Below, one piece after another: positions 1-64,000 of a DNA stretch of 64,000 nucleotides. Below the pieces are notes generated by a model. That model was not told the origin of the DNA, searched no databases, and saw nothing but the letters and a program-made list of their open reading frames with translations. The first letter of the stretch is position 1. The number at the start of each line of letters is the position of its first letter. The stretch covers positions 3,387,341-3,451,340 of the forward strand of contig KK106984.1 of NCBI GenBank assembly GCA_000611775.1, given 5' to 3'. A program made the translations under genes and the position numbers. Source of the stretch: Umbilicaria muhlenbergii (lineage: Eukaryota > Ascomycota > Lecanoromycetes > Umbilicariales > Umbilicariaceae).

Positions 1-647
1 TCCTCTTCCTTTTCATCACCATCATCTCTCGCAACAGCTGTAAAGGTCTGACGGCAGAGAGGATCAACCTTTCGTCCCTGTACAGTGTTCACACTCAAGC
101 CGTCGATTGCTTTGCGCCCGAGTACAGGAGCGGGAGGAAGTACGAGCACGAGAAAGCACACTAGGGAGACACGCCGGCCAGTCTAACCAACCTAGGTGCC
201 GCTGCCTGCTTTTCCAACACGGGGCTTGGCCGTAGCTGAGCGGCGTCTTCCCTCTTCTCTATTCCCTCGTCGCTCGTCGCATATTCTCCCAAGCACGACG
301 GTACATTAGCAGCCTTCGTCTCGATCCTTCATTCCGCTCCGTCACTGTGTCACACTCTCTTTTACCACTCGTCTTTCGCTACAGGTTCATCTCTGCAGGC
401 CGCTCGCATACAGCATCGGCCCGCCTGCATTTGATAGGCGCCCTCGTACATCGTCCGACCAGGAGTCAGCCAACGGAGCTTGGCAGCGAGCATTGGTATG
501 GCCACTGGCTTTGCCGCAATGGGAGTCGAATCACTTATTGATTTGCTGACAGAGCTCGTCTCGAGATCACAGCACTCGTTCACTCGAAGTTGCTCTTCGC
601 AATTCGCCATCGCAATTTCAAGCCTCGACGGGCAACATCCAACCAAG
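1..647. other. Upstream region of the first gene
   Basis: No convincing gene is visible. The stretch is rich in short pyrimidine runs, as often seen in fungal promoters and 5' leaders, and probably holds the promoter and leader of the wall-protein gene starting at 648. An in-frame ATG at 480 exists but gives an N-terminus without a signal peptide, so it was not used as the start. Confidence 0.4.
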
Positions 648-1844
648 ATGCCTTCCATGCAGAACCTCACCTTCGTCTTCGTCCTCCTCACCCTCCTCAT
701 CTCCATCGCATCGGCAAATCCACTACTCGCCAAGGAGAAAGAACGCGCTCGCGTCGGAGACGTCGATCAACTCCTCCAACTTCTTGACCAAATCGACCCC
801 CCAGCCTTGCACGCTGCTCTCCACGATTTCTCCCCGAAGAAGTTCAAGCATGGTGTGTTTCAGGAAGATCGGACTGCCGTGAAAGCTGTGCATCGTATTG
901 ACGCTGCGGCAGCCACGAGCATCATTTCACTGGCCAAGCGCCTGGGTAGCGCCGATAACAGCTCGTCCACCGGTCAGCAAGTTCCTTCCTCCACGAGCAA
1001 TCCTCCCTCCACCACCACCGTCGTAGCGACCGCATCCTCCCCTGTGAGTATAGTGACTAAGACAGTGCCGAGTAATGTAGCTCCAGCGCCAGTGGGCCCG
1101 GCGACTGCAACAACCGAGACAACGTCAGCGGCAGGCATCATCGGCAGCACTACCACGGTGATTGCGTCTACCCCACCCACCACCGTCTTGGTCACCAGTA
1201 CCTTACCTCCGTCCTCGGCTGGTGCATCATCGAGTGCCTCTGCTGGTACTCCATCATCAAGCGCCGCCGCCGGTGGCGTTTCAGCGTCCTCCGGAGCATC
1301 ATCCCCAGGCTCAACCCAAGCTTCATCCAGTGGCGGCACCCTTGCCACCGGTTCTCTCATCACAAGCACCAATGCCGCAGGCGTAACCATGGTCAGCACC
1401 GTCGGCGGTGGTGCCGCAACCTTTGGCTCCGTTGTCACCAGCACCGATGCCCGAGGCTTGACCATCGTCAGCACCATCGGTGGCAGCGTGGTAACCATCC
1501 AGCCCTCGGGCTCTCAAGGCTCGACGCCCTCATCCGCAGCTGCGTCACAATCTACCGCGGCGGGCGCCTCGCACGCCTCATCGGCAGCCACGCAGTCCTC
1601 TCACACCAGTGTCTTCCTCCAGACCACCTCCATCCCCGGCGTTGGCCAATCCACCATCACAGCCGTCACGGTCGTCGCTGGGCCTCCGGCCGCGACGCCG
1701 AGCGGAAGTGCGGGCGCGAAGACTGGGTCCACCACGTCTGCTTCGCCGGGCTTGCAGAGTGGAGGCGCGGTGGCGAGTAGGATGGTCGGGTGGGAGATGG
1801 CGGGATTGCTGGGCGGAGCGATAGGAGTTGCGATGGTGTTATAG
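648..1844 (+). CDS. GPI-anchored Ser/Thr-rich cell-wall protein
   Basis: A 398-residue single-exon protein is predicted from the ATG at 648 (context AACCAAGATG). Residues 1-23 form a signal peptide with a hydrophobic core rich in Leu, Val and Ile, ending at a likely Ala-Asn cleavage site. A charged segment with a predicted helical look follows (about residues 27-105). The rest, to about residue 375, is very rich in Ser, Thr, Ala and Gly and contains two imperfect repeats around the ITSTNAAGVTMVSTVGGG / VTSTDARGLTIVSTIGGS motifs. The last 20 residues are hydrophobic (MAGLLGGAIGVAMVL), fitting a GPI-attachment signal. Such proteins are usually secreted, O-glycosylated and attached to the plasma membrane or wall. 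The specific role is unknown. An upstream in-frame ATG at 480 would add 56 residues ahead of the signal peptide and is less likely. Confidence 0.8.
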   Translation: MPSMQNLTFVFVLLTLLISIASANPLLAKEKERARVGDVDQLLQLLDQIDPPALHAALHDFSPKKFKHGVFQEDRTAVKAVHRIDAAAATSIISLAKRLGSADNSSSTGQQVPSSTSNPPSTTTVVATASSPVSIVTKTVPSNVAPAPVGPATATTETTSAAGIIGSTTTVIASTPPTTVLVTSTLPPSSAGASSSASAGTPSSSAAAGGVSASSGASSPGSTQASSSGGTLATGSLITSTNAAGVTMVSTVGGGAATFGSVVTSTDARGLTIVSTIGGSVVTIQPSGSQGSTPSSAAASQSTAAGASHASSAATQSSHTSVFLQTTSIPGVGQSTITAVTVVAGPPAATPSGSAGAKTGSTTSASPGLQSGGAVASRMVGWEMAGLLGGAIGVAMVL

Positions 1845-3210
1845 GTGGATGAAGGAGGTAGGGGAGAGCGTTTGGTGTATAAGAGCTCCTTGCTTGGATT
1901 CAGCTCGCGGGATTGCTGTTGGTTTTTTTTTTTTTGAAAGCGGAAGCGTGAATATACGAAAACGACCTTAATTTTAGGGGATGCGGAATGGCCGCGTGGC
2001 GGAAGTGGAGTAGGTGGAGCCAGTTGTGGATTGGAGGAAGGGGGATGGAAGCTGGAGATATACGGAGGGGGTTGTAAATAATCATTATCCACTATCCTAC
2101 ATAGGTACATATATACATGCATAATTCTCACCAGCTCAGGACCTGAGAGTTGGATTGAGATTTGTTGATACTAAACAATCAGTCAACTCAAATCAACTCA
2201 ACTCAACTCAACTCATCACCCAATCACCACATCACCACGACCATCAGTACCCCCTTCCACGATATTATTATCGCCATCCCCACCACCACCAGCCCATCAA
2301 CTCAAAATCAAACGTACGTATTCGCCATCCGTCCTCCTCCGCACCCATTCCGTCAAACCCAGCCCATCAGTCCGCCATCCAGTCACCCACCACACCAAGC
2401 GCAGCGGCTCAAAAGAAAAGAAGGTCTTCGTTCGTGGTGGTGTGGGTGGAGAGAGAGGTACGTACGTACGTAAGATAACCATCGGCATGTATTATGTGGC
2501 AAGTGATGATGGGACTCGAACATACCTTCGGACGTGGGTGCTTGAGCAGGGGCGAGTCCCCGTAGTAGTTTCAAGGGCGGTGATTTATCCCCGCTCTGAT
2601 TATATGTCGGAGTGCTTACTTTGTGCATTGTCTCCTCTACCGCCACCTCATGACATCTGTTCGTGCGCGGGGGGCTGATGGGATACGCCTTTCCGATGGT
2701 TCGGACGTCCGTCGATACCCCATCCATGCCCGCCCCGATTCAGTAGCGCACCCCCACCCCCCCCAAAAGAAAGAGGAGCAGAGAAAAGGAGAAATGCAGG
2801 GGTGGTGAAAAATTAATGAATTGATGAATTGATTAGGTAGATAAAGAACAGAGCAGTTCGCCGATCTGGGCAGCTCTGCGGCTGGCGATGGGAAAAGGTG
2901 GTAAATACACAAAAGACGTGAAAGGGAAGAAAAATAAGAGAGGAAAATGAACGCCCGCTAAGGCGACGATGGACGGAATGATACAATATCGAATCCCACA
3001 ACAGCCCCGGCATCGCTCTCCCGGCGCCGCGTCCGCAACCACGCACGCACGCACCCCGAGCGCCCTGGAGCTGATATTACACCCTTCCTCCTCCCCTTCC
3101 CATTCACATCTCCCATCTCCCATCTTCCCTTATCGCCCCCCCCCTTCCTTTCTTTCCTATCCTTCCCCCGTAACCTCCCCTCCCCCCTTCTCCCGTCTCC
3201 CATCCTAAGC
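1845..3210. other. Intergenic region with simple repeats
   Basis: No gene is supported. The region holds a CAACT-type short tandem run near 2,181-2,216, a GTAC repeat (CGTACGTACGTACG) near 2,459-2,472, and C-rich tracts around 2,745-2,765 and 3,130-3,200. The two flanking genes converge here, so it is probably 3' UTR plus spacer. Confidence 0.4.
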
Positions 3211-3928
3211 TCATATCCCCCTCACAACCAACGTCCGTTCCGAATTCAACTTATCCGCATTCCGCTCATGACTCTCCTTCTTGCAGTCCTCGAGTCCCGC
3301 GCACTTGTGATCTTCCAGCATGCGATGGCGGCCGCAGAAGTGGCCGGCGCAGAACCCGCAGTCGCCGACGATGCGTTGGGCCGGGGAGTTGCAGGATTTG
3401 TGGGTGCAGCGTTGGGGGCGGGGTTTGCGGGTCGGAGGGGCCGTGGCTGAGGGGGTGGAGGTGGGGTTTGAGGGGGAGGGGGAGGTCGTCGTTGCGGTGG
3501 AGGAGGGGGTGGTCGAGGTGGAGGGAGAGGCCATGCCGCCGAGGAGGGGGAGGGAGAGCGTGAGGGTCGAGGAGGGCGGGATGGCGAGGGAGGCGAGGGT
3601 GGGTGGTGCGTCGGCGGATGGTGAGTGTGAGGTCGTGGGTAAGAGATGTTTGCCGGCGAGGTGCAGGCGCAGGGTTGATGGTGGGAGGGAGGTTCGCAGC
3701 GAGAGGAGTTGGAGGAGAGTGGCGATGGGGGTTGAGGAGGGGAGGTTTAATGGAATGGCTGGACGATGGTTAGTACTCGATTTGACTGAAATCCACAGGG
3801 TGGAGGTAGGGGAGAGCCGTACTTTCGCCGCCGAGGAGTTTCACGAAGATTGGGATGGTGGCTTCGGCGTCGGGGATGGAGGAGGTCGAGCGTGTGGAGG
3901 CGAAGGACGAGGATCGTGATGAGCGCAT
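3211..3928 (-). CDS. Ubiquitin-like domain plus AN1 zinc-finger protein
   Basis: I read two exons on the minus strand, 3928-3823 and 3758-3211. They are joined by a 64-nt intron (3759-3822) with donor GTACGG, a perfect TACTAAC branch site and a CAG acceptor. The phase closes and gives 217 residues. Residues about 27-120 resemble a ubiquitin-like fold: they start IPIFVKLLGG and contain TLRLHLAGKHLL and STLTLSLPLLGG. A Ser/Thr/Pro linker follows. Residues about 150-190 carry an AN1 zinc finger with the pattern C-x4-C, CGFC, FC-x2-H, H-x-C (from RCTHKSC to LEDHKC). Ubiquitin-like/AN1 proteins are linked to proteasome, Cdc48 or stress responses; the role here is inferred from the domains. Without the intron only a 107-residue AN1 protein starting at 3534 would be called. 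The start at 3928 is the nearest in-frame ATG upstream of the domain. Confidence 0.72.
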
Positions 3929-5161
3929 GATTATGATTGTTGCGTCAGTGGTGCTGGGAACTTGGTAGTTGCTGGGCGGTTGCTGCTGGGAAAGAGATAG
4001 AGAGGTGGAGTTGGAGATAACGAAGTGCCTGGTGTTGGAGATGATGTCAAAGGCGCTCTCTCTTATATGGTTTTCGGGGATGATGGATGCGTCAGCTATT
4101 ATTCGCCACTGATGACTCCTTTGGTCGTTTTGTTTGTTCGATGAAGTTCGGTCGATGAAGTAGTGTTGTCTGATCGCAGGGTGTAGAATTACGATCTTGA
4201 TTCGGTCGTGGATTAAAGAAGTCGAAGGCAGTCGGGCACAAAGAAATAGAAGCGGTGGTGAAGGCAACAGCTCCGTGAGGGAAGCACTGGAACGCAGAGT
4301 CTGGAAGGGTCATACCTTAGGCTCGTGTGTCAGCTTCCGTGGTCAGACTGGTCAACAGGCAATTAGTGAGCTGGCCTTTCCCATTCGGTGGCGGCCAGCC
4401 AAAGCCTTTAACCAGGGTCTGAGCGGCCTTAGGCTCTTAGCTGTCCCTCGGGCGCCGTCAAAATGCATCTTTCCGGTTGGGGACGGCCCCGAAAGCGAGA
4501 AAGCCATAGACGACCTTACCTCTGCACGTTCAGCTCCCACCTGGCCTGTCGCTGTCGCAGTCGCAGTCGCATGATCGCATCCAAGTCTAGACTGCAACGG
4601 GCTCCGCTGACCCTTGCGGTCGCTAGAACGTCGTCGAAATATTGAACATCGGGCATCGAATATTAAGAACGAGCTCGGCCTCGCGGTGGATCACGCCCGT
4701 GCCCCCGAAACGCTGCGCATGATAATTGGTAATTGCTTATTTAATACCCTCGTGCGAGTGCTTGCTTTCGGACTCGCCATCGCTCGTCGGTGGCAAGAGG
4801 TCAAAGTTGCGTTGCGCACGCTCAAAGTCTGCTGTACACGCTTCGGTCGCCGGTGGACCTCGTACTTGTACCTCGTAGCTTCCGAATTTCCCTTTAATCG
4901 GGTATGGGCTCCATCAAAGTATGCATCATGAACTCGACAAATTTTGTGACCGGAAGATTGTGAAACCCATGGTCAGACACGAGGCCATGTACGCTGGGTC
5001 ATGATGTTTCTGCCTGCAACTTTACTCGCGCCGTGTGAGACCTCTTCCGACTCACCCTGCATTTACCGCTTTACGAAGACCCTCATATCTCTGGGCTTGA
5101 GTCTCGGCTATCGAGACCTGTGGCCTCCAATGTCGGTTCCGATTCTGGGGCTGAGTAGAGT
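3929..5161. other. Intergenic region, no gene seen
   Basis: Several short overlapping open frames exist on both strands (for example 4,197-4,574) but none has recognisable domains, a coherent intron structure or consistent codon use. It probably contains the promoter of the minus-strand AN1 gene and spacer DNA. Confidence 0.35.
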
Positions 5162-5226
5162 AACTCGTTGCAACCGAAGACGCTTAGGCGCAGGGTCAAA
5201 ATAAGAGTGGACTCCGAGTAGATTTG
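5162..5226 (+). repeat. 65-bp direct repeat, copy A
   Basis: This segment matches 8,614-8,678 over its full 65 bp without a gap and with about a dozen mismatches. The shared start is AACTCGTTGCAACCGAAGAC and both end at GTAGATTT plus a few bases. Copy A ends 46 bp before the ATG of the unknown gene at 5,273. It may be a remnant of a segmental duplication, a degraded short transposon or a shared control element; the sequence does not decide. Confidence 0.7.
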
Positions 5227-5272
5227 AACAATACCTCAGTATCAGGCCGTCCAATCATACACTTCGGATCTG

Positions 5273-6075
5273 ATGAAGCTTCAGGGCGTTCTAGCCAATC
5301 CGAAGGCATACAGAGTGAGTCCCATGAACAATGCTGTCAATATCAGCGTCGAAGAATTGGTGGAGGAAAGAAAGGAGATGAAGAGAGAAATGGCACTAAT
5401 CGTGAAGCAAATCGACGAGCTGTAAGTGTATCTGCTAAAATGCTGTCAGAGACTGCATTAACTAACTCGGAAAGCTGTTTACACCCAGATCGCGTCGAAG
5501 TGATGAAAAAATGTCCCAGATTCGCTCGCCAGAGGTATGGGCTACGAGACTACCCGTCCCACTAGACAACGCAGCTCAAGCTGGCGGCTTCACCGCCGAT
5601 CAAGCCATGGAAGAGCTCGCCAAGTTCTCCTTCGCCTCCTCCGCAACCCCCGGAGCAGCACCAAGGCGGCTCTTCCGACTCTGCGTCTTCCGGAGTTTCT
5701 GCTGAAAAAGCCGTGACCCCGCAATCCAGCCTCGACTCCGCTCTCAACGCCTCCATGGCCTCCATGAACACCGCCGTCTCCACCGCCGCTGCGTCCCTGC
5801 CCCCAATCTACGATCAGATGCAGCTGACGCGTGGCAATGATCGGGGGCCAGCCGTGCAGACGCTGGGCCTGAAATTCAATGCGGCAGAGTATGTGACGAA
5901 GGTGCGCATGTCGAAGGGGAGTCAGGTGTGGGGCGTGGAGGGGGAGTCAGGCGTGGGGCGTGGAGGGGTGATCTTCGTGGAAGTGACGACTAATCAGGGA
6001 CGAGTGGAGAGGGCGGGTAGTGAGGGTGGGGAGAGATCATCAAACGGGCTGCGCCGGCGGGCTTTCCGGGCTTGA
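5273..6075 (+). CDS. Hypothetical protein, N-terminal coiled coil
   Basis: I do not recognise the product. Three exons close in frame: 5273-5421, 5489-5534 and 5575-6075, giving 231 residues. Intron 1 (5422-5488) is strong, with GTAAGT, a TAACTAAC branch site and a CCCAG acceptor. Intron 2 (5535-5574, GTATGG to GCAG) is only 40 nt and weaker, but it is what brings the third exon into frame. Without it the reading frame stops at 5705, and the long frame from 5713 is left without a start. Residues about 24-60 are charged with a heptad-like look (VEELVEERKEMKREMALIVK). A Pro/Gln/Ser-rich linker follows, then a segment with YDQMQLTRGNDRGPAVQTLG. The Gly/Glu-rich tail may be partly non-coding. The alternative is a frameshifted pseudogene. 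Confidence 0.42.
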
Positions 6076-6346
6076 AGGGGTTCTGTGGATGGCAAGGAGT
6101 CGTTATAGATCGACTGGTGCTGTTTGGGGACGTTGATCGTGGCTCTTTTCTTTAGTACAGATAGAAGATGCGTCTATATTCTACCTTACAATGATGGTAG
6201 ACTTTAGGTTTTATTGCTAGCTAATGAAATGCAACCTGTACTGCGACACGAGAAAAGACGAGGATGCGTGGTGGCTCACATGGGCCGAGCTCCAGGATAA
6301 CATTCATCTCGCTCTATGCACTACTATCAACAGAGCTAGTAGATGT

Positions 6347-8150
6347 TCAGGGCAAAGTGAAATCGAGATGCGTTCCATCAGGCTGCGTCTTTGCCTGAAG
6401 ACTGGCACGGATAACATTGATGTCTTCGATATACGAAGTCCGCAGGTTCTCCAAGCCGTAGAAGACTATGCCAACGAGTGTTGCATCTTCGCTAATGACC
6501 CACGAGCCCGAGTCACCGCCCATCGAGAACGGTGCATTGGCTGTGATCTCCGGTTTGGTGATCATCCCCGCCTCGGCCCAAGGGTCCTTCAGTCCCGCGA
6601 CGGCCCACTCCCAAGTAGAAAGGAGGTGACGGCCATGGGGCAAGTTGTCATTCAAGAGCGCTCCTGCTCTGACAAAATCATCGGTGCGAAGATCTACCTT
6701 GGCCATGTTGACGCGGCCCATGGTGAGACCTGTTCTGCGTCCGACCTTGAAGACGATGTGATTGTCCTGCAGGTCTTCGATTCTGCCAATCTGGAGTGCT
6801 GCTCCTTGTGCAAGTGCCTTGCCGGGAGCATAGTCCTTTGCAAGAGCTCTCATAGCCTGTGTAATTGACCGCGTCAGTGCTAAAGTTCGGTAACGTTCCA
6901 GTAATAGAAAAGGTGTACCTACTGTGAGGGTGTTGTTGCCTACTCCGGACGTCACTTCAACGAGTGCCCAATCTAGAATGTTGTAGTCTTGGGCAGTTTC
7001 CAGGGACACATGTGTTGGGTCAGGCCATATCTGAAGTCCTGACGCATATCTAGTAGTGCCAACACGACGCTGAAACGTGTCGGCTGCTCTGTAATCAGCA
7101 CTGCTCCCATCCCTCTCAATAGCCGTCCAGGTTGTTTTGAATGTCTGTAATGTCGTCGTAAGAGCCCCGTTTACGGGGCAGCTATTGAGATCAGCGGCAT
7201 CTCTCTGCATAGCAGCACGCAACGTGAAGCCAGCGGTATAGAATGCCCCAGCATCCACGGCCTGTGCAAAGTCACGCCAGTCGCTGATGACTTGATCTCG
7301 GTTTTTGGCCCTCAGCTTCTCCCTATCTGCTGCTTTCATATCAATGTTGTTCAGCAGGTCCTCCAAAGCTTTGCTTGCAGCAGTCTTCTCAGCTGCAAGT
7401 ACCTTACCGTCTTTGAACAGGTTCTCGCCTTCGACGATCAATGTATCATGATGGTCAAGGTTGCTTGGACTCCTCATTTCGTAGGCTTGAATGTCTATGC
7501 AATAGTGAGCCCGACGGTGCAACTAGTGACCACCATCGCAAGGAGCCACATCTCAATAAGAAGCAAGCCCCTGGGCATGAGACCTCTGAAGACTTACGGT
7601 CGGCAGCAGAGCCTGTTTGCATGAACTCCCTCGGATTTGCTACATGGTTGCAGGTTAAGATGACTCGTGTCTGAGCCTGATTCGTCATTCTTAGGTAACC
7701 ACCAAGCGTTCCGGAGTGTCCAGTTGACGTTCGCTCGATTCCTTCCTCAAGCGGACCAAAACTGCATCCCGGGATCGGTGGGCGCGGGTATGGCAATGGC
7801 TGAGCAATGAATGGTACAGGTTCTCCGCCGGTGATCTCCACATTGATCTTCATACTGGCAGTGGTTTTGATGTGCTCTTCGATCTGGGCGCGGACTCTTT
7901 GCCAAGGCTTGGCCTCAAAGGGGCTGTCATCGCGCTTCGTGATGAGGATGGTGGGAGGGCACTCATCAATCAAGTCTGCATTCACGCCGCGCCGCCATAA
8001 CCCGACCGATGTCCATTGCAAGCGCTCTTTCGTCAAGGCAGCTAACACGAAAGCTCGTAGGTCTCTCTCGTAAACGGCGAGCGCCGGATCTGTTCGGGAC
8101 ATTGGTATTGATACTTTCGATGCAGCGATGTCCGAACTCGCGCTCGCCAT
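6347..8150 (-). CDS. Chymotrypsin-like (PA clan) serine protease
   Basis: Minus-strand exons are 8150-7598, 7494-6923 and 6856-6347, giving 544 residues. Intron 1 (7495-7597) has GTAAGT and a CATAG acceptor. Intron 2 (6857-6922) has GTAGGT and an ACACAG acceptor; it is exactly 66 nt and free of stops, so retaining it would add 22 residues. The catalytic triad is visible: His in LTCNHV (about residue 172), Asp in NILDWALVEV (about 359) and Ser in GGDSGSWV (about 491). The KVGRRTGLTMG segment before the Ser is typical of trypsin-fold proteases. No signal peptide is seen at the N-terminus, so an intracellular role is likely. Substrate and pathway are unknown. Close architectural relatives are uncharacterised fungal proteins; similarity to the yeast Ssy5 type of processing protease is possible but not shown. 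Confidence 0.78.
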
Positions 8151-9095
8151 TGTACAAGTGGACTGCGGTGTCTCTAAGAATCACCAGATTGAATACAATC
8201 ACGACGATAGAGAGAGAAAGAAACAAAATGATAGAGTTTCCCTGAGCTTGACAAGGAGGAAAACTGATTCCGAATCGATCGAGGAGACAAGAAGCGATAG
8301 AGCGTGAAGCCTCTTGTAGCTCGCAACAAACCCAGCCCTCTATAAGTCCTCCTTATGGTACACGACACGATACTACTTCCCATACCATCAACCAGCTACA
8401 TAACGCCTCGAAAAATAGCCAGCTAAATAGTCCCTCAGTAGGAGTGAAGCTGCGCGTCCGTTGCATTCTGTGGCTTGCCTTTCTTCAGCTGAAAAAATGT
8501 GGCAGCAAATCAGAATACCGACAATGCGCCATTGCGGACTAGTAGTCTTGCAGAAACGGCATCTAGAACCTCCCAAAACGGAGCTTCAATGCGTTTGATG
8601 ATCGGCATGTTTCAACTCGTTGCAACCGAAGACGCTCATGCGCAGGGTCGAAATAAGTGTGTACACCCAAGTAGATTTCACTGAAAATGTCACTCTGCAA
8701 GACCACAAAGGATTGCTTGATGACAGGACACTCTTTTGAAGTTCTAACTACTCAATTAATAACGCGGCCATTATATAGTCTATGATAACTATAACATCCC
8801 ACAATAAAATTGCGGTTGATTTTATGTGACTGTTGTCACTCAATGACTTTATAATTTGAGACGAAGCGTTTTCTAACGGGTCACGTGCGGGTGTGGTAGT
8901 AAGCAGTTTTCGCTAAGCCACAGACTAGCGGGGAGGTGGTCTGAGTGACTGAGGCAAGTTAAGGCGTGCCTTTTCAGCATCACCATCGGCTTTCTGCAGT
9001 TGCTTTGCGGTCTTCTCGAGGAATGTCTTGAACAAATGACGTCGAAACCTCCTCGAATCTCTTTATCATGGCTTCCCAGTGCCACGAAGCCAGAA
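8151..9095. other. Intergenic region with repeat copy B
   Basis: It contains the probable promoter of the minus-strand protease (8,151-8,400), the second copy of the 65-bp repeat (8,614-8,678) and an AT-rich stretch around 8,750-8,840. No gene is supported. Confidence 0.4.
8614..8678 (+). repeat. 65-bp direct repeat, copy B
   Basis: Same orientation and length as copy A at 5,162-5,226. The two copies lie 3.45 kb apart and frame the unknown gene at 5,273 and the protease. Differences are scattered and mostly transitions. Copy B lies about 420 bp upstream of the broken phosphotransferase gene. Confidence 0.7.
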
Positions 9096-9985
9096 ATGGA
9101 TTTCCTCGAATCCTCATTCTTTCAGAACCACGACCCGCACAAACACCTACCGACGCCCCAGGAAGTGAGAGCGCTCTCCCAAAAGCCGGGTCCTCAGCCA
9201 GACCCCGTGAAATTCGAAGAGCTTGGACTCATCGTTAAATTCGGTCCACATGTGATAGTTGAAGAAGCTCTGTGTATCTGGGCTATCAGAAAGGTGCTTC
9301 ATGGTAGTGCTCCGTACCTGAAGTCTACGGCTGGCGCATCGACGAATCTGAGGTGTTCATATACATGGAGCTCATACGAGGAGATTCGCTGAAGGAAAGG
9401 TGGGACGCTCTCAGTGATGATGATAGAACATCGATTTGCGAATAACTACGGAAGATCACGACCTCTTTCCGACGCCTGGAGTAGGACCCAGAAGACATGC
9501 TTGTCGGTATGTGGCCACATTTGTCCTTTGTTAATCGGGACTAATCGATCTTCTCCAGGTTCTATCAATCGTGACGCGCTGCAAGATTACGTGTTTGAAG
9601 GCAAGCCACGAGGAGGTCCTTTCATTAGGGTCAGCCACTTCAATGACTGGTTTTCTCAGCTACCTCAGTTTTGGCTGCCTGCTTCAAAACGAGTTCCGGA
9701 TTCCTATCGCTCTTACTTGCCGGATGATGCAGCCATCACGTTCACTCACGGTGATCTCCATCAAGGGAATATCCTTATTGCTCCAACCAGCCCACCTCGC
9801 GTTCTTGCGATTGTCGATTGGGCTCAGGGAGGCTGGTATCCCGACTACTGGGAATACTGCAAGGCGGCTTATACTTCATCGTTGAAGGCGAGTGGCTAAA
9901 TCAATACGTCCCAAGATTTCTTACGCCCCATTCGGAGGAGCACGAAATATTTGGAGAATACTGTATGGCTATAGGCTCTGTGTGA
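9096..9985 (+). pseudogene. Broken aminoglycoside-phosphotransferase-family (APH) kinase
   Basis: The plus strand carries a recognisable but interrupted APH-type kinase. The N-terminal part (from ATG 9,096) includes LGLIVKFGPHVIVEEALCIW, matching the nucleotide-binding start of this family. The middle part contains EVYGWRIDESEVFIYMELI in a different frame, so there is a frame break near 9,300. Two in-frame stops follow (TAA near 9,450, TAG near 9,482), each explained by a CpA to TpA change in a Gln codon. A normal intron (9,507-9,558, GTATGT to CCAG) is followed by the catalytic loop THGDLHQGNILI and the metal-binding IVDWAQGGWYPDYWEYCKA. A second frame change lies near 9,890, before NQYVPRFL. 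In fungi these domains occur in many small-molecule kinases of unknown substrate. Sequencing error could explain one break but hardly all of them. Confidence 0.75.
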
Positions 9986-12212
9986 CGTACAAGTAAGTCA
10001 CCGCAATTGATCTGTTTATCAATCGACAGCGTTTTCAAAATACAGAATATTCTCCTGATGCGTGGCTGCGACCTTACATACACGAAAACAAACCACAAGT
10101 TGTGACAAGCAAAGACAGCTCTAATGAACACAGGAACATTTAACATGACTGTAGTCTCAACGGTCGCTTATCTTTGCAAAGGGGATACCGTCCAAGGCAT
10201 ACGCTTATTGACCACGTCCTCAGCAATGGCCCGCAGACCGCAAACCAATACCGTGATTCGGGGGGTCGCGTCTAGATTGAACTATCTGGATGGCCTCCGG
10301 TTGAAGGTAACGGAGGTCAACGAGACGATGAATATATTCCATGGTCCATTCTTGGCATCGTTTGTTAGTGGTCTGCGCTAGACTTCACTTAGCAAATCAC
10401 CATCTTATGGGGTGGAAGTTGTCTTTACATCGTTGACCGGAGCCATGAAATTCTGGCTGGCTCTAGGAGGAGGTACCTGACTTGCAGCCCACTCAATATC
10501 ACCCTTCGGGATATCATCAGAGCTTCGCTGTGGGTTGGTGGAGTCGGCCATGCAGCAGTCACCCATGCCCGCCTCGGGCACTGCCCTATAGGCGCTCGGG
10601 CTGGCTTAGAGGCGATCAGTCAGCGTAGGCGGGCCCTGAGGAGGCCGAAACTGGGGGTATTGACCATGCCCTGAGGTCTATGAGACTGCTTTTTCTTTAC
10701 GTTCATTTTAGTCAATTGGGAGCGGTTTATAGCTAGAAATAGTATATAATTTGGCCTCAGAAATTGTTCTATGCAACAAGGGCGACTACCACTTAGATTT
10801 ATTTTGCTCAAACGCATCACATGGGCCCCCATCGATCTCTCAACTCCAAATGTCTACTTACAACTACTTATCTTGAGTCTGAGCATACCTGCCGTAGGAT
10901 TCCTATCCTCGGCTTTACAATTCCATTAGTAGAAGTATACTGAAGAAGCGAGTACTTGGCTTGATCGAGGACGTTGTTTCTTTTATGATTTTGACAGTTT
11001 CAATAGAAACACGACAGAAGCCCTAGAACAGTTCGAGTCCTCATAACACGGCACCCCTAGTTTCCTACATGGATACACCCAACTTTCGTTATACACCTAT
11101 TTTCCTAACCCAGACCATCTAACCGCTCACTACTCTCACCCCTAACCCTGACCTCTAAATCTACAAGTCAAGGCCCTAGGAGACTGAGGGTGGAAGCGGG
11201 TATACAAAGCAGTCCAGTGGTCATAGTGGTCAAGCAATAGAAGTTAGACGCTTGAAACCTGGAGTACTCAAAGAATTATGGGTATTCCATTGTGGGTCAA
11301 GGAATGATGGTCTACGTGTTGCCAGAGTCGACGCAGAGTTTCAGGTCATATAGAAATCAAGCAATAAATGGTGGCTTTGGCTATAGTTGAACCCAAGAAG
11401 TATATCGGAATTAGATCACTAGTAGTCAAGAAGATGTAATATATTGACATAGTAACTTCGAAGAGCAAGAGAATCGTTCAATAGGGTAAGTAAACATCGG
11501 GAGCAAGCATCAGGGGTAGAAACAACGCGTGAGTGATAAGGAGGACATATCTGCAGCAAAGATCGCTTATATGCGCAACAAAAACCTGATATTAATGTCT
11601 CGAACATGTAGAGGAGCCTGCAGCAAGATGCAGGCTCGACGACACTGCCATCCGAAGAAGCAAATGGAACCATATCATCTTATATTCCATAGTAGTAGAG
11701 ATTAAGGAGGGCCTTCAACGAACTTAGATTTCCCAGTCTGTTAGGTCGTATACTGCCTTTCAACATCACACCTTCGAAATGATCATTAGGAAAATGAACC
11801 AACATGGGAGAGTCATCAACTGGGTGTCCGATCACCGATTCAAACACCAAGCCGGATCTCGAGAAATATTTGATGTAGAGATGATAGAACCTATTCATCA
11901 ATAACACCCAGTCCGAAGATTTAGATACATCGTTTTGGTTGTGATATCGTTGAGAGGATTACCAGCCGAGGACTTATTTTGTCCATAGGGCTGTCATACC
12001 AGTAAGATAGGAGAACTGGATTAATGACGACTGCCTGCCGTAGGTAATTTGCAATCTTGCAAACGACGTCCAACGACTAATCTGCAGCATCACGTGCTGA
12101 TAACGATAAGCCCCCCAAAGCAGCCTAGCCCAGCGCGCTTGAACCAGTCGCACCTCTAAACTCCTCCTCCTCCCCTACTCCCCTCCAACCGTCTGCCTCT
12201 CCCTCGACGACA
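9986..12212. other. Long region without a supported gene
   Basis: Only short open frames occur (10,124-10,381 plus; 11,419-11,673 and 11,680-11,907 minus), and none shows known domains or consistent splice structure. The base composition is somewhat more AT-rich than the neighbours, and 11,000-11,400 has no long open frame at all. It may hold decayed gene or transposon debris. The last 100 bp before 12,213 are probably the GPI11 promoter. Confidence 0.35.
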
Positions 12213-13216
12213 ATGTCCTCCACGTCCACGTCCACTTCCGCCCCCCCTCCACCCGCCCCACGCACTCGAACCCCAACCACCCCACCCATCTCCCTCCTCC
12301 CCACGCCCCTCGCGCAAACATACACCCACATCCACCCCATCATCCTCCTACTCTTCTCCTACCTGCTCTTCCCCCGTCTCGTCGCCTCCCCCATCTCAAC
12401 CCTAACATCTACCCTCCCTCTCCTTGCACTCCTCCAATCCGCCTACGCCATCATCTGCCTCCCCGTTGCCAGCAAGAATGCAGCTACCCCAAAAACGCCC
12501 TCGACGCCGAAAACCCCAAAGCCGATGGGGAGTATGCGGAAAAGACCTGCGCCGCCGAAAGCTGGTGGTGCGCTAAGAGATCTACGTGGGAAGGTAGTGG
12601 TATGCACGTTTCACTCCCCCTCGCTGCTCTTCTCTCCTCCCTGACGTTCCAACAACTAACCCTCCCCAACGCAGCCAACCCTCCTCTCACACCTCCTAAC
12701 CCTCCTCCTCGCGCTCCCCTCTCTCCTAATCCTACTCATCCTTTTCGGCGCCCCCCTAACAACACACCTCCAACACACGACCCTACTCGCAGCCCACATG
12801 TCGCTGCTGAGTTTCTTCCCCCTATTCTACGTACACGGGGTGGATCGGACGGTGTGGACCGAGGTGACGAGTGCGTGGTTGGCGTTCGATGAGCTGTGGG
12901 GCGGGACGGTGGGGTGTGTGGTTGGGGCGTGGTTGGGGGCGGTGCCGATACCGTTGGATTGGTGGGTTTTCCGCACTTTGTTAGATGGCCGGATTAGGGG
13001 TGGTAAGGAAGAGAGGAACAGGGATGGGGGGAAGGCAGGAGGAAAGAAGGAAACTACTTGAAAAGTGAGTTCTGTGCTGACGACGAATGTTGTGGTAGGG
13101 ATCGCGAATGGCAGAAATGGCCCATCACTATCATTACCGGCGCGTATCTGGGCTATGTGGTTGGTAAAGTGGTGGGAGGGTATCTAGTCAAGGGCAAAAG
13201 GATCTCGTTCGACTGA
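12213..13216 (+). CDS. GPI11: GPI11 / PIG-F, ethanolamine-phosphate transferase partner in GPI-anchor synthesis
   Basis: Three exons, 12213-12599, 12675-12961 and 13099-13216, give 263 residues in one frame. Intron 1 (12600-12674) has GTATGC, an AACTAAC branch site and GCAG. Intron 2 (12962-13098) has GTGGGT and GTAG. The protein has a Pro/Ser/Thr-rich N-terminus, then several hydrophobic segments (about residues 35-75, 130-175, 185-210 and 235-255). The end carries the PIG-F signature: [19 protein letters not shown] followed by [13 protein letters not shown]/Gpi11 is an ER membrane protein that associates with the Gpi7 and Gpi13-type transferases adding ethanolamine phosphate to the glycan. 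A short basic Thr/Pro/Lys loop lies around residues 90-120. The C-terminal GKRISFD follows the last membrane segment. Confidence 0.9.
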
Positions 13217-14110
13217 GCTCTCTCACATGGTGTACATATCTTCGGAGCGCTGGACACACTATAAAACCGCCACCATACCTTTCTATTCTCGGCCGTTTCC
13301 AGTCCCGATCTTCAGCGCGACCATCGCCGGCGACCAGCATGCATTCAAAGCTCTCACCACGCTCATACGATAGACCAATGCTACGTCTACGCACGGAGTC
13401 ATTCCCCATATAAGGGTTTTGGCCAAGGCTATTTCATGGAATGACTTTCTGAATCTTCGTCTCACAAATGCAGATGGATCATCACCTCCAGATCTTCGGT
13501 TTTCAGCTCCAACTTCCGTACGCGGAACCTCTCTTCCCCTTGCAAAAGCAAACGTCTACGTACATATCTCCACCCCGACCAAGGCGTCACATCTTCGCCT
13601 TACTATTGAAAGCGCGAAAGAACGAACGCCACTACTCGCCCATGCACGCAGCTACAGAATCCAGCGTCAGGGGGAAACGGATTTTGTTACCGCAAGCAGT
13701 ATGCCAACGCAGTCGAGCCTGAAGCGTGTCGATCTCCACCAGAAGTGAGCACGCATGGGAACCAGCTATTATGTATAGTAGTGTAAGAGATCAGGCATGC
13801 ATTCATTAACAGACCGCCTAGCAAGCTCGATGCTCTCGTAATCTATCGTTGACTTCCCCCATCACCAACGCCGGCAATGCAGCTCCCTGGGACGTCCAAG
13901 GACTTCTCTAACCGTGGCATACCCCCGAACTAAGATATCGCGCCTCCTTTACTCTAGGCATACACAAATGCACGACCCCGCCCGTCTAACAACCAGGCCA
14001 ACCAAGCCCAACCACAAAGCACCAGAGTCGAAATCTCACAACTCCCCATCCACCTTTCCCATCTATCCTCCATCCATCATCGCGAGCTCCCCTCCCCGCC
14101 TCCCACTGGA
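13217..14110. other. Spacer between convergent genes
   Basis: One plus-strand open frame of 109 codons (13,419-13,748) is present, but it has no recognisable domain and no supporting intron, so I do not call it a gene. The remainder is probably the 3' UTRs of GPI11 and the PGC1-like gene. Confidence 0.35.
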
Positions 14111-15509
14111 TCACCTCCCCCTTTCCCCCTCTCCCTCACCTCCCCCCTCTCCCAAAACCCTCTCCTGCACCTTCGGCAAATCCACCACCTCTCCCTCCCC
14201 CACCTCCTTCCCCCGCCTTTCCCCTCCCTTCCCCCCACCCCTCCCATACCTCCACCAAAACACCGTCCCAAAAACCGCCACCAACACCCAAATCCACAGT
14301 ACCTGCAACCACACCCTCCAACCCACCCTCACCTCCCTCCTGCCTCCCTCCCACTCCCCACACACCTCCAAAAACCTCTTCGGATCATCCGTGATGACAC
14401 CATCCACCCCCCGGCTAATACTCCACCTCATCATGTCATCGTCATTGACCGTCCAGACATAGACGGCGCGGTGGCGGGCGCGGGCGTCACGGAGGAAGCG
14501 GGCGCCGAAGGGGCCCATGAGGATTTTTTGGAGGAGGTTGAAGGAGATGGCGGGGTGGGCGAGGAAGCGGCGGGCGTAGGGGAGGGAGAAGCCGATGTGG
14601 GTTATGGGGTAGGTGGGGAGGTGGGCGGTGCAGAGGGGGAGGAATTTGAGCTGTGGGGTTGACAGGACGTTAGAGCTTGTGGGCTTGGGGTGGAGGGAAA
14701 AGGGAGGGATGGGATGGAAGTGGAAGGGGGAAGGGGACTTACGGCCCAGCAGCCCAGGAGGATGCGTTGGTTCCAGGGGCGGGTGGGGGAGGGGGGGACT
14801 TGGTGGATGGCGTCGGCGATGAGGCGCATTACTTTATCGGCATCGTTGTCCAGCTGAGAAGGGAAGGGTTAGTTGAAAGGTATTCCAGACATGAGGCTAG
14901 AGTTGTGGGCTTACTTTGATATCAAGGAGTAGCCATATGTTTTCTACTCCGGGAGAGGCCAGAAACTCTAGAAGGTCTACTAATCGCGGCATTGGTTCGT
15001 GGGGTTCTTTGAGGGTTCGTAGTTTGCTGAGGTAGTCCCAGGTGCAGTCTATTATCTTCTCGTCTTTGCCGAAGCATCGTTTTAATGTGGCGTCCTGTCT
15101 CTTCTCGTCAGTGGCGATTGAGGCATGACTGCATCTGTCGTCACTCACGTGTGATAGAACCACGACGCCATCTTTGGACAAGTGTATATCCGTCTCTATG
15201 GCGTGGGTTCCAGCTTTGACCGCTCCTATGAATGCGCCCATTGAATTCTCCGGGTGTTTCGCCTTATAACCCCGATGCGCGATAGTCTGAGGTAAGCGGC
15301 TGCCATCTTTGGACTTCTTCGCGTACGTCCAGGTAGCTAGAGACCTTCGGTCAGCTTCCGAAGATGGGATTGAGGAGGGGCGACATACGTTTCGGGAATG
15401 AAGTATCCATCTGGATATCTGGTGTCTCTGCGAGTGAATCGTGTAGATTGCGGTCAAAGAGGAAGGGAGGCAGAGCTACTATCTGCTGAAGAGGTTTTGG
15501 GACAGGCAT
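14111..15509 (-). CDS. PGC1: PGC1-like phosphatidylglycerol phospholipase C (GDPD family)
   Basis: Five minus-strand exons, 15509-15389, 15336-15149, 15094-14915, 14853-14743 and 14650-14111, give 379 residues. All four introns (52-92 nt) have GTATGT, GTGAGT, GTAAGC or GTAAGT donors and close in phase. The GDPD fold is clear. The catalytic IAHRGYKAKHPENSMGAF starts near residue 58, ETDIHLSKDGVVVLSHD holds the metal-binding Glu and Asp (the final His-Asp pair is created across intron 2), and LLLDIK and VYVWTVNDDDMM follow. The C-terminal part has a hydrophobic segment (VLWIWVLVAVFGTVFWW) and then a basic, Gly/Glu-rich tail. Yeast Pgc1 is a tail-anchored enzyme that degrades phosphatidylglycerol to diacylglycerol, and this architecture matches. 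A glycerophosphodiesterase with another substrate is the alternative. Confidence 0.87.
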
Positions 15510-17086
15510 GATGAGGCACTGAAGACACAAGCAGCGATAAAAGGTCGAGCCGTAGAGCTAAGGTGGGCTGAGTCTTCCCAACAGGCTACTCCCGCAGATA
15601 GTGGTGGGCTAGAATGAGGGCGGGAGAATACGGTTCAAGCCACATTGGCGGACGCATGGATGAAACGCACGACGAGACCGCGAGAGTTTAGGACTTTGGC
15701 AGCTGCTGCGAGGGGAATCGTGCAGGATGGAGGATGCTGATGTATGATACGCCGACTCGAAAGGCGGCAAGGATCTTCCATGGGCGTTGCGCCGGGTTTG
15801 CGTCGAAGCTTTCTTCTTCCGGCACGGAGCCGAAAGGATGACCGAGTCACTGTTGTTACCGTGGCCGGAGTGTGCCACGTTCACCACCCTTGCGATAGGG
15901 TCCGCCAGACGAACGGCGACGCGCATCGCATCAGGTACCGAATACCGTACTGGACCATCGCAATGGTCGTTTCAACATGTGCAAGACTTGACCTTGGAAG
16001 AGCGTCCTCGAGTACCTTGCAAGGTAAGTAGGCGGAGACTTTGCCACTTGGGTGACGATCCTTGGGAAGCACGAAAGGTACGAGTGATGGATCTCTCGCA
16101 TGCGGGATTTGATGCTGTCAGTGCTCAGTGCTCAATGCTCGAGTCGGGCTCCAACAATGCATTCGCTGGCTTAACGTCTGCTGCGCCTTCACTCCCACCA
16201 TCTTTCCTTCCCTTACTTGACGCCTCGCAGCATGTGGCAGGATGAAAGCTCTCAGACTCGGTCGTTGCCGCTGCAATAATAAGAATGCCATCTGCTCCAG
16301 CATTTGCTGATCTCACCATGCATCGCCGCTCGCTGCCGTGTGGAGCTTGGCTTGGCCGAAATGAACGAGCCTCGATCGAAAGGGGCCGGTGGCGTGTCCC
16401 TGATCGGGAAGGCTCCATGCGCGACGGCAACGAAAGCGTCGGTGGCTTGAGCGAGGAAAAGCTTATAATCAGAGTCGCAGTCGTGGCACGGCATGCTGGA
16501 TCGACAGTGACCTTGGGGAGAAGCGCTCACGGGAGAGGGAGAGGGAGAGGGAGAGGGAGAGGGGTGGCTACACAAGATCGAAGCAGCCCTGAAGCGCACC
16601 AAGGACCAACCCAGCGGCTGCAATCTTCAGCGAAAGGGTCTGAAGGGTGATCGATTCGGGTTTCACGCTAGTCCGGATATAGCCCATGTCACCTGATCAT
16701 CCTAGATAAGGTAGTCGTTGAACGTCAGTGTCAGCGGAAAGCGCATGCAGACAACCAGCCCCAAGCGAGTGAGCCCCTCGATGACTCTCCTTCCTTCACT
16801 CCTGCTCATACGAGACTTCTAGATGAAGCGGTACAATCCTTCTTCTGCTTCCCAACTTCTTCGGCGGAAATCTTGTCGTTCCCTTCTATCATCCTACCAA
16901 GGTCCAATATCCTAAGGCTTTCTGTTCGCGTCATTGACGCGTCAAGGTCGTGACCGTCCATCGTTGTCGACATAATTCGAACAGTCCTCTAACACTTCAT
17001 TTTGATCTTGTCCTGCTTTCGTCATTTTCACTTGCAATTAGCAGGCCAATTTTTCAAGTTACTGTCTGTATCTCTGGATTTGCAAC
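15510..17086. other. Divergent intergenic region
   Basis: This separates the minus-strand PGC1-like gene and the plus-strand GNAT/ankyrin gene and should contain both promoters. A GGGAGA-type purine tandem repeat lies at about 16,529-16,562. Open frames in it lack domains and are judged spurious. Confidence 0.4.
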
Positions 17087-19261
17087 ATGTCCAATGTCAC
17101 GTACATAATCAGGGTGCCGTCGGAGAGGTTGTCAGGCTTATCCGGGAAGACCTCGTACGATGCCACCGGCAACCCGATCAGCCTCGACAAAGCGATCAAG
17201 GATCCACCCCCTGAAACCACAAAGAATCGAGAGCTCAAGAAGTCCATCTCTAAAACCGCAACGAGGGAAGATGTTGAGGCTCCTCTGCCACACGCTGCAA
17301 GAAAGGAAGACACCGAGCCTGCTCCCTCTGACCAAGCAGAGAAAGAACTAAGCATGGATCATGACAACGAAAATGCAGCAGAGGAAGAAAGCTCAGAGAG
17401 CAATGACGAAGACCCCGACTCTTCTGATGACGATGATGGAGACGAGGAAGAGCTCACAGATGATGATGCATTGGATGGCTATGGGATGGACGATGCATCT
17501 GATAGCGACGGGCCGGACGAGTTCGAAGACTTCAAATGGTTGAAATCAATTTATGGAGAGGCCATGATACCAGACGACTCCTCCGATAAGAAATCGAAGA
17601 AAATTGCTAGTTGCGTTTCCAAACTCATCCATCGACGTCGGATTCGAGGCACTTTCTACGCAGACATGGAAGAACCTTCGCAAGATACCTCGGCAGTTGC
17701 TTTCGATCTCTTCGATCGATATGGATGTCTAAAGCGTGAACTAATAGAGCATCCTGTCAAGAAGGGTTCCGGCCTTTGGGGGAAAGAGCTCGACGAAGGA
17801 GACTTCCTTCTTATCGAGTCGGTTACCGTGGAGAAGGATCACCAGAGGCAGGGAATTGCTACCAAGCTCGCGAACAAAGTGTGGGGAAAGGCCCGAAAAT
17901 TGGGTCGCTCCGTTTCGTATGCTTTGGTGTGGGCGACGCATCTAAATACATCGTCGTATCGTTTAGAGGCCTCATACTTGTCGGACGTGGAGAGAAAGGC
18001 CAGCTTCGATCGGAGTCAGGCAAGAGCGGTAGCATTCTGGAGGTCACTGGGTTACCGCCGGATCGGATCTACCCAGTGGTTCTGCCTTGCTGCGGACCCG
18101 AAACATCCATCCCACAATCTTGCGGCGAACGACGATTGGGATCCTCCTGTCCATGAAGTTCCGGCTGAGGATGGTCGAGAACTGAAGGACATCTACCCTA
18201 TCCACTACAAGATCGATCACTCTAATGATTTTGATGCGATGAACTTTCTGCAACAGCGTTTGCTCTCCTTTCCTGCCAGCGATCCATCCTGGAGCAAAGT
18301 GGACCGTGAGGGCAAGAGTATTGTTCATTATGCAGCGGAGTGTTCGAAGCCGCATACACTGCGTTGGATGCTCGACCAACCATTCGGCCCGGAACTCTTA
18401 TTTTGCCGTAATCACGCTGGGGAAACGCCGCTCGAAGCGCTCGAAATAGTCCTGGAAGCCGAAAGGGTGAAGAAATACATTCAATTGATGATCATTCCAG
18501 TGTCTGATCGATTCCAAGGTTTTAAGAAAGAGTCCGTTGCATGCCTCATATTGCTCAGGGGAATGTCCAAACCTTCGGACATGGATATCATACGCGTTGC
18601 CTTCGGGTGTACTTGTGGTGAATGTATCGAAGGCTTCGTGAGCCCTCGAATGGCCTTTGCTCTTCTCTGCCAGGCAGAAATCAAGCATGACCTTCTCAAT
18701 GCAGACGTGGGTGAACTTGCGGGTCCAATGTGGTGCGAGTGGCATGATCATTACTTCCAGCACATGCTCCCGCATGTTCGTGCTAACCTCGTCACCAACA
18801 AATCCCTTCGTCAAGGCTTCACTAACATGTTCGATCACATCGCGACGTGCTTACGCTCGAAGCAGGCTCCGACTACAGAAAATGTCCTTGCAGCTCTCGA
18901 TGCGGCCGGCGAATGGCCTCCTTGCACCAAGAACTTTCTTCAGCGTGGCGGGTCGGTAGCATCGGCTGTGCTCCAGGTGCTTGATTTTGCCATGGATCAA
19001 GATGAGATGATTGGTGACGGAGAACACCAATCGGTCTTCCAAGAAGATATCGATAAATTGAAGGAGTGCAGGAACGACAACGAATGGGGCTTTGTTCGTA
19101 GGCTGTGCGGCTTTGCGGATGAGAGGGAGTACTTCGGGATGGGATCGGAAGCGGAATTGGGACCGGGAACGGGAATGGGCGGTCCTCAGGTGTTAGGAAA
19201 GAGGACTCACGAAGAGGAAACTGGGGAAAGTTCCTACGGGGTGAGCAAGAGAGCTGCTTGA
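17087..19261 (+). CDS. GNAT-fold / ankyrin-like acidic protein
   Basis: A 724-residue intronless protein. Residues about 95-150 are a long acidic Asp/Glu/Ser tract. Residues about 240-335 look like a GNAT acetyltransferase core: LIESVTVEKDHQRQGIATKL matches the acetyl-CoA-binding motif (R/QxxGxG/A), and FWRSLGYRRIGSTQWFCLA matches the distal half. Residues about 395-465 resemble ankyrin repeats (GKSIVHYAAECSKPHTLRWML and HAGETPLEALEIVLEAE). A Cys-containing segment (CTCGECIEGF) follows, and a basic KR patch close to the end could aid nuclear entry. Proteins with this layout are widespread in filamentous ascomycetes and uncharacterised. Enzyme activity is inferred only from the motif. The start at 17,087 is the first ATG of the frame and has good context (CAACATGTCC). 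Confidence 0.8.
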   Translation: MSNVTYIIRVPSERLSGLSGKTSYDATGNPISLDKAIKDPPPETTKNRELKKSISKTATREDVEAPLPHAARKEDTEPAPSDQAEKELSMDHDNENAAEEESSESNDEDPDSSDDDDGDEEELTDDDALDGYGMDDASDSDGPDEFEDFKWLKSIYGEAMIPDDSSDKKSKKIASCVSKLIHRRRIRGTFYADMEEPSQDTSAVAFDLFDRYGCLKRELIEHPVKKGSGLWGKELDEGDFLLIESVTVEKDHQRQGIATKLANKVWGKARKLGRSVSYALVWATHLNTSSYRLEASYLSDVERKASFDRSQARAVAFWRSLGYRRIGSTQWFCLAADPKHPSHNLAANDDWDPPVHEVPAEDGRELKDIYPIHYKIDHSNDFDAMNFLQQRLLSFPASDPSWSKVDREGKSIVHYAAECSKPHTLRWMLDQPFGPELLFCRNHAGETPLEALEIVLEAERVKKYIQLMIIPVSDRFQGFKKESVACLILLRGMSKPSDMDIIRVAFGCTCGECIEGFVSPRMAFALLCQAEIKHDLLNADVGELAGPMWCEWHDHYFQHMLPHVRANLVTNKSLRQGFTNMFDHIATCLRSKQAPTTENVLAALDAAGEWPPCTKNFLQRGGSVASAVLQVLDFAMDQDEMIGDGEHQSVFQEDIDKLKECRNDNEWGFVRRLCGFADEREYFGMGSEAELGPGTGMGGPQVLGKRTHEEETGESSYGVSKRAA

Positions 19262-19826
19262 TTTGCTCATCGACGCTTTGGGCTGAGTTGCTTGATACCC
19301 TGGTGCTTCCCACGTCGCAGCCTTCGTGCCCACTTTCGTTACATATAGTGGAAGTAGCTGCTGTTCTCACTGTGTTGCCAAGTACTGGGTTGAGCCCTAC
19401 TTATGAGCAATATCTCAAACATATACTCCACCCAAGTTTCCGAGGATTTGCACATGACTTGCTACGGCATCGTTAAGGGGGCCCAGTCAAAAATAAGGGA
19501 ACATGGGCTCATTTGCCGGTAGCACCGCTTGTCCACCTCACGGCACTGTTAAACAAGCACTTACTCTAGAGCGAGGAAGCGGCCAAATCAATGCAAAGAC
19601 CCATTGCGTGCAACCATGACTTATCAACGGGGCAATAATGATCTTCAAGAAAGTCAACTCCATATTCGACAATTGCGTCATCCCGAGGTCCGGAGCTCCC
19701 ACCTTGGGCGTCGTCCGATGTCTGCATCGACATAGGTAAGTTACAGGGCCCGCAATGCATGCTTCCTCACCCTCCCAAATTTAACTGTTCAATCAATATA
19801 GACAACTAACAGAACCAACCTCCAGC
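19262..19826. other. Intergenic, promoter of the alcohol dehydrogenase gene
   Basis: No gene is supported. It lies between two plus-strand genes and ends with an AT-rich stretch (19,780-19,810) just before the next start codon. Confidence 0.4.
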
Positions 19827-20963
19827 ATGACAGAAGCAACCCAACAACCCCTCTCCGGCCTCTGGAAACCCACCCACCTCCAACGCCTGCACTACGGCCC
19901 CTCCACCGTCTCCACCCACCTCCTCTCCTGCCTCCCCACCCCCACCTCCAAAGCCTTCATAATAACCGGCTCCTCCCTCGCCACAAAAACCGACCTCATC
20001 CGAAAAGTCGAAGACCTCCTCGGCAAAGACCACCACGCCGGCACCTTCTCGCAAATAAAACAACACGCCCCCGTCGCCCAACTCGACGAAGCCACCGCCG
20101 CCGTCTCCAAGGACCCCGCAATCGACACCCTCATCAGCATCGGCGGCGGCAGTCCCATCGACTCCGCCAAAGCCATCTCCTACCGCACGCACGACAAATC
20201 CGGCCACTACCTCTTCCACATCGCCATCCCCACCACCCTCAGCGCCGCCGAATGCACCTTCAATGCCGGCTACACCTCCCCCTCCGGCCGCAAAATCGGC
20301 GTCGCCGCCCCCGAATGCGCCCCGCACGTGATCCTCTACGACGCCTCCTTCGCATCCTCGACCCCTCCGCGCCTCTGGCTCTCCACCGGCATCCGCGCCC
20401 TCGACCACGCCGTCGAACTGCTCTACCACCCCACCGCCACCGAGGTGCCGGCGCGCCAACTGTGCTTGACGGCCATCGAAGCCTTGTTTACGTATTTGCC
20501 CAAGAGCAAGAAAGAGCCGGCGAATGAGGACTATATCACGCGCCTGCAGCTCGCGGCGTTTAGTTCGCTGTACCCGCTGGGCACGAACGTCAAGGGCGGA
20601 CTGGGCTTGAGCCACACGCTCGGCTACGCGCTGGGGTCGCCGTACGGGATCCCGCACGGGATCACGTCGTGCGTGACGCTGGCCGGGGTGGTGAAATTGA
20701 AGGCCGAGGATGCGGGGAGCGCGGAACAGTTGGCGCGGGCGCTGCCGTTTGTGGGGCAGCGGAGGAGTGGGGATGACAGGGCGGATGCGAGAAAGTTGGG
20801 GGAGGCGATTGAGGAGTTGGTGCGCGAGTTGGGGTTGGAGAGTCGGTTGGGGGAGTATGAGGTTGGGGAGGATCAGGCGCCGACGATTGCGGGGACGGCG
20901 GCGGGGGGGCAGGAGGGGGAGTTGTATGAGAGGGTGCTGGGATTGGTGAAGAGTAAGTTTTGA
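19827..20963 (+). CDS. Iron-containing alcohol dehydrogenase / maleylacetate reductase-like
   Basis: A 378-residue single-exon protein in strongly GC-biased codons. The N-terminal half is the nucleotide-binding domain, with ISIGGGSPIDSAKAISYRTH (the family GGGS motif) near residues 113-132 and IPTTLSAAE near 143-151. The C-terminal helical domain carries the metal-binding His pattern: ALDHAVELLYHP near residue 195, then GLGLSHTLGYALGSPYGIPH near 267-286. Length and motifs fit the iron-dependent alcohol dehydrogenase superfamily. The short form without extra domains resembles maleylacetate reductase, the last step of resorcinol/hydroxyquinol breakdown in fungi. No other catabolic genes of that route are adjacent, so substrate assignment is tentative. 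The dinucleotide cofactor is NAD(H) or NADP(H) by family. Confidence 0.85.
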   Translation: MTEATQQPLSGLWKPTHLQRLHYGPSTVSTHLLSCLPTPTSKAFIITGSSLATKTDLIRKVEDLLGKDHHAGTFSQIKQHAPVAQLDEATAAVSKDPAIDTLISIGGGSPIDSAKAISYRTHDKSGHYLFHIAIPTTLSAAECTFNAGYTSPSGRKIGVAAPECAPHVILYDASFASSTPPRLWLSTGIRALDHAVELLYHPTATEVPARQLCLTAIEALFTYLPKSKKEPANEDYITRLQLAAFSSLYPLGTNVKGGLGLSHTLGYALGSPYGIPHGITSCVTLAGVVKLKAEDAGSAEQLARALPFVGQRRSGDDRADARKLGEAIEELVRELGLESRLGEYEVGEDQAPTIAGTAAGGQEGELYERVLGLVKSKF

Positions 20964-21680
20964 GTTGGGGGGGCGGGTGGGGTTGAGGGGCAGATTGTAT
21001 ATCTTTCGGCTTGGAAACAATGAAGACCTGATTTTCTTAATAGGTTTGGAAAACAGACTATATAGATGGTTTGGGGAATGGCATAAAAAGGACAGCAATG
21101 CACTTTATGCCCAAAGCATAAAGACTGTTCATACACGTTGCGCCCGGAGTCGACAAGCAAAGACGGCAAAATTGGACACTAAACTCCCCGCCCTCCTTCT
21201 CTCCGAGATCTACCCACCCTCGTATCAACCCTCCCTCAGAAACACCCCCTCTCCAAGCCATACACCCATTCTACAATCAAAGCTGGCAAATACGACGATT
21301 AATTCCCCGGCCCTCCCATTCCCCGAGATCCACTCGCCCTCATATCCACCCGCCCTCCACTCTCCCCGGCACCTCCGCCGCCCTTCCCCTTCCCCCCACC
21401 TCCTCCCTAATCACATTCGCAGCCACCATCCCCCCCTCCCAAACCTCCTTATCCCCTCCCCCCGTCCACCTCACCGTTGTACCACCTAAGCCCCTCTCCG
21501 TCCCTCTTCTCCCCTCCCCCTCCCCCTCACCCCTACTCCCGTTCCAATTCGCCCTCCATTCTTCACTCCCACCCGCACTTGCACCCGCTCTCGTACCCGC
21601 ACCCGCTCCCGCAACCGCAATCCCAATCTCACTCTCACCCGCCCCTCTTACCCCCCTCCCCCGGCCCCTCCACGAACCCC
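20964..21680. other. Spacer between convergent genes, C-rich repeats
   Basis: No gene is supported. C-rich low-complexity sequence dominates 21,340-21,680 and makes spurious Gly/Arg- or Pro/Ser-rich open frames. A short CCTCACCCCACCCACCAA-type tandem duplication spans about 21,678-21,716 at the edge of the next gene. Confidence 0.4.
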
Positions 21681-22954
21681 TCACCCCACCCACCAACCCC
21701 TCACCCCACCCACCAACCCACCCACACCCTTCGCACCAGCACCATCCTGACCGCTCAAGCTCGGAAAAAGCGTACCTAACCCACCCGCCCACGAAGCCAG
21801 AACCCTGTGCGCGGTAGGTTTCGGTGGCGCTTTTATTTCCGGTGGGACCTTTTGGCCACGGCAGCGCCGGAAGAGCGTCAGAAAAGCGAAGAAGGCGACG
21901 ATGACGACGGCGACGAGGACGACGAGGCCGACGCTGAGGCTGAGGGCGCGGGTGTGCGGGGGGCGGACGGAAGGGGCGGCGGAGGTGGTGGATGAGGGAA
22001 TGGATTGAGACGGAGGGGTGGTGGGGGAGGACTGGGAAGGTGTGGGAGGAGGGGTGGAGGGGTTGATGGGGGAGTGAGGACTGCTGGATAGGAGTTGAGA
22101 AGTCGGAGGGAGCTGAGCGGATGAAGGCGTTGGGGGAAGGCTGGATGGGATGTCTGAACTATGACTTGAGCTGGTTCGGAAGGTTGATGATGGGGGTTGG
22201 GAGGAGGTTGTCGTTTGCAAAGTTGAGGGTGCTGACGGGGATGCCGCTGCTAGTGGAGAGGTTGAGGCTGCTGGTGATGTCGGAGTGGGACTGATGGATT
22301 CCGACGTTGGGCTTACGACTGTGCTAGGCACAGCTGCAGACGCTACCCGAGGTATAATTGCTGTAATCTCCTCGGTGCCCTCGCTCAGCAAAGAGCTGCT
22401 ATCTTGGCAGTGGGTGGGGTCAGAGCCACAGACCCAAGTGACGCCTCCACAGAACAGTACAGGCTGCGGTGCGGTACGATTCCATTTCTGTAGATCTAGT
22501 AGAAACATTCCATCAGTACAAGTAGGCTTCGTAACTTATCTCACTGCCAACGATACCAAGAAACCCAATACATGGAGAGCAAAGTCCTCCAAGACCAGGA
22601 AGAGAAGACGCCAAGCTTGCCTGAGTTTACGATTTGAGATGAGCAGATTCACTGACCCGTACAGTATCCAGGACAAGGAGGACCCGCCCAAGTGGAATCG
22701 GTACAGCTACCACGAGCCGTGGCGCCAATGCCAGTTGGTTTTCCACCACTACCGTATTCCGGGACTCCGCAGACGTTACTATTGAGGCACGCCCAACCAG
22801 GAGGGCAACAAGCGGAAACGCTGACATAGGCATTGCAAGGTGAGTCTGGACTGAGTTCCCCATTTGGAAAATAACACTGTGCAGAATGAAGCAGTCGAAG
22901 AGTAAGAAAAAGGGTGAGTAATATGGATACAATACTTGGAAGACTGAAAATCAT
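21681..22954 (-). CDS. Secreted-type Cys-rich single-pass membrane protein
   Basis: Two minus-strand exons, 22954-22657 and 22534-21681, with a 122-nt intron (22535-22656, GTCAGT donor, ATAAG acceptor), give 383 residues. A start at 22,987 would add 11. The N-terminus MIFSLPSIVSILLTLFLTLR is a signal peptide. It is followed by an ectodomain with regularly spaced Cys: CYFPNGELSPDSPC, ACCPPGWACLNSNVC and PCPGYCT, then FCGG and VCGSD in exon 2. A long Ser/Thr/Pro-rich stalk leads to one transmembrane helix (LSVGLVVLVAVVIVAFFAFL, about residues 310-330) and a basic FRRCRGQK stop-transfer. This ectodomain-stalk-TM plan is common in ascomycete surface proteins of unknown role, partly resembling wall sensors. 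The cytoplasmic tail is Gly-rich and its exact end is uncertain. Confidence 0.68.
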
Positions 22955-22987
22955 TGTTGATTCTGGAATCAGACAGTATTTTGCCAT

Positions 22988-23712
22988 AAACTCAGGTGCG
23001 TAAAGCGAGGTATTTGAGGTAGGCCTAATCGGCTGTGCCAGTTGGAAACTGTGCCCTAGGCCGACATGTCTACGCTATCTGGAAATTGAGATAGTATTAT
23101 CTGCTCTGAAACAAAAAGGTGTTTGGAGGTAAGCGGCGCAATATGTAAAGCGCACAAATGGATAACATTCTACCTCATATGAAGGAGTAGCAGGAACTGC
23201 GTATGCATCCCAGGGGATCTGCGACACCATTATAGTCTGTCGTGCTCCCCGAGCTCAGGGCCAGATGTGCAGATGAAGGGGAACAATGAATGTATCATGT
23301 CAAAAACTTGGATTGGAGAAGCAATTCTCACCAAGCAAAACCGAGACTGCATCATAGATGAAGCGACGGAATATACAATCATGTGGCATGGTAGCTGCCT
23401 CCTTTCATAGCAATAGACCTAACTATACATCGACCTTTTAGGTCCCTCCTTCTAGCGATGGTTAAGCGCCGCGACGCCTCGGCCTTGTAGCCCAGACATG
23501 CTTCCAAGCCGACCCACAAAAGCTTCACCTCGAACTAAGATTAAAGGAACGAAAAGAACATAGAGAAGTATTCCATAAGCCGTCACTACCGGCTTCGAGA
23601 CGCCATTAAGCTGTGTTGAAGCGAACAAACCTGAATACACCCGTTCCCAACGCCGCTCTGGTCCGTCAGTCCGATCTTGACGCAATGAACCACAGCTTAC
23701 ATATATCGACAT
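22988..23712. other. Intergenic region
   Basis: This is the promoter side of the Cys-rich membrane protein gene and the 3' side of MAF1. A minus-strand open frame at 23,452-23,712 directly follows the MAF1 stop and is most likely its 3' UTR. Confidence 0.4.
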
Positions 23713-24877
23713 TCAAACTTCCATCGAGTCGGCGATTTCTTCGCTGATTCCCCTTACGGTACTCTTGCTCATACTCCTTCCGCTCCTTTCACTGTAAGGG
23801 CTCTCTGCTTCGTCAGCGCTGAGCACATACCTCGGTTCATCTCCATCATCCAACACCTTAAGGACCTCTACCTCGTCTTCATCGTACGGGGCTTCCATGA
23901 TATCTTCGTCGTCGTCTTCGCCCCATCCACTACTCACGTCGTCGTTGGCTCGATCTCCAAGCCAGTATCGTGCTCTTTTGCCAGCACCCGATGTGTCGCT
24001 CCGGCTCCAGTCATCGTCTGCGCTTCGCTTAGTCTTGATTGGAGTTCTTTGTGCCGGGCTGTGGCTGATGATGCTTAGTCCGCGAAGATAAATGTAACAA
24101 ACCCTCTTCCTTGCCTTGTTGAAGAAAAAGTAGTTGAAGCTCCAGATCGCTCCTTCCTCGCCATCATAGGGATCTTCCTCTGGTGAATAGCAATAAACGC
24201 TGCATTCCTTGAGAGACATCTCTTTATCAATTAGCCTCCACATTCTCGGGCCCCATGTTTGGCTTCCACTTGGCGTTTGCGGCCGTCCAGCAATTACTTC
24301 CGAAGACCAGTGTGATGGAACAGCCATGCTTGTTGGTCTGGGCCGAAGGTTATAGAGGGTGGTATCAAGGGTGTTCATTACCGCTTTGAGGCTTTTCTCT
24401 CGTCGGAAGTCGGACGGCCGGAGTAGATGGGAGAAGTCATAGTCCGGGTGACTTGCATTTAACGTGGCGATAAGATACGCGAACGTACGGCGACTGGAAA
24501 TTTGGCTTAGCGGACCGAAAGGACTTGAACGAGACAAGTTCAGCGATGCGGCTGCGGAACTCGCCTGTGGTGGCGAAAGAGAGGCAGAGAATCGCAAAAG
24601 TGATTCATACTGCGACTCTAGGGAGTGCTCAATGGTCTTGTAGAGTTTCTTGTCGCTACCAGCCGCTTTCGTGGTATAGAGGTCGCAACCACCGATTACG
24701 TGGCAGTCCGCCGTATCGAAATTGAGTGCGTTGGTGACATCGTCGAAATCGCGTAGTGGAAGGTACTGTTGAAGCCCATGGTTAGCATAAGTAACAAAAG
24801 GGGCAGATAGATCGTGCTGCCAAGAGTCCATGCGCGTTGGTATCTTGATGGCACTGTTGTAGGAGACGGACCTTCAT
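23713..24877 (-). CDS. MAF1: MAF1, repressor of RNA polymerase III
   Basis: A 6-nt coding first exon (24877-24872, Met-Lys) is joined over a 106-nt intron (24766-24871, GTCCGT donor, CAACAG acceptor) to exon 2 (24765-23713), giving 352 residues. The N-terminus then reads MKYLPLRDFDDVTNALNFDT, the conserved Maf1 start, followed by HVIGGCDLYTTKAAGSDKKL. The central part has WGPRMWRLIDKEMSLKECSV and IWSFNYFFFNKARKRVCYIY, matching the conserved Maf1 B and C regions. The tail is acidic. In yeast, TORC1 and PKA phosphorylation keeps Maf1 from repressing Pol III; the Ser-rich linker at about residues 80-115 would be a place for that. Budding-yeast MAF1 also carries an intron right after its second codon, so the tiny first exon is conserved. 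A start inside the intron sequence (24,831) is less likely. Confidence 0.92.
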
Positions 24878-26058
24878 GATGGGCTGTTCAAGTAGCCACT
24901 TGAGTGAGGTTAACAATCTTATACTTGAGTGCACTGTCAGGTAGAGGACAGTGTTACTTTGGTTTATGTGACGCGCGGTCCAGGCACAAGTGCTGGAGCG
25001 ATCTGCTGCTGAGAAGGTGCGAGTGACTACTACTCGCAGAGAGTGTCTGCTGGAAGGCGAGATTTCGGCGAATGATGGAAAACTGGTGATTTCGATACGA
25101 CTGAGTCCGCTGATGCCTCGTGCCGGGCTTGATTTATAATCGGGTTTTCAGGTTTCGGATCTCCTTTGCGACAAACGAACGAGGACACCCTAGGCTGGCT
25201 GCGTAGGATACTCTCTGTTTGCGCGGAACTGCCAGACGATATACGCCTAGCGCTCAGAGGGAATGTTGTGATACTGCGACATGTTGTGATGGCGATGTGA
25301 TGATGAGGATGATGAAGAGGGGAATGTGAGGAGGTTGCACGTTGCGCTTAGGTCGCACGTTTCCGGCTGATTGGTCGCTGCTTAAGGACAGGGAATGCCG
25401 AAATTAGTCAGCCGCACGCGATGTAGATTTCAAGCCGGAGGATATCCCCCGATCGCTCCTAAGTAACATTGGCCAGATTCATGATATAGGTCATGTAAGA
25501 AATAAGTTGGTGTTGAGCCCTCAGTAGCCATTGGGGGAAACGGTGGCAAAAATACCTCGAATCCTATTCAAAGTCAGCAGAACAGTCCAGAGGGTCACTT
25601 GTCCTCTCTCCCGCTTCATTGGCATAAGAAAACGTCACTTTGGAACATGGATGTCTCCTTTGGAGATTAAGATCAATGAGCTGAGATTCTCTCCCGATTA
25701 AGCCCATGTCAGCAGTGCAACCGGCGCGCCATTGTCCATAGCGCCAAGATGGGTATATGCGGGTTTAAAAACAGCCTGCGGCACCTCCACGTCGCTGTTG
25801 CTGGTTAACATGAGCACCCTCTGCGGAACGAGAACGGGTCCAGTTTTGCCTCCTGAAGAGCTCCATGGTATTTTAGACCGGATTCATACTAAACCACTTT
25901 CGCGTAGTTTGTCCATCACACCGTCTTCAACCTGTGATTCGGGTAGCAGGAACAAGTTAGCATAAAATAAATATCTAGAAACCTGTAATACCTCCAATTC
26001 CAACGCCGTATAGGTATCTCTGGAACAAAATGTAGAAGCCATGACCCGCTGAATATCG
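24878..26058. other. MAF1 promoter and spacer
   Basis: No supported gene. Short open frames on both strands (25,732-25,965 plus; 25,884-26,108 minus) lack domains. The minus one overlaps the last AP-1 sigma exon in another frame. Confidence 0.4.
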
Positions 26059-26839
26059 CTACATAATTTTCGTAACCCCTTCATCCCCAACCTGGCAACC
26101 GTATACATCCGTCAGTCCGTGAACATAGAAAAGGCGATGCCAAACGAGTAGGAAGATATGGTCCAGTAAGGCCACGAACGCCATAGCTACCCCAGAAACT
26201 ATGTCACCCGAGCTCCAGAATTTACTCCCCACTTACCTCCATGTCTTCGAGACTGTCTTGTTGGCTTATGTTTCTCAGCACGTTCTTCTTACTGCTCTCC
26301 TGCAATTCACCAGCCAATAGAAGTTCGTCAAGTATGAAGTAGGCCTTTTGGAAGTTGAAGATTATATCAAGCTCGCACACGTTGCCGTAGTATTTGTCCA
26401 TCTGTTCCACGTAGCGATGCACGATCTCGAGTGTGATGAGTTCATTGTCGGTAGAGGCACAGCCGGCGATGAAGAAGAGTGAGGCGTAACGTCGGTAGAC
26501 TACCTTGGAATCTAACGATAGTCTGTGAGCAGTTGTGGACACAGAGCTTAGGGCTTGACATCATTACCTTTATACTCAAGGAAGTTACACATGCGAGTTC
26601 GTCTTGAGAGCACCAACTGAGAGACATCTTTGATGATCTTGGCTTTTTCCTTGGGTGAAAGTGTGGTGAACCACTTTGCAAGACGCTTTTTCAAACCCAT
26701 CAGCTTCCTGTGGAGCACGGGTGGGTGACGAGAGTACGCACTACTTTCCCCTGCCGTGACAGGAGGATGAGATAGCTTGATTGATGTCAGTATACGAGAG
26801 GTTCGAAATGGCTGTATGCAGCTCTTACTTTATGGCCAT
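26059..26839 (-). CDS. APS1: AP-1 complex sigma subunit (clathrin adaptor small chain)
   Basis: Five minus-strand exons were assembled: 26839-26829, 26775-26742, 26685-26568, 26511-26237 and 26091-26059. They encode 156 residues, the usual length. The first exon is only 11 nt. All four introns (53-145 nt) have GT donors (GTAAGA, GTGCGT, GTAATG, GTAAGT) and AG acceptors. The product starts [20 protein letters not shown] and contains [51 protein letters not shown] and [20 protein letters not shown], a full longin-fold sigma adaptin. These residues fit AP-1 rather than AP-2 sigma. AP-1 sorts cargo between the trans-Golgi network and endosomes; the sigma chain, with gamma adaptin, contributes to dileucine-signal binding. 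The last exon ([10 protein letters not shown]) is short but in phase. Confidence 0.93.
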
Positions 26840-27307
26840 CCCATGTAATGACAAAGTTGGGCGCTTGAGGAAGGGGTAGGAGAAATGTGAGTTGCGGCGG
26901 TGAGTGAAAAGCTTCCGCAGCCGAGGGGCCCACAACCCCACGAGGGTTGATGACAATAACAACCAATGGGCGATCTTGCCCCGTAGATACTGTAGTATTA
27001 TTGACCTCAATCGCTATCCAAACATCTGTATCAATCAAGCCGAACTGGCGTATAAGCCAAACATTTCTCTTTCATTTCTCTTCCAAAATCAACAGACCTG
27101 CACCAGCGCTGAACTAGCATCTGTCTTCGGTACGTCTTCCTACCGTCGACTATCCACTGTGGAAGGAGAGGCCCGTACCCTTATACAAAAAGGGAGACCG
27201 CCAGGAGGAGAGAAGGGAGCTATAACTGCCATTGCTTTAAAGCGGAAGGTTAAGCATCCGAGTGCAGTCGAACAATAATCTGTTACCAATTCAAACTACT
27301 GACCATC
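26840..27307. promoter_or_regulatory. Divergent promoter region, AP-1 sigma and GCL modifier genes
   Basis: 468 bp separate two start codons pointing away from each other, so both promoters must lie here or overlap. No distinct element beyond ordinary AT-rich and pyrimidine-rich runs was recognised. Confidence 0.5.
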
Positions 27308-28317
27308 ATGACGAAACTTGTCCTCTCCACATCGTAAGCTCATCCAAGAACATGTAGCGTGCCCAAGAAGCTGACTGCTATAGAAATATTATGAGTGGCG
27401 GCCCCTCCATTCTACGCCGTCCTACCTCAGAAAAATCCAACACTGAGCTCACCAATGCCCTGCGCGCAAATTTTGTCGCATTACAGCAAGCTGCTGCCCC
27501 CGAAACAAACGAGTCCATACCATCGACAAACGGTACAGCATCTCAGACGAGATCACCCCACGTTTCATACACAGCGTGGACAGCTCGAGATGAAAATGAG
27601 GACACGCTGTACGTGCCCGCGATTGACTTCTCCGCATCAGGCCTTACGGAAGAGAGGTCACAATACGACATTACCGTCAAACTCTTCTTTCTTCCGAACA
27701 TTCCTGCGTCAAGGCGCAGCCAACATACATACGAGGCCATCGATTTGGTCCTCAGAGAACTACACATGCCCTCAATCGACCTATTGATCATTTCATTCCC
27801 GGGTGTCTCGTTTGATGCTGAAGACGAGGAGGACGGCAGTGACGATGCAGTCGACGGTCAGAAGGATGAAGCGGAGGATTTCAATGCCATGATCGAGACC
27901 TGGCGGCCGCTGGAGAACCTTCATTCCAGAGGCATAGTGGCACAGATAGGTCTCGCTGAGTTCGGTAGTGAACGACTACAGAAATTCTTACCCAGAACCA
28001 AGGTCCGGCCGTCAGTGGATCAGATAAATGTCCGTGATTGCTGCGTCGTGCCGAAGCCTCTGATTCTATATGCCAAGCAGGAGAAAATCGAGCTCCTAAC
28101 CCACAACGACTGTACAAATATCCTACCCAAGGGAACCTTGAGAGAGCTGTTAGGGTCCAATGAAAACGGGGCGGGGGTCCTGGCGAGCCCGGACGGAGGT
28201 TGCGAGGGATTACGAGGCGAAGTAGAGCCACAGTGGGTGGTCAAGTACACGGCAGTCGTTCGAGATCGAGGTGTGATCGAAAACAAAGGCTATTTTGCTG
28301 TGGCCGAGGTGAAATAA
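27308..28317 (+). CDS. gcs2: Glutamate-cysteine ligase modifier (regulatory) subunit
   Basis: Two exons, 27308-27333 and 27384-28317, separated by a 50-nt intron (GTAAGC, GCTGAC branch site, ATAG), give 319 residues. The N-terminus becomes MTKLVLSTSNIMSGGPSILR, the conserved start of the GCLM-like family. Further along are SQYDITVKLFFLP, EAIDLVLRELHMPSIDLLII and GIVAQIGLAEFG, which belong to the aldo/keto-reductase-like fold of this subunit. LLTHNDCTNILPKGTLRELL follows near the end. An acidic insertion (DEEDGSDDAVDGQKDEAED) lies near residues 160-180. The modifier subunit binds the catalytic ligase and tunes its feedback inhibition by glutathione in the first step of glutathione synthesis. 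The catalytic subunit is not in the window. Confidence 0.85.
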
Positions 28318-28535
28318 TAGGCAGAGAGTCAACGATATAGGTCTATCTTTGCGGAAGAAGATTTGAAGCGTTGTGATGTCTCGATAGGGTTGCCTTGATA
28401 GGGTTTGGGCTTTTGATTGCAAGCGTGGAGTTCCGGAAGATGGTATACCGGTCCTAGAAACTATATGTAAAGTCTCTGAAGATCTTCGGACCGCTCCCGA
28501 GCATGGCAGACCACAGAATCAAAGAGACGTGATGA

Positions 28536-29390
28536 TCAACCAAGCATACTCCTCTTCCTCCCCCTCATCCTCACCTCCTCCAGCCTCTTCAGCACCACCC
28601 CCGCCCCCTTATAACTCACTCCATAAGCCCTCAACACCTCCCTGAACAGCCCTTCCGCCTTCGGATGCGTGCTCCCAAACGCCCTCTCCAGCACATATAC
28701 ATCCACCGCCTTATCCTCATCCTGCACACTCTGGGCCGACAAGCCGAAATCAATCAGCACAATCTCCCCCTCAAGCGACATCCTCTCCTCTCCCTCCCCT
28801 CTCGCCGCTCCATTCCCATCCCCATCTCCGTTAACCGTAGCACTTTCCCCCAGCGGCCGCAACATCAAATTACTCGTCGTCAAATCCCCATGCACAACCC
28901 CAATCTGATGCATCCTGCCCACCGCCCACCCAATCCTCTCCATCAACCCGACCAACTCCCTCTGCTCGTCCTCTTCTCCCTCTCCGTTCCAAACTCCATT
29001 CCCGTCCTTTAACCACCCATCCAAAACCCGCCTCACCGTCTCCCCCTCCACCCACTCCATCATCATCCAACCCCCACTCCTCTTCTCCTCCCCTTCCACC
29101 AAACCCCCCTCCCACTCCACCCCCAACACCCCCGGCACGCTCACCCCCTCCCGCCGACACCTAACCAGCGTCCGCGCCTCACTGAGGATCCGATGCCGCG
29201 TCAACCTCGCGTCGAGCGTATGATGGCGATACGGTTTCGAGGGTCTGTATTTAAGGGCGCAGGGGTGGGAGGGCGTGAGGAAATGTGTTTTGTAGAGGAG
29301 GGCTTCGGCGCCTTGGGCGAGGAGTAGGGGGGTGGTGGGGGGTTGGGGGACTGTTTCGGCGAGGTTGGGGGGGGATGTGGGGGTCGTCAT
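28536..29390 (-). CDS. BUD32: BUD32, KEOPS/EKC complex kinase-like ATPase
   Basis: A 284-residue single-exon protein on the minus strand. It has the small atypical kinase layout of Bud32/PRPK: QGAEALLYKTHFL with the early glycine and Ala-Glu, ALKYRPSKPYRHHTLDARLT with the nucleotide-binding Lys and the family-typical KxYRHPxLD region, MMMEWVEGETVR as the hinge, HGDLTTSNLM as the catalytic loop, and IDFGLSAQSVQDEDKAVDVY as the metal-binding segment. A Gly/Asp/Asn-rich insertion (about residues 183-200) is unusual and probably a loop. The C-terminus RMRGRKRSMLG keeps the basic tail. Bud32 works with Kae1, Cgi121 and Pcc1 in making the t6A37 modification of tRNAs. The gene converges on the GCL modifier gene with 218 bp between stops. 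Confidence 0.92.
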   Translation of the reverse strand: MTTPTSPPNLAETVPQPPTTPLLLAQGAEALLYKTHFLTPSHPCALKYRPSKPYRHHTLDARLTRHRILSEARTLVRCRREGVSVPGVLGVEWEGGLVEGEEKRSGGWMMMEWVEGETVRRVLDGWLKDGNGVWNGEGEEDEQRELVGLMERIGWAVGRMHQIGVVHGDLTTSNLMLRPLGESATVNGDGDGNGAARGEGEERMSLEGEIVLIDFGLSAQSVQDEDKAVDVYVLERAFGSTHPKAEGLFREVLRAYGVSYKGAGVVLKRLEEVRMRGRKRSMLG

Positions 29391-29871
29391 GGTCGTGGAA
29401 GTTTGCTGGGATGTCGGACTGAACGGAGGGGTTCCTGGTTCAGAGGAAAATCGGTGGTGGAGGTTCTATAAAAGCGGTGGGTGAGGAACGCAAATGTTAA
29501 AAGGTATCTACGCTCGTAGATGGCAGGATGTACAGAATGTGAATTTTAATATGCACATGGTAAGATCATCAGATGCTATAGGGCGGTTGGCAGTTCATAT
29601 GGGAGTATTTTTAGTGGGTTTCTATTCTCAATTTAGACCCAGTAAAACAATTCCCGATGTGCATGGCTCCAATTCATGCCATTGTATAGCCAAACATATT
29701 TTGCTCGGCAAGCTTCTTTAGTATGCCTGAACTACCGTCGTCCCATAACGCTCGAAAGGGTATCAACCTCAAAAAGGTTCTCAAAGCCTCAAATTCGTTT
29801 ATTTTCCGTTTAGGTGGCCGCCAATGGCCTCATAGATTGCAACTTCCTGCCCCCACTCCAAGCCTGTACTC
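29391..29871. other. BUD32 promoter / NOP16 3' side
   Basis: 481 bp without a supported gene. A 75-codon plus-strand open frame at 29,494 has no recognisable feature. Confidence 0.4.
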
Positions 29872-30648
29872 TTAACCTCCTCCACGTTCCTTCCACCGCT
29901 TCACTCTCCTCTTGATATCGCCCTCACTCTGCTGATACGGATTCAACTTCCTATCTTTTACCATCCCCTGGTAATCCTCTCCATATTTTTCAACCAGCCT
30001 CTCGATCCACTCTTCCTCTCTCCTACTCTGCTGCCGTGGTTTCTTCGGCGCCTCCATCAAAGCCTGCTGTTCTAGCTCTGGTACTATGCCTCTCGACCTG
30101 CCCTGCTCACCGTCCACCATGTCTGCATCACTCTCCTCCCCAGACAAGTCATTTAGTGGGTCGTTAAGAGGATTGTCTTTCCCCGAAGAAGAGTGGATCA
30201 CACGAAGGATGGCGCCAGTGGTGGGATCCCGCTCTATACGTGCTTCAGTGGGTATCAGGGTGGTTGGTGTTTTGGAAGCGATGGAGAAGGAATCTTTTTG
30301 GGTTGTGGTAACTTTCAAGGATTTTGAAAGAGCGGATGCAGTCTTCTCAATACCACCAGTCCGAGAATTCAACTTTGACGTAAGCCCTAGGCGACGATAG
30401 TTCTGGGAAAGGGTAAGGGATTGGTCCCTGAATAACGTGTCAGATTGGAAGATGTTCTTCCCAAAGCAAGAAATGGAAGAAGGCATATAGTCAGAGCATA
30501 CAGGAGAATGAGAACAGGAGGTGATGGTGTCTCACCAGTTAGCTGCAACAATTGCATTGCCAAGGGGATTTATCCTCTTCGACTTGGGCTTATGCTTGAC
30601 CTTCGGTATTGAAGACTTGTTCTTCTTTTTCTGCAATTCGCGACCCAT
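29872..30648 (-). CDS. NOP16: NOP16, 60S ribosome biogenesis factor
   Basis: Two minus-strand exons, 30648-30536 and 30427-29872, with a 108-nt intron (30428-30535, GTGAGA donor, TTCAG acceptor), give 222 residues. The first exon encodes the basic nucleolar start MGRELQKKKNKSSIPKVKHK followed by RINPLGNAIVAANW. The junction makes the conserved WDQSLTLSQNYRRLGLTSKL. The C-terminal part has EEEWIERLVEKYGEDYQGMV and LNPYQQSEGDIKRRVKRWKE, both typical of Nop16. Nop16 is a constituent of nucleolar 66S pre-ribosomes. A start within the intron (30,486) would lose the basic N-terminus and is rejected. The gene is divergent from the zinc transporter, with 241 bp between start codons. Confidence 0.93.
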
Positions 30649-30889
30649 CCTGATTGCTTAATCTAATCAGGAATATGCACTGTATTGGAGGCTTCCAAGG
30701 TTCGTTCAGAAGAAACTGGTGGAGTTGATCTGGAAGTTTTTTATCTGCGAAATCAAATCTTATCGCCGGGTAAGGCTGCACTAGCTCAAACTCTATGTGG
30801 AGCCCTGGACACGGACAACCTCGAAGGAAGGAAGGGAGCTTGAAAGATTTCAGCTATACGAGTACAGCCTTGGTGCTTGGTGCTGAAAA
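30649..30889. promoter_or_regulatory. Divergent promoter, NOP16 and ZIP transporter
   Basis: 241 bp lie between opposite start codons, so this must contain both core promoters. No specific factor site was recognised with confidence. Confidence 0.5.
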
Positions 30890-32358
30890 ATGTCTTTCTC
30901 GACTCCCTTGCGGCGCACTTGCCTGCTGCTAATTCTCGCTGTTGCTATTGTGGGATGTCAATCCGTCGTTCACAATGTCTATGGAGAAAAGGGTTCTCCG
31001 GTTGGTTGCATGAGCATACCAGAGATCGAGGACGCACTTCAAGTACGGACATATCTTCCTTTACTCGGGCTCAGCAGCGAAATTGACAAGTAGTGTCATT
31101 AACAAACTTCTTACAGCAATGTCCCCTGGTCCAGGACCTCAACCGACACAAGTTGGCTACAAGTCCTCAGACTTCCGGCCTTACCTCGCGTATCTTCGCA
31201 GTCCTATTCCCCGGTAGTCCCGCGGTCAATGCTCTTCTTGCGACCCTCTACATATCAGGTCCACCAAGTAAGCACGATTCATCCTCCCACACTTATAATC
31301 ACTGACCAGAGACTCCCACTGCAGACTTCCTCCTCGCACTATGCCCGCCGAATATCGATCCCTCGTCGCTCTCGGTAATGGTTGCTTTCGCAGTTGGTGG
31401 CCTTCTAGGGGACACGCTCTTCCACCTCCTCCCGGAGATTTTCCTTGGCGAAGACTCCCCTGAGCATGTCCGTTTCGTCCTCGTTGAGCCCAACAAGAAT
31501 CTCCTCCTCGGCGTTGCAATAATGGTTGGCTTCCTAACGTTTGTCGCCATGGACAAAGGTTTGCGAATAGCCACAGGCGGTTCTGGTGGCCACGATCACT
31601 CTCATAGCCACGCCAATGGCGGGGTCGAAGGTAGCGAGAAGTCCACGGCTAACGCTATAACAAGCGGCGCGGACTTGTCTACCCACCAAGGCGACCTAAA
31701 ATCCCGCAAGTCGGCTGCCGTTGATATAACTCCAGTTACCGGCAATGAATCGGCCAGCACTGAAGTCAACCCTTCCATCCGCCTCTCCGGTTACCTAAAC
31801 TTGATCGCCGACTTTACACACAACATAACCGATGGCCTGGCTCTCTCCTCTTCTTTCTACGCTTCTTCCACCCTCGGTGCCACAACGACCGTCGCAGTTT
31901 TCTTCCACGAAATCCCGCACGAGGTCGGTGATTTTGCCCTTCTGATACAATCTGGCTTCAGCAAACGCAAAGCCATGGGTGCTCAGTTTGTCACCGCCGT
32001 CGGAGCATTCCTAGGCACGGTACTGGGCATCATGGTGCAAGAATTTGGGAAAACTTCCCCATTGGGGGAACAATCAGAGATCAAGGATACCGGATTGGCT
32101 GGGACGGGTCTCGGCTGGGGAGACCTGCTACTACCGTTCACGGCTGGGACCTTCCTGTACGTAGGGACTGTGGCAGTGATTCCGGAGCTATTGGAGACAG
32201 GCCCGAACAAAGGCAAAGAATTGAGGCAGACTATGGTGCAGTTTGCTGCCATGGCTGTTGGAGCAGGAATTATGCTTGCGTAAGTACAAAAACTCGTGTT
32301 CTTTGCGTTGAGTATACAATTCAACTGCTAACGGGATTCTAGGATCTCGTGGTCATGA
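30890..32358 (+). CDS. YKE4: ZIP-family zinc transporter, KE4/YKE4 type
   Basis: Four exons, 30890-31042, 31117-31267, 31325-32279 and 32343-32358, give 424 residues; the introns are 57-74 nt with GTACGG or GTAAG-type donors. Residues 1-23 form a signal or first membrane segment (LLLILAVAIVG). Membrane helices include VMVAFAVGGLLGDTLFHLLP, NLLLGVAIMVGFLTFVAMDK, FVTAVGAFLGTVLGIMV, LLPFTAGTFLYVGTVAVIPE and the last one around GAGIMLAISW. The metal-binding motifs are present: ADFTHNITDGLALSS on helix IV and FFHEIPHEVGDFALLIQSG on helix V, the LIV-1/KE4 signature. A His-rich loop (GGHDHSHSHANGG) lies before it. KE4-type carriers move zinc across ER, Golgi or vacuolar membranes into the cytosol. 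The last exon encodes only ISWS. Confidence 0.93.
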
Positions 32359-33103
32359 GCAGGTTTAGGATTAATGTTCTATATATGGATTAGAGTTTAA
32401 CGATACAGAGGCCACAAGTACCTTATCATCATCCGACCCATGAGCTCATTTCACTTGTGGCAATCCATTCACATGCTAATGCAATCCTAGAAATCAATGT
32501 TTATCAATCATGAAATCATTGCCATTAGTGTTTCCACCGGGAATACATAATCGCAGCTCTCACGTTCTTCTGCGCGACTAGGTCGAGAAGGCGCAAACAC
32601 TCATATAGTATTCACCCTAACACAGCCCTGGATGATGAAGGAATCTGAGTCCGCTCATGAATAGTCAGCACCTCCTTTATCTACAATCTTAAGTCATCCG
32701 CTTCTTTATAAACCGTTTTTAACATGTTCATCTTCTTTCAAGCAAGCAACCACCTCTCCCCAACTACTTTACCTACACTCCGAGACGCACCTTTCGACAA
32801 AACACTGCCCCAGATCCATGAGAATTTTATTCACCATCAGGTACTCTCAATTATATCTGAACCATTCACACCTTGCTGGACTTTTTTAAAACGTGGGTAA
32901 CAACAAGTCACCGTAAGGCCAGAACCCAACTCTTGTGGAATGAATCATACCGTCTTTGCACTTTCAGGTCACAGTATATACATTCCTTCCTCCCAGGAAA
33001 ATGCTTCTACCGGAGGTAGTGAGGACCCATATATGACCGGTAGGGCGACTCATCTTCCAAAGAAAATAAGCACAAACCCGCCAACCTAGCTACACCAAAA
33101 GGC
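32359..33103. other. Intergenic region
   Basis: No gene supported. The zinc transporter 3' UTR occupies the start; the rest is AT-rich without long open frames. Confidence 0.4.
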
Positions 33104-33472
33104 ATGATCAACTTCGGCAAAGAACATCAGGTGTTCATTGCATATCTCCACGCTAAAGGGGTGAAGGACGCGAAGATTACAGAATTTTTTTTCATTACCT
33201 TTGCTAGCGATGTGAATCCTGAGGTTACCCTTGCCCGTCAATGGCCCAACGTACTCGGCAGGATTGCTATTCACGCATCGAGATGGGCTGAGGTTGATGC
33301 TTGTAAGTGTTATGTATCTCGTTCAGCACAGGAGAGGTTGGTATACTAAGACGTATTAGCCGAGACCGATGTGATCAAATACAGTTCGAGACCGGCGTTG
33401 GTGGAAGAAATGGGAGGTCTGAATTCTGGATCGGCGGCAGATGGAAGGGAGGAGGATCGTGTTGGTTCTTGA
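33104..33472 (+). CDS. Small hypothetical protein, two exons
   Basis: I do not recognise the product. Exons 33104-33302 and 33360-33472 join in phase over a 57-nt intron with GTAAGT, a TACTAAG branch site and a TTAG acceptor, giving 103 residues. The first part (MINFGKEHQVFIAYLHAKGV, then FFFITFASDVNPEVTLARQW) looks like compact, folded protein. The second exon is polar and ends SAADGREEDRVGS. The intron, which repairs an otherwise early stop in the first exon frame, is the main support. No neighbours share its function and it could be lineage-specific. It may also be a chance construction. Confidence 0.4.
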
Positions 33473-34972
33473 GCTGGAGGTTTTATAACATTGAGCGTTT
33501 GTTTTCGGGAATGGCGGACTAACGAACCGAAGCGCATCCTGTTTCCGACTGTTGTCGAAGCTTTCAACTCTTCGTTAAATAGGAAATCGTGTTGAAAATG
33601 CTAGGAGAGCGAGTCGGTAGGAAAACGCTGGAAAACTTTTTCGGAGCCTAGGTAGATCTGCGGTGTTATTCAACGCCAATTTGCACCTTTCCCCTCTCCA
33701 GGAGGTTTCTGTTCTTTGTTTCTCTTCAAAGGGACCTGGGCATATCTTTTTGCTGATTCTACGAATGGTAAGACGACCTTCATCCAAGATTCCCGGGCAA
33801 TCTGCTTCTTCATATACCGCCCCCTATAATCCATGCCTTTCTAACAAATGCAAGCTGATATCTTCACCTCCTTTTCCGCTACCTGTTTTTGACGAGTTAG
33901 TCCCTACTCTTGGTTATTACTCGAAGCTTCCTTAGGTACGCTTGAACAGCTCGAAAGACGTCTGTTAGATTGCCGCTGTCTTTTCTTATACGGATGACTC
34001 AACCTTCCTAGGGGACCCTCGACCATCTTGAAGGGGTCATGTTACATTGTCGTTCTCTCAACCGTTGAGTTATTCGAGACTGATAACTCGTTATGGTACG
34101 CAATCCCTCCAATGCATACTTAAGGCTCCATGATTTACCTTGAGCACTAGCCAACCATTTCCAACATGCTGCCATCGGAGGCGACAATAGCTCTAAGACG
34201 AACAATAAGCCATTACCACATACTCACGCTGAAACGATGATATAAGACCACAAGAGCTGAATAAGACTGTGGATCTAGACACTTTAATAGCACTAGATAA
34301 CATACAAAAACTGTTCATATCCGATGCCGCTAGGATCAACACATTGCCCTGTTTTTGATAACGTGGTCACTGTAAGCTGTGCGTTGCTTGTCAATGATGA
34401 TGAAATCTTAAGGAGGCTCAACAAGGGCGCCCTTATTACGCGCTGAGGAGCAGGGCATGCAGTCGCGATCCTCGCTAAACGTTGACATAGACGATCACTG
34501 CTTATCCAGCTATGAATCAGAGATCCTCCTCTTCTCTTGATTAGCTAGAAATAGATCAACTTGCTTACCATTTTGTTCACTGTCTCATTAAGCGCTAATT
34601 GAATCAATCATTCGAATCGGAATCAACGAAGAATGGGTTCTTCCTCTGGCTGATACCACGCTCCTGCTGCTTCCATGATCCTGCTCAAACCATGTTCGTG
34701 CTGATTTCATGCTCGTGTTAGTTCCATCCTCATGTTGGTCCTATGCTCCCGCTTACTGTGTGCTTATTCTGATCTTCTTTTGCTAATTTCCTATTGGCCT
34801 TTGATATTCTTCTCTTTTGACCGTACTCCTCTTTCTGGCAGTCGGAAGAGTTTGACATCTATCTCTAAGCACACCTTCAATTGACAATTCCCGTAATTGC
34901 TTACAGCATCCCAGCCACGCTCAAGCAAAAGGGCTAAACAAGGTACCGCGAATCGATTAAAAGAGCCTTGCT
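33473..34972. other. Region without a supported gene
   Basis: Open frames are short and scattered. Base composition moves gradually toward the AT-rich block. No domain, RNA gene or repeat was recognised. Confidence 0.35.
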
Positions 34973-35782
34973 TTGCCATCTCCAGCAGTCGAACATTCGC
35001 CTGGCTTGCGTAGAAGAGCTGTTTTCCGGCGCTCATCTTTACAACGCAAAGGAGCATTAACAGCAGGTGCTGAAGGTACAGGCTTTAAGAGTACCGATGA
35101 GATGACCACTCATCCAGAGGGAATTGCCAATGGAGAGATTAGCCCAGGTAGACTGAATGGTGAGAATCTATTCGATATGGTCGTATTCGGTAACGTACCG
35201 GAAAGCCTATATACTCTCAAAGGCAAAGAAGCTTTGTTTAGCAGTAAGTCATCTCACTTTTTGCTCCTTACAAAATATCTGACGCTGACACGCACTTAAA
35301 CAGTTGTTATGGGACTGACCCATGCGGTTGGACAAACATATTTCACGCCATTAACTGTTGCTTATAGCGACAAGGATCTCGTGAGATACTCAGTAATCTA
35401 CTTGTGAATCTTGACATGTGTAAGTGATGATTGCCATTAACACGTGGAAGTGGGCACGTGTAGAAGCCTTTGAGAGGCTAGTCTCTGAGCCGGTCAACAT
35501 ACGGCACTAACGCTGCTAGCAGGCTATACACTAAGTGGCTGTAACTCAAGGCGGATTTCTCAAGGTCTCGCAGGGTCTTGCGCTAGAAGAGTTGGGAAGT
35601 TTGACTCCTGGAACACCTATTGAAGCGAAAGAGGAGACTGCCATTGATCCCTAGGCTTCGTGGCTGATACCACTCAGTGCAAGGGTATAGGAAATGATGG
35701 GACAAAGCGTTACGAAGAACCGATGACTGTAGTTAAGCAGGATCTTACCAGAGCATTCGATTCCAATTCGGCGTTGGCACTT
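34973..35782 (+). pseudogene. Broken host gene remnant at the transposon insertion site
   Basis: I do not recognise the family, but parts look coding. From ATG 34,973 the frame contains GENLFDMVVFGNVPESLYTL. A good intron (35,245-35,304; GTAAGT, AACAG) joins it to VMGLTHAVGQTYFTPLTVAY and DKDLVRYSVIYL, where it stops at 35,405. Further coding-like pieces in other frames follow: INTWKWARVEAFERLVSEP near 35,430 and DTTQCKGIGNDGTKRYEEP near 35,665. The pieces cannot be read as one frame without breaks, so this is either a decayed gene or several introns that I failed to place. The outer transposon inserted at 35,783 cuts the last piece. The right flank after 63,563 also shows a coding-like stretch (RRTRFASTLDMYICEPSFYS), which could be its continuation. 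Confidence 0.35.
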
Positions 35783-35790
35783 CTGAGAAG
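35783..35790 (+). repeat. 8-bp target-site duplication of the outer hAT (left)
   Basis: CTGAGAAG lies directly before the element terminus and again at 63,556-63,563 directly after the other terminus. Eight bases is the hallmark duplication length of the hAT superfamily. Confidence 0.85.
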
Positions 35791-36080
35791 CAGTGTTCCT
35801 AATAGCCTAGACCGGGCTAGCCTGTGGGCTAGCCCGGCTAGTTAGACCAGCCTAGACGGCTCCTTTCAGCGGGCTAGACTGGATTGCCAGTGGTCTAGCC
35901 GGTCTAGCTAGCCCTGACAGATTCTCAGAGTGCCTCATGAGGCTGAGGTGTAAGGCTGAAATGTCGCTTCACTTAGTCTATGTAGGCAGATATTTAGTTT
36001 AACCTTCTCTATCAGGCCTAGCCTTATACCCCCTGCTGGTCTAACTACCTTACGGGCCAAACCTTAATGTAAAATAGAGT
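35791..36080 (+). repeat. Left terminal and subterminal repeat region of the outer hAT
   Basis: It contains the 20-bp terminal match and several overlapping GGGCTAGCC / CCGGTCTAGC palindromes (35,805-35,930) that can fold as hairpins. The block GGGCCAAACCTTAA recurs inverted near the right end. GC content is much higher here than in the element interior, so the tips escaped the decay that hit the inside. Confidence 0.75.
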
Positions 36081-38952
36081 GTTGAATTTATGACTTCACA
36101 CTGTAATAATTACAAGCATGCCCACATTGTATAGTGTATATTTCATGCAAGTGATACTGTAATACAGTTGTTCTTATGTTTAAGAGATTATAATGGCTTG
36201 TTATATACTGTAAAGGTCAGTTAATACTGCTGTTAGATCTATCTAAGTGACCCTGCATATGTCTCAAAAATTGATGAAGCCAGCGTCACAGAAACCTCAC
36301 AATGTACATAAGTAAAGCATCACTCTACTGTAAACACTAGAGGACATGATAAAAAAAATGATACAATATAAATGAAATGTAGAGTAAAGACAAGGCAGCT
36401 ATGATGAAATGATATTGACATGATATCAATTGTTGACATGCTGCTGACATGATAAACATTGATTTTCTTGTGTTGTCAGATTTTCATCTTTTTGCTCTGA
36501 GGACAATCACTCCTTTCTTGCCTTTCTAATAGTGCAGACTCATCTAATTTGTTGTTACAGTCTCTCAAAGAACACATCACATATTTTAATCAGCAGAGAC
36601 ATCTTAAGAAAAGAATGCTTTGATCCTTAAACATGTACTAGTAGTGAAAGATAGAAAGGTGTTGAATGAAGATCTTAATTTCAAATGTTTAAAATAATTT
36701 AAGTCAGATGGAATGACCTGCATTAAATGACAGTCAGTTCAGTCTGTGTTAATATGATTAAGTTGTCACATAGCATTGTATCAAGTTAAATTTCACTGTG
36801 AAATGTGCAATGAAAAGTCAGTTTTCTTATTGTATGATAGCTTTGATAGTAACAACAGCAACATGTGAGTCTCAGATATGTCAACAACATAACTTAAATA
36901 AGAGGGTATACACAAAATGACAGAGTGATGTCAGCTCAACCTTGTAGCTCATTAGCATCAATGCTAAAGCAAATAAACATGATTGAAAACAAAGCAGAGC
37001 AAAACACTAATTTAAATGTTAATGTGAGTGAACACTGTTGAAGCTGATGAAGGTTCAGAGATGATGAAGTCTGAATCATCATCTGAGAGATCTTTAAGAT
37101 GATGCTTCTTTTCATTCTGAAAATGTGCACTTGCAGAGGTGAGCTGCTTAAACTCTTGCAGAGACAGCTGATCAAACTCAGCCTTCATTGACATCATATC
37201 ATAAAAATCACAGATCTTATCTCAGGAGTCTTGTTGCTCAGGATCTTCACATTTAACAAGGTTGATATGCAGCTTAATCTTGATTATGAGATTAACATAT
37301 ATGTCTTATATGGTCAGCCTGCTGCTGCAATGAATGTAGGTTTCAACTTACACTGCATGTAGTACTGGCTGAGGGCACTGCTGACTTTCACATCAAGGTA
37401 TCTCATCAAGAAGTAGAAAATGTAAAGGAAATTCTTCTTATCAAACGCCTTGATGAATCACTTCTCAAGAGCCTTTGAGCTGCTTTCACTGTGCATGAAC
37501 CTGTTGATGTCTGCATCAATCTCAATCAGAGATTCAACGTGGGTTTATTTGACCTTAGCACAAGTTTAAACTGAGGGGATAAGAAAGATACATACAACAA
37601 ACAGTTTGAGAGAGCAGCTTTTGTAGGTACAGCAGTGATTCAGTATTAACTCTTAAGCAAGCTTGTAGGTTGGTGAATCTGAATTAATATTGCTGTCATA
37701 CACTCACTTGATGATCTCCTCTCATTCATCCTTTTGAAAGTCCTTTAGCATCATTCAGTGAGTCTGATGATCAACTTCATTGAGCTTCACCTTGGCATCC
37801 TGCTCTTCTTGACTCTCAAGGGTTGTTTTAACCTTCTGCACCTTGATCATCTGCTTTCAAGGTTTGTTGACATTTTCTTGCACATGCTTGCATGATTCAC
37901 CAGAACCGTAGGAGTCTGAGGACTATGTAAAGTTATTGTATGTTTTATTAATGATAGCAGGGTGTTAATCTGTGAACTTTCATTGTGTCATGTATTTGAA
38001 CTATCTGACATCATGATAACTGCACTGAGTAAGGTAAGCATTAGAATGCAGTTGACTTCAGTAAATGATGTAGTGTACATACTGGTACAGAGAACTTGTC
38101 AACACCAGTAATTTTAACCTCAATATAAAAATTGCAGATTCACAGGAAAAGAATTGACATGATAAAATGTGCACAATTTTTAAAACACTTGCTGCCGTCT
38201 GATATTGAGTTCTAGGCGTGTGGTGGGTGAGGCTGAAGAAGTGATTTCATTTCATGAAGTAAATTTTAGCGCTTCAAGCAGAGCTGCAACCTCATGAAAA
38301 TCTTATCTTCACATTTTGAACTTTCATGATTCTCATCTCACCTCATTATTGTATCATCACACACACACAAAGTTCATACACAGTTATAAACAGCATATCA
38401 TCCTGTTCTACAATCTGTATAACATACTCTCATAGGTTTCAATTCATAAACACTTCTATCACTCATGGTTGAATGTTAATGACTGTTTAGGCATCTCCTT
38501 CTTGATCAGTTAATTGAGCAATTGACTCAGTCAATCTTATACATTGTGTCAGCTCTGCAAGTGAGCTTCTTTGAATTGTAAAGCTTGACTTGTGAGTGGA
38601 TGACTGATGTCATGAAAGGACTGGGAGTTTTGTGAAACATAATGTTGAGGGCAGAAAGAGCTTTGAGATTGTGACAAGAACATTTAAGAAGGCTTAGAGA
38701 AAGTTAAAATACACATGCTGCAGTCTTGCAAGTGATTCAACAAAGGCGGCAGTGACAATAGTGATGTCAGAGTGCAGGTGTTGATGACCTGCAATTGCAA
38801 CTGATGGCGGACTATTGTGACTGATCAGCAGACTGATTGCAGAGCAGGGCGCCACAATCAGCAGGTAATGAGCAAGATCACTTTATCAAAAGCAGCTACA
38901 AGCACATTTCTCACAGTCACTGTGCTGATATGTTGTCTAAGCTGACTCTTAG
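36081..38952. other. Left interior of the outer hAT, decayed
   Basis: AT-rich DNA dense in TGA/TCA triplets without an intact gene. On the minus strand, frames around 36,990-37,950 read as eroded protein (for instance FIKAFDKKNFLYIFYFLMRY and SALSQYYMQCKLKPTFIAAA), interrupted mainly by TGA. This may be the outer element's transposase, but I could not match it to a hAT motif. Confidence 0.45.
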
Positions 38953-39937
38953 TCATCCGCAACTTGGCAGCCCGCTCAAAAATAAGGTTTTAGTTAATAG
39001 TACTTTATGCGCTCAGAGCACTCTCTGAGCAGTAAATGAGCTCATACAAATCTTACACTTTAAATAATTATTATACCTTCATGAATAATAAGAAACTTTT
39101 TATTGAAAAGTTTTAGATCTCTTTATTCTGTACACTTTACAAACTAAAGATTTCTTCATAAGTTTTAATTTGCAATAGTTATGAATTAAAAAACTTTTAA
39201 CTAATTATAAATATATTAGCATATTGAATAACTATTGCGCTTTTATACTGATGATATAACTTTCAGTTTATAAGTTGTAGAGAAGAAGCTATTAAATAGT
39301 TTTATAACTTAAAGTTTTTTTATAACTGTTGTTGTTAAAAAGTTACATTGATTTCAAACTTTCAGTGATGAAAATTACAACATTAATAAACAGATTTTTA
39401 ATGACTTTTTGAATAACTCAACAACAACAACACATAAAAAGAAAGTTTGTATAAGAAAACTCTTAAACAGCTTATTCTCTACAACTTATAAACTGAAAGT
39501 TATATTATAAGTATAAAAGCGCAATAGTTATTCAAAGTATGTGACTTTTTTTGAAAGATTTTTCGCTGTTGAAAACTTGAATTAAATATAACTTAACAAC
39601 AATAGCAGTTATGAAGAAACTTTTAATTTAACATTAATAGATAATACTGTTTTTTATAATTTATGCATTGAAAGTTTCTTCATATCTGTTGAGGTGCAAA
39701 AGTTATTAAAGTGTGTAAATTTTTAAGTGGTGAAAATCTTGAAGTTCTTTAAATATTCAGAACTCAACACTTATACAGTGCTTTCAGACTCAACGAATCA
39801 TGATTTTTTATTGCAGAAAAGTGAATTTTAGCAAAAGTTTACTTATTATAAGTTTTACTGTTATTATAACACTGTGTGTGTACTTGTTTAAACAATTGTT
39901 TTAATAATTATTTTTTTATCACAAAATTTTGATGTTC
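38953..39937 (+). repeat. Left ~1-kb terminal inverted repeat
   Basis: Highly similar, inverted, to 60,673-61,657. It is extremely AT-rich and contains a smaller inverted repeat of its own: the segment with TTGCGCTTTTATACTGATGA (39,234-39,253) recurs inverted near 39,505-39,530. Each repeat can thus form an internal hairpin. No coding sequence. Confidence 0.88.
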
Positions 39938-41050
39938 TGCTCAAGATTTAAGGTTGAGCTCAAAGCACTCAGCAGGTGCTAAGAGCGGCTGTTAGCTGAG
40001 ACATGAGATCAGAAGCTCAGAGCGCTCAAAGTGTTAAAAACTAATTCAGAGCTAACTTGCTAAATTGCTGATGACTAGATCTAGATTTATGACACTGATG
40101 ATGAAGTTATTAATCTGAGCCTCACCTGCCCCTCCTCACTCAGTCATCACTACTTCACATCAGCCTCACTTTCATTCACTTCCTCACTTCACACCCTTTA
40201 CTCTCAGGGTCACTCTCAACTTGTGACAGCCTTTTGACAGCTTGAGTCTCTTTTGACCTCACCTCAATCACAGCAGGCCTCAACTGTCTCACTCTGATCT
40301 CAATGAATATTCAACCTCCTTCAAGAACAGTCTGCTTCACCTGCAGTCACTGTACTCAACTCATTAGCTGTGAGAGTTACTTTCACAACTTACAGCATCA
40401 CCTCTGCCTACAATCAGCTCTTGAACCCGCCTGCATAAGCTTCTTTCATCTTTCATGAATCAACTTCATGAAGCTGAGTGTGATCTGCAAGCATGAGGCG
40501 GCAACAGATGAGCTGAAATAAATTCTGCATCTTGAAAAATACTTCTGAAGTTGACATTGATAATGGGATGAAGGATAGAGGTGGAACTACAGATAATTCA
40601 CTGATGAGGAAGGTAAGATCAGTGCAAGAGACTGAGCTGCAGACATGATTGAAAGCCTCAATCAATACAAAAGATGATGATGCCAGTGAAGATGATCATT
40701 GAGATGATTTCACAATGAGCAGTGTACATTCATCAGTTGATTTAGATAGTCCACATGTAAGTTGTTAATATTATTATGCAAATACAATTTTAATTTTAAT
40801 AACTCATCATCAAAAAAACTCCTGCTCATGATGAGCCCTTCACAGATCAATTATCAGAACAGCTTTCAACAGTCAATCTTGAGCAGCTCCCTCAAGTACA
40901 GCAAGCTTGCACACAACTAAACTTGACCTTGAGAGATGGCACCGCACACTTAAGAGATGAAGTGAAGGAAGCTGAATTCATTACAGACTTTGATGATCAT
41001 AAGCTTCCTGCAACAGATAATGCTGCAAGAATGCTTCTTTTATCATCATG
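39938..41050. other. Leader region between the left TIR and the transposase
   Basis: Decayed DNA with pyrimidine-rich stretches (40,130-40,330), which may be the old promoter and leader of the transposase. Eroded frames occur but nothing is recognisable. Confidence 0.35.
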
Positions 41051-43660
41051 ATGATCATTTATCACACTTGTTGATGATGACTCTGAAGAAGTGCCGCACT
41101 CTTGCATCATTCATGAGTTGAATGATTTCACAATGACTTTAAGATTATGAGTTGAAGATGCTGAAATCTCACAGGAGAAATACTTGTCTTTGCTGAAGAT
41201 ACTTGACATGATCAAAGATGTCAGTCAACTTCAAAAGGTGCCTTGAAGTCTAACTACATTAAAGAGAAATGTGAAGATCAGTCTTTCACTTTTTAAGATG
41301 AGAAGAAAAAGGATTTCAGTGAACAGTCAGCAGATGCTGACCCTGCTTAATATCAGTAAAAACCTGACCTCTCATCCTCTCATCACTTAAGTGTATTGGT
41401 TTGATCTGCTCAATCTATTTACAATCATACTCTCATCATCAGACTTCACCTCAAAGATGCACTTTGAAATGACTCATCTGATTAATCAATCAAGTGAACT
41501 GTGACATTTTATCAGCTGAGCCTCTTCAATCTGCTTCACTTCTGAGGAATTTGCATATTATGAGGATCAGACACTGATATTTTCATCTGATGTTGTGTAT
41601 TATCATTGCCTTTCAGGTTGTGAATGTCAGAATGAAGATAAGCTTCCTCACATTGATTGAATTTACTTTATAATCAAGGACTACACAACTGCTGCTCTTG
41701 TGCCTGATTGTGTAGTTTTTCATGTTCAACAACTCCTATGTTCTACTGAAATCTCACCACAGTTTGCCAGAAAAATGCTTGAGAAATTAAGAGCTAAAGA
41801 GCTGCTCTGTGTTGAAGATGAGCTTCAGGTACTCAGTAAAGATCATCTTTTTTCTTGAGAGCTTATGATCTTCCTGAATTATAATGAAAACAGTACCTGA
41901 ACTGTGTTCAAACAAGACTGATTTGTTGTTCATCATATCATCAACTTCAAGGGTTATTTCCGTGGCTTGAAGCTCTCAAAACCACTGTGAAGGAAGCTTG
42001 AATTGACAGAATATAATAAACAACATTTGTTGAACTTCATGCTTTCAGGAAACACGCTCTCTGTGTCATTTATGTTATTCATTGACAGCTTTGAACTTTA
42101 TCAAAACATGTATCATTCCTTAATGAGGGTTTACATTATCTTCACAGGCCTCAATGCTCAAGAGTGTTCAAGATGAGCAAATGTCTTCTCATTAACATTA
42201 AGTCCTCATGAAAGTGACTTTAATGATGTTGTGAAAGCTCTGCAGTTCCTACATTTGCTGAATCAAGGTGCTAAGCTCATTATCAATGAAGCCTCAAAGA
42301 CTGTGTACACCTTTACACATGCATTTCTGAGTGACATGCCTCAACAACAAAGCAACACAGGCTTCAAATTTCAAAATGCAACAATGAGATGTTAAAGTTG
42401 TCTCATATCAGCAGAAGAGAGGGGGGATCTTGAATGACTGCTTATGAAGAAGGGTTGATATCATCATCAGACATTGCATCTTCAACAACAGCTTGACAGC
42501 ATTGCAGGCAAGACATGATGAGCAGTTTTCACAACAGAGTGAAGCCTGACCCTTGAACAGCCTCAGCTCATTGATATTGCATTATCTCTTGATTTAATAC
42601 AAACACGCTCAAGTGACCCCGCTCATTCAGAGTATGCAGGCATTGCAAAGCAGGCTCACTCATTGCTGATTGATATCATTTTAACTTTTAAAGGTCAAGA
42701 GTTGTACTGTGAAGCTTTGCAGCACTTTCCTTTCCCTCCTGAATGAGGTCAATTACAGAGCTCATTGCATCACCTAGAAAGCATGCAGATGCAAGAGCAT
42801 GCTCATGACTTCATCATAATATCAGTACTTCTATGATGTTGTCTGAAAGATGAGTGAATTCAATCAGCATTTCTTGCAGCGGTGAAGCAGGTCTTTCAAG
42901 AAGAGATGAGTGAACATGAGCTCTCTGCAAGAGATATCATTATTAAATGCTATGATGATATAGCTAAGAGCAATAATGCAGTGCTTAAGCAAGCCATCTC
43001 AAAGAATGATAAGCAGGAAATGATGAAAATCATTAAGTAAGACTGTAAGAGCTTTCAGTAATTCTTTAAGGCAGCAGAGAAAAGATCTGTCAGTGATTTT
43101 TAAGCAAGCACTCACAGTTTTTCCTCAGTTACAACTCAGCACTGCTGCTCTTCTGTTGAGTCTGATATGTTGTCAGTTGAGCCTTCACTCCTAGACTTGT
43201 CAGGCTCAACCTCAAAGAAGAAGACAGTCATGCTTTAAAGAAGTCAAGCCTGATCAAATCTTCATGTTGAGTTACACTATGAGGATGTAGTGGCTGAATA
43301 TGTCACAGCATACAATTGCAATGTTCTCATTAAAAAGAACAAGCACAAGTACATGTTTTCTTGCTTAAGTTGAACTCTTGAATTGATGAACTGATGAATG
43401 CATCTCAGGTTCTTTAAGCAAATTGTGACCTTGACAAATCATCAGAATGTAGAACATGCGCTTTTATCTTGAGAGAATTTATAACAGATTATTTAATACA
43501 TTCTGCAGAACTCCTTTGCTGAAACAGAGCCTGAAATCACATCTGTTATTCAACAACTGCATTTTTAATGTTCATGACTTCTGCAATCTGTGCTACCACT
43601 GTCTGAATGAGGGGAGGAAGAAGCTCAAGACACTATGAATATTAAAGAGGACAAAACACA
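41050..43660 (+). pseudogene. Decayed tnp2/CMC-like transposase
   Basis: Plus-strand remnants in nearly one frame show a transposase widespread in filamentous ascomycetes. Recognisable blocks in order are: ARKMLEKLRAKELLCVEDEL and SKDHLF (about 41,770-41,860); FMLFIDSFELYQNMYHSLMR and VYIIFTGLNAQE (42,060-42,165); ANVFSLTLSPHESDFNDVVK (42,178-42,240); AFLSDMPQQQSNTGFKFQNA (about 42,320-42,380); a Cys pair followed by ERGDLE; EALQHFPFPPE and HHLESMQMQEHAHDF (42,715-42,815); and FFKQIVTLTNHQNVEHALFY-like sequence ending near 43,638. Interruptions are many, and almost all in-frame stops are TGA. The family link to tnp2 (CACTA/Plavaka) rests on memory of these blocks and should be searched. DNA after the nested hAT (50,559-51,300) may hold its 3' part. 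Confidence 0.65.
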
Positions 43661-43682
43661 TCAAAACTCTGTTGTCTTAAAT

Positions 43683-43690
43683 TGCATCAC
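43683..43690 (+). repeat. Target-site duplication of the second hAT (left)
   Basis: TGCATCAC, repeated exactly at 50,551-50,558. The host DNA on both sides belongs to the long-TIR element, which shows this hAT inserted into it. Confidence 0.88.
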
Positions 43691-45714
43691 TATGATGATT
43701 GTTGAGATGAGACAGAATTAAATTTCTAATTTCTGTCTCATCCTGATCCTGTTCTGTCTCAGTGATGATTTTTCAGTTTCATCTCAGTCCTGTTGATAAA
43801 ATGAGACAGAAATAGTTCTGTTGTCTCTGCATCATTAATACATCATGATGACAGTAACTTAGGCCTAACCTAAAAAGACTTAATACAATATTACATTAAG
43901 ATAAACATCATTTAAGGAGTCATCAGTTTACATTTCATAATAAATCATTACATTTGATCATTAAAACTGTTGAATTGAGTCTTAATATAATCTGCGCATG
44001 ACTAACTGTATCTACTGAATCAAAGCATCAAATTCACTCATATATCACTTCACAAGTGTCAAATCCTTTGACTGTATTATGATACACTTGCTGTGAATGA
44101 CAGCAAGTTGAGTGTCTAAATAAAAGTTGAATTAATATAACATTAGAAATAGAAGGTTAGAACTCTCACTTTTAAAGAAGAATATCATGATTCATGTACT
44201 CTTTCATCACTTCTTGCAGTGCCTTCAACATGATATGTTGTATCTGAAAGCCTGTGTCCTCAGTAAACATCATTTCAGTCATGATCTCATGAACAATTCT
44301 ATTGAATGAGGCTTTTGAAATGAGGAGATCTGTCAACTTTTGATATCATTTGATTTCACGCAGCGCTTGAACTGTACAATCATTGAGATAGATTATTAAA
44401 ATTGATCATTATTATGCTGATATAACTTATCATCAGGCCGTGCAGCAGGTTTAAGCATTGTAAGCTTTTCAGTTAAATGTGAAGTTCCTGCTGCTCTTGC
44501 AGTGGCATCAGTCATTCTTCATGCATGAATATCAATACAATACTGTGCCAGGCGCTGTTGATAATTGATGATGAGGATGACAGCAGTGATGAAGGTGACT
44601 TGTGTATTAATTTTCTTCTTTCTAGAATTGACCTTGGCCTTGACCTTGATGTGCACAACATGAGCTGAATCAGCTTTTGCTTTTGCTTTTGCAGCAGTCT
44701 TTTCATCAGTTACTGAGGCTTTTCAGGGTGCTTTGATCATTATTTGTTTCATTCATGTCATTCTGAAATGTTAGAAATGATCATTATGTTGAGAATACAG
44801 AACCTACATGTTATGAACTGATGATTTATTGTGATAATGAATGATGTTGAGATCATAAAGTGAGTGAAGGTCATGATGTTATTTCAGTGTCATGTGCTTT
44901 TACACTAAGCTTAAAGTGTGCATCAATAAGATCATGTTGACATCACCCTCACCTCAAATTCCTGTCACCCCTCAACTCAATCACTCACATTTTTATAAAT
45001 TGTTTATCTCTTGACCTGCAAGCAGTCTTCTCATCAGTCATTGAATGCACATCTTTTACTCATGATATTTCATGTCCTGACCTTTGTGATGAGCCTCATG
45101 ACTCTCATGATGCACATTTTAGCCTTTATGATCAGTCAGCTCAGTCTGCTCTACTAAGAATGAGTGTTACCCCTGTTGAAGAAGACTTCATTAGTGAGTT
45201 TTAACTTCTTTTATTAAAAAAGATGATATAATGATCTGTTGATTAATTATACATGACAGGCCTTGTAGAACTCTCATCATCATCAACTCAAGAGAGTGAT
45301 TCTTAAGTTACCTCTGTTGCAAAAGTCTTCATTAGTGAGTTTTAACATTTCTTATTATAACAAGATGTTATAACAATTTATTGATTGATTATACATGACA
45401 GGCCTTGCTGAACACTCCTCATCATTAATGCAAGTGAGTGAGTCCCCTGTGATGACATCATCAATGAAAAAACACGCTCATACAGCGCAATCTGATGATG
45501 AGAATGTGTAAACTGAGTAAATTTTAAACTTTTCAACACCCTCTGTTCTTACTACCCCTCATAAGCCGCGCACAAAGTGAATAAAGACTGAAGTGAATAG
45601 CAATATTAACAGTTTTTAAATAAAGATCAGTAGGTATTCTAATGATCTATTGTAACAAAATCATTAATCATGCATTCTTAGCGCTCAAAACACTTAATAA
45701 GTATACAAAACCTT

Positions 45715-47005
45715 CAATTTATGTTGAAGGTGAAGAAGGAATGTTCATAACAGAAAAGGTTTAAGCAAAAGCAGCTGTCAAGGCAGCAAACAGAATCATT
45801 GAAGCATTTATGAAAGATCTCACAGATTTCAGCCTGAAAAAGACTGCTGACTCATACTTCACAACATCTCAGAAGGTGATTGAGGTGCATGAACTTCATC
45901 ATGAGAAGATGCAAGATCTTGATGAAGCAGTGTTATTAAGAGCTGATGATCATGATTGAGCTGCTGTCTTTTAAGCTAAGAAAAAGTTAAGGCTTACTGA
46001 TGCATGAAAAGCTGTCAACTCAGCAGATTAAAAAGTTATGAAAGAGAAGTGTCAACTAAATGTTCTGACAGATCATTTCAATACTGATGAAAGTGATATG
46101 TGTTTTTCTTTCTACATTTCAATTCAGGAATCAACTCACAAATGATAACTGAATTCTTTCAAGTGCAACATGAGCAACAGCTGCGTCATGCAGCATATTA
46201 AGCACAACAGAGAGAGAAATTAAAGCATGCAGAAACTTTCAACACAATGAGAACATTAAAAGAAGACTCTGAATCTGCATTTAAGCTGTTTGTCTTTATG
46301 ATAATATTATAATGATCTCTTGTAATGATCACGCATGCTTATAATTATGCAGGATTCAAAAGATGATAAATATCAGAGAGTTATCATCATCAGACTTGTC
46401 ATCTCTGTGAAGTGTTATGAATGAATCACCTGAATCAATGATCTTCAAGACTTAATTAATGCTGAAGATCTCAACTCAGCTGACATCATAAGAATGTTTC
46501 ATAAGCAGATTATGAACTCAGATCATATTAAAGATTCAGAAGAGCAGTCAGTGCAGGTCTTTTATATTTTAACATTTCATTATAATGATATTTATTCAAA
46601 ACTGTTTAATTATTTGTACTCTGCTCTGAGACAACAGGTTCTGAAGAAGGACGCTATCATGATTGTTGATTCACAGGTTAAAACAGTTCATACAGTCTTA
46701 CAGAGTCATCTGAAGCATACTTTAATGAGGATGATCAAATGTTTGATTTCATAATCAAAGGGTCATCTGAAATTCTTAAAAAGGATGATAATGAGGATGA
46801 TGCTGATCTTCCCTTAATTACTATGAGCTTTAATGACTTCATTCAGCATCTTGAAGCTGTTTTTGTCCCTGATGACAATAATATCCTCATAGAGAGTGAG
46901 GTAGCTACAGGATATAAGAAGAAAAAGCTTAAAAATGAAAACACAAATGATGCAAATGCAGGTGATGTAAATGCAGGTGATGCAGATGATGCAGATGATG
47001 AGTAA
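45715..47005 (+). pseudogene. Eroded accessory gene inside the second hAT
   Basis: A reading frame distinct from the transposase, upstream of it and on the same strand. Pieces such as EGMFITEKV, AAVKAANRIIEAFMKDLTDF and TTSQKVIEVHELHHEKMQDL (45,740-45,930) are followed by two longer open stretches. These are 46,494-46,754 and 46,739-47,005; the latter ends with an acidic Asp/Ala/Asn repeat (NTNDANAGDVNAGDADDADD). The product is unrecognised. Charged, helical content suggests a coiled-coil or DNA-binding accessory protein. It could also be an unrelated captured fragment or part of a longer first exon set of the transposase. Confidence 0.4.
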
Positions 47006-47549
47006 ATAAACAAATCAAAATCTGAATTTTAATGAAGTAAACAAGCATTATCTGATGTGATTAAACATTTTCAAGGATGTTGACTGTTCAACAAATGTTA
47101 AACACATCAATCAGACTGTGTGATTTATCAGGTGACATTGATCATCATAATCACACATTAAAATTCCTTTTTCAGAATAGTTTAGTCTTTAGTTCAATGC
47201 ATGTATGTACTTTTTTAATTAAGTGATTAAAATTCAAGCTCTGCTCAAATAAACTGTTTAATTCAAAGGGCTTTCTGTATTCTCATACCCTTTAACATCA
47301 TTATTCATCTTAAGACAGCATGATTTTCTCACAATTTACTCTTATTTTTAAAGATGATTGAGCTTCAGCTTCACAGTCAACTTCTGTTGACTTCTTATTT
47401 ATCATTGAATCATCATCAGCATGTCTTTTATGAAACAGAAAGAGTGATTATGTTCTTTAAATCTTTAAGTTTCATGATAAATTCAAAGAGTGATGAGAGA
47501 GAATGAAATGAGATCAAGATACACTCAAGAAGATGACAAGACATAAGCT

Positions 47550-49620
47550 TGTTCTCTGAAATAATACAAAATGAAAGGCTCTGCTGTGAGCATCATATCA
47601 TGAGGTTATTAAAATTAAAACTGAGAAGCCTGCTGTTATCTGTAAACTTTATGAGAAAGTTCTGAAATATCTTAATCTTAATGATGCAGAGAGCAATGAT
47701 ATGACAAAGCATATCAGCATTAAAAATTGTGAGGTGAATTAAACAGGGCAGATAACTTTTCCTCAGTTATTATAAAAGATACTGACTTCTTTAAACCCCT
47801 GTTATAATGATTTATTTTAATGATATGACTTCAGTTCATCAACTCTGTACTCATTAAGCCCGTGTTTAGCAGATTTACACAAGAAGCCTTTAAGGATCAA
47901 CTTATTTAAATAATCCTTGACCTCAACATGTCTTTTCACTCAGTTGAACATTTCTCATTTTTACACTTGCTTGATTTTCTTCAATCTGATGTTGAGGTTT
48001 TTCATCAAATCAAGTTCTCTCACCTTGTCAAGAAGTGAGCAAAGAAACTTAAACAAACTGTGTTAATAAAATTAAGATCAAGGATGAAAGTTTCTTTAAC
48101 ACTTGACTGTTGAACAAGTTCAAATAACCTTGCATTCCTTGACATCACTGATTACTTCATAGATGATAACTGAGATTATCATGAGGTTCTTCTTGAGTTT
48201 TCCCCTCTTCATGGCAAGCATACAGGGAAGAATTTAACAAAGGTGATAATGAATGTGCTTGATAATTATAAGCTTCTGAATAAGCTCCTTGCTATCACAG
48301 CTGACAATGCCTTAAACAATGAAACACTGCACAAGAAGCTGACATCACTGCTATGAAAATGAAAGATTCATTGAAATGAAGACATGAATACTGTCAACTG
48401 CATGACACATGTCTTTCAACTATCCGTCAACGCACTACTACACTCACTTAAAGTATCAGCAAACAATGACAATCCTACAAAGAAGTGAAATGTCAAAACA
48501 CTGAATCAATTAAAAGAAGTGTATGAGAAGGATAAAGACTTTAATTTTACATTTTAAAAGGTTTTAGTCTTTCTAATGATATATTATAATGATCAATTAA
48601 CTTTGCATTCAGGTTCATGCATTAGTCATTGCAGTCAACTCATTATCACAACAACTTGAGAGATATAAAGTCACTCAGATTAATACATCTCCTCATTTAC
48701 AGAAGAGCTTAATTGAAGATGTTGTGACAAGATGAAACAGTTCTTTCTTCATGCTTGAATGAGCATATGAGATGCATGAGTTCAGCAGAGAATGAATAAA
48801 AGAGGAAAAGTTTATATGATGAGTCTTGATACTCAGTGACATTGAATGAGAGCAGATCAGGTATCTCCTCAGTTTATTATAATCATTTCAAAGCTTTACA
48901 GATGCGCTGAGAGTGACAGATTAATTAAACATTTTTTGCACTTAAATCACTTATAATGAACTTTTTGATCATTTAGAGTGACAGCATCAAGAAGTTTAAA
49001 AGTTTAAACTCAAATAATCTTTTAGTCTGCAGGAGGCTATTGCAGCAGCAAAGAATAAACTTTCAGCATATTATGAGTGAACATATGATGAGTGAGAAGT
49101 GTTGTTTACAGTAAATGCCTGCCTTGATTCTTCTTCAAAGCTTGATTTGTTCAAGGTAAGCAGTCAACATTTTTAATGATTTATTGTAATGATTTTAAAC
49201 TTTATATTTTAATCACTACTGCAGGGCGCTGAATGAGACTCTGAGAATTATGCACAGTATCAACAAGAGTTCCTTGATTATTATGAAGTGAATTATCAAG
49301 AACAGGAGACTGTTCAGTATCAATCATGACAATTCATGTCTTTTAACATGATGAAGAAATCCCTGAAGAGTGTTCTCTTAACTTCAAGAAGTTTCACGCT
49401 TCAGAGATCAAGAGAGATGAAAAATTATCAAGAGAGTGAAGCCTCATGATATTTTAATGAAATGAAACTAAAGCATGACAACATTCTTCTTTTATGAAAA
49501 CAGCTGAAGATCAGTAAGCCTGCTTTATCACAAATGACAAAGGACATTCTTGCTATATTAATAATTGATGTAAGTGTGAAGTGCCTTTTTTTCATGACAT
49601 GAGATGTTGTTACTTATCAT
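47550..49620 (+). pseudogene. Decayed hAT transposase
   Basis: Plus-strand remnants carry the hAT core. LAFLDITDYFIDDN is followed by VLLEFSPLHGKHTGKNLTKV, LLNKLLAITADNALNN (the family TDNASNN region) and VNCMTHVFQLSVNALL (the CxxH region), together spanning about 48,130-48,450. Two introns are visible with clear AG acceptors, ending near 48,612 and 49,224; the second has a GTAAGC donor at 49,156. The C-terminal dimerisation region appears at 49,440-49,560 as YFNEMKLKHDNILLL and ISKPALSQMTKDILAI, corresponding to the hATC signature. Stops within the frame are overwhelmingly TGA. It is broken in many places and cannot produce an intact enzyme. Confidence 0.82.
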
Positions 49621-50558
49621 TGAAGTCACTTCAACTCAGACATTATATCTGACATCATGATAATCAAAAAATGCAACACTACTCACATTCATGATATAGT
49701 GACACATGAGGAAGGTATACAATAACATACTTAAGATGATTAATCTCCTCCTGCAGATAAACTCACCTCTAATGATCAAGAATGTGAAACACAGTGAGTG
49801 AATATGAATGATGCTGAGAGTCTTACTCACATTTCTTTATCACATGATGAAGGTGATGCATCAAATGTCAGACATAAAGATGAAGGAGGATATATATCAA
49901 CACATAAGAGAGAAAAACAATGAGTCATTGAAGTATTCAGGTATGTTACTTAATGTAATATATTATTGTCTGTCTAATAAGAAGCAGTGATACTGAGGAG
50001 TTAATGAATGAGAATTATAATGTGAATGAGCTGAATGATGATGAGCCTTGAGCATTATCACCTGATGTTAATCATATGAGGTCACTCACAAAGCTACAGA
50101 ATGTTGCTGATGTAACTGAAGACTTAAATGAGTTATTAATTTTATCAGGTCAGCATGATAAATCATTAAACTTAAATTCTGTACTCATAAAAACATCAAT
50201 CAGCTCAAGAGCAAGACTAAGATATGTCTTAAGTAATAAGAGACAGCTGCAAAGAAAACAGTCAAGATTAAAATCATTAAAATAAATTGATAATCTAGAT
50301 TATTATAATGAATCATTACAATGTATTAATTTCCCTGTGTCTGAATTAACCTTTCCCCATGTCTCAAAACCACTGACAGTCATATATAAGAAGTCACATG
50401 ACTGAGATTCTGCTGAGATTAAGAAACAGGATGAGACAGGACTCCTGTCTCAATCTCAGAGAATGAGATTACTGCTTGATTCTGTATCTCATCTCATTTC
50501 ATCCTGTCCCTTCATCCTGAACTGAGACTCCCGTCCCAGCGGTCACCTTATGCATCAC

Positions 50559-51328
50559 TTTAAGATTTGCAGAAAATACCCTTGGTCTGTCAGTCATGTT
50601 GTCTCATTTGTCAACTTTGCATCCCTTTAAGGTTGGCCTTCACTGAGCTTATCATAAGGATTACAACAAGCTCAATCTTGTTGAGTTGCATTATACACTG
50701 TTGCAATGATGCAAGAAGTTTAACTTCACAGATAAGTCTGTTCTGCACTGCCTTTCTCAGTGTCTCATTAATTGAATTACAGAGCTGATAGTCTTGTGCT
50801 TTTAGCACTTCAGAACATCATGTTACATTCTGTATAAAGAACTTCTTGCAACTTCATCACTCAAGTCAAGTTGCTCACCTTGACAGCATCTTCATTCATG
50901 AGCTGCTGCAGGAGCGCCGGCTATTCATGAAAGTCATTATGATTGAGGAGGATATTGAGCTCTATGATACAGTTCTTCAAGCATCATTACTTCAATTAAC
51001 AAGAAAGGAACAGATCATTGAACTGTCAGATGTAAAAGTAACAAAGCTGTATATTATCTCAGTGAAGTGAGTGCATGTGACTGAAGAGCAAGATTACACC
51101 CTGCATCTTGAGGGTCAGAAATGGCTTTTACATTACAATATGAACATTGACTTTCTATAAAAACAGCATTAATGACTGAAGTTTCCCTCCTTATCATAAT
51201 GAATTGAATGTGACTATAGAACAGCTGAAATTATATGTGTAACATGTGCATGTTTTTAACAACCCTACCAACTTAAAGCTTCATCAAGGATTTTTTAAAA
51301 ATTTTCAAGATTTGTAAAAGTTCAACTC
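50559..51328 (+). other. Continuation of the long-TIR element between hAT and LTR element
   Basis: The DNA to the right of the second hAT resumes the interrupted element. Eroded frames (DKSVLHCLSQCLIN near 50,732; QASLLQLTRKEQIIELSDVK near 50,975) suggest continued coding sequence on the plus strand, possibly the 3' part of the transposase gene or a second gene. It ends where the LTR element starts. Confidence 0.45.
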
Positions 51329-52120
51329 TGTCAGGGCCACCATATAATAGTATGACAGTATGACACTAGTACAACACTATAGTACGACACTATAGTACGA
51401 CACTATAGTATGACATTATATAGATATGATGACTCAGCGCCTAGCGCCTTGGCATCAAGTGAAAACTCTTCACAAGGAGGTTTGAAAACCTGCTTCCTCA
51501 GTGATCAGTTTTGCCACTGAATAGAAGATGTATAACCACTGCATTGACCCTATCATGACTTTTGCCTATGACACCCCGTTCAAACACCACTATGATGACC
51601 GTCGTACACTCAACCTCTTACATACTGATCGCTCAGTACCTTCAGGCGAACGGTCACGTTGAAAGCAAATAAGACATGATGACACCAACGCTTCAATCTC
51701 ATCAGGTCAGTGAAACAGTCAACAATCAAGCTGAGGCAGGCCCTTCAATTAGCAGGTCTACATTATCAGTCATTGATACCCCTACTTCTGACATCATTGA
51801 TGATGATGAACATATCACTGCAGGCAACCTCAATGACATCATTGAAGATCTTGAGGCAGTCACTGCTCATAATCAGGAGGTCATTGAGCGTCAGTGACTA
51901 CAGTTATGACGTGTATGACAAGAAATTGAGTTTGAGGACAATAAAAGGGAGCTTCAAGAGCTCAATCAACACCTGCAAGAAGGTCCTTCAATTATGATAA
52001 ACTCAAGGAACAACACAAGTTCATCACATGAATTATGATGTCAAGCTATGACAGACATCACACCTCCCCCTTTTCAACACCTTATAAAGCCATGAGAGCC
52101 TCATCTCTATGCAGGAGGCA
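51329..52120 (+). repeat. Direct repeat copy 1: LTR plus leader/gag start
   Basis: About 790 bp nearly identical to 59,401-60,191. The first few hundred bases are the putative 5' LTR, with short repeated CACTATAGTACGA units at about 51,370-51,415. The similarity goes on past any likely LTR end into the gag region. The exact LTR end was not determined. Confidence 0.8.
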
Positions 52121-55100
52121 TCAAAGTCATGAGATGAAGACTTCAGGAATACCTGAATGAAATCAATCAAAATCAGAAGCTGATGCCAGAGCAATTTCCT
52201 ACTGAATGAGATTTCATCATCTGAGCAGGCACCTACCTTGAGAAAACAGTCATGAGTGACTGATGAAAGCAAAAGGAGCAGCATGATCACACTTAAATCA
52301 TTTATGACAACTTTTTAAAGGTTCTAAAGAAGAACCTATCTCCTGATGAAGACATGAATGAATGAAATATCATCACCTTCAATGCAGTTGAACTCTGCAG
52401 CCATGATACAATCACCTCCTGATATGACAGATTATCAAAACTCTACTGCTTCCTTTCAACCTCACACAAAGAGATCAGTGAGACGCTCATTCAAGATCAC
52501 TGATGATCAAGGCTTCCTCATCACGTCCTGACTGAACTATGACGTTGAGATTCAACGCAGGTTGCAAGACAGTCAGTGCAGGAAATTTCAGCACATCTTG
52601 ACATCATCATTGATCATGAACCGTTCTGAAGCCGCTCAGACACCAAAAAGGATCATCAAAGCAAAACTGACAACAATGACAAAAGTATGACACAGACGTC
52701 ATACTATGACAGAAAAGAATTCCTCACTGAACAACAAACAACCTGCACTCAATTCACTCAATTCAGTCATGAAAGAGAGAACAACTCATGAGGTTTCTAT
52801 CATGAAAGTGACCACAATCAGAGCCAGAATCTCAATCATATATCAATCACTGAGGGAGCAACTATGATGATGACATGAACATTCACAACCCCCTCACGCT
52901 GACAAGGAGACTTCATCCCAAGGAATGAAGTGAATGCATGAAGGTCAGCAGGTCTCTGCATTAAATGTGAAGTCATCAGCCACTGAACAAATGATTGTAT
53001 GACTGAATGATCTACAGCCGTCTCCACCGCAGTCAATGTGAATAAATGACTCATGGATCACCTCCAGTTTGCCTCACTACTGATTATTGATGATATCTCA
53101 CGTCTGATATCAGGGCAACTAGAGGTGGAACTGCACATAATGACAATGAGTGATATGATGAGCAAATCTTCACAATATTCATATATTATCAACAATGGCA
53201 GCCAGGGCAATACAATCACATGAGATGTTGTCAATAAGCTGTCCCTACTGACTGAATCCTATGAGGCTCAAGGCAATGCATGAGGTAATGTGATTGAGCT
53301 ATCAGAGTCTGTAATACTGAAAATTACAGTGTAAGACACTGATGGTCAACCTTACCACTATAGCAATCATTTCTTTGTCACACAAGACAACACACCAGCT
53401 CCTTTTGTCCTCAGGCTATCATTTCTAATCCATGCAAACCCAAATCACTACTACAATACGGGTAAATTCCTATGAAGAAAGCCAAAACATACTACCACAC
53501 GCTGTATATTCATCACTGATGAAAAAAAGGCTTTGAAGAATGTCCTACATATGAACAACCTCACCATTACTGACTGCTTTATAGGGCCGGCGGACCTAGT
53601 GGCTGATATGGAAAAATATACCCTCCAGATGAACTTATTACAGTATGACAGGAGTAAGAATGTGTACAACACATTATCACCTGAATACCATGATTACACA
53701 GACATATTTCAGGCAGCTGAGAAGCAGTCTCTGCCTGAGAGAGGTTCACATGACCATGTCATTGACTTGAAACTGAGGCAGCAACCTTCATTCAGAAAGT
53801 TATACTCAATGTCTTCAGCTGAGCTTGATGTACTGAAGGTATATTTAGATGATGTTATGAAAGCAGGCATAATTCACAAATTAATATCACCTGCAGCTTC
53901 ACCTGTCATGTTCATGCTTAAATCAGACAGAAGCCTGTGACTGGTCATTGACTATAAATAGTTGAATGACATTATCATTAAGAACTGTTATCCCCTACCA
54001 CTCATATCAGATATGTTGAACCGTCTTCAAGAAGCTAAGAAGTTCACTAAGCTGAACTGCAAGAATGCATATAATTGAATATGAATCAAGGGTGAAGATG
54101 AGTGAAAAACAGCATTCTGAACATGATTCAGCCTGTTCAAATATCTTGTCATGCTTTTCAGTCTCACAAATGCTCCTGCTATGTTTCAGGCCTTCATTGA
54201 TAAGACTCTTGATGAGTTACTTGATATAACATGAGTGATTTATCTAGATGATATCCTGATCTTCAGCAAAGATGAATCTGAACATGAGGAGCATGTATGA
54301 CAAGTATTAACTGCATTAAAAAATCATGATCTTCATCTTAAGATCAGCAAATGCTCCTTCAATGCAACGGAAGTGAACTTCCTGGGGTTTAAGATCAATA
54401 CTGAAGGCATACATATGAGTTCAGAAAGGATTCACGCCGTTGAAGAATGACTACCCTCAGAGAATGTCCATGAATTGCAGGTCTTTCTAGGCTTCATTAA
54501 CTTTTTCTGAAGGTTTATAAGAGACTATTCATGAATTGCAGCACCACTGTTAAATCTCCTGAAAACAGGAAAAAATAAAAAGAAGACTGAGGATACATCA
54601 CTCTCTCCTCTTCAGTCTCAACAGACTGCTACTAAAAGAAAGCAGAACAGCCTGACCTCATTGTGAAGATTCAGTACAAGATATTCAGCACGCAACCTGC
54701 AAGTTGAAGGAAAGCTATGACAAGAAAACATCATACCTGCCTCTTTTTCACTCTCAAGAGTCACATTGAAAGTGTTTAATGCTCTGAAGGAGACCTTCAT
54801 GAGTGCTTCATTACTACACTATTTCAATGAAAACAAACTCATGAGGGTTGAAACGGACGCCTCTGAATTCACAATTGATGGAATCTTGACGCAACACTTC
54901 AAGGTCAACAGTCAATTGCACTGACTATCAGTTGCTTACTACAGCAAGAAGCTGCTAAATACTGAGACCTGATATGATACAGGTGAGCAAGAGCTCCTTG
55001 TCATCATGAAAGTCATGCATCATTGACGGCACTACTGTCAGGGTGCTAGACACCAAATTGTCATACTGACTGATCATGCAAACCTTGTTTGGTTCATGAC

Positions 55101-55422
55101 TACCTCAAACCTCACATGAAGGCAGCTCAAGTGAGCTGAAAAGCTCACTGAGTACAACTTTAAGGTCACATATTAAGAGGGCAAGAAGAACTCTGCTGAT
55201 GATCTGTCAAGATGACCTGATTATGAACTGCTGAAGGCTGCCAGTACCTCAACTGCTGCTGAAATAATGCAACAGTCCTTCCATTTAGGAAGCAAGGATT
55301 ATAAGTCAGTGCAGGAGAAATTATATGCGCTTGCTGCAATGACACTGCAGTCAAGACGCTCAGTACAACAGAGGCTATGACAAGAGAATGTCATATCTGT
55401 CATAATGAATACTATCAGTATG

Positions 55423-55770
55423 ATGAATACTGAAGATGGCGGTCCTATTAAAATACTAATAGTGCGGAACCTATCTGCTCAAGAAGAAGCAAGCCGTGAT
55501 GAATATGCCAGTACAATGAATACTGAAGCTGACAGCATGACTGAAACACCAGCAGTTCATGACCTACATGCTCAAGAAGCAAGCCGTGATGAATATATCA
55601 ATATGATGAATACTGAAGTCAGTGATACAACTGAAACACCAGCAGTTCATGACCTACATGCTCAAGAAGCAAGCCGTGATGAATATATCAATATGATGAA
55701 TACTGAAGCTGGTGATACAACTGAAACATCAGCAGTTCATGACCTACATGCTTGAGAAGCAAGCTGTGAC
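55423..55770 (+). repeat. 90-bp tandem repeat within the pol region
   Basis: Four units begin with ATGAATACTGAAG at 55,423, 55,516, 55,606 and 55,696, spaced 93, 90 and 90 bp, always a multiple of three. The encoded motif VHDLHAQEASRDEY recurs. It sits between the RNase H and integrase regions of the Gypsy element, an unusual place for a minisatellite. Confidence 0.85.
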
Positions 55771-57597
55771 TGAATAAAAGGGCTTAAGTATGCAGAGCCT
55801 CAGCAGCATTCAATCAAGGATAACTCAACAGACACTGCAGTTATGAACAGTGACACAAGTCATGTTTTTATTAACCTTTAAATTGAGGATAGCGCTTCTG
55901 CTGACACTGTTGAAGCGCTTCAACTCATGTCTACTCACTCACCAATAGGTGAGGAGATAACAGCTTATATAAGAATGTCTATCAAACAACTTAAACATGT
56001 GATTCATACTGAGCAGTCAAAAGACAGTTTGGTATGATGAGTATGACAAGGATTAACTACCCCTTTCAAGGATAGAAACAACTTGGCCGGGTCTGAGATG
56101 ACAAATATGAATATAGACATGAACCCTGAGATGATCATGACATCAGAAATGCAGCCAAATATGGCATCTATACTGTCAGATATATGAAAACGTTGGCAAG
56201 AAATAGATGATGTCATACACTATGATGATAAGGTCTACATTTCACAGAACCCTGCCCTCCACAATGCAGTGATCAGTTGATTTCACAATGATGTTTTTGC
56301 AGGTCATTTCAGGAAGTCAAGAACTGCAGAATTGATGTGATGATCTTATGACTGACCTGATGCTGTCAGAGACGTATGACATTACTGTCATGACTGTGTC
56401 AAATGTCAAAAGGTGAAGCCAGCTCATCACAAATCATACAGGTTATTAAACTCATTGTCAGTCTCAACTGAGCCATGACATATGATGACAATGGACTTCA
56501 TTACGGATCTGCCACTGAGCAGCATGTATGAAAGTATGACATGAGATTTAATCCTTGTCATAGTTGATAAGTTGACCAAAATGGCTCACTATATTTCAGT
56601 ACAGAAGACAATGTCAGTTGCTGACTTCATTGAAGTGTTTATTCAGGACATAATAAAGCATCATGAAGTAACAAAAGTAATAATCACAGACAGAGACAAG
56701 CTGTTTACATCAGAGCAGTGAATCAGCTTCTGCTTTCACATGTGATGTCATCATAACATGTCAACAGCTTTTCACCCGCAAACTGACAGTCAAACAGAGA
56801 GGCAGAACCAGTCCCTGAAGGCATATTTACACATATTCATTGATGAGCAGCAAGAGGACTGAGTGAAGCTTCTATCCTGCATGAAGTTCTCATACAACAA
56901 CTTCATACATGCTGCTATGAAAAAGAGCCCCTTTCAGCTTAACCTAGAGTGAGACCCTCAGATGAGTCTAAGTAAGCTGTTTATACAGCACTCACATGAA
57001 CAAATAAGATCCTATGCAGATGCACAGCAGCTTCAAGATCAAATTGCAATGACTCAGAAGCAGCTATGACAGGTCAATGAGATGTATGCAAACTACTATA
57101 ATCAGCGCTGAACGGAGATAACATTCAAAGAAGGTGATTTAGTACTGATCAATGAAAAGAATGTGTCAGTGAACAAACAGATGAAGAAACTGCATTGAAA
57201 AAAACTCAGCTCATTCATGATATGATGTGTGATAAGTCAATCATCATATGAACTTGACCTCCCAGAGGATCAAAACATTTATAACATATTCAATGTCACT
57301 CTATTGAAGCCATTTCAAGGCACACGTCATGTGTTCCCTGCATTGACAGGAAAAGACCTGCTACCCAACTGAGATGATGAGTGAGAAGTCAAGGCAATTG
57401 TGGATAGCTGCATTCATGACGGCAGGCTTCAATACCTCATCAAATGAAAGCTGACGGACCAGGTGTGAGATGACACATGAAAGTCAGCACACTTCATCTG
57501 CAATGCAAAGGCAAAAATGCAGAAATTTCATGCTGACAACCTTGACAAACTGAAATTCAGGTGAGCTGTATGACGTGGCCCTTCAAAGTTGATTGAG

Positions 57598-57688
57598 AAG
57601 CTGTCACAAAAGCCATGAGCCTTAAGAAAGCTGTCACAAAAGTCATGAGCCTTAAGAAAGCTGTCACAAAAGTCATGAGTCTTAAGAA
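57598..57688 (+). repeat. 30-bp tandem repeat, three units
   Basis: Units AAGCTGTCACAAAAG..CATGAG start at 57,598, 57,628 and 57,658. It lies just after the chromodomain-like end of the Gypsy coding region, at the start of its 3' non-coding part. Confidence 0.85.
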
Positions 57689-57699
57689 CTGAAAACTTT

Positions 57700-59400
57700 A
57701 TCAGCTTTGTTAACCTGATCTCCTATGACAGAGCCAGTACCTTATGACAAGAATATGACAGAGGCTACAACACTACAATGAGATCTTTAATAAGATTACT
57801 GCACGGACTACATTATCACAGACATGTCACATTGCAGAGAACACTCAAGCGCAGAAGCATTTCATTTCAGGTCTGAAGATCAAAATGAACCTGAGATCAG
57901 CGCCTTGCACTCAACCCCTCATCAGCATCATGTCAAGTCACTCTCATTTATCTACTTGTCTTTCATCATCTCAAATCCTTCTTCACTGTTTGATGAGGCC
58001 TTCAACCTCATCTCCTCAACGCAGCGCTGCTCACAGAGTTCAATGTACTTTTGATGATGACAAGATTGATGAGCGTTGAGGATGCAGAGAGCGTGAGCAG
58101 TGCTTTTCAGCAAGACAGCAAGAGCCTGAATGAGCTCCTCAAGACTACTGAATTAACATTAATCACCTCATTATGAATGCCGTGAGACTCACGTTGAGGA
58201 GCGGCTGCAGGGGGCGTGAAGGATGCTGATAATGATTGATAAGAGGCAGCAGTGTGAGGATCTGATGATCAGTCATTGAACGCTATGACTAGTTAGCAAT
58301 GCAAAAGTACGACATAAAGTATGACAAAAGTATGACACTTTGTCATACTAAACAAAACAAAAGGGGATTGAGGAAGGCAGACTTATGATGTGTCATCACC
58401 CCTCTGATCACCATAGACATGCGCCAGGACAACAACACCAGAGCTCTCAGAGTTAAGAGCAGTGATGATCAGAGGCTCTGTCATGCATTGCTCATGAGGG
58501 TTGCAGAGAGATATGCAACGCGTGCAGGCTCCCCTGTTCAACACAAAGCAGTGATCAACTTCAGCTCTTATACAAGGGTCACAGTGAGCAGTACCTGACA
58601 ACGTGTGACTGAGGTTCTCTCAAATCACACACTCATGATGATGAGCCTGCTGCACGTGAGCCGGCAGTGAGGTATCATCATGACATCACACAGGGCAGGA
58701 ACTGCTGTTGAAGATGTCACTCAGAGGTAGACGCCTGACCCTCTTCAGGCGCTGAACAGTCAGTTTTATCACCCTGTTTCCCCGTCTCTTTCTGAAGGTG
58801 TTGACCATCACAGTTTCACTCACTGACTCTGACTCAGAGCCCTCCTCATCACACTGAGCCTGAAGATTGACAGGCTTCCCTGGCGGAGGCGGGTCTCCAC
58901 CATTGTTCATGACCGTGGGTTTGAGAGTTCAAATATTGATTGCCTATATACAATGTTAGCATCCATACAAAGTATGACAGGAAGTATGACACCACAAATG
59001 AGGCGTGAGCTGCAAGCTTCATGATGCTCCCTCCATGAGGTGAACACCTCTGCAATGAGGGATGACGTCATGAAGTCACCAGGTCACCCAATGAGCTGCG
59101 GAAAAGCTGTGAGAAATACAACAACATGTCATAAGAGAGATGATGAAGAAGAAACACAAGGAAAGGGTGTTTTGAACCTATGATAAACATTTTGATTTTG
59201 ATGTTTATGTTAGGAGGAACTTACTGCCAGGCGTGATATCATAACAATTAAGTGAGGCATGTGACCAGCCTTACCCTAGCGTGGTTTCACACCCTCACTC
59301 TACATGATCAACCACTTATCAGGCCATCATGGTGATGTCTATGATGATGAATTCAGAGTCAATTGACACCGGGGACGGCGCCATGAGAAGGGGAATGCTG
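57700..59400. other. Region between the Gypsy pol end and the second LTR copy
   Basis: About 1.7 kb, long for a 3' leader. Three open frames of 68-74 codons lie on the minus strand (58,383-58,601, 58,686-58,910 and 58,849-59,055). The second is Pro-rich at its start and basic at its end (FRKRRGNRVIKLTVQRLKRV). It may be an extra antisense gene of the element, a captured host fragment, or chance. Confidence 0.4.
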
Positions 59401-60191
59401 TGTCAGGGCCATCATATAATAGTATGACAGTCCAACACTAGTACGACATTATAGTACAACACTATAGTACGACACTATAGTACGACATTATATAAATATG
59501 ATGACTCAGCGCCTAGCGCCTTGGCATCAAGTGAAAACTCTTCACAAGGAGGTTCAGAAACCTGCTTCCTCAGTGATCAGTTTTGCCACCAAATAGAAGA
59601 TGTATAACCACTGCATTGACCCTATCATGACTTTTGCCTATGACACCCCGTTCAAACACCACTATGATGACCGTCGTACACTCAACCTCTTACATACTGA
59701 TCGCTCAGTACCTTCAGGCGAACGGTCACGTTGAAAGCAAATAAGACATGATGACACCAACGCTTCAATCTCATCAGGTCAGTGAAACAGTCAACAATCA
59801 AGCTGAGGCAGGCCCTTCAATTAGCAGGTCTACATTATCAGTCATTGATACCCCTACTTCTGACATCATTGATGATGATGAACATATCACTGCAGGCAAC
59901 CTCAACGACATCATTAAAGACCTTGAGGCAGTCACTGCTCATAATCAGGAGGTCATCAAGCATCAGTGATCACAGTTACAATGTGTACAATAAGAAATTA
60001 AGTTTAAAGACAATAAAAGGGAGCTTCAGGAGCTCAATCAACATCTGTAAGAAGATTTTTCAACTACAACAAACTCAGGGAACAACACAGGTTCATCACA
60101 TGAACTACAATGTCAAGTTATGACAGACATCACACCTCTCCCTTTTCAACACCTTATAAAGTCATGAGAGCCTCATCTCTATGCAGGAGGC
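59401..60191 (+). repeat. Direct repeat copy 2: LTR plus leader/gag start, cut by the gap
   Basis: Same orientation as 51,329-52,120 with scattered transitions. Because the match includes gag sequence and not only the LTR, this is either the start of a second tandem copy sharing an LTR or an independent second insertion. The copy breaks off at the N run. Confidence 0.8.
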
Positions 60192-60672
60192 NNNNNNNNN
60201 NNNNNNNNNNNNNNNNNNNNNNNNNNNNNNNNNNNNNNNNNNNNNNNNNNNNNNNNNNNNNNNNNNNNNNNNNNNNNNNNNNNNNNNNNNNNNNNNNNNN
60301 NNNNNNNNNNNNNNNNNNNNNNNNNNNNNNNNNNNNNNNNNNNNNNNNNNNNNNNNNNNNNNNNNNNNNNNNNNNNNNNNNNNNNNNNNNNNNNNNNNNN
60401 NNNNNNNNNNNNNNNNNNNNNNNNNNNNNNNNNNNNNNNNNNNNNNNNNNNNNNNNNNNNNNNNNNNNNNNNNNNNNNNNNNNNNNNNNNNNNNNNNNNN
60501 NNNNNNNNNNNNNNNNNNNNNNNNNNNNNNNNNNNNNNNNNNNNNNNNNNNNNNNNNNNNNNNNNNNNNNNNNNNNNNNNNNNNNNNNNNNNNNNNNNNN
60601 NNNNNNNNNNNNNNNNNNNNNNNNNNNNNNNNNNNNNNNNNNNNNNNNNNNNNNNNNNNNNNNNNNNNNNNN
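60192..60672. other. Assembly gap (481 N)
   Basis: A run of N. It lies between a gag region of the Gypsy repeat and the inner edge of the right ~1-kb TIR. The true length and content are unknown; missing sequence of a second Gypsy copy and the LTR target duplication are expected here. Confidence 0.99.
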
Positions 60673-61657
60673 GAACATTAAAATTTTGTGATAAAAAAAC
60701 AATTATTAAAACAATTGTTTAAAGAAGTACACACACAGTGTTATAATAACAGTAAAATTTATAATAAGTAAACTTTTGCTAAAATTCACTTTTCTGCAAT
60801 AAAAAATCATGATTTGTTGAGTCTGAAAGCACTGTATAAGTGTTGAGTTCTGAATATTTAAAGAACTTCAAGATTTTCATCACTTAAAAAACTACACACT
60901 TTATTAACTTTTGCACCTCAACAGATATGAAGAAACTTTTAATGCATAAGTTATAAAGAACAGTATTCTCTATTAATGTTAAATTAATAGTTTCTTCATA
61001 ACTGCTGTTGTTGTTAAGTTATATTTAATTCAAGTTTTCAATAGCGAGAAATCTTTTAAAAAAAGTCACATACTTTAAATAACTGTTGCGCTTTTATACT
61101 TATGATATAACTTTCAGTTTATAAGTTGTAGAGAATAAGCTGTTTAAGAGTTTTCTTATACAAAGTTTTTTTTTATGTGTTGTTGTTGTTGAGTTATTCA
61201 AAAAGTCATTAAAAGTCTGTTTATTAATGTTGTGATTTTCGTCACTGAAAGTTTGAAATCAATGTAACTTTTTAACAACAACAGTTATAAAAAAACTTTA
61301 AGTTATAGAACTGTTTAATAGCTTCTTCTCTACAACTTATAAACTGAAAGTTATATTATAAGTATAAAAGCGCAATAGTTATTTAATATGCTAATATATT
61401 TATAATTAGTTCAAAGTTTTTTAATTCATAACTATTGCAAATTAAAACTTATAAAGAAATCTTTAGTTTGTAAAGTGTACAGAATAAGGAGATTTAAAAC
61501 TTTTTAATAAAAAGTTTCTTATTATTCATGAAGGTATAATAGTTATTTAAAGTGTAAGATTTGTATGAGCTCATTTACTGCTCAGAGAGTGCTCTGAGCG
61601 CATAAAGTACTATTAACTAAAACCTTATTTTTGAGCGGGCTATCAAATTGCAGATGA
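60673..61657 (-). repeat. Right ~1-kb terminal inverted repeat
   Basis: Inverted partner of 38,953-39,937. Both visible arms are 985 bp, and this arm may extend into the gap. Most differences between the arms are transitions. It ends at GCAGATGA. Confidence 0.88.
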
Positions 61658-63400
61658 AGTCATGCTCACCTCATTACTTCACACACTGACCGCCCTGAGT
61701 TCTTCTCACACACAGACTCATCACACTCTTCTTCACTCTTCTCCTTGAACAGCTCCTCAACACTTTTGATCTCATTTAACTCATCATCACTCTTGACTCA
61801 GACTCCTGTTCCTCATCCTCATCCTCAGACCCTCAATCTTTATCAACATCAAGTTAACTTCTATGCTTAAATCATGCAGTGATAATCTCATCCTTTTAAA
61901 CCTGTCACAATCCTTCTGTTGAAGTGATAATCACCTGTCACAATACTGTCTGTCAACATTCAGCTCCTTAACTCATTGTTTTAAGCCTGCTTAATCCCAT
62001 AGGCCTCATTCAATTCATTCACGTCATGATTGAGTGCAATGCGCAAGTCACAGCTGGGTGACTTTAATGGCACTGACCTAGAAAGATACCTTCAAGTGTG
62101 ACAGCACAGATGGTTATGAAGGTTTAAACTTTGATAACTGTTGAGAGACTCTAAGAAACAGGAAACAGTAAGACACTTGAGGACTGTGCACTTGTGATTT
62201 AAAATATCCTGACTGACTTCATGCTTTAATAGTGTGGCGGGCTTTCTGTTACATCCTCAGGTACAATTCCCAGTTGCTACAGATACTTGAAGTTGCAGAT
62301 GAACTAAATGAATTGCAGAGACTTTTTCAGACACCTCATTTAAAACATCACAGTTACAATGATTTGTGACAGCAGCAGTTCATTCTTCCTTTTTAAAATA
62401 TCTATTCAAATAACTTTAAACCTAAACTCTGTTTCTTCCTCTACTGAATCATCACTAATGAAGCTTCAGCAAGATAATCATATCAGGTAACAAAAACACA
62501 CATAATCACTTCAATTACCTCACAGCCGCAGTCTGATCATGTAAGTGAAAATCAAAACACTCTCATCCTCTTTCTGTTTAAAGATCTATTTTATTAACAC
62601 TTGTCTTTAAGTATGACGTGATAATCACTTTACAAGAAAGCAACATCACTACCTTACTGACATCTTCAAAGTTGAACTACAAGCCTTTGAAAATTGAAGT
62701 TCAGCATTTGTTTTTAAATGTGACAACCTCTGTAAGTCTCTTTCACTCTTTTAACAAGTATTAATCATGACCTGTGCAGCTTCATCATTTTAACTTCTTT
62801 CTACAGATTCTTTGATGTTGCTCAATGAGCTGCACTCCTTCTACACAGCAAGCCTGACATCTTTGATCTATATCATAATGATGATCAGTGAGATAGGTGT
62901 TTGATGGATTGTCTTAAATAATCATGCATGTATTATAGACTTGAATGTTCTCTTCACTCTATGTGTGACCTTCTTCTGTGATCACTTGATAGATAATGAT
63001 CAGACTAACTTAGTCTTCTTAAATTAATGTGATCTAAATTGCAACTGTGGAATCATTATGAAGTGTATTAACATTATGACTCCATCATGTTTAGCATGGT
63101 AGAACTCACGATTTGCTATATTCTTCATGACATGGTAAAGTTTTATTACCATGTATGACATGAGGTAGAAATACTAAACATGTACAAGATCTTTGACGGT
63201 AAATCAGGACATGATGTCAAAGTCTCAAACATGTATGAAAGTTTTAATGGTAAAACCAATTTCACAGTGTAAAATATAATAACGATAAATTGCTCTATAC
63301 AGTAATCAATCCATTTAATTATGTATTGAACTACATGCTAAATGCTACCACCGCATGTGAATGTGGTTCCCCGAATTTACCATGTTAACATGGATTACCA
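61658..63400. other. Right interior of the outer hAT, decayed
   Basis: AT-rich eroded sequence with no recognisable gene. Pyrimidine-rich runs at 61,680-61,830 encode acidic or basic low-complexity on the minus strand. From about 63,060 the sequence changes texture, with palindromic pieces such as TACCATG motifs (63,100-63,400), probably subterminal repeats of the outer element. Confidence 0.4.
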
Positions 63401-63555
63401 TGCCAGCCGCGCGGTGCAACCCTATTCTGGCTTAAGGTTTGGCCCTTAAGGTAGACTGTTAGACGGGCTAGCCTAGCCTAGACCGAGCTCTTCACGGGCT
63501 AGCCTAGCCTAGACCGAGGCTCGGTCTAGGCTAGGCTAGGCTATTAGGAACACTG
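63401..63555 (-). repeat. Right terminal and subterminal repeat region of the outer hAT
   Basis: GC-rich, with GGGCTAGCCTAGCCTAGACC units and a large hairpin around 63,505-63,540. It ends in the reverse complement of the left 20-bp terminus. It contains the inverted counterpart of the left GGGCCAAACCTTAA block at about 63,430-63,445. Confidence 0.8.
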
Positions 63556-63563
63556 CTGAGAAG
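63556..63563 (+). repeat. 8-bp target-site duplication of the outer hAT (right)
   Basis: CTGAGAAG, identical to 35,783-35,790. Host sequence resumes directly after it. Confidence 0.85.
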
Positions 63564-64000
63564 GCTATGAGGAGGACGAGGTTTGCTAGCACCTTGGATA
63601 TGTACATCTGTGAGCCCAGCTTCTATTCGCCTCTTTCTCTTTCCGCAAGTTGCTCTCCTCTTCGATTACACCTCGTTTGTCACTCTGGCTCAAATACTGT
63701 TTTGTTAAATTGAAAATAAATTCCATTTTCCTGCGTATAGTCTATCAAAACATCACATATAAAGAGTCCTCTAATCCCTGGTCAAGCTGGTCCAGACCAA
63801 CCGAGCGCCTCACCTAGAGATATGGCGCGATTCTACCATCTTTCAAGCCCCAATAGACAGTACACGTCTGCGTGTTGATGTCGGGTCACGTCTTTCTATT
63901 TGGAAAAGTATCCTCTGCAGGCTTCAGCCTTGTGGCGTAGCCTCGGTGCGTACCCGATGTGACTGTTATATTCTTCAGTTCTTAATCTCATGTTTGCTCC
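63564..64000. other. Host flank right of the insertion
   Basis: Normal base composition returns. The first 60 bases can be read as RRTRFASTLDMYICEPSFYS in one frame, which may continue the broken host gene left of the insertion. Nothing else is recognised before the window ends. Confidence 0.35.

Follow-up and report, generated by a model that had tools for sequence, protein, structure and literature searches.

A three-layered nest of four decayed, CpG-depleted transposable elements in the ascomycete Umbilicaria muhlenbergii

The AT-rich block at 35783-63563 of the 64,000-nucleotide stretch analysed here (the window; assembly GCA_000611775.1, contig KK106984.1, positions 3,387,341 to 3,451,340) is a nest of four decayed transposable elements in three layers: an outer element with hAT-type ends encloses a transposon with long terminal inverted repeats (TIRs), which in turn encloses a second hAT element and a Ty3/Gypsy retrotransposon (Table 1). 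A first-pass annotation had counted four layers; the count is three, because the second hAT and the Gypsy element are siblings that lie side by side within the long-TIR element. The nest very probably arose through ordinary cut-and-paste and copy-and-paste insertions, followed by CpG loss in the element bodies. The AT-rich block itself was confirmed, whereas the 27.8 kb originally given for it is not a measured length, as it contains an assembly gap of 481 N; and since this gap adjoins the inner edge of the right long-TIR arm, the nest cannot be called resolved to the base, as had been claimed.

Table 1. Features of the transposon nest, in window coordinates.
Feature	Position	Strand	Basis or remark
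Left CTGAGAAG copy, 8-bp target duplication	35783..35790		sequence
Left half of outer hAT-type element	35791..38952		tip 35791-36090 with CTAG/TAGCC motifs; CpG-depleted interior; without coding trace
Outer TIR, left	35791..35810	+	20/20 inverted match
AG, possible 2-bp duplication, left	38951..38952		1 in 16 by chance
Left arm of long TIR	38953..39937	+	at least 985 bp
Long-TIR body, left part	39938..43682	+	open frame 41391-43037, possible transposase remnant
Left TGCATCAC duplication	43683..43690		sequence
Second hAT element, decayed	43691..50550	+	6,860 bp; hAT dimerisation domain within 49213-49722
Right TGCATCAC duplication	50551..50558		sequence
Long-TIR body resumes, up to Gypsy LTR	50559..51328	+	between second hAT and Gypsy
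Ty3/Gypsy element: 5' LTR from 51329, gag, RT-RNaseH-integrase, purine-rich tract, second LTR at 59401, repeated gag start into gap	51329..60191	+	Pfam, direct repeat
Gap of 481 N	60192..60672		hides Gypsy end, its duplication, any rest of long-TIR body, inner end of right arm
Right arm of long TIR	60673..61657	-	inner end cut by gap
AG, possible 2-bp duplication, right	61658..61659		sequence
Right half of outer hAT-type element	61658..63555		GC-rich tip 63400-63555
Outer TIR, right	63536..63555	-	20/20 inverted match
Right CTGAGAAG copy	63556..63563		sequence

A single insertion between hAT-type ends is well supported. The 20-bp perfect inverted match and the 8-bp duplication reported by the first-pass annotation proved exact: CTGAGAAG stands directly outside both ends, and the TIR occurs nowhere else in the window, even with up to three mismatches tolerated, and in none of 100 shuffles. 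Among the 20,673 pairs of identical 8-mers lying 500-30,000 bp apart within 35001-64000, inverted identity at 20 of 20 positions immediately inside the pair occurs only three times, namely in the CTGAGAAG pair and in two pairs within the long-TIR arms. The outer ends share a second, subterminal inverted match of 36 bp (36045-36080 and 63419-63454, 83%). Exact copies of the 17-base left end were sought in viral and prokaryote collections and found in one and six stretches, respectively, which we took as chance; by our own arithmetic, roughly 30 would be expected by chance in 257 billion bases, more than the six found.

The tips (CAGTG, which we take to fit the hAT tip pattern) and the 8-bp duplication are the features by which the outer element is probably to be placed in the hAT superfamily. 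No Pfam transposase was matched in six frames of either outer half (plus frames of the right half up to 63400), and the longest runs free of TAA and TAG were at chance level in simulations. As its halves yielded no transposase match, we speak of hAT-type ends only, of a possibly non-autonomous element. A different superfamily with target duplications of 8 bp is an unlikely source of the outer element: its halves are devoid of a hAT domain or coding trace, which would suit such an origin, but the tip follows the hAT pattern and no other transposase was matched in these halves either. Zisupton, for which 8-bp target duplications are reported in PMC12730594, would be an example of such a superfamily.

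The long-TIR element lies inside the outer element, as first annotated, with 41 mismatches between its 985-bp arms. Its termini read TCATC..GATGA (tips TCATCC and TCATCT, flanks AG and AG). The plus-strand frame in its body holds 16 TGA and one TAA, and its coding signal is borderline, being matched in one of 100 simulations. It gave no Pfam match in the plus frames of the body and only chance-level matches to PDB sequences (best E 0.55); the fold model was unusable (mean pLDDT 38.0), and a viral_contigs scan, weak in that its six patterns were built from decayed letters, returned no relatives. The frame contains a single CxxC, read across the in-frame TAA at 42393-42395. The element is possibly CMC/Plavaka-like, judging by its termini and the possible 2-bp AG duplication. 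According to PMC12730594, PlavakaB elements (CMCT clade) end in 5'-CATCA..TGATG-3' with duplications of 2 or 3 bp, and our element resembles them in CATC..GATG one base in, in the 2-bp AG flank and in the CxxC of the broken frame. Unlike PlavakaB as described there, it has 985-bp arms, C or T instead of A as fifth base (CATCC/CATCT versus CATCA) and no profile match. A Maverick/Polinton reading, prompted by size and long arms, was dropped, as much of the length consists of the two later insertions and the plus frames of the body gave no match.

The enclosed second hAT element, with its duplication, had been recognised earlier and is upheld by the TGCATCAC bracket of 8 bp together with a dimerisation domain that passes narrowly. 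Its ends match at 12 of 20 inverted positions, which is not outstanding alone (27th of 20,673 pairs); with transitions allowed they match at 19 of 20 and rank seventh; of the six pairs ranked higher, five lie inside the long-TIR arms and one is the outer bracket. Searched alone, the fragment gave Dimer_Tnp_hAT at E 1.5e-4 and 22.0 bits (cut-off 21.4), and in the other Pfam search the domain fell below cut-off (0.0034, 17.6 bits). The coding run is not beyond chance, being reached in eight of 100 simulations, and a fold model of part of the element was too poor for use (mean pLDDT 30.8).

In the Gypsy element, four pol domains lie above their cut-offs (RVT_1 4.6e-30, RT_RNaseH 9e-22, Integrase_H2C2 3.2e-11, SH3_Tf2-1 6.1e-9) and follow the Ty3/Gypsy order; the integrase core (rve), unlike the integrase zinc domain, does not reach its cut-off. 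Among the sequence relatives with solved structures is the Ty3 Gag-Pol. The frame is free of TAA and TAG for 786 codons, a length reached in none of 100 simulations, yet contains 39 TGA. In the order of reverse transcriptase, RNase H and integrase and in the purine-rich tract preceding the second LTR it is like Ty3/Gypsy elements with a Tf2-1-like SH3 domain; in contrast to these, its frame is broken by TGA codons and gag begins anew beyond the second LTR. AACTC stands directly before the first LTR. A direct repeat (51326-52119 and 59398-60191, about 93.7-93.8% identical) shows the gag start recurring and running into the gap, so that the Gypsy element is a tandem or a misassembly rather than a simple LTR-LTR unit. 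The proposal that the long-TIR element encloses a hAT and a Gypsy element thus stands as to the presence of both, but not as to a simple Gypsy unit.

Because the only contiguity between the two parts of the nest is the 481-N gap inside repeats, the scaffold could have been misjoined there, with left and right parts from two loci, and a 314-bp identical run within the 93.8% repeat could reflect collapsed assembly. We consider such a misjoin very unlikely: each side independently shows its counterpart of the outer TIRs, of the 8-bp duplication, of the subterminal match and of the 985-bp arms, an agreement that a random misjoin would not give. The interruptions give a well-supported order of arrival, with the outer element first, the long-TIR element second, and the second hAT and the Gypsy element third; these last two, which the earlier ordering had included, form an unordered pair, as the gap hides the right Gypsy junction and duplication.

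The element bodies are strongly depleted in CpG (observed/expected 0.14 in the outer, 0.09 in the long-TIR, 0.11 in the second hAT and 0.24 in the Gypsy element, versus 0.86 in the host flank), and CpA and TpG are over-represented. All four bodies are without the usual fungal RIP signature (TpA/ApT 0.52-0.69, index 1.52-1.87); the long-TIR arms (TpA/ApT 1.20, index 0.97) and the two Gypsy LTRs (1.11 and 1.07; 1.00 and 1.00) fall on the RIP side of published thresholds. CpG loss was accompanied by other mutation: of the 33 C/T differences between the long-TIR arms, 30 fall at non-CpG sites, and the Gypsy repeat has 26 such differences. Ten differences between the Gypsy repeats are adjacent doubles; seven of these set TG against CA, the pattern expected if a single ancestral CpG was deaminated on one strand in the first copy and on the other strand in the second. 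TGA makes up 70 of 71 in-frame stops in five blocks, a count that is circular in that the blocks (one of them joining two runs) were chosen as free of TAA and TAG; coding signal was therefore judged by 100 simulations of such runs. The Pfam scans covered the plus frames of the second hAT, Gypsy and long-TIR body and six frames of the two outer halves, with the plus frames of the right half taken up to 63400. Screening the window for tRNAs (bacterial code) and against Rfam gave no matches.

A change of CpG to TpG/CpA in fungal transposable elements is attributed to methylation and deamination in PMC4352252, and the nest bodies show the same change. In that survey, the CpG-only genomes are three basidiomycetes, ascomycetes mostly show CpA/CpT mutation, the truffle shows both CpG and CpA, and the CpG bias of Blumeria is very weak; the host of the present nest, unlike those CpG-only genomes, is an ascomycete.

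The outer tips differ from the bodies. Their GC content is 0.57 (35791-35940 and 63400-63555), and TpG+CpA is at 0.53-0.88 of expectation, i.e. without excess, versus 1.53-1.61 just inside; GGCTAG (both strands) occurs nine and eight times in the two 300-bp tips and nowhere in the remaining insertion. The first-pass description of ends that stayed GC-rich and matching around a decayed interior is borne out in these respects, although CpG in the tips (0.30-0.64) is still lower than in the host flank. It is tempting to see in the spared, CTAG-rich termini putative transposase binding sites that still serve, through which a related hAT transposase could mobilise the entire composite, some 28 kb or more in length, as a single giant non-autonomous transposon. 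The matching tips without TpG+CpA excess and the subterminal motifs at both ends would agree with this, but we regard it as highly improbable: the motif in which the tips are rich holds no CpG, so the tips may have survived merely for want of targets, and no transposase for the outer ends was met in the frames scanned. Were it true, three dead transposons would be the cargo of a non-autonomous hAT-type unit.

We therefore return to a decayed nest. A hAT-type element of roughly 5 kb, probably non-autonomous, would have inserted at CTGAGAAG, and a DNA transposon with inverted arms of about 1 kb would then have entered it. The body of this second transposon would later have received two separate insertions, one of a hAT element and one of a Ty3/Gypsy retrotransposon. 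Subsequently the bodies lost most of their CpG, presumably through cytosine methylation and deamination, leaving many in-frame TGA; the outer 150-300 bp were largely spared, with ends still matching.

Nests of comparable size and kind are already published in fungi. For Mycosphaerella graminicola, PMC4522978 reports 78 putative nested clusters that range over 7.5-63 kb and in 33 cases exceed 20 kb, with the target duplication verified for a listed subset. Like ours, these have a base element with others inside, and the figure described shows GC below that of the flanks; they differ in that most are built on an LTR element and have decayed by RIP of the CpA type, whereas ours is built on a hAT-type DNA element and shows CpG loss in its bodies. 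For teaching, the present nest is a clean example of arrival order read from insertion brackets, and it illustrates that agreement of the outer ends and the duplication on either side offers a check on a scaffold gap within repeats. Its depletion of the CpG type, rather than RIP of the CpA type, in an ascomycete is the one feature that specialists might pursue.

The first-pass annotation read the AT-rich block as one insertion bracketed by hAT-type ends, and the bracket is confirmed: the left terminal inverted repeat CAGTGTTCCTAATAGCCTAG starts at the first base of the outer element, its exact complement (20/20) ends at the last, and the 8-bp duplication CTGAGAAG directly flanks both on their outer sides. 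As CTGAGAAG is common on its own (7 occurrences in the window, 4.3 expected), the weight rests on its adjacency to the repeat ends; 20/20 inverted identity inside identical 8-mer pairs is found in only three of 20,673, one being the outer bracket and the other two lying inside the long inverted arms. A third match to the repeat with up to three mismatches is absent from the window, and none arose in 100 shuffles. The outer ends are further linked by an inverted match of 36 bp (83%), and GGCTAG, counted on both strands, has nine and eight copies in the 300-bp tips and none elsewhere in the insertion.

The window is eukaryotic. Several long unbroken open frames (longest 739 codons) lie in the host flanks, where eight of the ten frames tested have Pfam matches at E <= 0.001, including Nop16, a ZIP transporter and an iron-containing alcohol dehydrogenase. 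Three distinct solved sequences, probably Chaetomium and yeast entries, match the Nop16 frame (top 104 bits, second 94), so the host probably belongs to Pezizomycotina. GC content is 0.52 in the flanks versus 0.15-0.47 in 1-kb tiles across 36001-63000, the lowest tile containing most of a run of N. With the flanks joined without the insertion, open frames spanning the junction do not exceed 67 codons, so that no interrupted gene is evident.

This N run, absent from the first-pass annotation, defeats its claim that the nest is resolved to the base: it conceals the right boundary and duplication of the Gypsy element, any leftover long-TIR body, and where the right long-TIR arm ends on its inner side. 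The two halves of the outer element are connected only through N; that they belong together is independently supported, since terminal repeats, duplication, subterminal match and long arms agree on both sides.

Features of the nest and of the host flank
Feature	Coordinates	Remarks
Outer element	35791-63555	
Outer duplications	35783-35790 / 63556-63563	CTGAGAAG
Long-TIR element	38953-61657	
Long-TIR arms	38953-39937 / 60673-61657	~24% GC; internal imperfect palindromes, 122-nt arms, 84%
Broken open frame	41391-43037	long-TIR body
Second hAT	43691-50550	
Tandem copies	45166-45444	second hAT; two of 142 bp, 82% matches
Dimerisation-domain fragment	49213-49722	second hAT
Gypsy	51329-60191	
Gypsy LTR starts	51329 and 59401	
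Identical stretch	51520-51833 / 59592-59905	Gypsy repeats, 314 bp
Tandem 90-bp unit	55405-55776	Gypsy; ~3-4 copies, in frame within one open reading
N run	60192-60672	
Direct repeat	5162-5225 / 8614-8678	host flank; ~65 bp (88%), bracketing two overlapping minus-strand open frames

The long-TIR element was recovered within the outer ends, with arms differing at 41 of 985 positions and bordered by AG on either side, an agreement with a chance rate of 1 in 16. Its frame, broken by 16 TGA and one TAA, contains a single CxxC, the reading passing through the in-frame TAA, and may be a transposase remnant, perhaps resembling fungal CMC/Plavaka transposases. As the frame has no Pfam match, only chance-level matches to PDB sequences (best E 0.55) and a borderline coding signal (1 of 100 simulations), the Plavaka/CMC assignment is a lead only. 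PlavakaB ends are reported as CATCA..TGATG with duplications of 2 or 3 bp (PMC12730594); the termini here are TCATCC and TCATCT.

Both inner elements lie inside the long-TIR element. The second hAT carries the duplication TGCATCAC at both ends, which are identical at 12 of 20 positions, or 19 of 20 with transitions counted as matches; its left tip is decayed and its right still holds CpG. A hAT dimerisation domain is marginal, barely over the cut-off in the fragment and under it within a longer frame, and the element's longest run free of TAA and TAG is no longer than chance allows, being reached in 8 of 100 simulations. The Gypsy pol is clearly Ty3/Gypsy, and a purine-rich stretch directly precedes the second LTR. 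Because the same gag start follows each LTR, the Gypsy is either tandemly arranged or misassembled, and extends into the gap. The identical stretch of its 790-bp repeat, whose remainder has 49 differences, may reflect gene conversion or assembly collapse close to the gap.

Order by interruption stands as outer element first, long-TIR element second, and second hAT and Gypsy third. The latter two occupy different parts of the long-TIR body, so nesting gives no order between them, and the supposed four layers are three, with four elements. CpG loss is least in the Gypsy interior (observed/expected 0.24 versus 0.09-0.14 in the other bodies), which would suit late arrival, though decay is not necessarily clocklike: the outer body, at 0.14, has decayed no further than the second hAT, at 0.11.

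Across the four bodies, excluding tips, arms and LTRs, CpG observed/expected is 0.09-0.24, and the values for CpA and TpG are 1.47-1.70. Adjacent double differences between the Gypsy copies are TG versus CA in seven of ten, the mark of a single CpG deaminated on opposite strands. The C/T differences in the Gypsy repeat number 26 at CpA, CpC or CpT and six at CpG, plus eight TG/CA doublets (16 strand sites), CpG having changed most per site. Of the 33 such differences between the arms, 30 are at non-CpG sites (28 at CpA or CpT) and three at CpG, with per-site rates highest, on small numbers, at CpC (2/8) and CpG (3/15). These non-CpG differences count against a purely CpG process. The long-TIR arms and both LTRs pass RIP thresholds, but the four bodies do not (TpA/ApT 0.52-0.69, index 1.52-1.87). 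According to PMC4352252, CpG-type mutation of transposable elements is tied to methylation and deamination, and is CpG-only in three basidiomycetes, CpG and CpA in truffle, and a very weak CpG bias in Blumeria. The outer tips were largely spared, as first proposed, in that TpG+CpA observed/expected is 0.53-0.88 there versus 1.53-1.61 just inside; their CpG observed/expected (0.30-0.64) is still below that of the flank.

In the outer halves a six-frame Pfam search, covering the plus frames of the right half up to 63400, returned no transposase, and no coding run on either strand exceeded chance in simulations; the outer element is therefore probably non-autonomous, or too decayed to recognise. 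Nothing in the analysis shows the composite moving after the inner insertions. In one fungal genome, 78 putative clusters of nested elements, 7.5-63 kb in size, have been reported, and for a listed part of them the target duplications were confirmed (PMC4522978); the present nest is of the same kind, an ordinary example of the nested clusters already known in fungi.
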